The notes below the pieces were generated by a model that had not been told where the DNA came from, searched no databases, and saw nothing but the letters and a program-made list of their open reading frames with translations. A stretch of DNA of 64,000 nucleotides from Diphasiastrum complanatum (taxonomy: Eukaryota > Streptophyta > Lycopodiopsida > Lycopodiales > Lycopodiaceae), in the NCBI GenBank assembly GCA_029204225.1, contig CM055104.1:47314451-47378450 (forward strand), read 5' to 3'. Position 1 is the first letter of the stretch. Each line of letters begins with the position of its first letter. Position numbers and translations under genes: made by a program. Of this stretch, positions 1 through 64,000 are shown piece after piece.

Positions 1-151
1 TCAAGCAAGCTAGTTTAATTTTGTATTTTTTTTAATAGAATTGATTGAGCTCAAAATCGAATAGAATCTTGTTGAGAATTCATTTGTTGATCATTCTCAG
101 GTCCCTAGATAGTGGGATAGCTAGTAGAATCAATCTATTGTTTAGAGGAGG
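1..151 (+). mobile_element. Copia internal leader fragment
   Basis: This is untranslated leader immediately upstream of a copia gag start, cut by the window edge. A purine-rich stretch lies just before the ATG at 152. The downstream gag belongs to the same family as the antisense copia at 46-49.7 kb, which shows what the missing 5' part (LTR plus primer site) would look like. Confidence 0.55.
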
Positions 152-747
152 ATGGCATCCATGAATGCTTATGTTTTGGATTCTAGTGATACGTTGAACA
201 AATCAAACTATTTTATTTGGAAACTAAGAATGGAATCAATCCTTGTAATGCAAGATTTGATGGACATAGTGAGTGGGGAAGAGGATGAGCCTATCCACCC
301 TCAAGAATCCACTAGATACTAGAAGAGGGGCAAACTAGCCCTCCATTGTATACCAAAATGAATGTAGCCAATGAACTCCTAAAGGAAGTAGGAGAGTGTA
401 CCTCGGCCCAAGAGTCTTGGGAGCCCCTTCAAAAGGTTTATGAGTCAAAGAACACTACAAGGTTGCTTTCCCTGAAGCATCAAATCTTTCAAAGCTACCA
501 AAAGAAGGGAGAGGGTGCTCATTCATATGTTCTAAGGGTCAAGGAGTTAAACAAAGAACTTTCCTTTATAGGAGAATCTATAAAAGAAGATGAGCTTGTA
601 CAACTAATCTTGAATGGCCTTTGTGTAGATTTCTCTAACTTGGTGCAAGGATATGCCATAATGAGCAAGTTTCCATCACTTGAAGACCTCCAAGGTGTCC
701 TCATGGCCGAGGAGCATAGGAGACAACACTTCAATGCAAGGATGGAT
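152..747 (+). pseudogene. Ty1/copia gag, 5' two thirds, broken
   Basis: The ATG at 152 opens with M-A-S-M-N-A-Y, the same start as the better preserved gag at 47902 on the other strand. Motifs shared with that copy include D-I-V-S-G-E-E-D-E-P, N-V-A-N-E-L-L-K-E-V and V-Q-G-Y-A-I-M, the copia capsid region. There is an in-frame TAG near 318 and a frame change before about 346; the second frame then runs cleanly to about 747. Similarity stops there and an unrelated antisense gag begins, so the zinc knuckle and protease are missing. It cannot make a full Gag. Confidence 0.85.
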
Positions 748-754
748 CACACAC

Positions 755-1295
755 CAAACATTTTTTCTACTAGGAAATGTTTTAGCCATCTTATTAGTTG
801 CTTTGTCAAGCTTGGCATTCTGCTCTTCCAATGCTTTCAACTTTGCATCGAACTGTGACTGCATCTTCTCTAGTCGCATCTGTTGCTTCTGGGCAAGTTT
901 TTCAAACTCATATATAAAGAGGTGAGGTCTTTTCCATCCCATTGTAGATTCATCAGCTGATCTTCCAGCATCATGATTTGACTTCTTGATTTCGTCTGAA
1001 ATCTGGTGAGCAATGCATCCCACATCTCCTTAGCTTTGGAGAGTGTAGCCAGGTCAAGTGTGAGACTATCTTTGATGGAAGATGATAGCAAGGCTACTGC
1101 CTTGTCGTTTTTCTCCCTCCACTCACGTAGCTCCTTGCCTGATGTTGTAGGCATCTCTTCTGTGCCATCCACCCAGGGGAATAAACCTTTGCCCTTGAGG
1201 ATGAGTGATGTCTTAACTTTCCAGGCTAGAAAGTTAGATCCTGAAGAATCAAGAATTGTGTAGATCTTGCTTTGCATGTTGCTGATTGAAGCCAT
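755..1295 (-). pseudogene. Ty1/copia gag of a second family, broken
   Basis: On the minus strand an ATG at 1295 starts an ORF with W-K-V-K-T-S-L-I-L-K-G-K-G-L and A-K-E-M-W-D-A-L, typical of the copia gag (UBN2-like) capsid region. The frame shifts near 900-1000 and continues as a lysine- and glutamine-rich coiled coil (K-A-L-E-E-Q-N-A-K-L-D-K-A). It meets the plus-strand gag of the other family at about 750, giving a head-to-head gag junction. A primer site lies just upstream at 1381-1393, so this is the 5' end of an antisense element. Confidence 0.8.
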
Positions 1296-1380
1296 TGCTT
1301 CTTGATGGTTGTTTGTCTAAATGCTAGGCCTCCTGGATCTGATAGCTTCTTGGCTATGTTAGATTATGACAAGATAACCT

Positions 1381-1393
1381 GGCTCTAATACCA
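1381..1393 (-). other. LTR-retrotransposon primer binding site
   Basis: On the minus strand this reads TGGTATTAGAGCC, one base from the usual plant copia primer site complementary to initiator Met tRNA. It lies about 85 bp upstream of the antisense gag start. A second, exact TGGTATCAGAGC occurs on the same strand at about 1413-1424. Confidence 0.7.
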
Positions 1394-1394
1394 C

Positions 1395-2060
1395 TGATGA
1401 CAATGGTGATATGCTCTGATACCACGGATGAAAAAAAGGTTCGCAGTCGCAAAACAGTCTCGAAGACGAAACAACCGTGATTCAACGCGGTTCGGATGGA
1501 GTTCAGATGTCGTCGTTGGACACTGCCAGCTGAATCACTCCTATAGTCCTCCAAAATGTAGTCAGGCACTACTGATCTACGTTTATAAATTGATGAAGCA
1601 TTCAACGAATTCAACCAATGTGCGAAATTGAAGTGAATGGGAGAATCAGCCATTCGAATAACAGCAGACACATTTGCATTCAAGATCATACATCATAAAA
1701 GAAGACATGTGCACAATGATCTATTGATTTTATCTGATTCTTCAAGCACTGCATGCAGATCCACGCAGTGCGTTGGCGTGAGAGAAATACAGTTCTCTCA
1801 CGAGTGGATGTCTCGCTTACTAGCGGACCTGTGGATCACTATGGATCCTGTTCACAAAACACGTCTTGCACGCAGGCGGACTTCCTGTCTGTATTTCGTC
1901 TTGATTGCTTACTAGCATCAGACTACTTCATCTTCTGTGTGTGTTTTAGTGTCAAGTATCATCCAGCAAGTATATAGTCGCTCTATGTAACTTTAAAATT
2001 AGAGTGATGAAGCATCTACAATTAATCACGGAATCACAAGAGCGGTAGATTAGCCACGAC
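1395..2060 (-). repeat. Probable 5' LTR of the antisense copia element
   Basis: The position directly outside the primer site, with the inner end reading ...GTCATCA on the minus strand, marks this as the 5' LTR. I could not fix the outer end; 2060 is a guess where the sequence character changes. No ORF here is convincing. Confidence 0.45.
1749..1937 (+). repeat. About 190-bp repeat, second copy at 42.4-42.6 kb
   Basis: This segment begins GCATGCAGATCCACGCAGTG and is repeated in inverted orientation at 42415-42604, by eye about 85 percent identical. Relative to neighbouring copia coding sequence it is antisense here and sense there, so it need not be part of either element. It may be a fragment of a third LTR family. 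Confidence 0.6.
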
Positions 2061-3040
2061 CTAGAGAGTATCTACTGACGTCATGCCATAAGATCATATA
2101 TCTGTACTTCTAGGTACTTGCATGATCTTTGCTGGTACTCTTTGGAGGGTGAGGGTAGCGAAAGTTTCACAACGTTTTTCATGTCGCGTCGTTGGTTTCG
2201 TCTCCATCGTCTGACTTTCTCGTGTTCGACCGCAAAAGATTCTCGTTCGCGAATCTTTCGTGCTTGTGTCTTTTTGACAAGTGTTCGCGAAACTTTCTTG
2301 CTTCGTGTCTCTTGACTTTCATGTTCGCGAACATCTTTGTTAGGCAGAGGGCTGAAAGCTAGCAAGGCTTTGTAAACAAAAACGTTTTGTTTCTTTAATA
2401 ATAGTTTCAACCGAACAAGACACGAAGGCGAATACCTCAAAGATCAAACGTTCGAAGACCAAAGGAGCTCAAAGGAGAAAACTGAAGGCCGAACGAGACA
2501 CGAAGGCAAATACCTCGAAGATCAAACATTCGAACACCGAAGGAGCTCAAAGGAGAAAGCCGAAGGCTGAACAAGACATGAAGCAAAGAAGACTTGAAGA
2601 CCGAAAGGCAGTAGATCTTCACACTCCAAGTACGAAGAAAATCAAGAAAGTACCAGAAGGACATCCTCCTCCATGAATGATACTGAAGGCAATCTGAATG
2701 CCATTGGAATGTGCTTAATTATCCATTCTTGAACATCAATGTGGGCTAGGCATAGAATTGTCATCCGATGTCCAAGAGTTTGTTAGTAAGCGAGATTGTC
2801 TGATATAGTTCATGAGAGACATAGCATCTTTCACGTCGACGTGCTGCGTGGGTTTGTCACACAAGCGCTCTCAAGATAAGATCATTTTATAATAAATCAG
2901 ATGTTATGCAAATGCTCTTCTTGTCTTGAATGATCTCAAAATGCTTTGATGTCTCATTGTTGTTTGTTCGTAAGCAGGTGTTTACTATTCATTCCGGACA
3001 TAGGGTCATCTTGTTGAATGCGTAACAAATTAAACATAGG
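2061..3040. other. Non-coding block with TTCGCGAA motifs
   Basis: No coding signal. TTCGCGAA occurs at 2246, 2284 and 2324, and a 78-bp tandem repeat lies at 2411-2590. The block resembles LTR or leader DNA and has no recognisable ends. Confidence 0.4.
2411..2590. repeat. 78-bp tandem repeat, about 2.3 units
   Basis: Units start at 2411, 2489 and 2567. Each contains GAGCTCAAAGGAGAAA and a CGAACRAGACAYGAAG-like stretch. The period is a multiple of three, but no supported reading frame runs through it. Confidence 0.85.
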
Positions 3041-3404
3041 CATTAGAGGAATTTTGAGTTCCAAAAAGACCCTTTAAGAATTCATGCAAGATGCCTTTTT
3101 TATTATTAAAATATTATAACACTAATACTTTTAAAAAATCGTAGCTCAGAAGTATGCCATGTAACATATCATTGGAAAGCCCTTGTCGAGCACTTTCTAA
3201 TGCACCAAACTTTGCTAAATTTGGACTTACCACTAAAAAGTTATGCCATTTTTAGTATGGAATCAAAATGTGGACTCAAAAAGTTATGTTACGTAGATTT
3301 CAAATTTGAGTGTTTTGATTGGTCCATGTGTAAGAAAAAATTGTGAAAAAATATAAAAAAAATCTTTACAAAGGGTCTTTTTGGGATTTAGAACTCCTCT
3401 AATG
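3041..3404 (+). mobile_element. CATTAG inverted-repeat element, copy a
   Basis: A 364-bp non-coding element starts CATTAGAGGA and ends TCCTCTAATG. Subterminal GACCCTTT and AAAGGGTC mirror each other, and an inner inverted repeat is built on AAAAAGTTATG. Full relatives lie at 31880-32257 and 48271-48647, with fragments at 16908 and 30369. The flanks (ACATAGG left, TCAGTAG right) show no target duplication. Confidence 0.85.
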
Positions 3405-3544
3405 TCAGTAGTGTCTGTCTACACTCTGGAAGATTGTAGGTATGAACTAGAAGAAGTAGCCGTCAATCTGAACCGAATTCTAGAAAAAATCAAGATGTTC
3501 ATGGATCTATTCGATGATTTCGATCCCTTGGGGATGAAATTTTT

Positions 3545-4663
3545 GTGATGCACCAAAGCCTAGCGTCCTTTGAACTCCAAATTCCTAGAAGAGGATTTGA
3601 CCAGTTCCATGACACCGCTAATGTTTTTTATTCATCTTTTCAGATCGATAACCAAAATCAAGTATATCAAGCACCAGACACCATTCAGGTCATTGATGTA
3701 GTTAAATCACCAAAGCAGTTCGATGCCACGGTGCTTGATGGTTACAAAGCAGAAGACCTTTTTGAGGATGAAGAACCGACACGATCTCAACGCCAAACAA
3801 GCACCTTGCTGCTGCTGCTACCACAACCGCAACACCCATGGATTCTGGTGACGCACTAGATTTAGTCAATAACCTGCGTGAGTGATCCAGACCATGTTGG
3901 ATGAGAATAAGAACATGGACAAAAGAATATCCGAATTGGGATCTAAGAATACTTTGATCAGCCAGAAGGTGATTTAGCTGAATCGGGAGTTAAAGATCAC
4001 CAAACAACATGAAACAAAGTCCAAAGCTGAGATGAAGAAAGCCCAACAGTCAGTCAAAACATTGGATGGCTATGTGGCGACTCTTCAAAATACCCTCACG
4101 ACTGCTCAAGATCAAGTGGACAAAGCTGTCCAAGATGCCAAACAACAAGTGTTTATGCTTTAGGGACAATTGGATATGGCTGCTACGCTTGATCAAGAGC
4201 GCCTTCAAGGTGAATTGGACGCAACACCCTTGAAAGAGACACATATTTGCAAACACAAGTGTCTGATCATCCTGTCTCACTAGAGAAAATCAGTTATTTA
4301 TTTTAAAAAGTTGAAAACTATCGAATTTCATTGGCAGAGTCTCATATTTGATTTGATAAGTTTAAACGTACAGCATCGACAGAGCTGGCCAAGGAAAAGA
4401 CAATTATCAAGGATTATGAAAAGGCAGCCGCTCAAGTCTTGGAGTCAAATTCTCATGTCTCAATTTCTATTATGCCTCAATTCTCGCCTCAGTCACAAGA
4501 TCAAGGAGGATTTGATACATGCATGGATCAAGGGGGAGATGTTGATGTTGACGAAGTAGTACCAGATGCACAGGCCACGAAAGCAGGTCCATCTACTTCC
4601 AGGGCTAGGCCATTATTTCAGAAGCCGATCACCATCGAGGACCAGATCCAAACTTTTATGTAG
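3545..4663 (+). pseudogene. Degraded coding region with coiled coil, possibly gypsy-associated
   Basis: I do not recognise the protein. An open frame at 3545-3859 reads F-D-A-T-V-L-D-G-Y-K-A-E-D-L-F near its end. From about 3894 to 4230 another frame, with two stops, encodes a heptad-rich coiled coil (R-I-S-E-L-G, A-T-L-Q-N-T-L-T-T-A-Q-D-Q-V). A third piece at 4439-4663 is acidic and then S-T-S-R-A-R. An LTR-like block follows. A coiled-coil ORF lies next to gypsy pol at 21.9-23.2 kb on the other strand, so this may be the same kind of extra ORF, but I saw no direct sequence match. Confidence 0.45.
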
Positions 4664-4919
4664 CAGCATCCACATGAGTCCTCAATGGGTGGATGGGTAA
4701 TCAAGTTCAAGACCTCCGAGATTGAGGTCGGCAAATTATTGGACAAACTACCAGCATTGGGAGAGCAGCCGACTTGGTGAAAGACAATTTTTGAAAAGCT
4801 CCAGATTTCATCGTGAGCTATGTCGCAAGCCCTTGCCATTGCGAGTAGGTCCTTACTATGTGCCAATGCTGAGATGCAACAAATGAAAATATTTGGAAAT
4901 TCCAGTGGGAGAAGTTATG

Positions 4920-5757
4920 GACTTGGCTCATTACATTCGCCCCGTCCATTTACAATTACTTTACTTTATGCATAAGCAGGCCTTAAGCCCTTTTTTATTC
5001 ATTAGTGACACTTAGACTATATGGTTGGCCTTTGGCCTTATTATTCATTATTAAGCCATTTGGACATATTACTGGAGAGTGGGGTCCTTCTTGGAGGGGG
5101 CACTATTTTCCCTCCCAGTTGGGCCCTAGCCACCGGAAGCTTCCTTTTAGGGCTTCCTCTTGGCTATAAGTAGGGAAACTGTGTCATTTGTTATTCAGCT
5201 GATGATATTGATCTCTCTCGATGCTACCATGTACCACTTTCTTTGATAGGAAAAAGCAATTGGAGAATTTAGGGTGCACTTTGAACTAAAGAGATGTTGA
5301 AAATTAAGAGGGTGTCTCTTAATGCATGTCATCATTGACCTCACATCATCATCATGCAGAAAATTGGGATTTTTCCAAGGACAACGGGCCTTTTGAATGG
5401 TGTCTCTAGTGAGGTGGTCATTGCCACAATTCATGGTTGTCGTGATTAAATGTGAATTTAGACGGACATACTTAAATTAGAATAGAACGTACTTAGAGAG
5501 ATGTAGACCAATGCATTAGTACCAATCATTTGGTAGGTGCCACCAATATTTTTCAACACTCTTTTGTACCATAGCCTTCTAGGATGATCCAAAAGTTGTA
5601 TTCATTTGCTGAAGCATATCCCTTTAGTCTCCTTAATCTCTCTCTTTCCTGCTTTCTAGGGTTAAGTCTTGCTTATGTGCTGCTTTCATAGCTTAAGTCT
5701 TGCTTATGTGATGCTTTCACAGCTTAGCTCTAGGTCAGCTGTGGATCTATTCGTAAC
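4920..5757 (+). repeat. Probable LTR with TATA box
   Basis: A TATAAGTAG-type box at about 5163 and a primer-site match starting at 5759 suggest a sense LTR ending near 5757. The outer boundary is unclear and the canonical CA end is not visible, so this is tentative. No gene is seen within it. Confidence 0.4.
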
Positions 5758-5758
5758 T

Positions 5759-5770
5759 TGGTATCAGAGC
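5759..5770 (+). other. LTR-retrotransposon primer binding site
   Basis: TGGTATCAGAGC is an exact match to the initiator-Met-tRNA primer site used by many plant LTR retrotransposons. It separates the LTR-like block upstream from a tandemly repeated leader downstream. Confidence 0.7.
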
Positions 5771-5791
5771 ACTTTTCTGTGCACTACTTTT

Positions 5792-6060
5792 TCAGATTTA
5801 GTAGAGGCTGTCCAGCGCTCTAGTAACCCATCACTTTTGTCGATTTTTTCATCAGATTTCCATCGTTTTTTCATATTTAGTAGAGTTTGTCCAGCGCCCT
5901 ACTAACCCATCACTTTCATCGATTTTTTCATCAGATTTCCATCGTTGTCTCAGATTTGGTAGAGGCTAGCCAGCGCCCTACTACCTTGTCACCTTCGTCG
6001 ATTTTCTCCACCGATTTGCTGCCCATTTCGTGGCTTGATTGGAGGTTGTCTAGCGCCCTA
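5792..6060. repeat. 80-bp tandem repeat in a retrotransposon leader, about 3.4 units
   Basis: Units begin near 5792, 5872, 5952 and 6032, each with a TTTAGTAGAG-like start followed by CCAGCGCYCTA and TCGATTTTTTC. The copies have diverged. The open frame across them is not supported as coding. Confidence 0.8.
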
Positions 6061-6255
6061 CTTCATCACCATTTAGCTATTTTTTGTCAGGATGATCTCT
6101 TTATGATCCATGTTTCCTGGCATATCGCTTGCTTTTCCATGCTACTACAATGTGTGTCGTACTATACCAACAACGTTAATATAGATTTTGTAGTAAATAA
6201 TGTCGTTCCCACAGAGGACAATGTTAGAATGTTATGTATTTGGTACAATTTATGA

Positions 6256-6950
6256 CAAATGGTTTTGAGTGTTATTCTGGCTGTCAACAGACATTAGAAA
6301 GTAACCATTATTACTTGTGTTTGGAGAATGTAATGTCAATAATTTCAGAACAACAATCTGGCCTCTATCAAATTGAATGAAACACGTTCTACAGATGAGA
6401 TGTTATCAGTAGTACAATAATACTACACTCTGGCTGATTAAGGTGTCAACAGAGAATCGAGAATGTTCGATGTATTCGTGGCTGTGCAGACAATCAATTA
6501 ATCACGTTCGCGAACTGTTCGTTTCTAGACAGAAGTCCTCAACAACTTAAGTCCAAATTAATGGTTAAAGAACACGAATAGTTTTAGAGCATGTTAGAAA
6601 TTTATGCCAATTACAATCAGGAACACAGATCAAGGACTCAATTCTTTAGACAGGGACTGTCAGCTCATATGTATACATATAGCTTTATTCAATGATCGTG
6701 CTAGACTTTACCAAAGATAGTCGTTATTCGAGTGCCGAAAAGAAAGTATTCGCGATAGATGAATAAGATGATTTTAAGACAGTTCCTTAGAGCATGTTTT
6801 ATGGAGACACAACAAACGACTGTAATGTGCTAGAGAGTCTGTCTGATCAGAGAGTAATTCATGTAATGCGTAAGAGATTGCTAGTAGACTCAGGATCACT
6901 CACACTCAACAGTGCGGAGAACAGAGATATCTCTTGGATACTTTACACTA
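6256..6950. other. Intergenic, no gene seen
   Basis: AT-rich sequence with one TTCGCGAA at 6507. I found no coding, RNA or repeat boundary here. It may be upstream or leader sequence of the reverse-transcriptase element that follows. Confidence 0.4.
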
Positions 6951-6954
6951 GATA

Positions 6955-9900
6955 AAAATTTACATGGATTATGGTAAAAACCATATTGACCCTTTAGGTA
7001 TTGTGGAAAATTCGCTATTGATCTTGCTAATCTTGCTGATAAATATGAGGACGAAGAGAAATTTTATAATCAAAATGTAAGAAAAGTCTTTACATGCCTT
7101 GAAAAAGAAAATGAGGCCTTGTTTGCCGAACCAACGAATTCCTAATACACCCCTCTCTCCACACCCTCTTGTTTTCCTTGACGAGTTGGATGAAGATAGT
7201 GCTTCGCAACTTGAAATCTTCTCACAAGATATCTATGATGTAGGAGACCAATCTACCTTCGAGTTCTGCCAAGCTAAAAATTGTCAAATCCCTATGGTCC
7301 CCAGCCGAACTATTGAGTTCAAATCTGCACATACTGCTTTCGAACTTTGGAGCCTACCCTCTGTAAACTTGCTATCTCCCTTGCCTATAAAACTTTGGAT
7401 TCTACTTGAACATTTGAATAATAAAGAAGTGGAAACTTGCAAACTTGCCGCTTTAAATAAAAATACTTCACTTGAGACACTTATCGCCTTTGACAATATC
7501 ATTTGCATGAACCTTTTTGAACCATCTCGTTGCCCTTCTGAGCAAACCTGGGCTCGGGTTCGTGGACACTTTGACACCAGTTTTATTAGAATGAATATGC
7601 ACCAGGCCAGAATCTGGAATTGGAAGAGACCCTTTTTCAAATGTAGATGTGGTGACAAGTGCAAAAACAACTCTTCCATTGTTTGGTTCGATCACGCTGT
7701 TTGGTTCATAATGAACAATTTGTGTAAGTTTTTCCCTAGTGCATCCTTGCAAAATTAGTTGAATGCATTCTTCCTTTGGCTTCATAAGCTTGCCAGAGAC
7801 GTTGTCAAGTCACACCTCACTTTCCTCTTTATACGCCAACACATGATTGATGCATCTATAGAGTTAGCAGCAAACTCCTCTGCCAAACTACTTGCCAACC
7901 TTGCTGATGTGAAAAACGTTAGAGAAATTGAACGCTTTCTCAGAATACCAAGTTTCTCCACTCTCCAAGATAAATTCTTTCAAAACTCTAATAGAAGACC
8001 CGGCTCTTTCAACTTAAACAACCCGAGTTTGGTGGTGTCTTGACAGAATATGGGAAAAAGAAGGAGGTTTATAGGTTACAAAGGTAAGGAGGGGCAAGGC
8101 AGTGCTGCAAAAGAAGATTTACCGGTTAAAAAGCTAAACTTTTACAGGGATTAACTGGCTTGCAGAAGGACGAGGTTCTGGACAGAAGAACTCTTACTAG
8201 AAATGTGGTTGATCAACTACAACTCAACATGCACAAGGACAAGGCAAAGATCTTTTTACACTTACATTACTGCAATAGAATGTTTGAGACAGGTCATGTG
8301 AGACATTTTTACACTCGCATTTTATTATAGATCTTTGGCCTTATATATGAGTCCTTCCATGATATTGTGTTCGCATGGTCTTATATGCCGAATATTAAAA
8401 GTGAATGGTATTTTTCATTTGATGTTTTTTTGCAATTTTGAGATTGAAAATCTGCCTTTATGTTCCTGTGCTTCTTTGAAACGTTTCAAAAAGTTCATTT
8501 CGGATAAATTTAGTCATGTACTTACAACGGAGTGCAACATAATTAGAAGTATGTACCTCAAAAAATCATTAGAAAAAAGACTTAATCATATTATGTTGCA
8601 ACATATGTGTATTTATAGTGTGGCTAATGAACTTTATGATGGTTGGTTTAAACTTATGAAGCTTTTACCTGAGTGTGCAATGATAGATGATGATACTGTT
8701 TTGAAACATGCCGAGTTATGTAGACTTGCCGCTATTGATTTCTTAAAAAGAAAAAAATGGATTCAAGGGAATATTGTTAGTTTACAGAAAAAGATAGATG
8801 CCAATAATGAACGACAATGGTTAATCAAACATTTATAGGTCAATGGCGTAGACAAAGCACAACATAATCCATGTTTCATTTGTATTAATCTGGTCAGAAC
8901 ACTAGCAATTAAGAGGCTTGATAGTCAAGATTTCGAACCCTTTCCTAATAGATCAAATAATTTTGTTCATCACTCTTTAGAGCATATAAAGGACACTTTG
9001 GAAAAAAGAATACCGGAAGAGTTCATTTATTCAAAAGAACTTCCCTACCTCTTATGCACTTTTAAAGCTCATAAAAACTCTTTCAGATGAATCACAAATG
9101 CCCATGAGTGCTATTTTTCTGGACTTGCTAAATTCTTGACAGGGGTTCTGGGTATGACACATCCTTTCATTATGGAAGGTGCAGGCCTTAAGGCGAAAAT
9201 ATACAAGAGCTACCTAAATGGGGATACAACTTTACTTTGGCAGTGTGAATCTTCTATTGACTTCTATTTAAATATACCAAAGAAGATTTATTGTATGGAA
9301 GCCATGGATATTTCCAAATGTTACAAAAATATACCCCTGGATGGACCGGATGGGTATAAGAAAACTAATCCTTTTGGCCTTCAAATTCACAAAAAAAAAA
9401 TCCCTTTACTATAAATGGATATCAAATACCAGGGATTTCCAATGGTCCTGGAACAAAAAAAATTCTGACAAATGAAATGCTATTGACATGGATACAATAT
9501 GTGCATGAAATTCTCTTTTGATAGATATTTGTATTGTCAGACTTGGTAATCATACATGGAGACAAATCAGGGGGATTCCTATGGGATTCTCTTACTTCGA
9601 AATGCAATTCATCAAAAGGTTGGCGAAATTGAGACAAATAAAATTTATGACTGATTTCAAGTTCTCGTTCAGATATATTGATGATATATGCTTTATCAAC
9701 AATCCCCTTATCGACAAGTTCATGGACAAAACGCAGCCTAGGACACCGGACAACCCTTTCTGGATCTATCCCTTGGAATATCTCGATATAGATAAAAGCA
9801 ACATCGCCAATAACGTGGTGAACTTTTTTAACATTACCATTTCTTTTAATCCCATAAATGGCAAGGTACTTTTTTCTAAATATGACAAAAGAAGAGATTT

Positions 9901-10087
9901 ACCCTTTCAGTTCTTGCAATACATACACTTGGCTTCCAATAGACCAGTGAATAATTCCTACAAAATCATCATATCTCAGGTCATTGCGGCTATGTACTGC
10001 TGTAATAAGCAAGTCAAAACTCTTATTGGTGCATTCAAGAAAAACGGCTTTCTGAAAAACAAATTATGTTCAATCATAGAATGCTGA
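6955..10087 (+). pseudogene. Penelope-like-type reverse transcriptase element, single decayed ORF
   Basis: One long ORF can be followed in a single frame from about 7099 to 9414 with a few stops (7756, 8041, 8836, 9088), then shifts by about 9518 and runs to 10087. A coding-like stretch in another frame begins near 6955. RT landmarks appear in order: F-K-A-H-K near 9058, D-I-S-K-C-Y-K-N-I-P near 9306, G-I-P-M-G at 9572, F-R-Y-I-D-D at 9668, I-Y-P near 9768, Y-D-K-R at 9881 and S-N-R-P at 9935. The D-D pair is the catalytic aspartates. This order, with K-x-H-K before the palm and Y-x-K...S-N-x-P after it, fits the Penelope/telomerase side of RTs rather than copia, gypsy or LINE. C-R-C-G-D-K-C near 7640 may be a remnant metal-binding motif. 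I cannot identify an endonuclease. A CT microsatellite starts 138 bp after the stop. Confidence 0.7.
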
Positions 10088-10222
10088 CACAAGAAACCTT
10101 TCCTGGACTATCTTCTGAGCTGCCTACAGATATTTACTATTCTTTGGCGGGCAGTTAACTTTTCTTTAGAGGGGAGCTAGCTGCCCCCTAAGGGATTCAC
10201 TGATTGCGGGTTTGGTCGGTGG

Positions 10223-10224
<2 letters not shown>

Positions 10225-10292
<68 letters not shown>
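10225..10292. repeat. (TC)n microsatellite, 34 units
   Basis: An uninterrupted TC run lying shortly downstream of the RT ORF. It may be the 3' tail of that element or an independent microsatellite. Confidence 0.98.
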
Positions 10293-10294
<2 letters not shown>

Positions 10295-12026
10295 GCACGA
10301 TACTCGAAGACATGCAACTTTACCATGTCAATATGTTGGTCACCATGATAAATGGTTTATTTACTACCATATGATGTATATGGTTTTTTTTTGGAGCAAT
10401 GTTCAGAATTCAAATGTATGCTTTTCCTCCAATTTGCACTTTATCAAAAGTCTATATAAGAGAGACATCACTACCAAAACCCTCATTGTGCACAAGCACA
10501 CGGACTAGTATGCATTTATATCTAATGCTTCTTAGTTTTGACAGCATAAGCAACACTTGCTTTTAATTGCTTTGATGAGTGAATAAACTATGGCAGAAGG
10601 AGGGCGTTGGATCATGATCCAGCACCCTCTGAGAAAACCATACATTGTATGCATATTTACCTCACCATCACATTGTGTGTTTGATTGAACCCATGTTCAT
10701 AAAAGGTTGGAGTCCTTTCAGCGCTGAGAGGGCAACGATGACAACAATTTTTTTGAGAAGTATTGCATGCCTCTTGAACGATAATACGATTACTTGGTTG
10801 GCCGCCAACATGATGCTTTGTATTGAGTAATATGATGGTCACCACGAGAGGTATGATTTATGATAGACCAATGGTGAGCAAATGCAATATGACTCTTAAG
10901 CATTCACGTGTAGGATTGATTACGACAGATGGTAATGGCGTAACTTATAACGGTATTGCTTGAACTCTCATATTTGTACCTCTCGGTTAGCAATGATAAA
11001 CATACATATATAAGCCCGGACTACGCAAATTATGACGGAATTATTTTTATAATAAAGAATTGTAAGAACAATAATACAAGTATTGATAACCTACGCGCCT
11101 TTAAGGTACATGGATTTGTACAAGGGATTGCCGCATTTGTAGGGATTAGTATGGCACGGATCTGCCCTAATCCTAATACAAATGATAGGGTAAAGTACTT
11201 GGCTAAAACACGTACTGGTAATAACACAATAGACAGGATCAAAACCTTAAAATCTTATGAAACTGGGCAATAGTTGGCGTACTCTTGGAAAGCATGGATA
11301 TGCTCAAGAGTTTCGAAAATGGTACTATGCCTATTATGGGTTCGGATATTGGTATGGCATGGATTTGCCCCATATCTGAGTGCCGTTCCATACTATCTCT
11401 CGTTTGCTAGTCGCAACTTATATAATGCAGTTGTTTTTCAAAACGTATGATTTTACCTTATAAATTGATATGGATTGGTACCATAAGACTGATCAGAATG
11501 GCAGAATGCCCTGGTACGGTAATAGTATGGAAAAGCCTTTCGAAAATAATTATCTGTATTACATAGGGAAGATTGGACTACATTGTTTTATCAATTATTT
11601 TAAGCTGTTAAAGCTGCTAAACTTATTTTGGATATGGATAACAACCGACATTCAGCGTTGACACCTGTCTTCCTCACTGTGCTAACTTGTGCAACCAACC
11701 AAGTTGATGACACAAATATAGTTTTATGTTCATGAGAGACAAGATAGTTTTCTAGCAATTCCACATGAGCCTCTTCATATTCCCCCTTTTTGCTCTTAGC
11801 ATCAAAATTTTACAACGAAGTGGTCGTTTTAAGTGGAAGTAAAGCCTCTCTTGAACAATTTTACCTCTTATGTGAAAATATTTTATTCTCGCTTTTTTTA
11901 GTCCATTGATATCATTGGATTAAGTCATAAAATTTTCTTTTAAAATAATATCACCTTCTTCAATTCATTAACGATGTCATCATGAGAAAAAAATGCAGCT
12001 TCTATTTGCATATAGAGTAAAGAGAG

Positions 12027-12031
<5 letters not shown>
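10293..12031. other. Region between two CT microsatellites, no gene recognised
   Basis: Several short open frames exist (for example 10956-11273 on the plus strand), but none shows a known motif. The stretch is bounded by two TC runs in the same orientation. Confidence 0.4.

Positions 12032-12103
<72 letters not shown>
12032..12103. repeat. (CT)n microsatellite, 36 units
   Basis: A pure CT run, the second of two in the same orientation 1.74 kb apart. The Arg-Glu repeat ORF on the minus strand is only a translation of this run. Confidence 0.98.
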
Positions 12104-12107
<4 letters not shown>

Positions 12108-12631
12108 GCTTGTTATCATGAGGAAGCGGTAGTGGAACAACCTCCTCCATAACCTATTTTGCCGGTGCAACTTTTGAATCAACCATCCACTTTTTCTTCT
12201 TTACCTTCTTCTTCATTTTTGCATTTAGAAAGCTTCCTAGAGGGTATCTTAAAACTATTTGAAGTTTTAAAAAGTTATATGTGTTGGAAAAAGAAAAAAA
12301 GACCATATAGGAAATCAACATTTGATAGATGCAACTATCGGGCTCTGCGGAATGATGTTTTCTCTTCAATGCATGATTACGCCTATTAAATTCGAACCAT
12401 ACTATTGCGACAAGCGTCACGTTTGATTCTACTTGATTCTAACTTTGAAATCATCAAAATCTATGAGATTGATTACTTAGACAAACATAAACTGATATAA
12501 TATTGCTATATGTGGAAGCATTCGATAGCTCAGACAAAACTATAAGACAACATAATCAAATTACAGTAGATCAGAGAAGCATACATTCATTTCGACATAA
12601 TATTGAACGAAATAAAATTGTAGGATTAAAT

Positions 12632-13177
12632 TTAGTAAGTAGCATTGCTCTCTTGCAACACATCCAACTTGGTTAGCAATATACAAGCATCTAGTTTGAA
12701 CAACTTTTCTTGCCTTTTACCTTTTGCAATCAAGATATCATTTCTTTTGATCATACAAGAATCTTCATCAAACTCAACTTTGAGGCCTTTACTTAGTAAT
12801 TGACTCGACACTAAGTAAACTCTTGGTAATAGATGGAATGAACAAGACATCCTCCAAATAAACATTCCTATTTGTAGAAAGAGAAATAGGAATTGTGCCA
12901 ATCCTTTGATTGCACACTCACCATCATTGGCCATGTAGATCATCCTCTTGTCATCTCCATATGCCAACAAAGAAGTGAAGTACTTTTTGTGAAGAGTCAT
13001 GTGTGAACTTGCTCCACTATCAATCCACCATGGATCTAGATCTCCATCATTAGCAACCATACATGAAGACATCACAAAAGCATCCTCATATGCATCTTGA
13101 ACATCCAAACCATCTTTGATCTCTCTTCTTCTTGTAGCACTCACTTGCAAAGTGATTATGTGGAACATCATTGTCAT
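12632..13177 (-). pseudogene. Ty1/copia protease and pre-integrase fragment
   Basis: The minus-strand frame holds P-W-W-I-D-S-G-A-S-S-H-M, the copia aspartic protease active site (D-S-G) with its usual leading Trp pair. It is followed by a pre-integrase segment ending R-Q-E-K-L-F-K-L-D. The same family occurs in sense orientation at 56.9-57.3 kb. Gag upstream and integrase downstream are missing, so this is an isolated fragment of about 180 codons with an open frame. Confidence 0.85.
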
Positions 13178-13320
13178 AATAGGGTCATATGTACATGATC
13201 AAGCCAAGTGAGCACTTTCCTAACGCGAGATTGGGTTTATTTTCTTTGACTAGCATTAATGTCTCTTTGAACAATGTTGTCACATTAATGTCTTATGCAT
13301 GAGCTCAATACAATTGGGGT

Positions 13321-13713
13321 GTTTGGCATGCTCTGTGTCATCACCAATGGAGAATTCATGTTTATGGCTTGAATGCCAATGGTTGTTCTTTGGAAGAGCG
13401 GCGTATGCAAGGAGAGAATGTTTTGAAATCACATCGCATGTACATTGATGGGCGTCCAGAAAAACATGGAAATATTGTTGCATATATAAATAGTTCCATT
13501 GGTCACCCTTCATCAACTAATTGTGATTTTGAGGAACGCACCAATGGAAAGGAAAAATACTTTTCTAGGAACTCGAAAGGTACATACGTAATGGTATGTG
13601 CGATAAGGCCCATTAAATGTGGCGAAGAGCTATTCATCAAATATAGTTTCAATCATCCTCTTCCAAGATTTGTACAAAAGGCTTTGAGCCATACTCAAGC
13701 ATGTACCTTGTGA
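13321..13713 (+). pseudogene. SET-domain protein fragment
   Basis: An open frame from at least 13321 to the TGA at 13711 contains G-N-I-V-A-Y-I-N-S-S, N-C-D-F-E-E and A-I-R-P-I-K-C-G-E-E-L-F-I-K-Y-S. These match the end of a SET methyltransferase fold: the Asn motif before the substrate channel, the N-C pair, and G-E-E-L with the closing Tyr. The N-terminal SET half and any pre-SET Cys cluster are absent, and no start codon is convincing. It lies directly beyond an antisense copia fragment. It could be one exon of a gene, a captured fragment, or a plant-specific SET-like protein; histone targets cannot be inferred. Confidence 0.6.
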
Positions 13714-14029
13714 ATATCAAAATACATTTTATCTATTTAGTGAGAAATTTTTTTTGGCCAATTGATACATCTAGTACAGTTAATGCATGAATCTTACCAT
13801 GCTACGTTATGTTGAATGTCAAGTAATTGTTTTTTTCTTTTAATTTCATGTTGCATGTCTTAATTTAAGATCTGGTGTTTGATTTGCATATCTTAATTTA
13901 AGTTTTAATTCTCATGAATAACAATCTTATATGTTAATTGATGAATATTTGTTTCCCATCTTTGAAGGACTATGAATCGTTGTCTAGCTCTAGCACGATG
14001 ACAACAGTTACTCCATATCCAAAACAAAA

Positions 14030-14314
14030 TTGGCATACGATGGGCCACATATAAATCAACTATCACGTCGTGAGCATATGGGATTGAGAGCCATGATGAA
14101 AATAGATGAACAACAACATGCCAAAAAAAATCAGCCTCGACCTACTTCTTCTTCTTCTTCAAAATCAAGATTAAGTGTTGAAAATGATTTTTGTGCTCAA
14201 GATGATGTTGAAATCATGAACAACTTGATAAATAACGTCTATGAGCATCATGACGTGGAAGAACACACTGAACATGATAGTGAATCATTTATTAGTGCCG
14301 AGGAAAAAAATTGA
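14030..14314 (+). CDS. Hypothetical ORF, acidic with Ser run
   Basis: An uninterrupted frame of 94 codons, polar, with a run of serines and an acidic end (H-D-V-E-E-H-T-E-H-D). I do not recognise it. It follows the SET fragment by 316 bp on the same strand and could be a later exon of the same gene, but no ATG or splice sites are decisive. It may not be coding. Confidence 0.2.
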   Translation: MAYDGPHINQLSRREHMGLRAMMKIDEQQHAKKNQPRPTSSSSSKSRLSVENDFCAQDDVEIMNNLINNVYEHHDVEEHTEHDSESFISAEEKN

Positions 14315-15363
14315 GAGAAGAATCAAACACACCATTATATCTTGTAGCAAACACATCTCATTTGGACACTTCTTTGCTTATATTGAAGCTCCAAGCAAAA
14401 TATAAATGGAGTGATGCAAGAGTTACATCCTTATTTGGATAAATAAGATTGAGATTTTTTTTGTGTAGAACACCTTAAAAGACAGATCTTGATTCTACTA
14501 ACAAAGTGCGTAGTTTACTTGACAAAGGATGAGAAAGAAACTAACGTGAACTCAAAACATTTCTATTCGTGACCAACTCGAAAGATTCACGAAGGATTCA
14601 CGAAATTTATCTTGCAGTCAACTCGAAAGATTCGCGAAACAGTTTCTTGTAGAAGTTCGTGGCTTTCTTGTCGAAGCTCGAAAGATTCGCGAACAGAATC
14701 TTGTCGCGAAATATTCTGTTTCTTGTTCAAACCTCAGATGTTGTGAAATTGTCGCGAATAGTTCGCGAAATATTCTGTTCTTTTGATTGGATCTCCAGTT
14801 ATCATAGGGGACAAACATATCTATTAAGATGAATGATTGTTATTTCTTGCATTTAATGCTAGAAACAGAGGCATTTAACTCAAGAGGAGTGTCTAGGTAG
14901 AGTTGAGATTAAATCATTCTATATCTTAATTCCAACCAAATGAATTAATTATATTTTAGAATTGTGTATTCTAAGGATATTTGTACCTGGAAGCTTTTTG
15001 AATTGTCTACCAAAATTTGTGAATAATTTCATATTATAGTTATTATCAATTTTTTAACTTTAAACTCATAACTTAGGTAATATTTCACCCAATACCTTAT
15101 GTAAGAGTTTTACATGAAGGTGATATTACTAACTAATAGAGAGTGAAATCCAATTAAAAAAATTTATCGCTTTTAAACCTAAGTTTGTACTCTAGAGTAG
15201 AGATTAACGATTGAAAAATAGGTTTGTCTCCGAGTACTTGTTTGATTTGTAAGTCCGATAGTTAAGGATAATAATTTTCTAGATTAATAATCAAAAGTTA
15301 AAGAAAATGTTTATGTAATTCTTTTATGTTTTGAGGACAAAACCAGATTAAGGGGAGGAAGAA
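14315..15363. other. Non-coding, probably the 3' internal end of a gypsy element
   Basis: No ORF of note. TTCGCGAA occurs at 14631, 14686 and 14762. The last bases before 15364 form a purine tract (AAGGGGAGGAAGAA), the expected polypurine tract before a 3' LTR. Confidence 0.5.
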
Positions 15364-16026
15364 TGTCATGTCCACGCCCTAAACATAGGATTCAATATAG
15401 TCCTAGACTTGGATACCCGGTACTCCAGTGAATCAAGCTTAATAGTTATGCCACATCACATTGGATGTGACCCGAAGTAATTAATAATCTTATGAGGCCC
15501 AGACACACTAATTGAAGTTAGTACAAGATTTGGGAACGTATATGCAAGTGTAGAGTATCAATAACAATGCTATGAATAGAGGAACCATGCATAGAGACTC
15601 TATTCTAGTGAAATCTATGTATAGGGGATTTAGGACCTTGCATTACTATATGCACAGGTGGTTCTAAGCCTTATATAAGGAGGCCAAACTTGCCCTACTA
15701 CACCATCATTTGGATGATTCATTGCTAAGATCTCTCTCTACTCTCATGCTTCTTATTCTTTGGCTTGGGGGTGAAGCTTCTAGAGATTAATTGGTTGCTT
15801 CTACTTGGTTGGGAGGTTTTTCCAACAGTGTCTTCTCTATTGTTTTGTCTTGAGGAGGCGACTCTTACAGGTTCGCTTGCAGTATGTGTAGAACAGCTTC
15901 TTCCTTGTAGGCTGGTTCGACTGCTCGTGACACTGTGTCGGACCCTGGTTTTGCTTTGATTGCTTCAGGCCTTTCTTCTTCTATTTAGTCGAGCCTCTGT
16001 TGGTGTATAGGGCGTGAGAGTCGACA
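15364..16026 (+). repeat. Gypsy-type LTR with TATA box
   Basis: The block starts TGTCATGTCC straight after a polypurine tract and ends AGTCGACA, giving TG...CA ends with a short inverted repeat (TGTC/GACA). A TATA box (TTATATAAGG) sits at 15671. The polypurine tract makes it the 3' LTR of a sense element whose body is not recognisable. Its right end lies directly against an antisense copia gag. Confidence 0.75.
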
Positions 16027-16406
16027 TTTAAGAAACTGGAGGGTTTGTTCCTTCTGGTGTTTTCCTGCAGCAACATTGTGATGGCTATGACAGTGGCCAT
16101 TTGCTTCAGCAGATTCTTGAATTGGGTGTTCAAGATGTCCTAGACTTCCTTCAAGGTCTGAGCTTCAAACACATGGCCGATTTGAGTGTCTGATATATTG
16201 AGGATGATCAACGCAAAAGCCTTTCCATCTTTCAGCTTCCATCAGGAGATTGCAGCGTCGTCGACTTCGGGTCTTGCCTCTGCACCTGTGACAACATCAT
16301 ACAACTCCTTAGCCATTAGCATAGTTTTCATCTTAAATTTTCACAGATGGTAATTGGCTCCATCAAGCTTGTCCATAATGGGACTGACATTCCCTTGGAA
16401 ATCCAT
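16027..16406 (-). pseudogene. Ty1/copia gag fragment with Trp-to-stop changes
   Basis: On the minus strand an ATG at 16406 leads into P-I-M-D-K-L-D-G-A-N-Y-H-L, then stop, then K-F-K-M-K-T-M-L. Copia gags have W at that stop (L-W-K-F-K-M). Two further stops also sit where Trp is expected, before K-L-K-D-G-K and within K-E-V-x-D-I-L. The 3' side is cut by the gypsy LTR. A related gag lies at 63.0 kb. It is dead. Confidence 0.8.
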
Positions 16407-16606
16407 GTGGAAGTTAGTCTAACCGACAATAATAATTTATCAGTGACTTCAGAATGAAAATCTCATGCAACTTATAGAACAAAAAAATAATTATTCTATC
16501 GGCTAATAGGATCAGGTTATGTGAGAAGCTTATCAGGCTATAAAAATAGCTCAGAGATAAAACTACTTTTGATATGATGTAAGTATCAGATTAAAGAATC
16601 AGATAT

Positions 16607-16618
16607 GCTCTCATACCA
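16607..16618 (-). other. LTR-retrotransposon primer binding site
   Basis: On the minus strand this reads TGGTATGAGAGC, one base from the standard site. It lies 200 bp upstream of the antisense gag start. The LTR should begin at 16619, where the plus strand reads TGTCGGGG. Confidence 0.6.
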
Positions 16619-16907
16619 TGTCGGGGAAATGGTGCGTGGTCTGCGATCCAGGTCGAACAATTGGATCAAGACAATCCTACTACTACACGAAGGACAAGAA
16701 GATGAAGTAGCAATGCATACAATACTGAAAAAAACTTTGAACGCAATAAAGACAGTGATTAATTCAGATTAATGTATAGAAATACACGTCAGTTTGATGC
16801 TGGCTAAAAGCGTGGTTTGGTGGTACAATAAAAGAACCTATTTTTCATTGTACCTTTTGGTAGTACATTTCACTTTTTGAGGATTTTATTACTCATAATT
16901 GTTTTGA
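16619..16907 (-). repeat. Partial 5' LTR of the antisense copia
   Basis: Its position outside the primer site suggests LTR sequence. The outer end is not identified because a CATTAG-element fragment lies inside or beside it. Confidence 0.4.
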
Positions 16908-17036
16908 GTTCACATTAAAAATGACATAACTTTTTAGTGATAAGTCCAATTTCAACAAAGTTTGGTGCTTTCCAATGATATGTTACATGACATACCTCCG
17001 AGCTATGCTTCAAAAGCTATGGCAAGTCAAAAGTAT
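16908..17036 (-). mobile_element. CATTAG-element fragment, copy e
   Basis: This matches the inner part of the CATTAG elements in reverse orientation (ACATAACTTTTTAGTG, then CATGACATACCTCCGAGC, then ATGGCAAGTCAAAAGTAT). Both termini and a short inner stretch are missing. It lies 135 bp from the SDHAF2 stop codon. Confidence 0.7.
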
Positions 17037-17170
17037 GGGGATTATGATGGATTTCTGACAGCCTCCATATAGATGCCTAGAAAATGCTAGAAATGCTGAA
17101 ATCAGTCCCATGCTCATGTATTGGGTCTTGTTTGAACATTTCCATCTAATGTCAAATAATTATCCACATA

Positions 17171-17749
17171 TCAGAAAACCAGCACAATAATCTGGCTAAG
17201 AGTACCTATTGATTCCCTATCTGAGGACCCCCCCCAATCTTACGAAAATCATCCCATCCCCGCACCCACAGTTGACCAGGGGTTGCACGGGTATCAGGAG
17301 AGGAATGCATGCCTATAAGACCTGTTAGATGTGTTCCATAGTTGGGGTCAGATGAAAGGCAAAGAAAAATGTGTTATCATTCTATATATCAAACATGAAA
17401 AATCGTTTTATGCTGCAAAAATTTGCAATCAATCAAAAATGAACAATCTAGAAGACGTACCATGTTGCTAGTAAGACTTTCTGGTGCTCCATCTTGCCCA
17501 GTCAACCATTTCCATAGATCGGGATTTTCCTCGAACAAACACGTTCATATCAGTTCTAATCTTTTTGTGCAGGCTTTGCACTCTAAAGAAGCCAAAAAGC
17601 TGAGAGAGTTGTCATAGCTTACCACATCCAGTACTTCAACGAGAACTTCAAGCTGTTCGCCATGCAAATCTTGTATGTTATCTTCTGCCCACTCTCCAAG
17701 CAGTAAATCCAACTCTAAAAATCCTTTTTGTCTGCTTCTGTAAAAAATC
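17171..17749 (-). CDS. SDHAF2: Succinate dehydrogenase assembly factor 2, three 3' exons
   Basis: SDHAF2 (Sdh5) is a small mitochondrial matrix protein needed to attach FAD to the flavoprotein subunit of succinate dehydrogenase. Three minus-strand exons are visible. 17749-17623 encodes Y-R-S-R-Q-K-G-F-L-E-L-D, the family's RG-x-LE-D signature region, and L-L-G-E-W-A-E-D-N. 17529-17461 encodes E-N-P-D-L-W-K-W-L-T-G-Q. 17312-17171 encodes S-S-P-D-T-R-A-T-P-G-Q and W-V-R-G-W-D-D-F, the plant C-terminal region. Donors are GTAAGC and GTACGT, with AG acceptors; the 17529 acceptor ends CGAG and is weak. The short segment expected between the last two exons (V-F-x-x-[IL]-x-x-K-V-M) is not seen, nor are the N-terminal and targeting exons. 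A run of eight C at 17228-17235 lies in the last exon. This may be a working gene with unrecognised exons or a partial pseudogene. Confidence 0.8.
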
Positions 17750-18436
17750 CTGTTGGAAATTCATTATCAAGAATAAAGCTTATAATTTGCAAAGAGCCAT
17801 GTCCTGATCCAAACCCATAAATAACGTAGACTTGCAAAGTTTGCTACTTTGAAGGAAAAGATGAGGGCTTATTTAAGAACTTACAAAATATAGTGTCACA
17901 TTTTATTCATTTCAGCCCCAAAGTATTCAGCTTTCAATAAAGGAAGAAAACTGAAAACCAGATCATTTATGATTCAGATCTTGCTTAAACCTAAATGGAG
18001 AGTATCATTGTTGAAAAGAACAAGACATTGAAAACAAACAGCATATGGAGCAAATTTGATGACAGGATGCAATCAGGGGCAATGAAAGTGAGCAAGAAAA
18101 AACCAGAGAGCACCTACATCCATGAATTTAGCTGAGCCTGAGAAAGATTGAGACAAAAATTTCAAATCCCTGATGATTCTTAAACCTAGACTAAAGGAAT
18201 ATAACACCACCCTGCATCTACACCAAACAGTCTCAGCCTGTCTAAACCTGTCAGGGCACCATAGGATGGCAAACCTTGTGTCTGTCAACATCAAATGCTA
18301 ATTTATCTACTCATTATCGAAGTGATTTGCGTAATAGATGGCTTACAAACTATCGCTCGGTCTACCATCAAAACTACTTACAACACCTTCATTTTGAGGT
18401 TAATTTCTCTCCACTGTAATTGACAAAAGCACACAC

Positions 18437-18597
18437 CTGACATTTGCAGTCTTTGATATGTGTTTGGGGAAGATGAACTCCCCCATGTTGTCTGACGACA
18501 GTGGCATTCTCATCACTGTAAGGATAAGGCGGGAATCTTCAAGATGAGGCTGAGGGGGAAAGGATTGTATGCTGGGAGCCTGGGGTTCACTTGCCAT
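18437..18597 (-). CDS. Exon-like ORF with good splice donor, unknown
   Basis: A minus-strand ATG at 18597 opens M-A-S-E-P-Q-A-P-S-I-Q-S-F and runs to a strong donor, GTCAG then GTGTGT. It lies upstream of the SDHAF2 exons on the same strand, so it might be a first exon of that transcript or of another gene. It does not resemble a classic mitochondrial presequence. Function unknown. Confidence 0.25.
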
Positions 18598-19049
18598 GTT
18601 GGCGATTATCAACTCTGTTACAACACAATCATGGATTTTGATATCAATAAAGCATAAGAAACCATAAATGACAATCTAACAGCAATCTCCACGAGGATGG
18701 CAAATTAAATTACACATAATCCTATGAAGAGTTCAAGCATTACCAATATCCAAAAGCTAAATAATGAGTCACTAGTCCCTATGTATACCCAACAAATACC
18801 CTATAATGGAAGCTTCTAGAGACCAATCCTATAAAACTAATGTCATTTTGATTAAAACGCTATATATACCATGGGTGTTCTAAAATTCTGCAAAGTGTGA
18901 CCTTCAAGATGAAAAGCATGACAAGTTAGGGTTTCTCTTAGATTAGGGTGAGATTAGGGTGAGTGATAATAGAGAGTGAGAGTGAGAGTGAGAGAGAGAA
19001 CCACGGTCCTTCCTTTCCTGTGGATTTCCTTTGGAGGAGGATCGAAGGC

Positions 19050-20985
19050 GTGCTAGATGGCTCTTCCCACTACCTCGGAGATTCAAGCACCATACGCATG
19101 GAAGACAAAGGAACAATGAAGTTCACTTTCAACAAAGATCTTTCTATTTGTGTTCCCAACGTCCTTCATGTTCCTCAACTATCAAAGAACCTGTTATTAG
19201 TCTCTAAGATAACTGATGAGGGCTACACTGTTACTTTCTCATCTGAGTAGTGTATAATATTCAAAGAAGATACTACTATGACTACATGCACTAGAGTCAG
19301 AAATCTTTATGTACTCTCTAATTCAGTTGCATTAGCTAGTATCTCTAATGAAAATGTAAACAATTTGGACACGTGAATACAAGATCACTTTCCTATATGT
19401 GTTGTAATAACTTAGTTGATGGATTGTATTTCCCTTCTTCATTAGATAGGAAATCTTTCTTTTGTGAATCATGCGTCTATGGCAAACACTCTAGAAGCAA
19501 GTTTCCCAAATCACATTCCATCAAAACAAAGCATGTATTGGATCTTGTACATAGAGATCTCTATGATCCAATGCCAACTCCGTCCTTAGGAGATGCAATC
19601 TATTCTATCACTTTCATAGATGATTATTTTAGATGGTCTACAGTCATGTTCATTATGCACAAATCTGAAGCCTTTGAATGCTTCAAGAGATTCAAGGCCA
19701 TGGCTGAGACACAAATGTCTACAAAAGTGAAGGCACTCTGAACTGATGGTGGCGGTGGCGAATACCTCTCTAATGAAATGTCCGATTACATGGCTGAACA
19801 TGGCATTAGAAGACAGTTCACCACTTCCTATTCACCTCAACAAAACATGATTGCAGAAAGGAAGAATCGAACTCTTCTCAACTCAGACAGATCAATGCTA
19901 CATCAAGCACACCTACTTGTGAAGTTTTGGGCAGAAGCTACTGCCACAGCCTATTACGTGCAGAACAGATCCAACACTAAAGCCATCAACAACAAAACTC
20001 CTTATGAAGTTTGGCATGGGCACAAGCCTAGTGTCAGCCATTTAAAAATCTTTGGTTGTATATGGTTTGTTCACATTCCTAAACAACTTAGGAAGAAGCT
20101 GGATCATAGGACAAATAAATGTATTTTCATTGGCTATCCTGATGAACATAAAGCTTATAAAGTTCATGATCCATCCACCAATGTAATATTTGTCTCTAGG
20201 GATGTAATATTTCAAAAACATACATATTATGATTTCAAACAACTGTCGATAAATGATGCTATATCATTTCATCCTATTTTACGTAGTATGGATTCTTCCA
20301 ATGATGACGCTCCTTCTATAGAACCTGCAGCTATAGCTACAGCTACAGAAGCCGAGCAGCCAATAGTACCTATCATCAGACCAGACCAAGCTAGCTCGAA
20401 CAGATCTGGAGAAATTCAAGAAGAAGCATCATCACATCCTGGTCAACCAAACGTTCGCAGATCCTCACGGACTCGGACAGTTTCTGAGAGGTATACACCT
20501 CAATCATTGTGGACTTCATCAGAAGAACTAGAGAGCCTAGCCGAAGCAATTAACCCATAAAATCTACCTCCAGATTTTGTCTCTATCTGGCAAGGGGATC
20601 GATTTCGTGGAACTCAAGAAAGCAAAAATTAGTTGCGCTTTCTTCGACAGAGACAAAGTACATCAGAGCACGCCAAGCTTCAAAAGAAGTTGTATGGATC
20701 AAGTTGTTACTTCACGACTTACATCACACTCAGTTCAATGCTACCACCATTATGTGTGACAATTTGAGCTGTATTTCACTTTCACTGAATCCCAAATTTT
20801 ATGGCAAATCCAAGCACATAGAAATCTAGTATCATTTCATTCGGGAAAAAGTTTTCTTTGGGCAAGTGATCCTTCAATACTGCTCCACAACAAAAATGGT
20901 CACATACATTTTCACCAAATTGCTTCCCAGAATCAAGCATCAGAAGTTCTTCAACATGCTGAACCTGACGAAGATACCCCACCAA
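19050..20985 (+). pseudogene. Ty1/copia pol with RT deleted
   Basis: Sense remnants run in order: a post-protease segment (V-L-H-V-P-Q-L-S-K-N-L-L-L-V at about 19170); integrase zinc and core pieces at 19373-19741 (D-L-V-H-R-D, F-I-D-D-Y); integrase core and tail at 19778-20560 (S-P-Q-Q-N, A-E-R-K-N-R-T-L, then S-S-R-T-R-T-V-S-E-R-Y). RNase H follows almost at once: S-S-T-E-A-E-Y is readable across frames near 20640, with K-H-I-E-I-Q and I-F-T-K-L-L-P-R further on. The whole RT domain between integrase tail and RNase H is missing. Several frame changes and stops confirm it is dead. Confidence 0.85.
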
Positions 20986-21239
20986 CCATTAAGGTGTCGG
21001 TTGGGATCAGCTAATGTGTCGCTCTAGAACGTCGCTTGAAAACGTCGCGAGTTCTTAATTACAATGAATTTACAAAATGCAAATAGGCCTTTACATGAAT
21101 TTAGACACTATAGCATATTTACATGTGCAAAATTTCAAAAAGTTACAATATATAAACATTTAATTCGAATAATGTGGACTCATAGGCCTCCACATATCTC
21201 CTTTCTCATCCGTGCAGCGGCTTGCAAACACCTGATCAC

Positions 21240-23211
21240 ATTTTTCGTTGTCTTTTTCTGGTGGCTGGCTTCCTAAGAAAGATTGCCTTTGCTCTTTCTT
21301 CATTCTCTGCATTAACTTCTTCAAGTGTCATGCCTTTGGTAGCCATGAAGTAATTGTTCTTCTACATGTAATCCTCTTGAAATGACAAATTGGGATAACC
21401 ACCCATTCCTTGATTGCCCAATGGTCCAAGCGGGTTATCGATCAACACAAGATGATCATACCAACTATCCTCGGTCAAGATTTCAGACATCTTAGAAGAA
21501 GTAGCAATTAGTGATAGGGTTTCATATGAATATTCTAGAAATTTTTCTTTTATATACAACTGCTAGATTGATAAGAGTGCATATGAAATGAGAGAAGCAA
21601 TATTTAAATGGTTATATGTATAATATGGTTTGGTTATTGAATGAGTGGATCGAAGTAAATTGTTTGCTTTTACTTCTTCCAAGTACTAAAAATAGTTAGT
21701 TTCCCAATCTGTGTAGATTGTCCACGCAAATCAGAAAAAAGAAGTTGGCTTGAAAATCTGGAAGAAATGGGTGTTGGACTAGGAACAATTTCCTTAATAT
21801 CAAAAATATTTGTTGTCTCTAGCTTATTCACATACTCGTCTAGAGCAGGAAAAATGTTATTTTCAAATGTCCTGAGGTATTCTAGAATGTATATATACAA
21901 ACATCATGTAACTACATGAATGTAATTAGTTTATGAACTTCTTCTGAACAATGGCTAAGGCCATAGTACCTTTTTCGTGTGTTGTTAGTTTGGCCCAGAA
22001 ATTATTTAGATTGGCGAAAGTCCAAGGACTTTCCCATTGCTCTTTGGTATAACCAAAATGTTTTGGTAAGCGAAGATAATCCATTCTCCATTGGAGTTTT
22101 GGACTATATAAAGGAGGTAGAAAACTGGTTAGTTCTTCCTGAAATATCTGAAATTCTAACCTCCGAAGTGAGTACACTACCTTGTTCTTCTTTTTAGTGT
22201 TGTCGCCTAGTGTAGCTTCGCTTTGTTGTGGAGTAGCTGCAAATGGTACTATTGCAACAAACGATGGTATTTCTGATGTAGCTTCGACAGTTAATATGGA
22301 CTTTTTGGCAACATTGGTGTCGGTCTGTGTGGACTAATCTAGTTGTAACTATATGAAAATTGTATCAGTTTGAATGGCCATTTCTAATGTGTCTGCAACT
22401 TGTGTATCGGTCTGCATGGACTGCTCGTGGTGCTGGGTCGGTTCTTCATCAGAAGTCTGGATCTGGCTTGCATTATACTTCCCCTCCTCCAGCTCATCTT
22501 TCAACTTTTCATACTCAACCATTTGTGGTTGTAAGTACTACAGCTGGAAGAATTTAATAATGTTCTGTTGAACATCCTTCCATGCTACAGGTCGATTCTA
22601 TACTTGTCGTGGGACACACAAGCTCCAAGTGTGACTTCGACACTGATTCGTCATAGGATAGTTTCTTCTTTTTGTTTTTTGTATATGATATTACTCTGCT
22701 TCAGCATCTTTGTGGAATTCTGTAATTGAAGAATAAAATCTTACAGCTGCTTCTGATTGGCTTCGGCGCTGTCTTTCTTAGCTATGACATTCTTCAGCTG
22801 ATCTTTTAGTTTTTTATTTGTGCTTTGGAAGGCAGCTCGAGCATGTCTCTCCTGTTGTAGTGAACCTTGCAAGGTCTACAATTGCTGCTTAAGCAAGGCA
22901 TTCTCACTTAACTGGTTGGATTGATCCTACATTGCTTCCAACACATCTAGAGTGGCATCAAATCTGCCTTGGGCTTCCTCTAGGGCTATGTCCTTCTTTG
23001 ATAGCTCAATGTGAGCTTCTTCAAGTTCTTTTTTCTTCTGCAACAGGTATGACTTGGTTGCTTTTAGCTCTTCCCCCCTTTGAATAAGGTCAGCTCGTAT
23101 GGTGTCGTACTTGCTTCCCAGCTTCCTCGAAACCTTTTTCAGATTGACAGAGTGTTGGATTGATGCTTGGGTGGATCGTGCTCGGTCGAACTCTCTGGAA
23201 TCGGCTGTCAT
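21240..23211 (-). pseudogene. Extra ORF of the antisense gypsy: coiled coil plus Q-T-D repeats
   Basis: Downstream of the gypsy integrase on the same strand, an ORF with a few stops begins near 23211. It first encodes a long coiled coil (K-K-K-E-L-E-E-A-H-I-E-L-S-K-K-D-I-A) to about 22750. A linker then holds four short repeats: S-Q-I-Q-T-S-D (22449-22469), Q-S-M-Q-T-D-T-Q (22396-22422), A-I-Q-T-D-T (22352-22378) and S-T-Q-T-D-T (22317-22334). A globular-looking part follows (22177-21926, F-G-Y-T-K-E-Q-W-E-S-P-W), then further open pieces at 21900-21670 and 21559-21240. I do not recognise the globular part. Accessory ORFs after pol are known in some plant gypsy lineages, but this layout is not one I can name. 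Confidence 0.5.
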
Positions 23212-23499
23212 TCACTGGAGTGTCAAATCATTTTCCGTCCAAGTGTTCTATAATCATTGTTCATAAAAAATTAATTTCTGAAAATATTTTCCTTACAACT
23301 CTTTCTGATCTAATGACTTTTTTTTACTTTTTCCTATCATTTTATTTTTCATTTATTTTTAGGTTTTTTTTTATATTATTACTGTCTTTTCCAAAAAAGA
23401 ATCAAACAAGTAGTGTAAGACAACAAAAGTAAAATTGATGAGGTGTTGGATCATGCTAGGTCGAACTGACTGAAATCGGCTGCCAAAACTTGCATAGTC

Positions 23500-25130
23500 G
23501 GTTGTCATTCACTGGAGTGTCAAATCATTTTCCATCCAAGTGATCTATAATAACTGCTCTATAGTTCAATATTTCTTTCACCTTGTATGGTCCTTCACCC
23601 GTAAACTTCAATTTGCCTTTGATCAACTTGGTTTTATACATCAGTGCTAGATCTTCTTCTTTTAGATCTTTTTAGTGTAAGCGATGATCGTGCTATGCCT
23701 TGCGACGAGTTTTTTTTGCTGCTAATGCATGTACTACCATCAATTTGGTTTTACAAAGTTTATGTAAAGCCTCATGACGCATTTGTAAGGATTTTGAATA
23801 ATCCAATCGTTCCATTGCTGCTATACGCAAGGATGGTACGAAAAATACAATCGACATCACTGCATCTTGACCATAAACCAGTTGAAATGGTGTCTGATTT
23901 GTACTAACTTTGTAAGCGATTCTAAATGCCCGTAATACTGCATAAATTTTATGTTCCCAATCAGAACGACTTGCTTTAGCCATTTTTGTCGTAATGTTGC
24001 AGAGAATCTTATTGGAAGATTCAGCTTGTCCATTACTACTCGGATAATATAGAGTACTAAACCGGTGTATAACAAAAAAGTCTTCCAACAAACACTTTAT
24101 CGTTTCATTAACAAAGTGTGTTCCGCGATCACTTACGATCTCGATAGGACATCCAAATCTAACAATAATGTGCTCATAAAGGAACTTAGCCATAGACTTT
24201 GCATTGACAACTCTTACTGCTTTGCCTCGACCCATGTGGTCATATAATCCGTTGCTATGATGATATATCTAGCTTGAGATCCTCTTGTCGCAAGATGAAT
24301 AGGACCAACGTAGTCAAGGCCCCATTTCTTGAATGGTGTTTGTAATAAAACCAGATGCAAAGGTTTATAATTTTGCTTCATCAGACGACGTGCTCGTTGA
24401 CAAACATTACATGACTGAATATTATTTCTGGTGTCCTTATGAAGTGTCAGCCACCAACATTCTGATCGTAAAAGTTTTCGAACAATGATATCTGTTGAAA
24501 AATGTTCACCCCATTCCATCATGTGAAAACATGACTAGTTCAGGTACTTCATGAGGCAACACACATCTCCTCAAAACATCATCCATTTCTCGTCGATACA
24601 ATTGGCCCGCAATCAATTGATAAGGTCGTGCCTTAAGAATCAATTGTTTCTTTTGTACTTTCGTTAGAGAATCGTTAGGTTGGCCTAACATCATATATTC
24701 AACAATATATGTTGCCCACTCAAGTACCGCTTCAACATAAAACAATGCAGCATTTGGTAATCCATCATCCACTTTCGTCATCCACTTCACTATTAACTGG
24801 TGCTTATTCGATTCTTGAAATTGTCATCCACTTCCCTATTAACTGGTGTTGATTCAATTCTTGAAACATGGTCAACAAGATAATGTTGTTTACCTTTTTG
24901 AACCACAACTCGAAAATCAAATTTGGTCAAGAGAAGTAGCCATCTAGCAATACATCTCGTCTTGCATGTCTTGTTCACTAAATAAAGTAACGGCTGGTGA
25001 TAAGTATAAAAGCAAAATGCGTTGCCAATAGATAATGTCAAAATTTCTTAACAGAAAAAACTATGGCTAACGCTTCTTGTTCTGTTGTCGAATAATTCTT
25101 CTCAGAATCTGTAAGATGTCGGCTTGCAAA
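23500..25130 (-). pseudogene. Ty3/gypsy RNase H and integrase
   Basis: Reading the minus strand from 25130: RNase H core Y-S-T-T-E-Q-E-A-L-A-I-V, then H-Q-P-L-L-Y-L-V-N-K and D-H-V-S-R-I-E. The integrase has the C-N-V-C zinc pair near 24410, W-G-L-D-Y-V-G-P (first catalytic Asp) near 24320, S-D-R-G-T-H-F-V-N near 24110 (second Asp) and N-G-Q-A-E-S-S-N-K near 24030 (Glu). RNase H before integrase makes it gypsy, not copia. Several breaks occur. An 80-bp segment is duplicated near 23155-23245 and 23450-23550, with an AT-rich insert between the copies. Confidence 0.88.
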
Positions 25131-25214
25131 TCAAATTTATATGTCGATCACAGATATGATCCATTGTTGATGAATCATCATCCCCTTTTTGGACAACTGG
25201 CTTGATAGTCCAAG

Positions 25215-25872
25215 TGATTGGATCGACTTTGACTGCATGCTCACGATTCTAAAAAGTGATTTTTTCGGTGTCCCAGTTATGAATTACTTGCGCAACTCGT
25301 AACCATGGACGTCCCAATAAGACTCGATAAACATTCGATGCATCAGGTAAGTCCATTACCACAAAAGTAATGACAAATTGAACTCCAACCATTTTGACAT
25401 GTATATCTTCTACCATCCCCTTAGGACTAATTAGCTAGATTTATGGCAAAAGTTGCAGATTTTATCTTGCTTTGCACATAGCTTTGTTGAAATCAAGTCC
25501 TGAACCTCCATCTATCACAGCTGCTTCTTTACCAAATTGTCTATGTTGTATTGGCACGGTGATGTTTCGTTGCTCACTTTCCCAGACTGCTCCTACATTG
25601 AGAACTTCATTTGATTCTTCAAATGCGACACAAAATAGTGGCTCATGATAGACTGTTGGCTCAATTTGAGTTAACTTTTCTAGTAATACTTCTTTTGATT
25701 TTGGCACCAACTTAAGAAATCCTCCCAATGTAATATCCATCTTGCTAGACAGAATATTCACGATCATTTTCATTTGCGGCACTCTAGGTTCGGTCATCTT
25801 GAAGGGTTCTTCATGATGGTGCAACTGAGTATTAACATCTATTCGTGGATTATGTAAATTTGAAGGCGACAC
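25215..25872 (-). pseudogene. Ty3/gypsy protease region, RT missing
   Basis: The minus frame from 25872 runs through a linker to A-V-I-D-G-G-S-G-L-D-F, placed like a gypsy protease active site but with D-G-G instead of the usual D-S/T-G. Further on it reads V-L-L-G-R-P-W-L, a hallmark after the protease. Within about 100 bp the sequence passes to RNase H, so the reverse transcriptase is deleted. Its upstream end joins the gag frame once the foldback at 25874-27314 is disregarded. Confidence 0.75.
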
Positions 25873-25873
25873 A

Positions 25874-27314
25874 CATTAGGGGCAGTTTGGATTCAAAATG
25901 GACCCTTTGTAGTAGACTTCACATGCTTTAAGCCTCCAAATGGACCAATAATCTTATAACATGTGTACAACACTTTAAGAGTGCTCATCGGATGGAAAAA
26001 GTGTTCAAGTTTCTAGATTATTTTTTCTTATTTCAAAAACTCTTGTCGGGCATAAATAAATATTTCATTGGACAATATGTGCTGCCCGTTTGTTAAATAT
26101 CTATCCGAATAGTTTAACTAGCATTAGTTTTTCTAAACTATACTTCTCCTGCATATTTCTCCCTTTGAAAAACGCTACGAGGGGTCCCACGCCCTTGAAA
26201 AAATGTGCAACTGGTGCTTGGAATCGATGGGCTTCACTTCTCCTTTGCATTTATAGGTGATGGTGTGAGAGCTTTCCAAACAAACTAACAAGTTAGGGTT
26301 AAAAAGTTTTAGACAGTCAAAGTTCGTAGAAAATCTCTCATTTAAAAAATATATATATTTCAAAAAAATAACCGTAATATCGAATCAGCGCGTGCCCTTA
26401 GGGTTTGAGCCCGCTCAAATTCAAAGGGCACATGCTGAACCGATATTAAAATTTTAATTTTTTTTTTTGGATAGAGCTCAACGAGAGCTTTGCAACGGCA
26501 CCAGAATGACCTAATTCCGATCTATGGTTCAAAAGTGATAGGCAATCAAAGTTTGACTGCCTATCACTTTTGAACTGTAGATCGGAATTAGGTCATTCTG
26601 GTGCCGTTGCAAAGCTCTCGTCAAGCTCTTTTCAAAAAAAAAAAAAACAAAAAAAAAATTAAAAACTCTAATATCAGTTCAATGCGCGCCCTTAGGGTTT
26701 GAGCTCTCGCACGCTAAACTGATATTAGGGATTCTATTTTATTTTATTTTTTTTTATTTTATTTTTTTTTTTTTTTGGAAAAGAGCTTGACAAGAGCTTT
26801 GCAGCGGCACCAGAATGGCTTAATTCCAAGCTACGGTTCAAAAGTTATAGGCAGTCAAAGTTTTGGCGCCAAAACTTTGACTATCTATAACTTTTGAACT
26901 GTAGATCAAAAGTAAGTCGTTCTGGTGCCGTTGTAAAGCTCTCGTTGAGCTCTATCCTAAAAAAAATAAAAATTAGCCCGCTCAAACCCGAAGGGTACGT
27001 GTTGATTTGATATTAGGGTTATTTTTTTTAAATATATATATATATTTTTTTGGTGAGGGATTTTCTATGAACTTTGACTGCCTATAACTTTTTAATCATA
27101 ACTCGGAACCAGGTCATGTAGGGTGCCATTGTGAAGCTCTCGTCGAGCTCTTTCTAATGGCACCATGTTTGTTTCAATTGTTGGGTGGCGGATAGTTCAG
27201 GAATCACAATAAAAACAAGCATAGATGTTGCCGAAAATTTTCTCTCTCTTGTTAATCTTTCTCTATAGTCAAACTTCTTAAAGGGCCCATTTTGAACCCA
27301 TATTTTTCCTAATG
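25874..27314. mobile_element. 1.44-kb nested foldback with CATTAGG termini
   Basis: The ends are CATTAGG and CCTAATG, each followed inward by (G)GTTCAAAATGG-like and CCCTTT stretches. Inside are symmetric hairpins: X 26376-26448, Y 26473-26629 (arms about 78 bp, roughly 94 percent identical by eye), X' 26669-26727, Y' 26781-26955 (centre TTTTGGCGCCAAAA) and half-unit X'' 26976-27015. Outer arms at about 26290-26362 and 27020-27095 pair with each other. The right arm holds AACTTTTTAATC, CTCGTCGAGC and CTTTCTAATGGCACCA, which align with the core of the small CATTAG elements. No coding capacity. It splits the gypsy between gag and protease. Confidence 0.85.
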
Positions 27315-28090
27315 GGTGAAGAATGGGTTTTGGCTGCTGCTTTAGCTACTTTTAATTTCTCTTCTTCTTGCAATTGTTTAATCCACTGCCTCATATTCTG
27401 GTATCGTTTCTATTCCGAGTTGAGATTCGGATACACCCCTGATGTAGTAGGTATATCTATACTTGGTATAGATTCAACAGGATCAACTAGAACTTCTTTC
27501 TGCTTATGAGCTCTAGTAACAACCATCAAAGGCACACTTGGTTCAATAGACTGACTTGTTGTTCTTTGCTTGATCATTATCATATTCAATGGAACAGTAA
27601 CCGATGATGGTTTTGGTCTTGCTAGACAATTCTTGTAACAATGTCCGTAATCGCATTCATGACAGAATGGAACAAACATTCTTTTGTTTGGACATTCCGC
27701 AACTCTGTGGTCCTCTCTGTATGCAAAGCATCCAAGTGGTGCTTTGGTCCATTGTCTCGCTACTTGTTGTTGTGCGGCAGCATAGATAGCATACTGCTTT
27801 GAAGGACCAATTTCTTTATCATTGTTGTGATTCCATTGTTCATTAATACTGTAAGACTCTGATTTCATTAGATTCGTAGTAGTGGTTTGCCCCGTTGTAT
27901 ATGACAACATTCCAATATTTGGTTCGTCATCAGAATCTTCATCATCCTCTCGTATCACATCATCCATAGCATTTTGTAAGAAAATATACTTTGTATGTCG
28001 TTTCAGCTCGTGTCTAAGATAAGATAACCCAATATATTTTGATATTTCTAACCGAGGTGAGCTTTTAGCGACAATTGGTGGAATGTCCAT
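27315..28090 (-). pseudogene. Ty3/gypsy gag 3' part with Cys-rich segment
   Basis: The minus-strand ORF starts with M-D-I-P-P-I-V-A-K-S and has an acidic linker. Next comes a Cys/His-rich piece (C-F-A-Y-R-E-D-H-R-V-A-E-C-P, then C-H-E-C-D-Y-G-H-C-Y-K-N-C), resembling altered zinc knuckles. After a single TAG near 27410 the same frame goes on with M-R-Q-W-I-K-Q-L-Q-E-E-E-K to 27315, where the foldback begins. The capsid core is not evident, so gag is truncated at its 5' side. Confidence 0.7.
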
Positions 28091-29480
28091 TATGAATCAA
28101 TTTAATTAGACAATGATAATTGGATCTAGATTTTCAATCAAATCCTATTTCAGATTAGATTTGTAAAAATTCTATTACTTGACAATAATCATATTTTTGA
28201 TTTTTTGGAAAAAGATCTTTGATCAAACATCGACAATTCTAAAATCAAGTTTTTCAAATGTAACAAAACGTCTCAGAAATTTGACAGTGGTTATATCTGG
28301 TAGGTTAGAACCTAAAAATAGTACGAGCGAAGTTATCCTAGGCGAAGAATAACTCGGCGAAGATTTTTTACTACTATTTTGGATAAAAATCACTGATCTG
28401 GCTGTTTCTGACAAATATGGCAAAAATAACCTTTGTCGACTTAACAGTGGTTAAATCTGACACAGATGAATCTAGGGTAGAACTAGCGAAGGTTCTTCTT
28501 GTCGAACAATAAGGTTTTCGCAGTTGGGTGAGAATTAAAATAGACTTTTTGTAAGATCCTGACATCTTTGATGAACTCACAAATGATGAAATACTATATT
28601 TTGAATCCTCAAAAAAGTAGGCAAAGGATCATGCGAAGGTTTCAAGAGCACTGTTATTTTTACAAAAAATAATCTTTTTTGACAAAAATAGGTCAATATG
28701 ACAACTGGCCTTGACTTAACCTTCGCCGAACTTATTGATTATCAAAAATAGTAAGTCAGACTGGCACTGACTCTGGCAAATATTTAGGTGAAGGTTTTTC
28801 TTAGAAAACTGATATTTTTGCAAAATGTTCTAAATTTCTCACAAAAGGTTACCAACAACTAGATGAACAATCACTTTGGCCTTCTATTTTTGGATTAATC
28901 TTGGTCGACCTCACATTAGATAGATTTGAGTCACACCTATGTGCAATAAATCGAATGAAGGTTCTTTTTCTATTTTTTTTTAGAGTTTTGAGTGAGTTTT
29001 GGTGCTTTTTGATGGTTTTTCTGATGTTTTTGCAAATCTGCTGGGAAATAACCTTTGCCCTTCAATCTGAAAGTTTTTTGAGTGAAACCGAAGTTGTCTG
29101 CAACTCAGTGAAGGTTTCTTGTAAGAGGACAAGAAGTTATTAGGTCTAATGATGATTTTGCTTCTTTTTTTATCAAATCTAGTAGAAATGACTGATTTTT
29201 GTTATTTTCTCTGATTTTTCAGATCCAAATAGATTTTAAGAATTGTGATTAGTATGGCTTCCCTTGTTCAATAATCAGACTAGATTTCAAACAAGCAAAA
29301 CCACTCAAATCAAGCAAAATAGCACCTGATCTAACCCTAAGATGCAATTTTAACCGTACTAATGCCAAAACAAAACGTCTAAATGCAAGCCAACATGCTG
29401 CAAACTGAAAAATTGGTGTAGCTCCCTAACAACAATGCTAACATTGTAGTGGGCTATTTCATATCCTATTGTCAACTGTA
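28091..29480. other. Non-coding, diverged repeats with GAAGGTTT motifs
   Basis: This is upstream of the antisense gypsy gag and may be its leader. Loosely repeated segments of 100-150 bp carry CGAAGGTT and TGACAGTGGTTA-like words. Short open frames show no known motif. Confidence 0.4.
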
Positions 29481-29880
29481 GATCCTGTTGGGAGAGAGAG
29501 AGAATAAGTCATGTGTGAGAAACAAAAATAGCTCGAAAGAAAGACGAATGCGAACGAGAAACAAAACTCAAATGGAATGTGTTCGTGCGCAGCAGAATGA
29601 GCTATACAACTCTCTTCCTAAGCATAACTACGCCTATCAGAACGATCAAAAAATTGGGATGGAAATCAATGTCGTTCTTGATTACGTAGCCAAACTTCAA
29701 TAAAACACCAGAAGTATAATGTGTCACGAACAACTAGACAAATTATCTGTCGTGAATGATTTGCAAAGAGCTAGACATAGCTCGACTGATAATCAGTCGC
29801 GAACAATTCGCGAAAGACAAGACTAAACATTAGTCATGCTAAAACAGATTACCAAATTGAGCAACTAGAAAAGTCAAACA
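29481..29880. other. LTR-like block, no gene supported
   Basis: It contains an Arg/Lys-rich open frame at 29488-29703 without recognisable features and a TTCGCGAA at 29807, like the blocks at 2.2, 6.5 and 14.6 kb. Confidence 0.35.
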
Positions 29881-29882
29881 GA

Positions 29883-30366
29883 ATGAATAACAATAAGCTT
29901 AGCAATATTGACACAAATCTGAACGTAGATTTTTACTCTGCTGATGCTTCCTCAGCCCCTGCCGTTGCCATAAATCCTTTGACTCAAACTAGAAGACGCA
30001 ACTGCAACAAGTGGCCCAATCTGTTAATTCAGAAAGCTCCATTCTACCATGTTGTCCACCACATCACTAGGGAGGATCTTGATAGTTTTGTCATATTCAC
30101 ACCCGCTGCACTTTAGTGCCTTCAGGAGGTTGTTGAGGATTATCAGAGCCTTTTCTTTGAAGATTCATTTTTGTTCGTTATACATGCCAAGAGAGTCACT
30201 ATTATGCCTAAAGATTTCCAACTACTGTATAGGATGCGAGATACATACTCCAAATTATACATGGCTCAGTAGTCTACTCCTAGACCTGATCCAATAAATA
30301 GGACTGGCCTCCCGACCAAGCAGCCTAGGAAGCAGCCAGCCCCCAAGAGAGCCCTGAAGAAAGTTA
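29883..30366 (+). pseudogene. Histone H3 variant, CENH3-like, broken
   Basis: A single frame from the ATG at 29883 holds a histone H3 fold. L-L-I-Q-K-A-P-F-Y-H-V-V-H-H-I matches the N-helix and alpha-1 region. C-L-Q-E-V-V-E-D-Y with F-F-E-D-S-F matches alpha-2. [14 protein letters not shown] (K at 30189) matches loop 2 and alpha-3. The loop between alpha-1 and alpha-2 is one residue longer than in canonical H3; with E-D-Y and D-F-Q-L this favours a centromeric (CENH3-type) variant. The N-tail is not H3-like. An in-frame TAG at 30114 replaces a residue just before alpha-2, and another TAG lies at 30270. The frame after it reads T-K-Q-P-R-K-Q-P-A-P-K-R, oddly like an H3 N-tail. A CATTAG element begins at 30369. 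No introns are visible, so a processed copy is possible. Confidence 0.75.
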
Positions 30367-30368
30367 TG

Positions 30369-30523
30369 CATTAGAGGAGTTCTAAATCCAAAAAAGACCC
30401 TTTGTAAAGATTCTTTTTATATTTTTTCTCAATTTTTTCTTACACATGGACCAATCAAAACACTCAAAGTTGAAATCTACGTAACGTAACTTTTTGAGTC
30501 CACACTAAAAATGGCATAACTTT
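30369..30523 (-). mobile_element. Half CATTAG element, copy d
   Basis: It starts CATTAGAGGAGTTCTAAATC and follows the other copies through GACCCTTTGTAAAG and ACGTAACGTAAC to about 30523. There it changes abruptly into copia integrase sequence. The other half is missing. Confidence 0.8.
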
Positions 30524-32722
30524 TGTGCATACACCTTTGGAGAAAAGGACCAAGGAAGATCCATCATCAATCAAAGGTATTATGCTCGGGTATGGAGAAG
30601 CAAGTAAGGGATATAAGGTATACATTCTATCTTCATACAAGTTTGTGATTTCTAGAGATATCATTTTTGATGAGGATAATATGCATAAACTTGTTGATGG
30701 CTCAATCAAATCACCTATCAAGAGGGAGGTGGCCAAGGATCAAGATGTCATAGATCTTGAGGAGGAGCTAGAGCCATGTGAACCAATCACTCCAAGAAGA
30801 TCATCAAGGGCAAGAATGGAGCCATTGAGGCTCACATACCAAGACAAGGGGAAGCAAGTCGAGGGTAATCCGTCTTCATCCTTTGCACTCATTTCAAGTT
30901 TTGAAGAAACTTCATGTGTAGAAGATGCATTGAGTTCAAAGGAATGGTTTCAAGCTATGATAGATGATTGGATGTGATTGGATGTAAATGGGTTTTTAAG
31001 CTAAATCTCAATATGGATGGAAGTGTAAGCAAACACAAGGCAAGGTTAGTTGCCAAAGGATATGCTCAAGCAAAGGGCATAGATTTTGAAGAAACTTTTG
31101 CACCCGTGGCCAAGATGGTCACAATAGGGTTACTTCTTGCACTTGCTTCACATTTTGGTTGGATGATCTTTCAAATGGATGTTTCTAATGCATTTTTAAA
31201 TGGTTATTTTGAAGAAGACATATTCATGGAGCAACCCCAAGGCTTTATCAAGCTGGGGATGGAAGGTAAAGTATGTCATCTTCAAAGGAGCTTATATGGT
31301 TTGAAGCAAGCATCAAGGTCTTGGAGTTCAAGACTTCATGATTTTTTAGTTTATATTGGCTTCACTCAAAGTGAATATGATCCAACTTTGTACATAATGT
31401 ACGATGTAAATGGCATTGCACTTTTATTGATTTATGTAGATGACATCATCCTTAGTGGTGATAACATTATGGCATTGAGAAAACCAAGAAAAATCTATCA
31501 CCAAAATTTAAGATGGTAGATCTTGGTCATCTTCGCTTTTATTGGGCATAGAAGTACTTAGAGATTCAGATTTCATCTTCATTAGTCAAACTAAGTATGC
31601 TCAAAGGTTTCTCAATAGATTCAAGATGCAAGATTGCAAGCATGTAGAAACACCAATGGAGCAAGATGTAAAAGTGCTCATTAAAAGTGATGAAGCATCC
31701 TTTATGGACATCACTCTTTATAGGCAGATTATAGGCTCCTTAATGTGGATCACCATTACTAGGCCTGATCTATGCCTTAGTGTGTAGGCTAAGTCAATAT
31801 ATGCAAGATCCATTAGTGATACATTGGAAAAATGCTAAAAGGATCTTGAGATACATCTCGGTACTCTAGATCATGGAATCATTAGAGGAGTTCTAATCCA
31901 AAAATGATCCTTTGTAAAGATTCTTTTTATATTTTTTCTCAATTTTTTTCTTACACATGGACCAATCAAAACACTCAAATTTGAAAACTACGTAACGTAA
32001 CTTTTTGAGTCCACGTTTTGATTCCACACTAAAAATGGCATAACTTTTTAGTGGTAAGTCTGAATTTAGCGAAGTTTGGTGCATTGAAAAGCGCTCGACA
32101 AGGACTTTCCAATGATTTGTTACATGACATACTTTTGAGCTACGATAAAAAAGTTATGGCAAGTCAAAAGTATTATTGTTATAATATTTTAATAATATAA
32201 ACTACATCTTGAACGAATTCTTAAAGGGTCTTTTTGGAGCTCAAAACTCCTCTAATGTCTCTATAGAGGAGATGTCATTGATTTGCATGCCTTTAGTGAC
32301 TTGGATTTTGTAGGTGACAAAAGGGATAGGAAGTCCACAAGTGCCTATGCAAAATTCATTGGTGGAGGAGTAGTTTCTTGGTTGTCAAAGAAACAAGAAA
32401 CCATTTTTCTTTCTTCAACCGAAGCTGAGTATAAAGCTCTCACCACTACAACAAAGGAGCTATTGTGGATCAAAAGGCTACTAATGGAGCTGAAAAGTCA
32501 TGAGTTTAGATGTTGTTCCAACTCCCTACAATGACAACATTTCAGCCCAACACCTTGCAACCAATCTAATCTTCCATGCAAGGCCAAAACATATTGAGAT
32601 CTCTCATCATTTTGTGAGAGAGAAGGTGCAATCAAAGGAGATATTTTGGAACATGTGGAAAGTATGAATGTATTGCTGATATCCTCACTAAACCACTTCA
32701 AAGAGCTAAATTTGTGAAGTTA
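30524..32722 (+). pseudogene. Ty1/copia 3' half: integrase tail, RT, RNase H
   Basis: Integrase C-terminal tail at 30525-30960 (K-R-T-K-E-D-P-S-S, G-Y-G-E-A-S-K-G-Y-K-V-Y). RT from 30968: G-C-K-W-V-F-K, A-R-L-V-A-K-G-Y-A-Q, D-F-E-E-T-F-A-P-V-A, Q-M-D-V-S-N-A-F-L-N-G, S-L-Y-G-L-K-Q-A-S-R-S-W, with Y-V-D-D catalytic aspartates near 31435. RNase H follows, interrupted by a CATTAG element, and resumes with D-R-K-S-T-S-A-Y and S-S-T-E-A-E-Y at 32283-32534, then A-D-I-L-T-K-P-L in another frame. Only a few frame breaks occur, so the RT is fairly well preserved. Gag, protease and the integrase core are missing. Confidence 0.9.
31880..32257 (-). mobile_element. CATTAG element inside copia RNase H, copy b
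   Basis: A full-length 378-bp copy runs from CATTAGAGGAG to CTCCTCTAATG. The host copia reads G-T-L-D-H-G-I up to the element and L-Y-R-G-D-V-I-D-L-H after it. Ignoring exactly 31880-32257 joins these in frame with no base left over, so there is no target duplication. Confidence 0.9.
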
Positions 32723-32773
32723 AGACAGCCCTAGGGTTGATAAGCAAGTCTATGTTATCTTCAAACTAGTTGT

Positions 32774-32782
32774 GAGGAGGAG
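32774..32782 (+). other. Polypurine tract
   Basis: GAGGAGGAG lies immediately before the 3' LTR start, as expected for plus-strand priming. Confidence 0.7.
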
Positions 32783-33459
32783 TGTTAAATTTACACAAGC
32801 TAGTTTGCACTATTACCACTTGTAAATGACTTTGAGGCCATGTTGTGGGATGTCGCATGTGCCAAAAGCATAAGATACCTTATTCTAAGTCAAATCATTA
32901 ACCTAGCTTTGGAGTAGTACCTTTGGGATATGTCCAAAGTGCATAGATAGGATAGAGAAAAAGTAGGAGCTAAAAATAACAATTTTCTCATTGTTTTTGG
33001 ATCTTGAGGTATTGACCCTAAATAGGGTGGATCAAGTGGATTTTTAGATTAGATGTTAGGATTAGGTTATGATGAATACATAGAAGCCTCAATATGCTCA
33101 GATCCGAGCTCTACATGTATAAATATGTGATGGGATTTCCATCCAATTGTGAGCAAAATCGAGATTTTCCTTCTTGACTAGTTTGAGTCTATGATTTGAT
33201 TGATGAATGCTATTGGCATATGATTTTTTGTGATGATTGAATGGGTTTAGAGTTGCAGGTACAGTACACAGGCAGCACTAGGTCATACTTTCACACGTGT
33301 AAAGAGTTTTGGAGCTAATTCATGGAGTTCAAGCCAAGATAAGCTAGGAATCAATGCATTGATTAGTAATCTAGCTTCTAGATCTTGTTTGGATCTTAAG
33401 TAGGTGCTTTCTCCATCATTTCTAGGATCAAATGGATTTATTTTGCTGTATTTTCATCA
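32783..33459 (+). repeat. 3' LTR of the sense copia, 677 bp
   Basis: It begins TGTTAAATTTACAC after the polypurine tract and ends TTTTCATCA. The LTR at 49088-49660 on the other strand is the same family; it lacks about 130 bp from the middle. The pair fixes both ends. Confidence 0.85.
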
Positions 33460-34050
33460 GCCACAACCCAAGATATCTATTACAAGCAAAGTAGACGAAT
33501 GTATCGTTATGCATGGTAACCTTGTAGTTGAGTATGTTCAATGGCGATTAGCGTTTGCTGACCCAATGGACTAAGAATTGTAGCTTGCAGTTTGGGTTTT
33601 GTGCCAAAAATGAGGGGTTAATACATTTTGGGACAAACCATTGTTATTGATTTGATTGAGGCTTGCTATAGCTCAATAGGAGGACAAGATCCAAAGCTTC
33701 AAGATGGAATTATTGCATTTCAGAAGTAGAGTTTGAATCATAGAGATTTATAAAAAAAAGGTCAAAAAATCTATATTTGGACAATTGGGACCCAAAGCAA
33801 AAGCATAGTTATCATTTGAAATTGGGTATTGTTTTCAAATATAGATATGTATTCTGTGAGATTGGAGTATGTTGCACCTTCCTATAGGAATTCAACTTCT
33901 TTGTGCCTATTGGAAGCATGAGACATCATTCCCACAGTGCTTTCATGGCTCGTTGAAAATCAAGAGAAACTTTGCAAATACTATTATCTGAAAATGCCCC
34001 CATCTCGTTGGTGATCATCCAATGTGTGCTAGAGGACCACCATATTATTT
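33460..34050. other. Intergenic, nothing recognised
   Basis: AT-rich sequence between the LTR and the paralogous repeat. No ORF or repeat boundary is seen. Confidence 0.4.
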
Positions 34051-34051
34051 T

Positions 34052-35640
34052 GTGTATCAAAAAATAATGTATGATATTCTTCTAATAATTCATGTTTGGA
34101 TTATTACATCAAGATCAAAGGATTTTGAATTGATTGCCATAAATTGAATAGATTCCTTTTCAAAAGATGCCAAATCCACTATGTATAGACTTCGTCAAGT
34201 CTAACCTCATGAAGTTCTAGAGAAACTTTATTCTTTATAGAACTTCTAGCTCATCAGTCTAAACTAATGCAAGCTTCCATTCACACATTCTATGTGACAA
34301 TCATGAGTCAACATGAATTGGTATTATGACTGATTGGCTCTACTCAAAACTTGAATGTACCACAAGACACTAACTTGAATGTACCCCAAAAGGTTTACAT
34401 AGATCTTAACTCAATCCTTAGTGTCTTGAACATTTTCTTATGCATAAAATACTACCCAATATTCAATTCAATATTGAGCATGGTGAACATTCTCTGAGCA
34501 TATTGTACTTTACTTTTTTGAAGACTTCTATACTCTAGTTCATATTGCCATGTGTGATATTGCACATCCCAATTGTTAGCAGAAAGTGATTGCCAAAGGT
34601 GGAATGTATACTAAATCAAGAAAGAAACAATACCAATAGAAATTGCCTTGTCTATTATGCATGTTCTTGAAAACCATGTGCCTTGAGCATATCTTTAGTA
34701 TTTAATTTAGTCCTAGATTTTCAAACAAAGGATCAACAATTGAGTTATATGTTGGTTTTATTTTGATTGGCATAATTCTATAAGTACTTTGATGATGAGT
34801 GCGACAAAGTGTACAATCTTTTATAGGAAAATTCACTATCCAGTGTTTTGATTTATCAAGGTGTACCATCAACATCATTGAAAGAAGAAATATTCTTCTA
34901 TGATTATCAATTTGAAGTACCAACAAAATCACATGGAAATGGAAAGCTAATTCCTCTCCTGGAATCACAGCTGAACATCACTGAGTGAGGAATTGTGGAT
35001 ACTTTGATGATAGATGAAAATCTGCAAAGAACTTCAAACATGTCTCAAATCCACATTGGTGTCCAAACAAGTGTACACATCAGTTTCGTTCCAATCACAG
35101 TTTTTGTGAATGTCTTCAGAGACTCCTTCACAAAAACTAATACGATGTGGATTTGCGAAACAATAAATAGTGAAACTTTTCATAGAATGTTTTGCATGTC
35201 GTGGAAGTTGAGGAGAGAAGAACGTAGTGGAGACATGATAGACTGCAAGATGTATACAGAAACAATGAGCACTAGCTAGTATATTGCGAGAAAAATTGGT
35301 GGCTTTAGCTTTGTTCACAAGAGATGGAATCATGCATGTGAAAGTTGGGAACCTCTGGACGCAATCCTAAAAAGTGCTAAACAACTCGATTTAACAATTT
35401 ATTTGCATGATGATAACACATATACAAGCAGATGCAAATTGGATGTTGGAAAATCTTCAAAAGTTTATTTTGTTGGCATTCAATGATGTACCAAAACATT
35501 TCAAATCTAATCTCAATGGCACAAACGTAAGTGTACCAAATTTTGTGAAGGCTAAAGTTTAGTACGAAGACAAATTCTAATGTCGAGCATACTGGTTTTG
35601 CAGATCATCAGAAGAGAAAAAAAAAAACGAGCTTTTTGAT
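34052..35640 (+). repeat. Paralogous repeat R1, unfilled copy
   Basis: It matches 54681-55230 plus 60545-62034. At 34639-34643 (GAAAT) it has the uninterrupted form of the site where the copia sits in the other copy. The interval 34798-35066 differs in length from its counterpart (about 270 versus 800 bp). Coding-like pieces occur in both copies (here D-S-F-T-K-T-N-T-M-W-I-C and L-D-L-T-I-Y-L-H-D-D), but stops and frame changes break them and I do not recognise the protein. Confidence 0.75.
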
Positions 35641-36117
35641 CATGCATACTGCCAGCAATAATAAAAATAGAAGCAATCTAGATTCAAAATTGTCATATTT
35701 AGTGATTGAGATTCTAGTGATTACAATTTTCACAAAAATATATGAGTTAAAAAATTAATAATATAAAAGAAAAACTTTCCATTCATTTTGCACTTGCAAA
35801 CATACAGATCTTCCTAAATGATTTTTCATTTTCATTTTCATATTTTTAAAATGGTTTTTAGTTTTTGCATGTTCTCGTTGGTTTGAAAACTCTAACTTCT
35901 CTTTCTATTAAAATATTGTATGGCCAGACCAAAGATAATGGCCCGGACAAAGCAGACAACAAGAAATCTAAGAATCACACTCTTAATGCATGATCATGCA
36001 TTATGACACATACTAGCCCGTGAACAACATCATAGGCTCAATATATTGCGACATATTGTGCATGATAAAAAAGACATCCACCCTCACAATATGGATGCAG
36101 AAGTGTAGGCAAATACC

Positions 36118-36378
36118 ATGGAGGACACAACAAGCGATTTTGGCAATGGTGGCAAAGTTGTTCCAACTATTGATGCACATGAAGATGTGCAAGAGACCAC
36201 ACAAGCTAGAAGCCCTTTCAACAACATGGCTTTTGTTGAAGAGGAAGTTATGGCATTAGGTTCAATCAACTTAGATAATATTCTTAAATGCTTGAATGCT
36301 GATTTACCAAAAAATTTGGATATTGATTTGTCTAGGCTGACAACAAAATTGCCACCAAAACAAAATCTAGAGCACTAG
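36118..36378 (+). CDS. Hypothetical ORF, acidic
   Basis: An open frame of 86 codons (M-E-D-T-T-S-D-F-G-N-G-G) ends at 36378. The frame is open upstream too apart from one TAG, and codon use looks protein-like. No known domain. It may be a remnant of a mobile element's ORF. Confidence 0.25.
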   Translation: MEDTTSDFGNGGKVVPTIDAHEDVQETTQARSPFNNMAFVEEEVMALGSINLDNILKCLNADLPKNLDIDLSRLTTKLPPKQNLEH

Positions 36379-36750
36379 ACTCAAAATCCTCCACAAGAGG
36401 ATAACCCACCAAACGAGTCAACAATCAACCCTGCATCATCCTAGTCCAAGGAGACGAAAGTCCCCCTCCATTGCAGATGATACACATATCGTGGGACTTG
36501 CTAGTGAAGTCATCCCATATTTTTTTCATTTCTCAATGCATCTTTTCTCTCTCGAGCTTACGGTGAATAGGTCTAATTCTGTAGCTTGGTGTCCAAAAAG
36601 GTGTCTCCAAAAAATCTATTATTATCAAAATAGCGCAGGGCTTCTTTACCACCTAGCATGTTTTCCATCACCTGTCTCGTTGTTTTGATTCCATTTTTTC
36701 ATGCTCCACCTAACAACTACTAGTGTCTTGATTTTCTATCTCTTAGATGT

Positions 36751-37932
36751 TGTTGGAAAACCGTAGGCCGAGTAATCAGGTTGCTCTGAGGGAATCCGAA
36801 TATTCCTGATTAGGCGACGTTTACGGTTGGAGCTTAGATGGAGCCGATCTGCTAGATAAATGGCAAGTTACCATTGGATAAGGGTTACCCTTAGAATTAA
36901 GGGTATGTGCCCTTGGATAAGGGCAGACAAGTGACTAGTCACGTGACCCTTGGATAAGGGGTACTCTTAGGATTAAGGGTAGGTGCCTTAGATTAAGGTA
37001 CTAGTGTCCTTGTTTAAGGGTAGGTAGGTGTCTATGCCTTAGATGGAGGTATGGAACCTAGCGAGGTGTTAGAAAGTCATTGGATGACTATTTTTCTAAA
37101 CCTTGGGCCTCAATCTTGAACCATATTACTTTATTGGTCTAGGACCAAAGTATACTTGCACAACTTGGGCATTGGGACCTAGTAGGAGGGCACCCTCCCA
37201 AAGGGTCTATGAGTTCTCAACTCCCACAAGAAAGGCATTCAAAGATTCATAGGTTATGAAAGGAGTTTCTTGAAATTCCATAAGCCTATAGAGGCTCTTG
37301 GAGATTCTTTAACTCCCTAGTCTTCTCTCTCTCTCATTGGATGAGCATGGAACTCCATAGTGCATTGGAGGGGTCCATGGGCCATCTATATGAGGGTGGT
37401 AGGGCACCCATTGGGAGGGAGAGATCTCTCTTGTTTGCTTTGCTTATGCTCTAGTGTTGCTACTAGTGTGTAGAGTGTTTTCTTGTGTGTAGTAGTAAGG
37501 TTTGGATCTTGCTTATGGTATGGGGCATAAGTAGGATTTGGATCTTGAGTATGCTATGGAGTGTTGTAGTATGCTTAGGGTTTGGATCTTGCTTATGGTA
37601 TGGGACATAAGTAGGTTTTGGATCTTGAGTATGCTATAGTCTGTTGTGGTATGTTTGTGTTAGCAAGGGGGTGCTAGATAGGTCTTGCTTGGAGCTTGGA
37701 TCTAGCTATGGTTGGGTGGTGAATACTTGAGGCCAACTTGCTATCTATATTTGTGTTTAAAGAGTAGGGACACAGGTGGAGGAGAGATCCTTGTAGGCTT
37801 GCAGATCCTTACTTGCAGGTGGAGGCATCCTAGCTTGGAGTTGGGGAGCATCTTGAAGCTTGTAGGTTGCTTGGAGGACATTTGGAGGCTCTACCTGGGA
37901 TTTGGAGGACTTCTTCACCTCTACTTATAATA
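36751..37932 (+). repeat. 5' LTR candidate, about 1.18 kb, with internal repeats
   Basis: It starts TGTTGGAAAACCG and ends just before a primer site at 37934; the last bases (TTATAATA) look like a mutated CA end. Near 36880-37030 it holds several imperfect CCCTTGGATAAGGG-type inverted words and the overlapping palindromes GTGACTAGTCAC (36931) and GTCACGTGAC (36938), which contains a G-box core CACGTG. Such motifs could act in LTR promoter control; this is inference. Confidence 0.6.
37501..37660. repeat. 80-bp tandem repeat, two units
   Basis: Units at 37501 and 37581 both begin TTTGGATCTTGCTTATGGTA and differ at a handful of bases. It lies inside the LTR candidate. Confidence 0.9.
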
Positions 37933-37933
37933 G

Positions 37934-37944
37934 TGGTATCAGAG
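37934..37944 (+). other. LTR-retrotransposon primer binding site
   Basis: TGGTATCAGAG matches the initiator-Met-tRNA primer site and marks the inner edge of the LTR candidate upstream. Confidence 0.7.
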
Positions 37945-39060
37945 TTATGGTAACCTTTCTAACCTTCTTCAAGTTCTATTAAGATCACCAACTAATTTTT
38001 CTTTTGGGGGGAAAGATTATTGGCTGTTCTAGTTGTAGGAAGCTTGTAGTTGAAGTACCCAATGAATCTAGTTCTCTTTGGAAGAGACTAGTGATGCGTA
38101 CAGAATTGTTTAGGGGCTGATTTTTTATCATGTTAGAGAAGTTTTAAAGTGGGCCTTGGGTTTTTAAAAGTTCTGAAAAAAGATTTGTGGGATGGTTAGA
38201 GGAAGTCTTCCTCTACATACACAAATTTTTTTTGCAAAAAGATTGACTCTAGCTATGTGTTTTGATCAAAACTAGTGTTTTATTTGCGTAAATGAAGTGT
38301 TTGAAGTTTTGATTTTCATTTTGAAGTTCTATTTTTTCAGACCTGTAAATCTGAAAATCAGATCTGAAAAGTGAAGTTTTCATCCAAACTTCATTAGTTA
38401 CACCTTTCTATCTCCTAGTTTCATTAAAATGGCAATGTAGGAAGGGAATGGCAGTGTAACTTTGTGCAAAAAAACAAATTTTGAAGTTCTGTTTTTTGTC
38501 ATTATGATCTAGTTTCATGGATTTAGAGATCTAGAATAGTGAGAAATGTGAAAACTTGGTTGCTTTTGAAATGACAAATGGAATTGGAATTGGAATGGGA
38601 AGTTTATTACTTGACATGGCTCATCAAGTGACTAGACTCAACAGGTAATATATTAAGACAGCTCAAGTTCAACCCCTTGTCAAACCCCTATCACACGTGA
38701 TAACTTAGATTTTTTTTACAAAGGCTTTTTCATTTTTTTGGTTGTTTTTTGGCAGTTTTGGCAAACTGGTTGGGAACTAACCTTCACCTAGCTAACTGTA
38801 GGTACTGATGATGTGGCAAAATATACTACCAAGTGGGCAAAGGTTGGTTTGATCATAGCAGAGAGATATCAGGTTTGATAGGTGTTTTTTGGGTCTTTTT
38901 TTTGGATAGTTTGTCAAAACTACATGGTTTTTCTTATTTTTCTGATTTTAGAATCTATGGAAGGGATAGGGTGTTGAAATCTGATATTTTTCACCTTCAA
39001 TCTCTCTCCATAGATCATAAAGGCCACAAATCATGAGAAAACAACAAATCCACACTAAAC
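37945..39060. other. Retrotransposon leader, non-coding
   Basis: It follows the primer site and has no convincing ORF. Its GGTTGG and AACCTTCACC words resemble the non-coding block at 28.1-29.4 kb. No gag is found; an antisense copia fragment follows. Confidence 0.4.
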
Positions 39061-39269
39061 TTTCCCCCGGCCACACATCCATTCTACAAGCAAAAATCAC
39101 AAACACAAGATGAATGCATGCAAGCTAAAAAAAAAGAAAATGCTAATCTATTCCCCGACATCATCGACAAAAATTTGTAGTGGCCTTGGTTCACTTGTCA
39201 CGCATCGATTCGTTCCCAAGGGAATAGTGCTTCCCCGTGAAGTTAGCTTGCAAACTCTCCCTTATTAGT

Positions 39270-39805
39270 CTACTTGTACAGTGTATTGTGGCGGGGACCA
39301 CTTGGTAAGCTTAGCCAATAGTACTTTAGTGGCGGGACCCAATAAGTGCCCAACATCTTCATAAGAGCTTGATACTCAAGCCATTGCTTGGATCCACTCC
39401 TTTTTTTGTCTTGCTTCACTACACATGGTTCATCAAAAGAGTTTAGAAAAGCATAGTTTGTACCACCAACAATTTGCTTGTCCTTTTCATCATAATTAGG
39501 CCTCAAAGGTTGTTGTCTTTGCTTGGACGTCCTCCTTGGCTTTTGACTTGAAAAAGGCTCTTCAACATCAACATCCAAAGTGCTGTCAACAATGTCATTC
39601 ACATTAAGAATGTTAGATCCAATGTCCACCCCACCACTTGAAGAAACTTTTGGAAAGTTTCCTTCACAAAAAATGACATCTCTTCCTATGACCAGTTTCT
39701 TGTTTGAAGAAATATAAACTTTGTAAGCCTTTCTCACCACACTATAACCAACAAATATACCTTTCTTTAAACATGGATACTCCTTTGTCCTATGTTGGAG
39801 GGTCT
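39270..39805 (-). pseudogene. Ty1/copia integrase C-terminal tail
   Basis: The minus strand encodes R-K-A-Y-K-V-Y-I, V-I-G-R-D-V-I-F-C-E-G-N-F and the basic K-P-R-R-T-S-K-Q-R-Q-Q motif that precedes RT in copia. It is closest to the sense copy at 58.0-58.3 kb. A few RT-start residues (S-K-Q-W-L-E-Y-Q-A-L-M) remain before it breaks off. Confidence 0.85.
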
Positions 39806-42414
39806 GCGTATATCAAGACAACCCTAATTAGTTATCCATTTACTAGCAGTTAATAAGTGTGAGGGATTTGGCACCCTGCATGTGTAGTTGCATCCTAAAA
39901 TGATGACAACCTAGTGTGATATTTAGTTACCCTAAGATAAACTCCTAAACCATCAAGAATCGCTTCCAATTGCCCTCATCTAACCCATATTGGAAAAAGT
40001 CATAGGCCATGAGATGTATAGTCCAATGGATGCATTCAACAATCATAATCAATTAGAAGTAGTTATCAAGATTGTTTATCAGATTATTGTTGGAGATGAA
40101 GGGTGAGAGCGGATGGCAACGAAGGAAGAGAGAAGTAAATTGATTGCGGAAACAACTCTCCCGCTGTTATGGGCTGTTACAAGCAAGATCAGTCTAAAAG
40201 AATGTGAATGCAGAAATAGATTCACAACACATGCGTTCTCACTAACAGGATCATAAAATAGTTCATACTCAGACAAATGAATGAGTACAATCCACCAAAG
40301 ATATTAAATAGGCTGTGGAATTACTAGAAATCGGTTTTCAGTATGAAGTTTAGTTTCAAAAATTTTGTATGATAGTGCAGTATGATATTGCTATTCCTCA
40401 GGCGTCAAGATCAAAAACTAAGGAGTCATAGACATCCATGTTCTCATCAGAGTGAGTGAACGAGCATAAGCATGCAGTAGTAAAGTGTAATCAAATCACA
40501 ACACACATACATCTACGTAAGACACATATGGAAATGTGTTGCTTCTATATTACATTGAAATCTTGAACAACACAGAATGTTATAGCCAAAATGTCTACAT
40601 AACTTGGATGCTGAATATCTTTTGATCAAACAAATAAGTTTGCATCACGGAGCATCAAATATTGATGTGTTCTGAAGATGTATTTATAGCTGCATCCTTG
40701 TATTTACAAGAATCGTTAACTAATCTATAATTGAAAGACTAGTTTAGCTTTAAGTATGTACTTGGTTGTGTACATATCATATATTTAAGGTACAATGACA
40801 TCTTAATAGGTATACATGGGTCAGGCGACTTGAGATCGTTGACGTGGACAAGAACATCACATACTTCGCATTTTTCATAAAGTAGCTAGAGATGTTTCTC
40901 ATTGAAATGGACGCCCTTTGCATTTTTCGCATTCTGCGAAAAACCTGAAGGTGTTTGAAAAAAAAGACCTGAAGGTGTTGAAACTGATGTCGAAATATTC
41001 ACATTTTGCATTTGTCACATTTTGAAAAAATACGAACTATGCGACAAACAGTTCATTTTTGTAGACTGTTGCGACAAATAGTGTATTTCTGCAAACTGTT
41101 GCGAGAAATAGTGCATTTGTGCAGATTGTTGCGACAAATAGTGTATTTCTGCAGACTTATAGAAAATCCTGATTTGTTGAAGTCGTTGAAGCTGGCCAAG
41201 TTTTTAATGATCTTCAAATTCCTGAACTTGACATTCGAATGTGAAAAGATAACAAGAATGGTTACCCTTTAGTCATTATCCATGGATAAAGATCAACCGG
41301 AAGCCTGACATAGTCGTCTTTCGAATAGTTTGGCTGTCTGAATTATGTGATTCATGTAGGTATCAGATGAGCAGACATAGAACCAAAAGAGATTTCATTT
41401 GACCCTAGATCAGTGACTATGAATCCGCAAGAAGAATCTTGAAATAGAAAATAATATTCACCAAGGAGAAAATTGTGGACTTAATTTCCAACAACTACAA
41501 CACTCCATACACTCAAATGCTAGCGGTTCCATGACTTAACCCTAGGCCATAGAATTAGAGTCATAGCCTTACCATTGAGGGTATCTCTCGTAAAGTCCAA
41601 GCTAATTTACAACTTTATTTATTTTGGCAAGTAATTTGAATTTTACAGTGTATAAGGGCTTCTTTTTTATTTTACCATGCCATAAGTTCTCTAATGTGCT
41701 TCAAGACACATGCCTTTAGCAAAAAATATATACTGCTATCTAGTGCATCTCACATATTCACAATTCTTTTGACTACAACACGTTCTTCACACATTAAGTA
41801 TAGGTGCACCATTGGTGGTGTCTAATATATCTCTTTACAATCTCTCCAAGATTGAGGATGTTTCTTGTCATTTTCTTTTTGATAGAATTTTGTGGAAGGT
41901 AATTGCAAATCTTTTTGCGAACCAAGGCCTCTAACTACCTCTTAGGTAGGTTTCACTTTAGAATGTTGTCCCATTCTAGATTACTTATTGAAAATGTAGA
42001 TCCCAAGTGATTGGGGAATGTCGTTTCCAATCCCGAGGGCCATCCCAACCACCCCGTGCTCCCCAGCCGATGAGGATTTTTCAGGCCCCAAAGACACGGC
42101 TGCGGGGAGGTGTAATTGCAATCTCAGTCCTATCAGTCTTGATGCCTAGGTTTTTCATTCTCTAGATCGTCCACCCCTCTATATAAAAGTCCGTAGAAGG
42201 GTCATCGAACTGGTCTCATCTCTCTCTGTTTCTAGTGGATCTAATTTTGGGGGTCTGTTAGTACTGCCAGCTGGTCCGGGTGACTGCACTGGCAATCTGA
42301 ATGGCATGAAAGGCAAGGTGGGTCTCGTGTAGTCGATGGAAACAGCGTAAGTCAAATGCCAGAACCCATCAATAATGAACTCATAGGTTTCGAAGTAGCT
42401 ATAACCATACACAA
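39806..42414. other. Non-coding, LTR-like, no gene
   Basis: No supported ORF. A possible 1.4-kb LTR or unit runs from TGTTGGAGATG at 40088 to TTTCCAACA at 41493 (perfect 7-bp inverted ends), but I found no primer site or target duplication. A TATATAAAAG box at about 42180 lies in a locally GC-richer stretch; no transcript-like ORF follows. Confidence 0.35.
41041..41160. repeat. 30-bp minisatellite, four units
   Basis: Units start at 41041, 41071, 41101 and 41131, with consensus near GCGACAAATAGTGTATTTCT plus GCAGACTGTT. The open frame through it (repeated L-L-R-Q-I-V) is a by-product of the period being a multiple of three. Confidence 0.92.
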
Positions 42415-42604
42415 AGAGGTACGAAGTAGTCTGATGCTAGTAAGCAATCAAGACGAAATACAGACAAGAAGTCTGTTTGTGTGCGACACGAGTTCTATGA
42501 TCAGGATCCATAGTGATCCACAAGTTCCGATAGTAAGTGAGATATCCACTCGTGAGAGAACTGTATTTCTCTCACGCCAACGCACTGCGTGGATCTGCAT
42601 GCAG
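42415..42604 (-). repeat. Second copy of the 190-bp repeat from 1.75 kb
   Basis: Its reverse complement matches 1749-1937. Here it truncates the RNase H of an antisense copia. Confidence 0.6.
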
Positions 42605-45260
42605 TCTGAGCAATGTGATTTTATTGGCCATCTTCGCGGCTGCAACGTATTCTGCTTCGCAAGATGACTTAGCTATGATGGTCTGCTTCTTGTTGACCCA
42701 GAGTACTACTGCACCTGCTGCAATGGTGCACCCTCCTGAGACACTTTTACAGACGTCCTTGAGTGATGCCCAACTTGCATCACTGTAGGAGTGCATCTGG
42801 ATCCGGTATCATGAGAGTAACACAGCCCATAATCCTTCATCTTTTGAAGGTATTGTAAGGTACACTTTGCGATTTTCCAGTGTGCTAAGCCTAGTTTTGT
42901 GCTGAATTGGCTCATTCTGAACATTACATAAGCTATGTCAGGACGTGTGTTGTCTGCTAGATACATCAAAGATCCGATTAGCCTCCTATAAGGTGTATGC
43001 TGCATGATCTCTTGTTCTTAATCAGTCTTGGGACTATCTTCGTTCGTTAGAATTATTCTTGCAAGCATTGGGGTGTTTTTCCCTTTGCAATCTGTCATCC
43101 TGAAATCATCTAGGATCTTCTGGATATACCTAGACTGATGAAGGTATAGCTTTCCTTCATCATAGTTGTGATCGATTCGTAAGCCTAGATAACATCTGGC
43201 TTCTCCTAGGTCTGCTATCTCAAAATGCTTCGAGATCTTGCTCTTTACTTTGGCAATTAGCTCTTCGCTTCTACATAGTTTCAGTGTGTCATCTACGTAC
43301 ACAACAACAATGATGATCTCCCCATCCGTGATCCTTACATAAACATTGGAATCGACTATACGATGGCTCGAATCCCAAGGATCTCGGGGCATGAACTTTC
43401 TTCTTGTACCATTGTCATGCAGATTGCTTCAGACCATAGATACTTCTATGCATTCAGCATGCATAGGTAGGAAGTGAGTCGAAGATATAACATAGAGGTT
43501 GATCCATGTAGACTTCTTCATCTAGCTTGCCATGTAAAAATGTTGTCCTCTCATCGACGATGTGAATCTTGAGGTCGTATACAACTGCATATGCAAAGAG
43601 TAGGCATAATGACACATGCTTCACCACTAGAGAGAAGGTCTCAATGTAGTCGATGTCATACTTTTGAGAGAATCCCTTTGCTACAAGTTTGGCCTTGTAT
43701 ATCGAAACATCTCCATTCGAGCCATACTTGAGCTCGTAAATCCATTTTCATTGCACTGTCTTTCGCTTGTCTGTTGGCACTAGTTGTAGTGTCCATACCT
43801 CATTCTTTTTCATGGATTCGATTTTCTCATTCATGACTTGGATCCATTTGTCTGGACTGTCAATGGCTTCTTCGATTATTTGTGGTTCGCCACTGAATTC
43901 ACAAAACTCTTTGGATATTGAAGCCGAGATGTCTAGCACAAATCTTGTTGGCGCTCTTCGCTCTCTTGTCGATCTCTTGGGAGATTCTTCAGGTACTGCA
44001 ATGCTCTTGCCTTTGTCTTTTTGGCTAGGTCTGGAACCATCTTAGTCTACAGGTGTTCTAGCTGCAAGCAGGCTTGTGGGTCCTTTTTTCATCTGATTCG
44101 TCGTAGCTGATGTGGGACTCGAACATCTTTTCTGAGTTTCAGGTTCTGCTCTCACTATCATGGTTGGCAAGTCGTAGTATTGCTTTCCTCGGACTTCATA
44201 GCTGGTAGAATCATTGTCGGCCATTCTTCTGGTCTCATCGAACTTGACGTCTCTGACAATGTTTATTAGATTCGTTTTTGGTATGTAGATCCTGTAGTAT
44301 GACGAATGATTGTCATACCCAATGACGTATCCTAATTCGACTTTCTCATTAAGCTTCCTTAAAAGCTTATCAGAAATATGTGCATAAGCTGCATAGCAAA
44401 TAATGCGAACATGTGTCAAATTGGGCTTTCTACCCCACCATAGTTCGTGTGGTGTCATGTGTAAGCAACAACAGATTTGCCTATCCTATTTTGGATGTAG
44501 GCAGCTATAGCTACTACTTCAGCCCATCTTGGTGCTTTCAAATAGGCCATCATGCACCTTGCGGCTTCCATGAGTGTCATGTTCTTTTGGTCAGCAACAC
44601 CATTGTGTTGTGGTGCATAGGAGGCAGTCCTTCTGTAAAGGATTCCTCGATCATTGTAAAATTCAGTGAAGCAATTTGAGATGTATTTTGCACCACGATC
44701 AGTCCTGATCTACTTCACCTTGCTTCATGTGCATCTTTCTGTCCAGTTCACATATTTTGTGAACTTGTCGAGTGCTTCTGATTTGTTGTGAATGAAGTAG
44801 AATCTGGAGAACTTGTTGTAGTCACGAATGAAGGTGATGTAATATCTCAAGCCTCCTATTGAGATCGCATCGAAAGGTCCATAGATGTCCGAATGTACCA
44901 GCTCCAGAATCTTTGTTGTTCCGTAGGAGTCTCTGGTGAATGGAGTTCGGGACATCTTCCTTCATGCACGCATCACAGATTGTCGAATTGGTTGCATTCG
45001 TGATGCTTACCCCTATGGTAGATCCATGTTGGCTTGTTTGATACAATGCCATTGAGTTCATGTGGCATAGTATGACATGCAACAATGTTCACAATGTCTA
45101 GATTGACATGCATGTAGATTTACACATGGAAATGGTCTAATATGACCTTTTAGAAACTCGAGCCATCATAAATGCATTGTGTCCTAAGTTTCCATTGTGA
45201 CATGCAAGGCATGCAAATATAGTAATGGACACGTGCATGTAGTTTTGTATTTGTCTAGTT
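42605..45260 (-). pseudogene. Ty1/copia pol, antisense, broken
   Basis: Reading leftwards: pre-integrase (G-H-N-A-F-M-M-A-R-V-S-K, near 45200), zinc pair I-C-D-A-C (near 44980), integrase core (L-V-H-S-D-I-Y-G-P, near 44900) and tail to 44042 (P-H-E-L-W-W-G-R-K-P). Then comes the RT start at 43939-43748 (D-K-W-I-Q-V-M-N-E-K-I), an RT middle with many stops, and RT with V-V-Y-V-D-D-T near 43290. RNase H (43005-42605) reads H-T-P-Y-R-R-L-I-G-S-L-M-Y-L and S-C-E-A-E-Y-V-A-A-A before being cut by the 190-bp repeat. The family differs from the other copias here and may pair with the gag at 0.75-1.3 kb, which is inference. Confidence 0.88.
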
Positions 45261-46057
45261 GAGAAATTGACATTTGGAGAAAGTAGGTAGAAGTTAGGTG
45301 CAATTTCTGCATGCAAGCTGTTGTCAATATGGTAGTAGTTTACACTTAAATAGGTGTAGGAAATGCATTGAATGCTAGTAGTACCACAAATTTTGGCTCT
45401 CCTATATATGTACATATGGTTCTCATTCATTTCTAATGATGAATCGAACTTTTGTAAGGTCATAATATCAAAATTGGATCTCATGCTATTTTGCTTGTAA
45501 TTGTATTCTCTCTCTAACTCAAGATTGGTGTCTTCTTCATACATTATTTTGATTGTGGACTTTTCCTATTTGTGAGGAACTAGTATTTCTCTGATCTGTA
45601 GCATTCTAGATTGTGCTCTAGCCTCAGATTTGTATGTAGATTGTAGTATTACTCTGCAGGTGACCTATGTGCTACCATAAAGCATGGTAAAGATCATTCA
45701 CACTGTTGCTGTGGTTCCCCACACGTGTGAAGTTGTTGGATTTTCTACTAGGCTCTTCTCATTTGGACATGGAGTAGATGCATTACACAAAAAGCTCTTC
45801 TTCTCAAAGAGAGAGTCTCTTAAATAAGCAAGAGAGCTTTTTAGGTGGCATCCTAGTGGCATTTCCACATTTCACAAATTAGAAGTGGAATTATGCTCTC
45901 CACTAGAGGTCACCACTAAAAGGTGGCTCACTCTACTTTCTTTAAGAGTGGTCTACTTGCATTTATTACTTTGCCTAAAAATACTAGTTCCTACATGGTC
46001 ATTCCATCTTTTGAGATTCACCATGAGGCTTACACAGTTCTTGCTTGTCATTCTTAG
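45261..46057. other. Junction region, no gene
   Basis: Between two antisense copia remnants. A minus-strand open frame at 45544-45137 overlaps the start of the downstream pre-integrase region, but its first part has no recognisable features. LTR-like text with an ACACGTGTG palindrome occurs near 45721. Confidence 0.35.
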
Positions 46058-46828
46058 CTAGTACTTCTCGGCTCTCAGTCTTCGTTCGTCTCGTCTTCTC
46101 AAAGACCTCCTCGGCCTAAGGTGAGAGGTGCTCTTGGGCAACTCTGGCCGAATATCTTGGGAATTCATTAGAATCAGCCAACAACCATCTTCACTTCTAA
46201 AAGTTTTGATCTTGTGATTAGGATGCTTCTCAACAAATGCTTTGAGCTTAAGAAAGCTCTCAAATACTTGTGCTTTAGATGAAAGTATGAATACCCAACA
46301 AAACCTTGAGTAATCTTCTATGAATGTAACAAACATGGTGGCACCTCCATTGGACATTGTACTTGCAAAGTGTACATCCGAGTGGATCAACTCAAGTTGA
46401 TGAGTTGTCTTTGTGATTGAACTTGGGAAGGGCTTTGTATCTGCTGTTTAGAGAGCACATGCTTCACATACTTTCTCCTCTTTTGACAAGGATCTTGGAA
46501 GCCCTAAGACAAGCTCCTCCTTGCACATGACCTGCTTGGACTTTGAGTTGATGTGACCGATTCTTTTGTGCCAAAGACTATGATTGGATAAATTGGTCTC
46601 CTCGGCTAGCATCACAATATTAGCATCCACATAGGCATCTAGTTTGAATAATCTTCCAAATCTTATGCCTCTAGCAATGATCTTGCCATACTTCTTGATG
46701 TTACATGCATTTGTGGTGAACTCCACAATCAAACCATTGTCAAGCAATTGTCCTACACTAAGCAAGTTCTTAGTGATACTAGGAATGTAAAGTACTCCAT
46801 CAATCCTGATCTTCCTTGAAGATCCCAA
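46058..46828 (-). pseudogene. Ty1/copia pre-integrase and integrase start
   Basis: The minus frame 46828-46448 reads V-L-Y-I-P-S-I-T-K-N-L-L-S-V-G-Q-L and L-W-H-K-R-I-G-H-I-N, ending in the integrase zinc region (V-C-E-A-C). 46390-46058 continues with H-S-D-V, F-I-E-D-Y-S-R-F and R-S-E-D-G, near the first two catalytic Asp positions, then breaks into unrelated sequence. RT and RNase H are absent. It belongs to the same element as the gag upstream. Confidence 0.88.
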
Positions 46829-46921
46829 GCATAAAGGTATGGATCCTATGCCTTCTACTTTACAAGCATAATCATTTGCTGTAAAAATTGACTTGATAGG
46901 TCCATCATAGATAGATAAGGT

Positions 46922-47902
46922 TTAAAAATACTCCCTCTTACTTGTCATGTGGGAGCTAGCCCCACTATCTATCCACCAAGGGTCTTCACTTCTTATGCTT
47001 GAAGATGAGAAACTTGACATCATGAGTGAATCTTCATGAGAGCTCTCCTCTTCCTCTTGGCCTAGGTTTGCTTGACTTTGAGATTGCCTCTTCTTGAAGC
47101 ACTCCGAGGCATAGTGCCCCATCTTGCCACAAAAGTAGCATTTGATCTTCGACTTATTCTTCTTTGGCTTGCTCAAACTTGGACTTGAAGATCCTTCTTG
47201 ATCTTCACCTTTGACTTGGTTCTTCTTGAATGCAGCACCCTTGCCTTTCAATTTGCTCTTGCTCTTGGTGAAAAGAGCCTTGTCATCTCCATCATTGAGG
47301 GAGACCTTCTCCATCCTTGACTTGATGTGAGTTCTCCTACTCTCCTCGGCCATGAGGACTCCATGGAGATCTTCAAGTGAGGGCAGCTTGCCCATAATTG
47401 CATAGCCTTGCACTAGGTTAGCAAAATCCACACTCAAACCATTCAAGATTAGTTGAACAAGATCACTTTCCTTAATGGAATCTCCTATGTAAGCAAGCTC
47501 CTTGTTTAAATCCTTAACTCTCAACACATATGAATGTCCACTCTCTCCTTTAGCTTGAAAACATTGAAAGATTTGATTCTTCAAGGATAGCAACCTTGAA
47601 GTATGCTTGGATTCATATATCTTTTGAAGAGTTTCCCATGCTTCTTGATCCGAGGTGCAAACACCTACCTCCTTAAGAAGCTCATTAGCTACATTTATTT
47701 TTATATGATGGAGAGCAACCTTGCACCTCCTTTTGTATTTTGTAGCTTTTTGAGGGTGAATAGGCTCATCCTCTTCACCACTCACTATATCCATTAGATC
47801 TTGTAAAATAAGAATTGATTCCATTCTTAACTTCCAAATTGAATGATTTGAAGCATTCAATCTATTATGTGAATCCAAAAGATATGCATTCATTGAAGCC
47901 AT
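46922..47902 (-). pseudogene. Ty1/copia Gag with zinc knuckle and protease site, open frame
   Basis: An uninterrupted minus-strand ORF of 326 codons, the best preserved retrotransposon gene in the window. It starts M-A-S-M-N-A-Y-L-L-D. The capsid (UBN2-type) covers roughly residues 15-200. A CCHC knuckle, C-Y-F-C-G-K-M-G-H-Y-A-S-E-C, lies near residues 255-268. The protease start W-W-I-D-S-G-A-S-S-H-M is at the end. A stop at 46922 cuts Gag-Pol there, although the frame resumes at 46828, so the element is defective only slightly at this point. Gag packages the RNA into cytoplasmic particles. Confidence 0.92.
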
Positions 47903-49074
47903 CTATCTTTAAACAAGATCTTGATCACAAGAATAGATGCAAAATAGAAATGATTGAAAGACTAGCTATCCCACTACCTAGGGACTTGAGAAAGCTCAAA
48001 ACTTAATCTCTCAATAAGAACCTACCTGATCTTAAGCCAAATCAAATCTATTAATGTCAACATGAATGAAAACTAGCTTGAATTTGCATAATAATCGGAT
48101 CTATGATTGCCTCCTCCTTGATCACGACTTTACAAGGATACAAAATTCACCTAATCTGAACCAAAAGGAATCGTACGCACATAGATTGTCTCTTCAAATC
48201 ATTCCTACAAAATCAGGTTGAATCATCATGCAATAATCAATTCAAACTATCTCACAAATCAAGCAAAATTCATTAGAGGAGGTTTGAGCTCCAAAAAGAC
48301 CCTTTAAAAATTTGTGCAAGATGTAATTTATGTTATTAAAATATTATAACACTAATACTTTTGACTTGCCATAACTTTTTAATCGTAGCCCAAAAGTAAT
48401 CATGTAACATATCATTGGAAAGGCCTTGTCAAGCGCTTTTTAATGCACCAAACTTCGCTAAATTTGGACTTACCACTAAACAGTTATGCCATTTTTAGTG
48501 TGGAATCAAAATGTGGACTCAAAAAGTTACGTTACATAGATTTCAAATTTGAATGTTTTGATTGGTCCATGTGTAAGAAAAAATTGAGAAAAAATATAAA
48601 AAGAATCTTTACAAAGGGTCTTTTTTGGATTTAGAACTCCTCTAATGGAACACAATCTTGACTAGAATTGCATTCCCTTGATGTGCACTTATCAAAGTCT
48701 TTGGGCTGACCCCAAAATTGAATTTCTAAGATCTGAATAAGTCTAAGAACGACCTATTATAGTACCAAAGATAAGAATCTACCTTCCTTTTGATTGATTG
48801 AAAACTATTCCTTGTGATAGACTCCACAAATTGAGTAGCATCAATATGAGAAAAGTACAAACTACTCGTTATTTTGATCCAATTGATAAGATATGACCAC
48901 AACTCGGATTTTGAAGCTAAAAAGCCTGTAAATAAAAAATCATTAGATCACTCTTCACTCAAATTGATAAAAAATTGAAGGTACTACTCATAAATTATGT
49001 CTAGATAGTAATCAATGCTTGAATTGCATCAAAATCTATGATTCTAGCATGAAGTGAAGCTCATTTCTTGGAAT
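47903..49074 (-). mobile_element. Copia leader, interrupted by a CATTAG element
   Basis: Untranslated leader between the primer site and the gag start. It is about 0.8 kb without the inserted element at 48271-48647. It gives the context for the shorter leader piece at 1-151. Confidence 0.65.
48271..48647 (+). mobile_element. CATTAG element inside copia leader, copy c
   Basis: A 377-bp full copy, CATTAGAGGAGG to CCTCTAATG, in the same orientation as copy a. The flanks are AGCAAAATT and GAACACAATC, with no duplication. Confidence 0.9.
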
Positions 49075-49087
49075 GGCTTTGATACCA
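49075..49087 (-). other. LTR-retrotransposon primer binding site
   Basis: On the minus strand it reads TGGTATCAAAGCC, one base from the initiator-Met consensus, abutting the LTR end. Confidence 0.85.
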
Positions 49088-49660
49088 TGATAAAAATGTA
49101 GAAAAAATAAACCCATTTGATCCTAGAAATGATGGAGAAAGCACCTACTTAAAATCCAAACAAGATCTAGAAGCTAGATTACTAATCAATGCATTGATTC
49201 CTAGCTTATCTTGGCTTGAACTCCATGAATTAGCTCCAAAACTCTTCACACGTGTGAAAGTATGACCTGGTGCTGCTTGTGTACTGTACTGTACCTATAA
49301 CTCTAAACTCATTCAATCATTACAAAAAACTCTAAACTCATTCAATCATCACAAAAAACTCTAAACTCATTCAATCATCACAAAAACTCATATGCCAATA
49401 ATTCATCAATCAAATCATAGACTCAAACTAGTCAAAGTCTCAATTTTGCTCATAATTGGATGGAAATCCCATCACATATTTATGCATGTAGAGCTCGAAT
49501 CTGATCATATTGCATATCCCAAAGGTACCATTCCAAAGCTAGGTTAATGATTTGACTTAGAATAAGGTATCCTATGCTTTTGGCACGTGACATCCCCCAA
49601 CATGGCCTCAAAGTCATGAACAAGCGGTAATTGTGCAAACTAGCTTATGTAAATTTAACA
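49088..49660 (-). repeat. 5' LTR of the antisense copia, 573 bp
   Basis: On the minus strand it begins TGTTAAATTTACATAAGC and ends CTACATTTTTATCA. It is the same family as the 3' LTR at 32783-33459 but has a deletion of about 130 bp and a local triplication of an AAACTCTAAACTCATTCAAT-like word at about 49320-49385. Confidence 0.88.
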
Positions 49661-49800
49661 GTGGCTATACAAGTGAGTGGAAGGCAACACATTCATTCTA
49701 ACATGATACTTAACACAAAAACACCAAAGGATTGTATTCATTAAGTAGCATGTATAAATTAGATGAATTACGAACACAAAACTATAGCGGATGCAACTGC

Positions 49801-50200
49801 GTACTCATAAATAATTTTGAAAATCGATCGTTTCTATCTGACACACTTTTGCTAATAAGCAATGAAACGCTCTTAACAATATTCTATCACAAATTGAGTT
49901 CTTGAATCAATTGACTTGATTATTTGATTTAACTTGAGAAAATGATTAGCTATTTAGACTACTTAGCAATGCTGAATGAGCTTATTCAAATGACGGTTGA
50001 CGGCGTACTCATAAATAATTATAAATATTGATCGTTTCTATCTGACACACTTTTGCTAATAAGCAATGAAACGCTCTTAACAATATTCTATGACGAATTG
50101 AGTAATCAATTGACTTGATTATTTGATTTAACTTGAGAAAATAATTAGCTATTTATACTAGTTAGCAATGCTGAATGAGCTTATTCAAATGACGGTTGAC
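49801..50200. repeat. 204-bp tandem duplication
   Basis: Two units (49801 and 50005) share GTACTCATAAATAATT, TGACACACTTTTGCTAATAA and an ending TGACGGTTGAC. No coding content. Confidence 0.9.
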
Positions 50201-50340
50201 GACAACTGTTTAGCCAAGTCACAATTGACACTTAGCCATATTGAGCTGAAGATCGCAACTGGCACCTAGCCATATTGTGATGTCACTTATCCAGTTAGAT
50301 TTCATGGCAAGTGTAAAGGTTCGTAAGTAGTTGTAAGATG

Positions 50341-50500
50341 TAAGCCCGTGAGCAAACGTAAGAACCCATAAGTAGAAGTCCATGAGCTCATAGGAGGTCG
50401 CAAGAGGCCATAAGCTATCGTAAGCTCGTGAGCAAATGTAAGAACCCATAAGTAGAAGTCCATGACCTCATAGGAGGTCGCAAGAGGCCATAAGCTATCG
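50341..50500. repeat. 80-bp tandem repeat, two units
   Basis: Units 50341-50420 and 50421-50500 are almost identical, sharing CATAGGAGGTCGCAAGAGGC. The minus-strand open frames across it are not supported. Confidence 0.92.
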
Positions 50501-51130
50501 TAAACCTGCTTTGCGATTCTTGTGTATTCTTGTAGTCTGTGCAATAATGCGAGTAAATCTGCAGCCACTGGATAAATGAATGGATGTATATTAAAAATCA
50601 AATTAGAGTGATAAGGATAATAATCCAACACATAGCTCATGCACATTTCACGTGCAATGTGCATGAGCTATGTGGCAGCCCGAGCATCATTGGTTGTCCC
50701 ACTTGCACAATCTGTCATAATTTTCATGTGCTATGTGTTAACTTTTTATTGCGTGTCCACTTGAGAATTGTAAAAAAAAGCTCTCAAGAAATTATGCTTC
50801 CAAGTTTGCATGAATATCGTCTGTTTATCGTCCGTTTAAAGGTGCTTCCGAAATACAAAGAAAATCTGAGCACTTGGCATTATCGCGTCGCGGGTAAATC
50901 ACCCACACATCAAAATTTCAAAAAGTTCCATTTGCCCTGTTTTTGCAACCTCGATTTCCAGGATCAAATCAGGGAAGTAAGAGAAGAAGAAAGATTAGTT
51001 AATCAATCAAAGCAGAGCCAGGCATGGTTTTCATAAAACCCTAGTGGAAACCCTAGTTGTTATCTAGATTGAGAGCTCTGGTTTTGGAGCTATGAATGGC
51101 GATGGGGGTTGGCCCTGGTTTTTGATCTCC

Positions 51131-51500
51131 TTCTCTTTGCCGGTTCTGACAGTGAATTGATAAACAATTGCTTATTGTAAAGCATGAAAGGGATCGAGAT
51201 TGAGAAAAAGCAAGAGAGGTGGTTAGGGAGAATATATTTAGAGTGATAATAGCACCTTAGGGTTGCTGTGACTTTTTTCTTTCCTTTTTGCAGGCTTTGG
51301 CTTTTGGTCTTTCTTCTCTTTGCCGGTTGTGAGAGTGAATAGATGAACAATTGCTTATTGCAAGGCATGAAAGGGATCGCGAATGAGGAAAAGCAAGAGA
51401 TGTGGTTAGGGTAAATGCTTTTGAGCGATGAATGCATCCTAGGGTTCCTATGTCTTTCCTTTTTGCAAGAGCAAGATGGATGAGTTTCGAAATGTGCATT
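51131..51500. repeat. 183-bp tandem duplication upstream of the maturase-like gene
   Basis: TTCTCTTTGCCGGTT starts the units at 51131 and 51314; both contain ACAATTGCTTATTG and GCATGAAAGGGATCG. It lies 160-530 bp before the ATG at 51662, so it may be promoter or 5'UTR sequence. Confidence 0.85.
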
Positions 51501-51661
51501 CTAGGGTTGCTGTAACTTTTGTGTTTTCATTATATGTTTCCATTTTGGAAGAGCAAGTGTAGGCCGAATGGAGGAGGATTGGAACGTGCAGCTTGCCATG
51601 CATCGGAAGAGCGTCACAGAAGAATCTACCAGAGACTTAGGGTAAACGGCACAGATTAAAA

Positions 51662-53011
51662 ATGGCTGGAGCTATGTACAAAACAAGCCAAAGATTACTA
51701 GCGAGTTCCTTTTCCAGGTCTGAAAACTTTGACCAGATAACGTTCTGTTTTTGTATCAGGTTGTGTTTTGTGACTGGCTGTTGAATTGGATTTATTTCTG
51801 TTAATCTTAACCTTTGTTCACCGTGTTTGTTTTATATCTGGATGTGTTGTTTATATTGAAATTGAGCGAGGTGATGTGTTGAATTGGAGCAACAGTGACA
51901 TTATGAACTTTGGCTTTCAGATTTGTTGCAAATATCTCATTTCCACTAAGCTGCAGCCTTTCCACAGCAGCAACACATATCAACTGCTCGTTTTCAGGCA
52001 GCAGTGACGTCTTGAAGGAAGGTTGGACATACTGTCGTACATTTTTTTACTCCTGTTTTTTTCATTCTGGCTATGCCTTTAAGGTCCGGAACAAACTTGT
52101 GTTTGACTTTTTGCCTTTCATGTCTCTTCTTGTGGTGATTGGAGTTGCGGAAAGAATGCTTCAATCAAATGTGTATCTGTCATCAATTATTGTTTCTCCT
52201 TGTTTTTCAAATTTGGTTTCACTGTAGAGATGGCAGGGCAACAATTTCTTTTGGAAGCTGGTTAATTAATTCGAAATATTTTCAAGCTCCCTGTGTTACA
52301 TCCATTTTGTCAATCGCTATTAATTGCAAGATTGGGTTGATTGCAGTGCGTCCAATCATGTGTGGGTGGCCTTTTTCGCATGGGAACAAACCAGAGTTAG
52401 TTGCACGTATCCATTCATCAGCTACGGACGATGGTGTTAGGAAGATAGATTCCACTGTAAAAGATGAGGATCCTCTAGATGATTTTTATACTGATGGAGA
52501 AGATGACAACCTTAATGATGACAACTATGAGCAAGAACCACATAAAATGCAGGATAGTTTCAAAGATGCAAAAATTCAACAAGATGATCAGCCAATCAGG
52601 GGGATGTCATGGGATCAAGAAAGGAGTGACCCTAACTTCGATCGACGCTATACAGGATTTCGACGAAATAGATCAAGCTTTTTTGGTGACAGTGATGCTG
52701 TGTTGGCCAAACTGCAAAGGCTTCGTCGTGGTCCTGATGGTAGGTTTGTGAATCTAGTTGAAGTCATTTCTGATTTAGACATATTGCTTGATGCTTATCA
52801 GAAAGTGAAAGCAGGCCCCAATGGCAATCCAGCTGAAGTGAGAGTAGATAATATCTGTTTAGATTGGTTTGTAGAAACTCAAGCAAAACTTAGAAATGGC
52901 ACTTTCAAGTTCAAACCTGTCAAGCGGGTCCTAATACGAAAGAAGCCACCAGGAAGAGGAAAGAGAAGAAGAGCACCAGATCTTGAGCCAAAAAATTTTG
53001 ACAAGAAATGA
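51662..53011 (+). CDS. Spliced gene: mitochondrial presequence plus N-terminal maturase (RVT_N-like) domain
   Basis: Proposed exons are 51662-51717, 51921-52021 and 52347-53011 (GT..AG introns; phases match), giving about 273 residues. Residues 1-19 (M-A-G-A-M-Y-K-T-S-Q-R-L-L-A-S-S-F-S-R) are basic, hydroxylated and free of acids, like a mitochondrial presequence. An acidic, low-complexity part follows. From about residue 169 come L-A-K-L-Q-R-L-R-R-G, L-D-A-Y-Q-K-V-K-A, W-F-V-E-T-Q-A-K-L-R-N-G-T-F and F-K-P-V-K-R-V-L-I. This is the order and spacing of the region before the RT fingers in group II intron maturases and plant nuclear nMAT proteins. The protein ends right after, in a Lys/Arg-rich tail, without any RT or X domain. 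It has no internal stop over 221 codons in exon 3. It may be a working truncated derivative or an nMAT pseudogene; I favour a gene. Confidence 0.65.
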
Positions 53012-53167
53012 AAATAGGAAGTCACACAAAGCACTTGCTGCGTGTGCATGTTTTCCTTTATAAAGAGATCAGCAGGCTTATCTTTCTCCTATGTAAGCAT
53101 AACCAAATACTTGTGGCAGTGGTACACAAGCATTGTTGTGTTTTACTTGCTCCATGCATCTCTAATC

Positions 53168-53504
53168 CATAGTTGCACAGAAATGCGTTTCTGGGCAATA
53201 ATGTTCCCAGAAACGTGTTTCTGAGAATCGCGTTTCGGGCACCAGAATCGCTGAGAAAAAGAAAACAAATTATATATCTATTTTGCCCTGAAATTGCATG
53301 AAACTAGTCCTAAAATTGCCCTAAACTGGACCCAATTGTAACCATAACACCTACCAACCTATAAAAATGCAATTCCCTTGATTAGAGGTTTAATTTGATA
53401 CCCATATTGCCTGAAAATTAAAAAAAAAAAACGTTTTTGAGAAACGTTGTCCAAAACCAGAAACGCATTTTTGACCGCGTTTCTGGAACCTTAGTGCAAC
53501 TATG
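53168..53504. mobile_element. hAT-like MITE with 8-bp target duplication
   Basis: A 337-bp element with terminal inverted repeat CATAGTTGCAC/GTGCAACTATG. It is flanked by identical CTCTAATC at 53160-53167 and 53505-53512. Subterminal AGAAACG words repeat in both orientations. The 8-bp duplication fits the hAT superfamily. It has no coding capacity and lies 156 bp after the maturase-like gene's stop. Confidence 0.9.
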
Positions 53505-53512
53505 CTCTAATC

Positions 53513-54680
53513 TAAACACATATAATGGTGAATCAATTCCATAACTTGTAGATTTGTAAGTCAAATTTATCACATCCGCCTTACAAACAGGTAGTTTTCC
53601 TTCGACTTTTGTCTGAAAGAGATTGGCCTTGCTCAGAGAAGCATTTTGACAAGACATGCAAACTTCCTCAACTTGCTAGATCCCATAGTCTTTCCTTTTG
53701 AGATTCAACACCATTTTTCTCGTGTAAAACATGTGTCTTGTGGTTGTAAGGTTCAAACATCGAGTCAAATATATATGAGCAATTTTTAAAGCTAGTTTTA
53801 GTAGCCTCACAAAGTTAATTCAACATGTTGATTGCGTAAATTTTGGAAGGCTAATGTGGCTTTTGTAACACTTTGCAAGCATTTGTCCCATAGACTTTCT
53901 TTAAATCATGTCCATTTGAACTGTTGAGGGTTAACCTGACGTAGATTCAATTGAGCAAAATCAAATTTGCTACAGTCTGACTATACGTCTCTTTGCCCAA
54001 TTCTAGTGCAAATCCATGCTCACCTTGAGTAAGGAAGTTTGCAGCCATCCCGTACCACCACTATCTATCTCAAAATGGACATGCGTTGTCTAGATCATCA
54101 CCGGTAGGGCAAACAATCTTTATGTAATCTTACAGTTCTTCTTTTGATAATTTGATATGAATATTTCTTTTTATGAAGTATCACAATAATCATTAAGGTG
54201 CTAAATGTATTGTGCATCTTTATTGCCTAGTATACTAAGCAATCAAATTGCCACTGCAACTTAGATCATTCTATGTCTTTCTCAATCTTGTCAGTTATAT
54301 TAAGCAGTTACGATGATCGAATCCACTATTGCGTGCTTGTTGTAGGTTGGAGAGCAAGTTGAAAGATTTTCCTCTCACGATTGTATTGTGATGGATCACT
54401 CTCACTTGACTCATATGCCTTGATTGTACTATGTTGGAGAGTGTGGCACGAGTCTAGTAGCCACTCAAATGATGTTGGTATCTTTGAATGCATGACAAGT
54501 CATTGTCTACTTGTCTACTAGCTTAATTAGTATTGCATGGATGTGTCTCCACCCACCCTTATTTAGACTTGATGTGGCTTGAGGGTGGGGGCATGTAGTT
54601 AGCCTTGCATGTGTTAATTATTGAATGTAAAACTTTCATAGTTTTATGGTTGGGTGGTTAAAATGGTTGTATTATATTTT
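53513..54680. other. Intergenic, no gene seen
   Basis: AT-rich sequence with no supported ORF. The part nearest the maturase-like gene may hold its 3' flank. Repeat R1 begins at about 54681. Confidence 0.4.
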
Positions 54681-55230
54681 ATTGTGTATCGAAAAATAAT
54701 GTATGATATTCTTCTAATAACTCGTGTTTGGATTATTACATCAAGATCAAAAGATCTTGAATTGAATGCCATAAATTGAATAGATTTTTTTTCAAAAGAT
54801 GCCAAATCCACTATGTATAGACTTCGTCAAGTCTAATCTCATGATGTGCTATAGAAACTTTATTCTTTATAGAACTTCTAGCTCATCAGTCTAAACCAAT
54901 GCAAGCTTCCTTGTGAACAATGGTGAGTCAACATGAATTGGTATTATGACTAATTGGCTTCACCCAAAACTTGAATGTACCCCAAAAGGTTTACATAAAG
55001 CTCAACTCAATCCTTAGTGTCTCGAACATTTTCTTATGCATAAAATATTACCCAATATTCAATTCAATATTGAGCATGGTGAACATTCTCTGAGCATATT
55101 GTACTTTACTTTTTTGAAGACTTCTATACTCTAGTTCATAGTGATATTGCTCATCCCAAGTGTAAGTAGAAAGTGATTGCCAAAGGTGGAATGTATACTA
55201 AATCAAAAAAGAAACAATACCAATAGAAAT
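54681..55230 (+). repeat. Repeat R1, second copy, left part
   Basis: It matches 34052-34643 and ends at GAAAT (55226-55230), the left target duplication of the inserted copia. Confidence 0.8.
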
Positions 55231-55883
55231 CGTGAGAAATTCAACTAGTTTAATCATATTTGCTACATTTTTATATTTGGCAAATTGAAGTCAACTTTGT
55301 ATTAGACTAAGAGTTTGACTTTTCAAAGTTATATTAGTCTAAATGCATTTGAATAAACACTTCCGAAAAGTGTGGGAAAGATTAGAAGTCGAGTTTGAGT
55401 ATATTCAAATTTAATTGTTGGGTACATTGAATCTAGACCCAAAAATAGTAGTGTTTACATTTTGGAGTGAAAGCCAAGTAGCCAAATAGAGTTTGGACCT
55501 GCTAGAAAAGGATGTAACTCATGGAGTAGAAAATCTTCTCTCTTCTCTATCTCATTTCATGCTTACACATGGTTTTCTTGGGTTATACTATCCATTGGTG
55601 CACTATACTTGTGATATCTTGCAATTCTATGTGTAGAATGATTTATATTTGCTATTTTCAGGTTCACACGTGTGAAATATCGTAGGACACTGTTGATGTG
55701 TGGACAATAGTTTTTATTTATGTTTTGATTCATGTTTGATCAACTTTTATTAGAGTTAGTATTTTATTGTGTGTGTAGATGCTGATTCTTCTACATTGGC
55801 AAGATTGATGGAGTAGTTTGTTTTGTAACCAAAGATTGATGGAGTAGCTTGTTTTGTACTGAATTGATCCCAAATCTTTCACA
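55231..55883 (+). repeat. 5' LTR of complete copia F, 653 bp
   Basis: It starts (C)GTGAGAAATTCAAC and ends AAATCTTTCACA; the first base looks mutated from T. It matches the LTR at 60021-60539, which has lost about 130 bp. I see no good primer-site match just inside. Confidence 0.85.
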
Positions 55884-56070
55884 TTGGATTTTTAGATAGT
55901 GAGGTTGCTGGACCTCATTTGAGTGTGTTTCAATTTTAGGAAGTGACAAGACTCATTAGATTGAGGATAGATCATAGGTTGATTAAGATTCATGATTCTA
56001 TGTGTTGATTTGCTTGGTATTAGTGCTAGAAGAAAAATTTTGACGAATTTCAAATCTTTGTGATTTCTCT

Positions 56071-58600
56071 TTGAAAATTTTGTTGTTGTTCAAAGAAGTG
56101 CTTTGTGCATTGAAACATGTTGAAAGAGAGGATCAGGGTCATTGCTACGTGGCTACATCAAGTGGAATCATGTTGGAAGCCAATGATAGACTTATCTCAA
56201 GTAGCAAGAGGGCCAAAAGAGATTTATACATGATAAAGCTGAATGTTACCAATGAGCTTCTCAAGGAAGTTGGTAAGAATACTTCATATAAGGATGTTTG
56301 AGATTCATTGAAGAAGCTTTATAAATCCAAGTCCACTTCTAAAGTGTTGACTCTAAGAAAAAAAAATATTTTCTTGTTTGCAAAAGAATAAAAAAAAGTC
56401 GAAATACTTTTATTTTGAGAGTGAAAGCATTGAATGATGAGCTGGTTTGTATTGATGAGATCATTTAGGGTTCAAGTTATTCGTAATGGATTGTTGGATG
56501 CTCATGCTAACATTGTTTAAAGTCTTGCTATTCAAAGAATTTTGTCAAGTTTGATTGATCTTCAAGAGACCTTGATCAATGAATAATATAGGCTTCAAGC
56601 AAGAGGTGGATCTTCATCAACATCTCAAGTTGGAGAGGAGGCTATGTTCATCAAGAGCAAATTCAAGGGCAAAAGCAAAAGTAAGTGGTCTAAAGTGCAA
56701 GATCAAGTGGATGCTTCTTCAAGTGGCAAAAAAAAAGATATATCAAAGCTCAAGTGTTTCTATTGTGGCATCAAATGACAATTGCAAGTGAGTGCTACAA
56801 GAAGGAGAGAGATTAATGAGACAAGCAAGGTAATCTTACTCTTGATAAGAATGGTTTGGATATTCAAGATGCAAGTGATGATGCTTTTGTGATGTCTTCA
56901 TGTATGCTTGCTAATGATGGAGATCTAGATCCATGGTGGATTGATAGTGGAACAAGTTCAGACATGACTTTTCACTTCTTTGTTGGCATATAGAGATGAT
57001 AAGAGGATGATCTACATGACCAAGGATGATGAGTGTGCATCAAAGGGATTGGCACAATTCCTATTTCACCCTTTACAAATAAGAATGTTCATTTGGAGGA
57101 TGTTTTGTTTATTTCATCTATTATCAAGAATTTACTTAGTGTGAGTTAATTGCCAAGTAAAGACATCAAAGTTGAGTTTGATGGAGATGCTTGTATGATA
57201 AAAAAGAAGGATGTCTTGATTGCAAAAGGTAAAAGACAAGAGAAATTGTTCAAACTAGATGTTTGTGTTATTGCGAACCAAGTTGGATGTATTGCAAGAG
57301 AGCAATTACCCATTCAAGAGGTTTGGAATAAAAGGATAGGACACCTCAACTTCAAGTCATTGGAGGTAATGGTTAGAAAGAAGATTGTGATAGGTCTTCC
57401 AAGTTTTTTAAGTGGCATCAATCATGTTTGTGAGTCTTGTCCTTTGTCTAAGTCACATAGACTATCTTATGCTAGGTCTACATTCAGATTTACAAAGCCT
57501 TATCAACTTGTCCATTTGGATATTCACGAAATTATTACAATTAACAATAGTGGAGCTAAGATGTTTGTAACTTTCATTGATGATTTTAGTAGATTTTCTT
57601 GGATCTAGCTATTAAAGAGCAAAGATGAAGTATATGATGTCTTTGTTAAGCTCAAGAATGCAAGAGAGAACCAATTTTTCACAAGGATCAAGTGCTTAAA
57701 GAGTGACAATGGTGGTGAGTACATATCTACCAAGTTCAAGGCCTTTGTAATGAGCATGAGATCAAGAGAGAGTATACAACACCAAGGACTTCACAACAAA
57801 ATGGAGTGGCTGTAAGAAAGAATATGATTTTATGAGGTTAACTACTAATCTTGAAAAATCATTTTGGGATCAAGCTTTGTTGTGTGCCAATTTCTTGTAC
57901 AATAGGTGGTCGAGTGCTATTTTGGATGGAAGGATACCTTTTGAGATGCTATTCAAGTGTCAACTTTCTAAAAACTTTTGGATGCACTTGTTATACTAAC
58001 ATTACTCTTGATGATAGGACCAAAGAGGATCCATCTTCAAATAAAAATATTTTTATTAGATATAGTGAGGTGAGTAAAGCCTACAAGGTTTACATTCTTT
58101 TTACTAACAAAGTGATTGTTGGTAGAGATGTCATTTTTTATGAGGGGAACATTTCAAAAGTGTCTTCAAGTACTATTGATGATGATGTGGATGGATCTAA
58201 CATTCTTGATATTGATGTAAAGGATCCTACTTTAGATGGTGATGATGATGGACCTTTATTTCAAAAGCCAAGGAGAACATCAAGGGAAAAACAAATGTCT
58301 TCAAGACTCACATATGATGAAAAAGGTCAGCAAGTAGTTTTTGAAAATTATGTTGTTTTTCTAACCTTTTTTTAAGAAGCAAGAAAAGAAGAGGAGTGGA
58401 TCCAAGCAATGGATCTTGAGTATTAAGCTCTTATGAAGAATGGAAGATGGGGATTGGTGGAGTTACCTAAGGTCAAGAAAGCTGTTGGATGTTTTCATGA
58501 ATTTACAACAAGTAATGGATTTGAAAAATGAAGTTTGTTCAATGACTTTGATGGTCAAGTTGATGATCGAGAGGTTGATCTCAAAGGGCTTCAATAACAT
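56071..58600 (+). pseudogene. Copia F gag to RT start, heavily broken
   Basis: Gag pieces: N-V-T-N-E-L-L-K-E-V-G at about 56240 and a damaged knuckle near 56750. Protease: P-W-W-I-D-S-G-T-S-S near 56935. Pre-integrase 57150-57480 (W-N-K-R-I-G-H-L-N, V-C-E-S-C). Integrase core 57480-57850 (V-H-L-D-I-H, F-I-D-D-F-S-R-F) and tail 57851-58375 (K-E-D-P-S-S-N, Y-K-V-Y-I-L, K-P-R-R-T-S-R-E-K). RT begins W-I-Q-A-M-D-L-E-Y and A-L-M-K-N-G-R-W-G-L-V-E-L-P, then is lost at about 58490. Many stops and frame shifts show it is not functional. Confidence 0.88.
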
Positions 58601-59820
58601 GAAAGGAAAGATGACAATTTGGAGCTAGTCAAGAGCATCAGAGGAGAGATTATTGGCAAAGATGTTATGTATCTATTTTTGCAAGTTATTGAAGACTCAA
58701 GTAAGGTTAAAGGAGTAGCAAGGAAGTGTTGTTCAAGTTTACTTTACTTGTTCTATCTCATGTTTGAGCATTTTCATGTGAATGTGTGCAAATTGTCAAG
58801 ATATGGTAAAACTAGTTACATTGGTGAGCATCATTTTGATGTTGGATTTGTACTAGCATTCTTGGCTAGTTTTGTTGATGGAAATGAAGCTATTGGAGGT
58901 TCATTATGACACTCATTCATGGCCAAGACTGTGGCAAGATAGAGATAGAGACTCATTCATGGAGTTTCATGGTGGATACATGGCAACAAAAGAGAAAGAG
59001 GGAGGAGACATGCAAACAAAAGTTGATCACTCACATTTATTATTTGTCTTTTGTATTTTTTCAGAGAGTTCAAAGTTAATAGCATGGAAGAATCTGTGAA
59101 GAATTGCCAAAAATTGACAAATCTAGCTTAATCGAAAACCATGTAGTATAATGTAAATTTTGTACGTAAGTGGATTCTACACATGTAAGGCCAAAATGCC
59201 ATGTGGCAATCCACTTCTAATGTAGGTTAGGTCAAGTCAAGAGAGTTGGTCATGTCTATTTGGTGGTCATCCCTACTTTATAGGACCTACACCTAAGTTC
59301 AAGGTGAAAATTTGACCAACTAGCTATCTACCAAGCATAACTCTATGATCTAGTTTAGGGTTTCATTTTAGGGCAAGAAGAGTGCATTAACTTCCTTATT
59401 ACATGCTGGAAATCCACCTAACTTCAAGAAGAAAGTTGAATTTGCTATGTATTCCAAGTTCTCATAGTGAGAAGATAGAATATTTTTGGAGCTCATTGGC
59501 AATCTCAAGCTAGTTCACTATGTACATTGAGTTTTTCTGATCCAAATGCAACCAAATTAATTTCTACTTGTTTCTCAGCTTGAAAGCTGTACTACAGTTT
59601 GTAGTACTTACGTGTGGGCTCGAATTTCAATGTTGATCAATGCTTTTGATTGTTAATGCTTGTTGTTTGTCAAATTGACAAGCTAGATCAATTTTTTTGT
59701 GTCTACTTTTTATAGATTGTTAAGCAAGCATCCAATTACTCTTGTGGATCTTTTGTAGATCCATTTATAGTCCTAAAGTACAGTATTTTCACAAAATCAT
59801 CTCATTTACATTCTATGTGA
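58600..59820. other. Unrelated filler inside copia F in place of RT
   Basis: Between the truncated RT start and the RNase H end lies about 1.2 kb without copia motifs. Short open frames at 58619-58909 and 58872-59099 have no known domain. It is either a replacement insertion or very diverged RT. Confidence 0.4.
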
Positions 59821-59824
59821 TTCG

Positions 59825-60020
59825 TCATGTCATATTGAAGTGCAATATCATTTTTTGAGGGAGCAAGTCATTGCAAAGGAGGTGAAGCTTCAACATGTGT
59901 CCTCAAGAGAATGTGTAGCTGATATCTTCACCAAAGCATTGGGAAATGATTTGTTCATGAAGCATAGGACTTCACTTGGAGTGTTATCAAAGTCTATGCT
60001 AAAACTAGTTGATGAGAGAG
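59825..60020 (+). pseudogene. Copia F RNase H C-terminal end
   Basis: The frame reads H-I-E-V-Q-Y-H-F-L-R-E-Q-V, then A-D-I-F-T-K-A-L, the classic end of copia RNase H. The stop falls at the LTR junction, as usual. Confidence 0.88.
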
Positions 60021-60539
60021 TGTGAGAAATTCAACTAGTTTAATCATATTTGCTACATTTCTATATTTGGCAAATTGAGGCCAACTTTATATTAGATTTA
60101 GAGTTTGACTTTTCATAGTTATATTAGTCTAAATGCATTTGAATAAACACTTTTGAAAAGTGTGAGAAAGATTAGAAGTCGAATTTGAGTAGATTCAAAT
60201 TTAAATGTTGGGTACATTGAATCTAGACATGGTTTTCTTTGGGTTCTACTATCCATTCGTGCACTATACGTGTGATATGTTGCAATTCTATGTTTAGAAT
60301 GATCTATATTTACTATTTTCAGGTTCACACATGTGAAATACAGTAGGGTACTGTTGTTGTACGGATAGTAACTTCTATTTATGTTTTGATTCCTTTTTAA
60401 TCAAGTTCTATTAGAGTTAGCATTTTATTTTATGTGTAGATGCTGATTTTTCTACATTGGCAAGATTGATGGAGTAGCTTGTTTTGTAAACAAAGATCTT
60501 TAGTAGATTTGAATCTAAATTGATTTCAAATCTTTCACA
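60021..60539 (+). repeat. 3' LTR of copia F, 519 bp
   Basis: TGTGAGAAATTC to TCTTTCACA, with the inverted ends TGTGA/TCACA. It is the partner of 55231-55883, with an internal deletion. It is followed by GAATT (60540), against GAAAT on the left: a 5-bp duplication with one change. Confidence 0.9.
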
Positions 60540-60544
60540 GAATT

Positions 60545-62034
60545 TACCTTTTTCGCTATGCATGTTCTTGAAAACCATGTGTCTCGAGCATATCTTTAGT
60601 ATTTAATTTAGTCCTAGATTTTCAAACAAGGGATCAACAATTGAATTATATATTGGTTTTATTTTGATTGGCATAATTCTATAAGTATTTTGATGATTTG
60701 GCCACAATCATCACGTCATTGCCATTATTTTGATTTTAAAAAAATCCATGGATCTATACTATCTCCATAGAGAATCTCAACAAAATATAACAAGCCACCT
60801 CCTTTGAAATGTTATGTTCTAGTCGAGCTGCCTTTGTTCATATTTGAGATCACAAATTTCTAAGCATGTATGCATATGCCTAAGTGTCAAGCACTTTGAA
60901 CGAATAATAGACTCATGCAAGCTTTTGACATTAGCTCAACTAATTAGTTTTGTTCAACATACCATGCATATGTACCCAAAATAACCATTTTGGAAAAAGT
61001 CTAATGACTTCAATTTACCATATCTCTTTTTAACGTGTTGAGAATCATTATGCTTAAACATTAACAATGAGATTTTCATGCTTGTTCTTATACCTTGATT
61101 GATCCAAATATGTTTTGATCTAGTTGGGACTTTCTAAAGAGATAGGTAAGAGTCACTATAAATAGTTTTAACAATGAAAGCACTACTTTCCTTCCACCTG
61201 TAAAGAGCATTTAATTTAAATTCTCTCAAGGAGAGTATTGTGTTACATATTTTCTAACCATTTGCATAATCGTCTACATCATGGCATCTACTTATCATGA
61301 AAGAATACCTAGGAATCAAGTTTTCTCCATGCTCACATGTTTTTAAATCTGAAAAAACTTGTGCTCTTTTCACATACTCTCAAATGGACTGATTGACTAC
61401 AACCGAATGCTATAGGAGGTCATAGACTCTCCAAGCACAAAATGAGATAACATAGACTATCATTGGAAAGGAAGGATCACGAAGATGAAAATTTTGAGCG
61501 TACACATCAATTTTTGTTCCAATCACAGTTTTTGTGAATGTCTTCAAAGACTCTTTCACAAAAACTAATACGATGTGGATTTGCAAAACAATAAATAGTG
61601 AAACTTTTTTCCATGTCGTGGAAGTTGAGGAGACATGATAGATTGCAAGATGTATATAGAATCAATGAACACCAGGTAGTATGTCACAAGATAAATTTGT
61701 GGCTTCAGCTTTGTTTATAGGAGATGGAATCATGCATGTGGAAGTTGGGAACCTTGACGCAATCCTAAAAAGTGTTGAACAACTCGATTTAACGATTTAT
61801 TTGCATGATGATGACACATATACAAGAAGATGCAAATGGACATTCGAAAATCTTCAGAAGTTTATTTGTTGACATTCAATGATGTACCAGAACATTTCAA
61901 ATTTAATTTCAATGGCACAAACGTAAGTATACCAAATATTGTGAAGGCTAAGTTTTAGTACGAACACAAATTCTAATGCCGAGCATATTGGTTTTGTAGA
62001 TCATCAGAAGAGCAAAAAAAAAACGAGCTTTTCG
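60545..62034 (+). repeat. Repeat R1, second copy, right part
   Basis: It resumes the match to R1 (GCATGTTCTTGAAAACCATG) after the copia. An open piece at 61681-61872 (L-D-L-T-I-Y-L-H-D-D-D-T-Y) corresponds to the broken frame near 35390. The copy is cut at 62035 by another LTR. Confidence 0.75.
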
Positions 62035-62810
62035 TGTTGGATTATTCTCTTGATTTCTAACTAATCATTTCTAATCTTCATCTACTACATTATCCAACTC
62101 TGTAGTTTTATGCATGTTTCTACATAGTCTGCAAAAATACTCAAGAATCGCTCAATTTTCAAGAAGTACTAATTGGATGGATGTCAGCTTATGATGACCA
62201 ACTGGCCATTAAGATCTATGACCTAATTTGTTGTCCTACTGGACTTGTCGCATTTTTGCTTAGCATAAATAGCTGACCATACTTCTATTATTTTCAATCA
62301 AGTAGCAGCTCTCTCAAGCGTTTAAGCTTGAACGCTCTTGAGCATTCTAGCTCAATTCATTAAAGTTCATTTAGAGTTTTGTTATTACTTACTGCTTATC
62401 AGCGGAAGCGCAAATTCAGACAAGAGATCTTCAGTTACTGAGAGATAGCTTAGAGTATGTGGTTTCTATTCGCAATTGTCTCGTGTTCATCATCATTTGT
62501 TTCATGCTAAATCAATCTATCTTTTATTGCATTTAGTATTATATCAGAATGTATGCATGTCTGTGCTAGTTTTTTTGCTAATAACTCTCATAATGCTTTT
62601 GTCTGATAATTTATTGTTTGGCTACGTAACCACTGTAGTACTGACGATTTCAAAGTTAGTTACTATAAGATTGAACGTGACTTCTGTCATTATGTTTTGT
62701 TCAATAGTGATAGGCGTAGTCATGCATTAGAAAAGCAGATTCTATAATTGCGTTCGATAAGTCGTTCACTGCCTTCGACTTGTCGTTATTGCTATCACCT
62801 CTTTCTAACA
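62035..62810 (+). repeat. 5' LTR of copia G, 776 bp
   Basis: It starts TGTTGGATTATTC and ends CTTTCTAACA, giving TGTTGGA against TCTAACA inverted ends, followed directly by a primer site. It inserted into repeat R1. Confidence 0.82.
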
Positions 62811-62822
62811 TGGTATCAAAAT
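62811..62822 (+). other. LTR-retrotransposon primer binding site
   Basis: TGGTATCAAAAT keeps the first eight bases of the initiator-Met site and abuts the LTR end. Confidence 0.7.
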
Positions 62823-63011
62823 TCTAATATATAATATCAAAGCGATCTGTTATACCAAGGCTCTAATATTTGATATTTTTCGTGATATTAAATCGATATC
62901 ATTTTTCAATTTGTGCTATCAAATTTCATGATCAGATAGTTGATTTCCAATTGTAGCGCAGAGCACGGTATCTCTCTCTTAACGTCATCGATATATTGAT
63001 GAAAGTTTCAG

Positions 63012-63370
63012 ATGGATTTTTAGAGTAAAGCTGGTCTTATCGTAGACAAGCTGAATGGATCCAATTACTACTTGTGAAAATTTAAGATGAAGACTTTGCT
63101 AATCGCCAATGAGTTGTGGAATGTGGGCACATGTACAGAAGAGAATTGAAGACGACACAGCCGACTCAAAATAAAAGTCGAAGGATGGTAAAGCCTTCGT
63201 GCTTGTTATTCTCAATATATCAGACACTCAGATTGGCCACATAGTTGAAGCTCAAACTTCGAAAGAAGCATGGGACATCCCGAGCTCACTATATGATGTG
63301 AGGGACGTAACATTTAAGTAACAACTTAAAATGGCTTCAAAGAACTTTTTAGAATTACAAGAGCTTTATC
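63012..63370 (+). pseudogene. Copia G gag 5' part, broken
   Basis: The ATG at 63012 leads to L-I-V-D-K-L-N-G-S-N-Y-Y-L, then a TGA where W is expected, then K-F-K-M-K-T-L-L-I-A-N-E-L-W. Later it reads L-N-I-S-D-T-Q-I-G-H-I-V-E-A-Q and S-L-Y-D-V. It is the same family as the antisense gag at 16.0-16.4 kb. The rest of the element is not recognisable in the window. Confidence 0.8.
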
Positions 63371-63743
63371 AAAATAAATTTTCATAACATCATCCTTGTA
63401 GAGCCAGATCTTCATATAAAAATATGTGATCTTATCAAGTTTTTTAATTAGTACTTTTTATGATTTCTCCTCATCCTCATCGTCAAGTTGATCAATGAGG
63501 AATTTGACTTTAATTTTGAATTGATGGTAAGATTTTTCAGCCTTTTGTGTGACCCAAATGAATAGCTGCGTGAAACAGCGACTACTTATTCTCTTTGTGA
63601 AGTGGTACATATATTTTATCTTTCATGTTTATTTCATCATTTTTTTCAAAACACTTAATTGTAATTTGAAAGTGAACCTACTATAGGTTACATACATAGA
63701 AGCACTTCCATTTTTTTTGTGCTAAATTAATGCACATACAAGT

Positions 63744-64000
63744 CTATTGATTAAAAATGAGATGTAAAAGATCTTGAGAAAGCAAACTTGTGAAATTTGG
63801 AAAGTTAGCATGCCTCAATGATCTTGTAAATCCAAGATCATCTAGCTCATTCTTGACCATTGTCTTTGTGCTCCTAAAGGAGAGGTGACCCAACCTCTTG
63901 TGTTGTAGTTTTATAATAAAGAGCTTCTCTTCTACTAGCAACACACATTCATTAGTAGCAAAACTTGCATCAAGATTAAATAATTTGTTAGAATAATAAT
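63744..64000 (-). pseudogene. Ty1/copia pre-integrase fragment at window edge
   Basis: On the minus strand, running in from the window end, the frame reads L-L-V-E-E-K-L-F, then H-K-R-L-G-H-L-S-F-R-S. This is the pre-integrase zinc region of copia. It breaks near 63800 and its orientation is opposite to copia G. Confidence 0.75.

Follow-up and report, generated by a model that had tools for sequence, protein, structure and literature searches.

Inverted-repeat elements with CATTAG ends insert without target duplication in Diphasiastrum complanatum

Results

CATTAG-ended elements in the window

The window, by which we mean the whole stretch of 64,000 nucleotides of Diphasiastrum complanatum DNA analysed here, contains three full copies of a small inverted-repeat element, two fragments of such elements, a 1.44-kb relative and a decayed reading frame resembling histone H3 (Table 1). 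The full small copies, 88–93% identical to one another, terminate in CATTAGAGGA../..CTCTAATG. The original prediction had placed all six elements where they are found, the limits of the two fragments being now those of the alignments. The 11-base end is weak evidence by itself, with 31 two-mismatch matches in the window against 19 expected, and at least 31 in 2 of 100 shuffles of the window; it is the alignment over the full length, together with the copies in the genome, that makes the small family real. In the genome search, 40 copies were scored among 3139 first-look candidates, all 40 spanning the whole 377 bp with an identity of 94–100% (20 of the 40 listed were retrieved).

Table 1. Features of the window
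Feature	Position	Strand	Description
Full small element, 364 bp	3041..3404	+	R-type end CCCTTTAAGAA first; flanks without target duplication
Unoccupied paralogous site	16825..16826	.	aligns with insertion point of 1.2-kb relative L052; length unchanged (0 bp)
Internal fragment of a more diverged small element	16902..17036	-	identity 72–73%; without ends
1.44-kb non-autonomous relative	25874..27314	-	L-type end first on + strand; within gypsy-like sequence
L-type TIR and start of subterminal block, 1.44-kb element	25874..25919	+	CATTAGGGGCAG..GGACCCTTTGTAG
R-type TIR and subterminal block, 1.44-kb element	27267..27314	-	44/48 bases identical to R end of 10.2-kb element
Decayed H3-like reading frame	29793..30269	+	one in-frame stop; 42.5% identity over 87 aa to long-element H3-like protein
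Truncated small element	30369..30524	-	L-type end intact, stops after about 155 bp, then copia-like sequence; identity 89–90%
Full small element, 378 bp	31880..32257	-	L-type end CCTTTGTAAAG first on + strand; within copia sequence
Full small element, 377 bp	48271..48647	+	R-type end first; query of genome search

The TIRs are about 35 bp long (5'-CATTAGRGG...CCCTTT), and behind them lie two distinct subterminal blocks, mostly GTMAAGAT at the L end and mostly AAGAA at the R end. Every complete copy read has CATTA..TAATG ends, and the longer form that had been predicted, CATTAG..CTAATG, holds in all of them save at one end of L051, which reads CATTAA.

The 1.44-kb element shares with the small elements similar ends and an internal stretch of 72–93 bp at 72–75% identity; its interior is made of imperfect inverted repeats, with a longest stop-free stretch of 69 codons. 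Among 13 related loci, retrieved out of 45 L-end matches, nine have both ends and measure 1.2–1.7 kb. To judge by its sequence, the 1.44-kb element is a second, separate but related non-autonomous family and no copy of the small element, so that the single family of six members originally proposed stands as one group of related elements, not as one family. Across 13 small and 1.44-kb elements examined, the longest stop-free stretch is 69–102 codons, and 12 protein pieces of the long elements described below found no match; in the nine complete 1.44-kb relatives there was likewise no stop-free stretch above 102 codons and no match to those pieces. The four relatives without a second end have reading frames of 90–185 codons (retroelement-like in L049) or none (L054), and none of these frames matches the long-element transposase. 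The window elements are thus short and non-coding, carry TIRs, occur in high copy number and have ends related to those of a coding element, as expected of MITEs. The small ones resemble plant MITEs such as Stowaway and Tourist in being hundreds of bp long, non-coding and abundant, with inverted repeats; the plant MITE groups known to us carry target duplications of 2–11 bp.

Insertion without target duplication

Two elements interrupt retrotransposon sequence, and it had been predicted that both could be removed exactly. The retrieved paralogs bear this out. In the case of the copia insertion (31880-32257), the junction GGAAT^TCTC is uninterrupted in all 11 (L002–L012), the homology of L008 extending rightward only about 20 bp beyond it. 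At the gypsy site (25874-27314), a junction of equal length is found in 10 of 11 (L014–L024), with two substitutions in L017–L019 and an 8-nt gap further upstream in L021; the exception is L024, in which about 8 nt of the junction are missing. Beyond these two sites, five insertions have an exact empty site and one (L026) differs by 2 nt, which leaves it ambiguous; in total, seven of the eight insertions with an empty paralogous site are exact, no base pair being gained or lost, and the insertions come from all three size classes. One unoccupied site lies in the window itself, where the BLAST alignment with L052 extends over 24 bp on the left and 61 bp on the right of the insertion point, and the long element D has an exact empty site at locus L063. 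A candidate empty site for L040 was dropped as an artefact of an adjacent partial copy.

The flanks of filled copies, reduced from 35 to 31 with distinct flanks before counting, agree with the empty sites. Direct repeats of at least 3 bp were found in none of the 31 independent pairs (shuffled mean 0.60 at 3 bp), and 2-bp matches in 3/31 against a shuffled mean of 2.08, matches of 1–2 bp being near the shuffled level. The absence of target duplication, as originally claimed, is therefore confirmed by both approaches. A single target bias was seen: the third position outward is A or T at 71/85 ends (p 8.5e-5 before correction for 12 positions), on both sides (25/31 and 28/31), and none of the remaining positions among the 12 examined has p <0.19. 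Apart from this preference, which lies symmetrically on the two sides of the joint, the target is nearly random.

These properties bear on two other classes of mobile DNA. According to one reading, the CATTAG elements are a PHIS/Spy-like transposon, of a kind to our knowledge confined to animals, and the long-element protein is a passenger. Spy, too, is a TIR DNA transposon whose insertions lack a target duplication (PMC4482050, PMC11304231, in their accessible parts), but they fall in AAATTT/AAWTT, a target absent here, where only the weak A/T preference at +3 was found, and the hosts named in the accessible part of PMC11304231 are invertebrates, as against a plant in the present case. Spy has an IS5/Harbinger-like DDE transposase; the long-element protein shows a C(2)C/H(3-4)H motif order and matches neither PHIS nor any other DDE family in Pfam. 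Spy being known to us by description, it is by description that the two are set apart, and we consider a Spy-like identity very unlikely.

The other class comprises recombinases and rolling-circle elements in the style of Crypton, DIRS and Helitron, which usually leave no target duplication and would provide a mover without any DDE enzyme. This agreement in duplication length is countered by the long inverted repeats with CA..TG at both sides, by the lack of a Rep/helicase or tyrosine recombinase domain in the 16 long-element ORF pieces, a part of all ORFs, given to Pfam, and by the lack of a fixed A|T or core-sequence target; a Helitron, in particular, is at odds with the TIRs, with the absence of Rep/helicase from those pieces and with the absence of an A|T target. 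A mover of this class is highly improbable.

Long elements and their coding capacity

The original prediction had also proposed to look for a large element that has these ends and codes for a transposase or recombinase. Long elements with related ends exist in this genome and encode a putative transposase. Two are complete, having both ends and no repeats at the flanks: A, of 10,240 bp, and D, of 6,436 bp. The apparent far end of a third, B, at 10,177 was rejected and B left out of the complete elements, since the sequence there is no CATTAG-type repeat. With up to 3 mismatches, the long-element end patterns have 1304 R-end matches in the genome, a number that includes the 1.44-kb family because the R-end pattern fits it too, and 1064 L-end matches, whereas reversed controls gave 0; 20 of 100 listed R-end loci, out of the 1304, were retrieved.

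The long elements encode a multi-exon protein of about 830 residues, a putative transposase. Point estimates of dN/dS are 0.48–0.65 for the transposase exon and 0.36 and 0.49 for two genes in reverse orientation. None of the four copies read through (A, B, C and D) has an intact transposase: residue 473 is E in copy A, residue 741 is K in copy B and D in copy C, and copy D carries stops. Pfam returned nothing above cut-off for this protein, the best sub-threshold matches being such as BLYB (E 0.0073), and no DDE family, PHIS and Transposase_21 included, was matched; nor was a relative found among PDB sequences or in two viral-contig scans. No catalogued protein relative of the coding member was thus found in Pfam or PDB, in line with the original failure to place the elements in a known superfamily.

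The protein does contain the order D, D, C(2)C, H(3-4)H, E, at D381, D473, C493-x2-C496, H539, H716-x3-H720 and E741. Among the copies that cover each position, the residue is conserved in 11/11 (D381), 8/10 (D473), 8/8 (C493 and C496 alike), 6/7 (H539), 7/7 (H716 and H720 alike) and 5/7 (E741). The published motif order arises by chance in 880 of 20,000 shuffles, and with the third H in 699 of 20,000; a stricter pattern, picked post hoc and partly after RAG1 residues, arose in 0 of 20,000. On this motif evidence, a CACTA/Transib/RAG1-like DDE transposase is the most likely identity of the long-element protein, and the broader home of the CATTAG group may possibly be CACTA/Transib/RAG1.

The corresponding literature describes a CMCT clade (EnSpm/CACTA, Mirage, Chapaev, Transib/RAG1, Plavaka, ESTA and Lanisha) with 5'-CA..TG-3' ends and the order D, D, C(2)C, H(3-4)H, E, both in common with the CATTAG elements (PMC12730594, in its accessible part). 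Its members, however, are reported to duplicate 2–5 bp, compared with 0 bp here, and the long-element protein has no profile likeness to six local Transposase_21 loci. The ends also resemble those of PlavakaB, 5'-CATCA..TGATG-3' against 5'-CATTA..TAATG-3', with C(2)C and H(3-4)H in both; PlavakaB is fungal, duplicates 2–3 bp and in some families carries TET/JBP, where the CATTAG elements carry a histone-like gene (PMC12730594, same part).

The CATTAG elements could therefore be thought ordinary CACTA/EnSpm-type transposons whose 2–3 bp duplication has been lost or obscured, a reading with which both the ends and the motif order are compatible, as is the abundance of Transposase_21 genes in this genome (180 matches). 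The flank counts, at or near their shuffled means for 2 and 3 bp, and the exactness of seven of the eight empty sites argue against it, and so does the comparison by hhalign with local Transposase_21, which gave a probability of 0.2% (six of seven retrieved loci, in shallow alignments). We judge it unlikely.

Ends shared across size classes

Corresponding ends of different size classes are identical at 34–44 of 48 bases, against maxima of 32–34 in 1000 shuffles. Small-element and long-element ends reach only 34–35/48, and total identity does not in every case tell the two end types apart (at 25874, the L end scores 36 with the long R end and 35 with the long L end), so that the direct partner of the small element may be another long subfamily. 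A stronger form of this idea holds that nothing closer than a distant ancestor connects long and short elements, and that the autonomous partner of the small ones is another family, unseen or extinct. Besides the modest end identity, it can draw on 21 pattern matches (4 + 17) with small-element ends and a different interior; the three retrieved (L058–L060) are two deletion derivatives and one fragment, and a genome pattern excluding both known families had 0 matches. Against it, the three size classes have in common CATTA ends, the CCCTTT core, a mostly maintained subterminal asymmetry and the zero-bp rule. Such a separate partner is a minority prospect in our estimation.

Discussion

We regard it as probable that the CATTAG elements represent a divergent DDE lineage with blunt insertion, and that the window elements are non-autonomous derivatives moved in trans by the long-element protein. 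The long elements and the MITE-like elements of the window have both end types in common. The transposase would excise the element at its CA..TG ends and join both 3' ends to target phosphates facing each other, with zero stagger; at zero stagger, gap repair copies nothing and no target duplication is left. Catalysis by this protein is suggested by its motifs, and cross-mobilisation, cut-and-paste movement and blunt strand transfer by the CATTAG system are what we infer.

A broader proposal is more tentative. We hold it possible, somewhat short of probable, that these elements form a plant lineage, at least at the level of a family group and possibly a new superfamily, with a divergent RAG1/Transib-like DDE transposase acting at zero stagger, and with an H3 variant of their own, carried by the long copies, as chromatin helper. 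Blunt insertion would then have arisen a second time, independently of Spy, and for the first time in plants. Among the literature matches listed, which were part of the hits (titles and beginnings of abstracts, with Repbase and most subscription papers outside their scope), none describes a TIR element of plants that leaves its target unduplicated; the Mariam element of wheat was set aside, as it has no TIRs (PMC6824096, in its accessible part).

TIR transposons are recognised and classified by, as one main hallmark, how long a target duplication they make, and TIR elements that leave none can evade standard annotation. This may be why no name for the CATTAG family group surfaced among those matches, while the long member alone has more than 1,000 end matches. 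Should the transposase belong to the RAG1/Transib group, the cut spacing of such enzymes can reach zero, and the way in which the stagger of the two strand-transfer events is set in DDE enzymes would become testable.

Long copies often carry a histone-H3-like gene. Among the places listed (150+150+100+100, duplicated assembly segments retained), there are 21 linked transposase-H3 pairs, all 21 on the same strand and in the same order; every linked pair at these places fits an arrangement that runs from the R end through the transposase and the H3-like gene to the L end. The H3-like gene might serve, for instance, to coat the element DNA or to evade silencing; its presence inside a DNA transposon would offer a direct test of whether transposons use nucleosome components of their own against plant silencing. 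HW and DSVNCG motifs follow the H3 domain and could suggest an Ulp1-like protease; this reading of the region, made by eye only, was dropped, Pfam giving it no support. The decayed frame in the window (29793..30269) is the same kind of cargo gene, known here outside any demonstrated CATTAG element.

Results

Insertion without target duplication

The original prediction placed six CATTAG-ended inverted-repeat members in the window, and their coordinates and ends proved correct. Its further claim, that insertion duplicates no target, was examined at paralogous empty sites, chosen because the host repeats have many genome copies. For the small element inserted in a copia element (31880-32257), the junction is unbroken in all 11 fetched paralogs, with homology stopping about 20 bp right of it in one (L008). 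For the 1.44-kb element inserted in a gypsy element (25874-27314), the junction is of equal length in 10 of 11 paralogs, including three with two substitutions (L017-L019) and one with an 8-nt gap further upstream (L021); in the remaining one (L024) about 8 nt are missing at the junction. When 31 independent filled copies were compared, by their flanks, with all fetched loci, six further insertions proved to have an empty paralog. It is exact for three small copies (L036, L037, L038), a 1.2-kb copy (L052) and the long element D; for L026 it shows a 2-nt difference, located where the alignment is poor. An exact zero-bp insertion is thus seen in seven of the eight insertions with an empty site, three size classes being represented.

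The flanks agree with the claim: direct repeats of at least 3 bp occur in none of the 31 independent flank pairs, and those of 1 bp (8 of 31, 8.69 in shuffled pairs) and 2 bp (3 of 31, 2.08 in shuffled pairs) are near chance. Of the 85 ends, 71 have A or T at the third outward position (uncorrected p = 8.5e-5; corrected, about 0.001), the only biased one of 12 tested, with A/T in 25 of 31 copies on one side and 28 of 31 on the other. The symmetry of this target preference is centred on the joint, as expected of a blunt one; a staggered joint would shift the centre into the duplicated bases.

Features of the CATTAG-ended elements and associated sequences
Feature	Position	Length	Remarks
Small element, full (three copies)		364, 378, 377 bp	mutual identity 88-93%
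Small-element fragments	window 16902-17036 and 30369-30524		align to full copies
Empty site matching the L052 insertion	window 16825/16826		exact
Long element A, complete	C1:21824706-21834945	10,240 bp	R end CATTAGGGAAAATATGGGCTCAAAATGGGCCCTTTAAGAA, L end CATTAGGGGATATTAGAACTCAAAATGGGCCCTTTGTCAAGAT
Long element D, complete	C1:63266588-63273023	6,436 bp	
Decayed H3-like frame, transposon-borne type	window 29793-30269		42.5% identity over 87 aa to long-element H3-like protein

Small and 1.44-kb families

By itself, the 11-base end pattern is a weak indicator of membership, as the A+T-rich window holds 31 two-mismatch matches against 19 expected, a number reached in 2 of 100 shuffles. When the genome (1.745 Gb, 5176 contigs) was searched with 48271-48647, the 40 candidates scored among 3139 at first look all spanned its full length, at 94-100% identity. 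Two small copies (L033, L040) seem, by eye, to lie inside copia reading frames that are kept across the insertion, at the gag zinc knuckle CFFCGKKGHY and at reverse transcriptase KARLVIKG/YAQSKG. In four pairs of small copies (L026/L034, L027/L028, L029/L030, L042/L043) the 30-bp flanks are the same although the contig positions differ, which suggests duplicated (haplotype) assembly segments.

The 1.44-kb element has ends similar to those of the small copies and a short internal stretch in common with them. Its family gave 45 left-end matches genome-wide, and both ends were present in 9 of 13 fetched copies (1,224-1,673 bp); these nine show no target duplication, have stop-free stretches of at most 102 codons and do not match the long-element proteins. 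The left-end matches are skewed by contig strand (11 forward, 34 reverse), to which duplicated segments may contribute, whereas the R-end and long L-end patterns are balanced (682/622 and 523/541). Imperfect inverted repeats make up the interior (26291-27103), which aligns with itself at 71.6% over 885 columns, and a unit of it is similar to the small-element core.

Long coding elements with related ends

A large element with the same ends and a transposase had been proposed as a search target, and long elements with related ends and a putative transposase were found. The R-end pattern of the 1.44-kb family has 1304 genome matches at up to three mismatches (reversed control, 0), and a single protein's first exon is present in 13 of 20 fetched matches (58-100% identity). 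For the long-element L end, 1064 matches were found, and none for its control. No flank repeat is present at A; D lacks the part corresponding to 5042-9309 of A.

Of 48 bases, corresponding ends of small, 1.44-kb and long elements share 34-44, where shuffled sequences reach at most 32-34. Total identity is not always diagnostic of L or R (the L end at 25874 scores 36 against the long R end and 35 against the long L end); the two are set apart by the block behind CCCTTT, mostly GTMAAGAT in L and mostly AAGAA in R, which all three size classes retain; variants occur, for example GTAGTAGA at 25874.

The putative transposase

The protein, read from exons of several copies, has about 834 residues; none of the four copies read through is intact, and dN/dS of 0.48-0.65 over five exon pieces suggests past constraint. 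No Pfam match passed the cut-off, the best weaker hit being BLYB (E 0.0073); PDB sequences gave no match, nor did two scans of IMG/VR. Motifs were recognized by eye, with conservation among covered copies as follows: D381 (VIKLDES, 11/11), D473 (AGDLKTL, 8/10), C493-x2-C496 (HPCLYC, 8/8 each), H539 (TLHAE, 6/7), H716-x3-H720 (HILLHH, 7/7 each) and E741 (SLQGMEK, 5/7). The published motif order alone appears in 880 of 20,000 shuffles and is therefore only suggestive. LH.[DE] and W...G.E are residues of RAG1, and a stricter version including them, picked after seeing the sequence, appears in none of 20,000. Compared by profile, the protein showed no similarity to six local Transposase_21 loci, the alignments being shallow on both sides. 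From its sequence, the protein probably acts like a DDE transposase of the CACTA/Transib/RAG1 kind; given the shuffle rate, the post hoc pattern and the Transposase_21 result, we claim membership of no named superfamily.

Discussion

In the accessible text of PMC12730594, the motif order and ends described for the CACTA/Transib/RAG1 type fit the long element, whereas the target duplication described there contrasts with its absence here. Our search of the accessible literature turned up a single TIR group that makes no target duplication, Spy. It inserts into AAATTT or AAWTT, and where the accessible text names its hosts they are invertebrates (PMC4482050, PMC11304231). Among the literature matches listed, to which Repbase and most subscription journals were external, no plant counterpart appeared. 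The CATTAG elements are possibly a new superfamily. Most likely, the long-element protein would bind the element through its inverted repeats and its two subterminal blocks, L and R, cut it out at the CA..TG ends and join the two 3' ends to a pair of target phosphates that are exactly opposite. Of this scheme, the observations themselves establish the ends and their relatedness, the zero-bp insertions, the symmetry of the target preference and the existence of a coding long element; we infer that its protein would be the catalyst, working by cut and paste, and would mobilise the small elements in trans.

Cargo genes

The long elements have further reading frames on the reverse strand, in which no known domain occurs; dN/dS was 0.36 and 0.49 for the two measured. 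A histone-H3-like gene (Pfam Histone, 2.8e-17) is present in A and in another copy, B, and absent from D. When the 150 transposase places listed were compared with the 150 H3-like ones, 21 pairs were no more than 15 kb apart, duplicated assembly segments included, and in all 21 the H3-like gene is on the same strand, 1,973-3,808 bp downstream, with no other arrangement. The order among listed places is R end, transposase, H3, L end (supporting pairs: R-transposase 4, R-H3 6, R-L 2, H3-L 7, transposase-L 6), and no wrong arrangement tested was found among them.

Genome-wide, the 150 places scored of 6587 at first look match the H3-like gene at 78-100% identity. Its tail-like segment, resembling the H3 tail ARTKQTAR, is followed by a proline-rich stretch. 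In the region behind the H3 domain, the motifs HW and DSVNCG look like those of Ulp1 proteases, a reading that Pfam does not support. In the window, the decayed H3-like frame stops some 100 bp short of the truncated small element at 30369.
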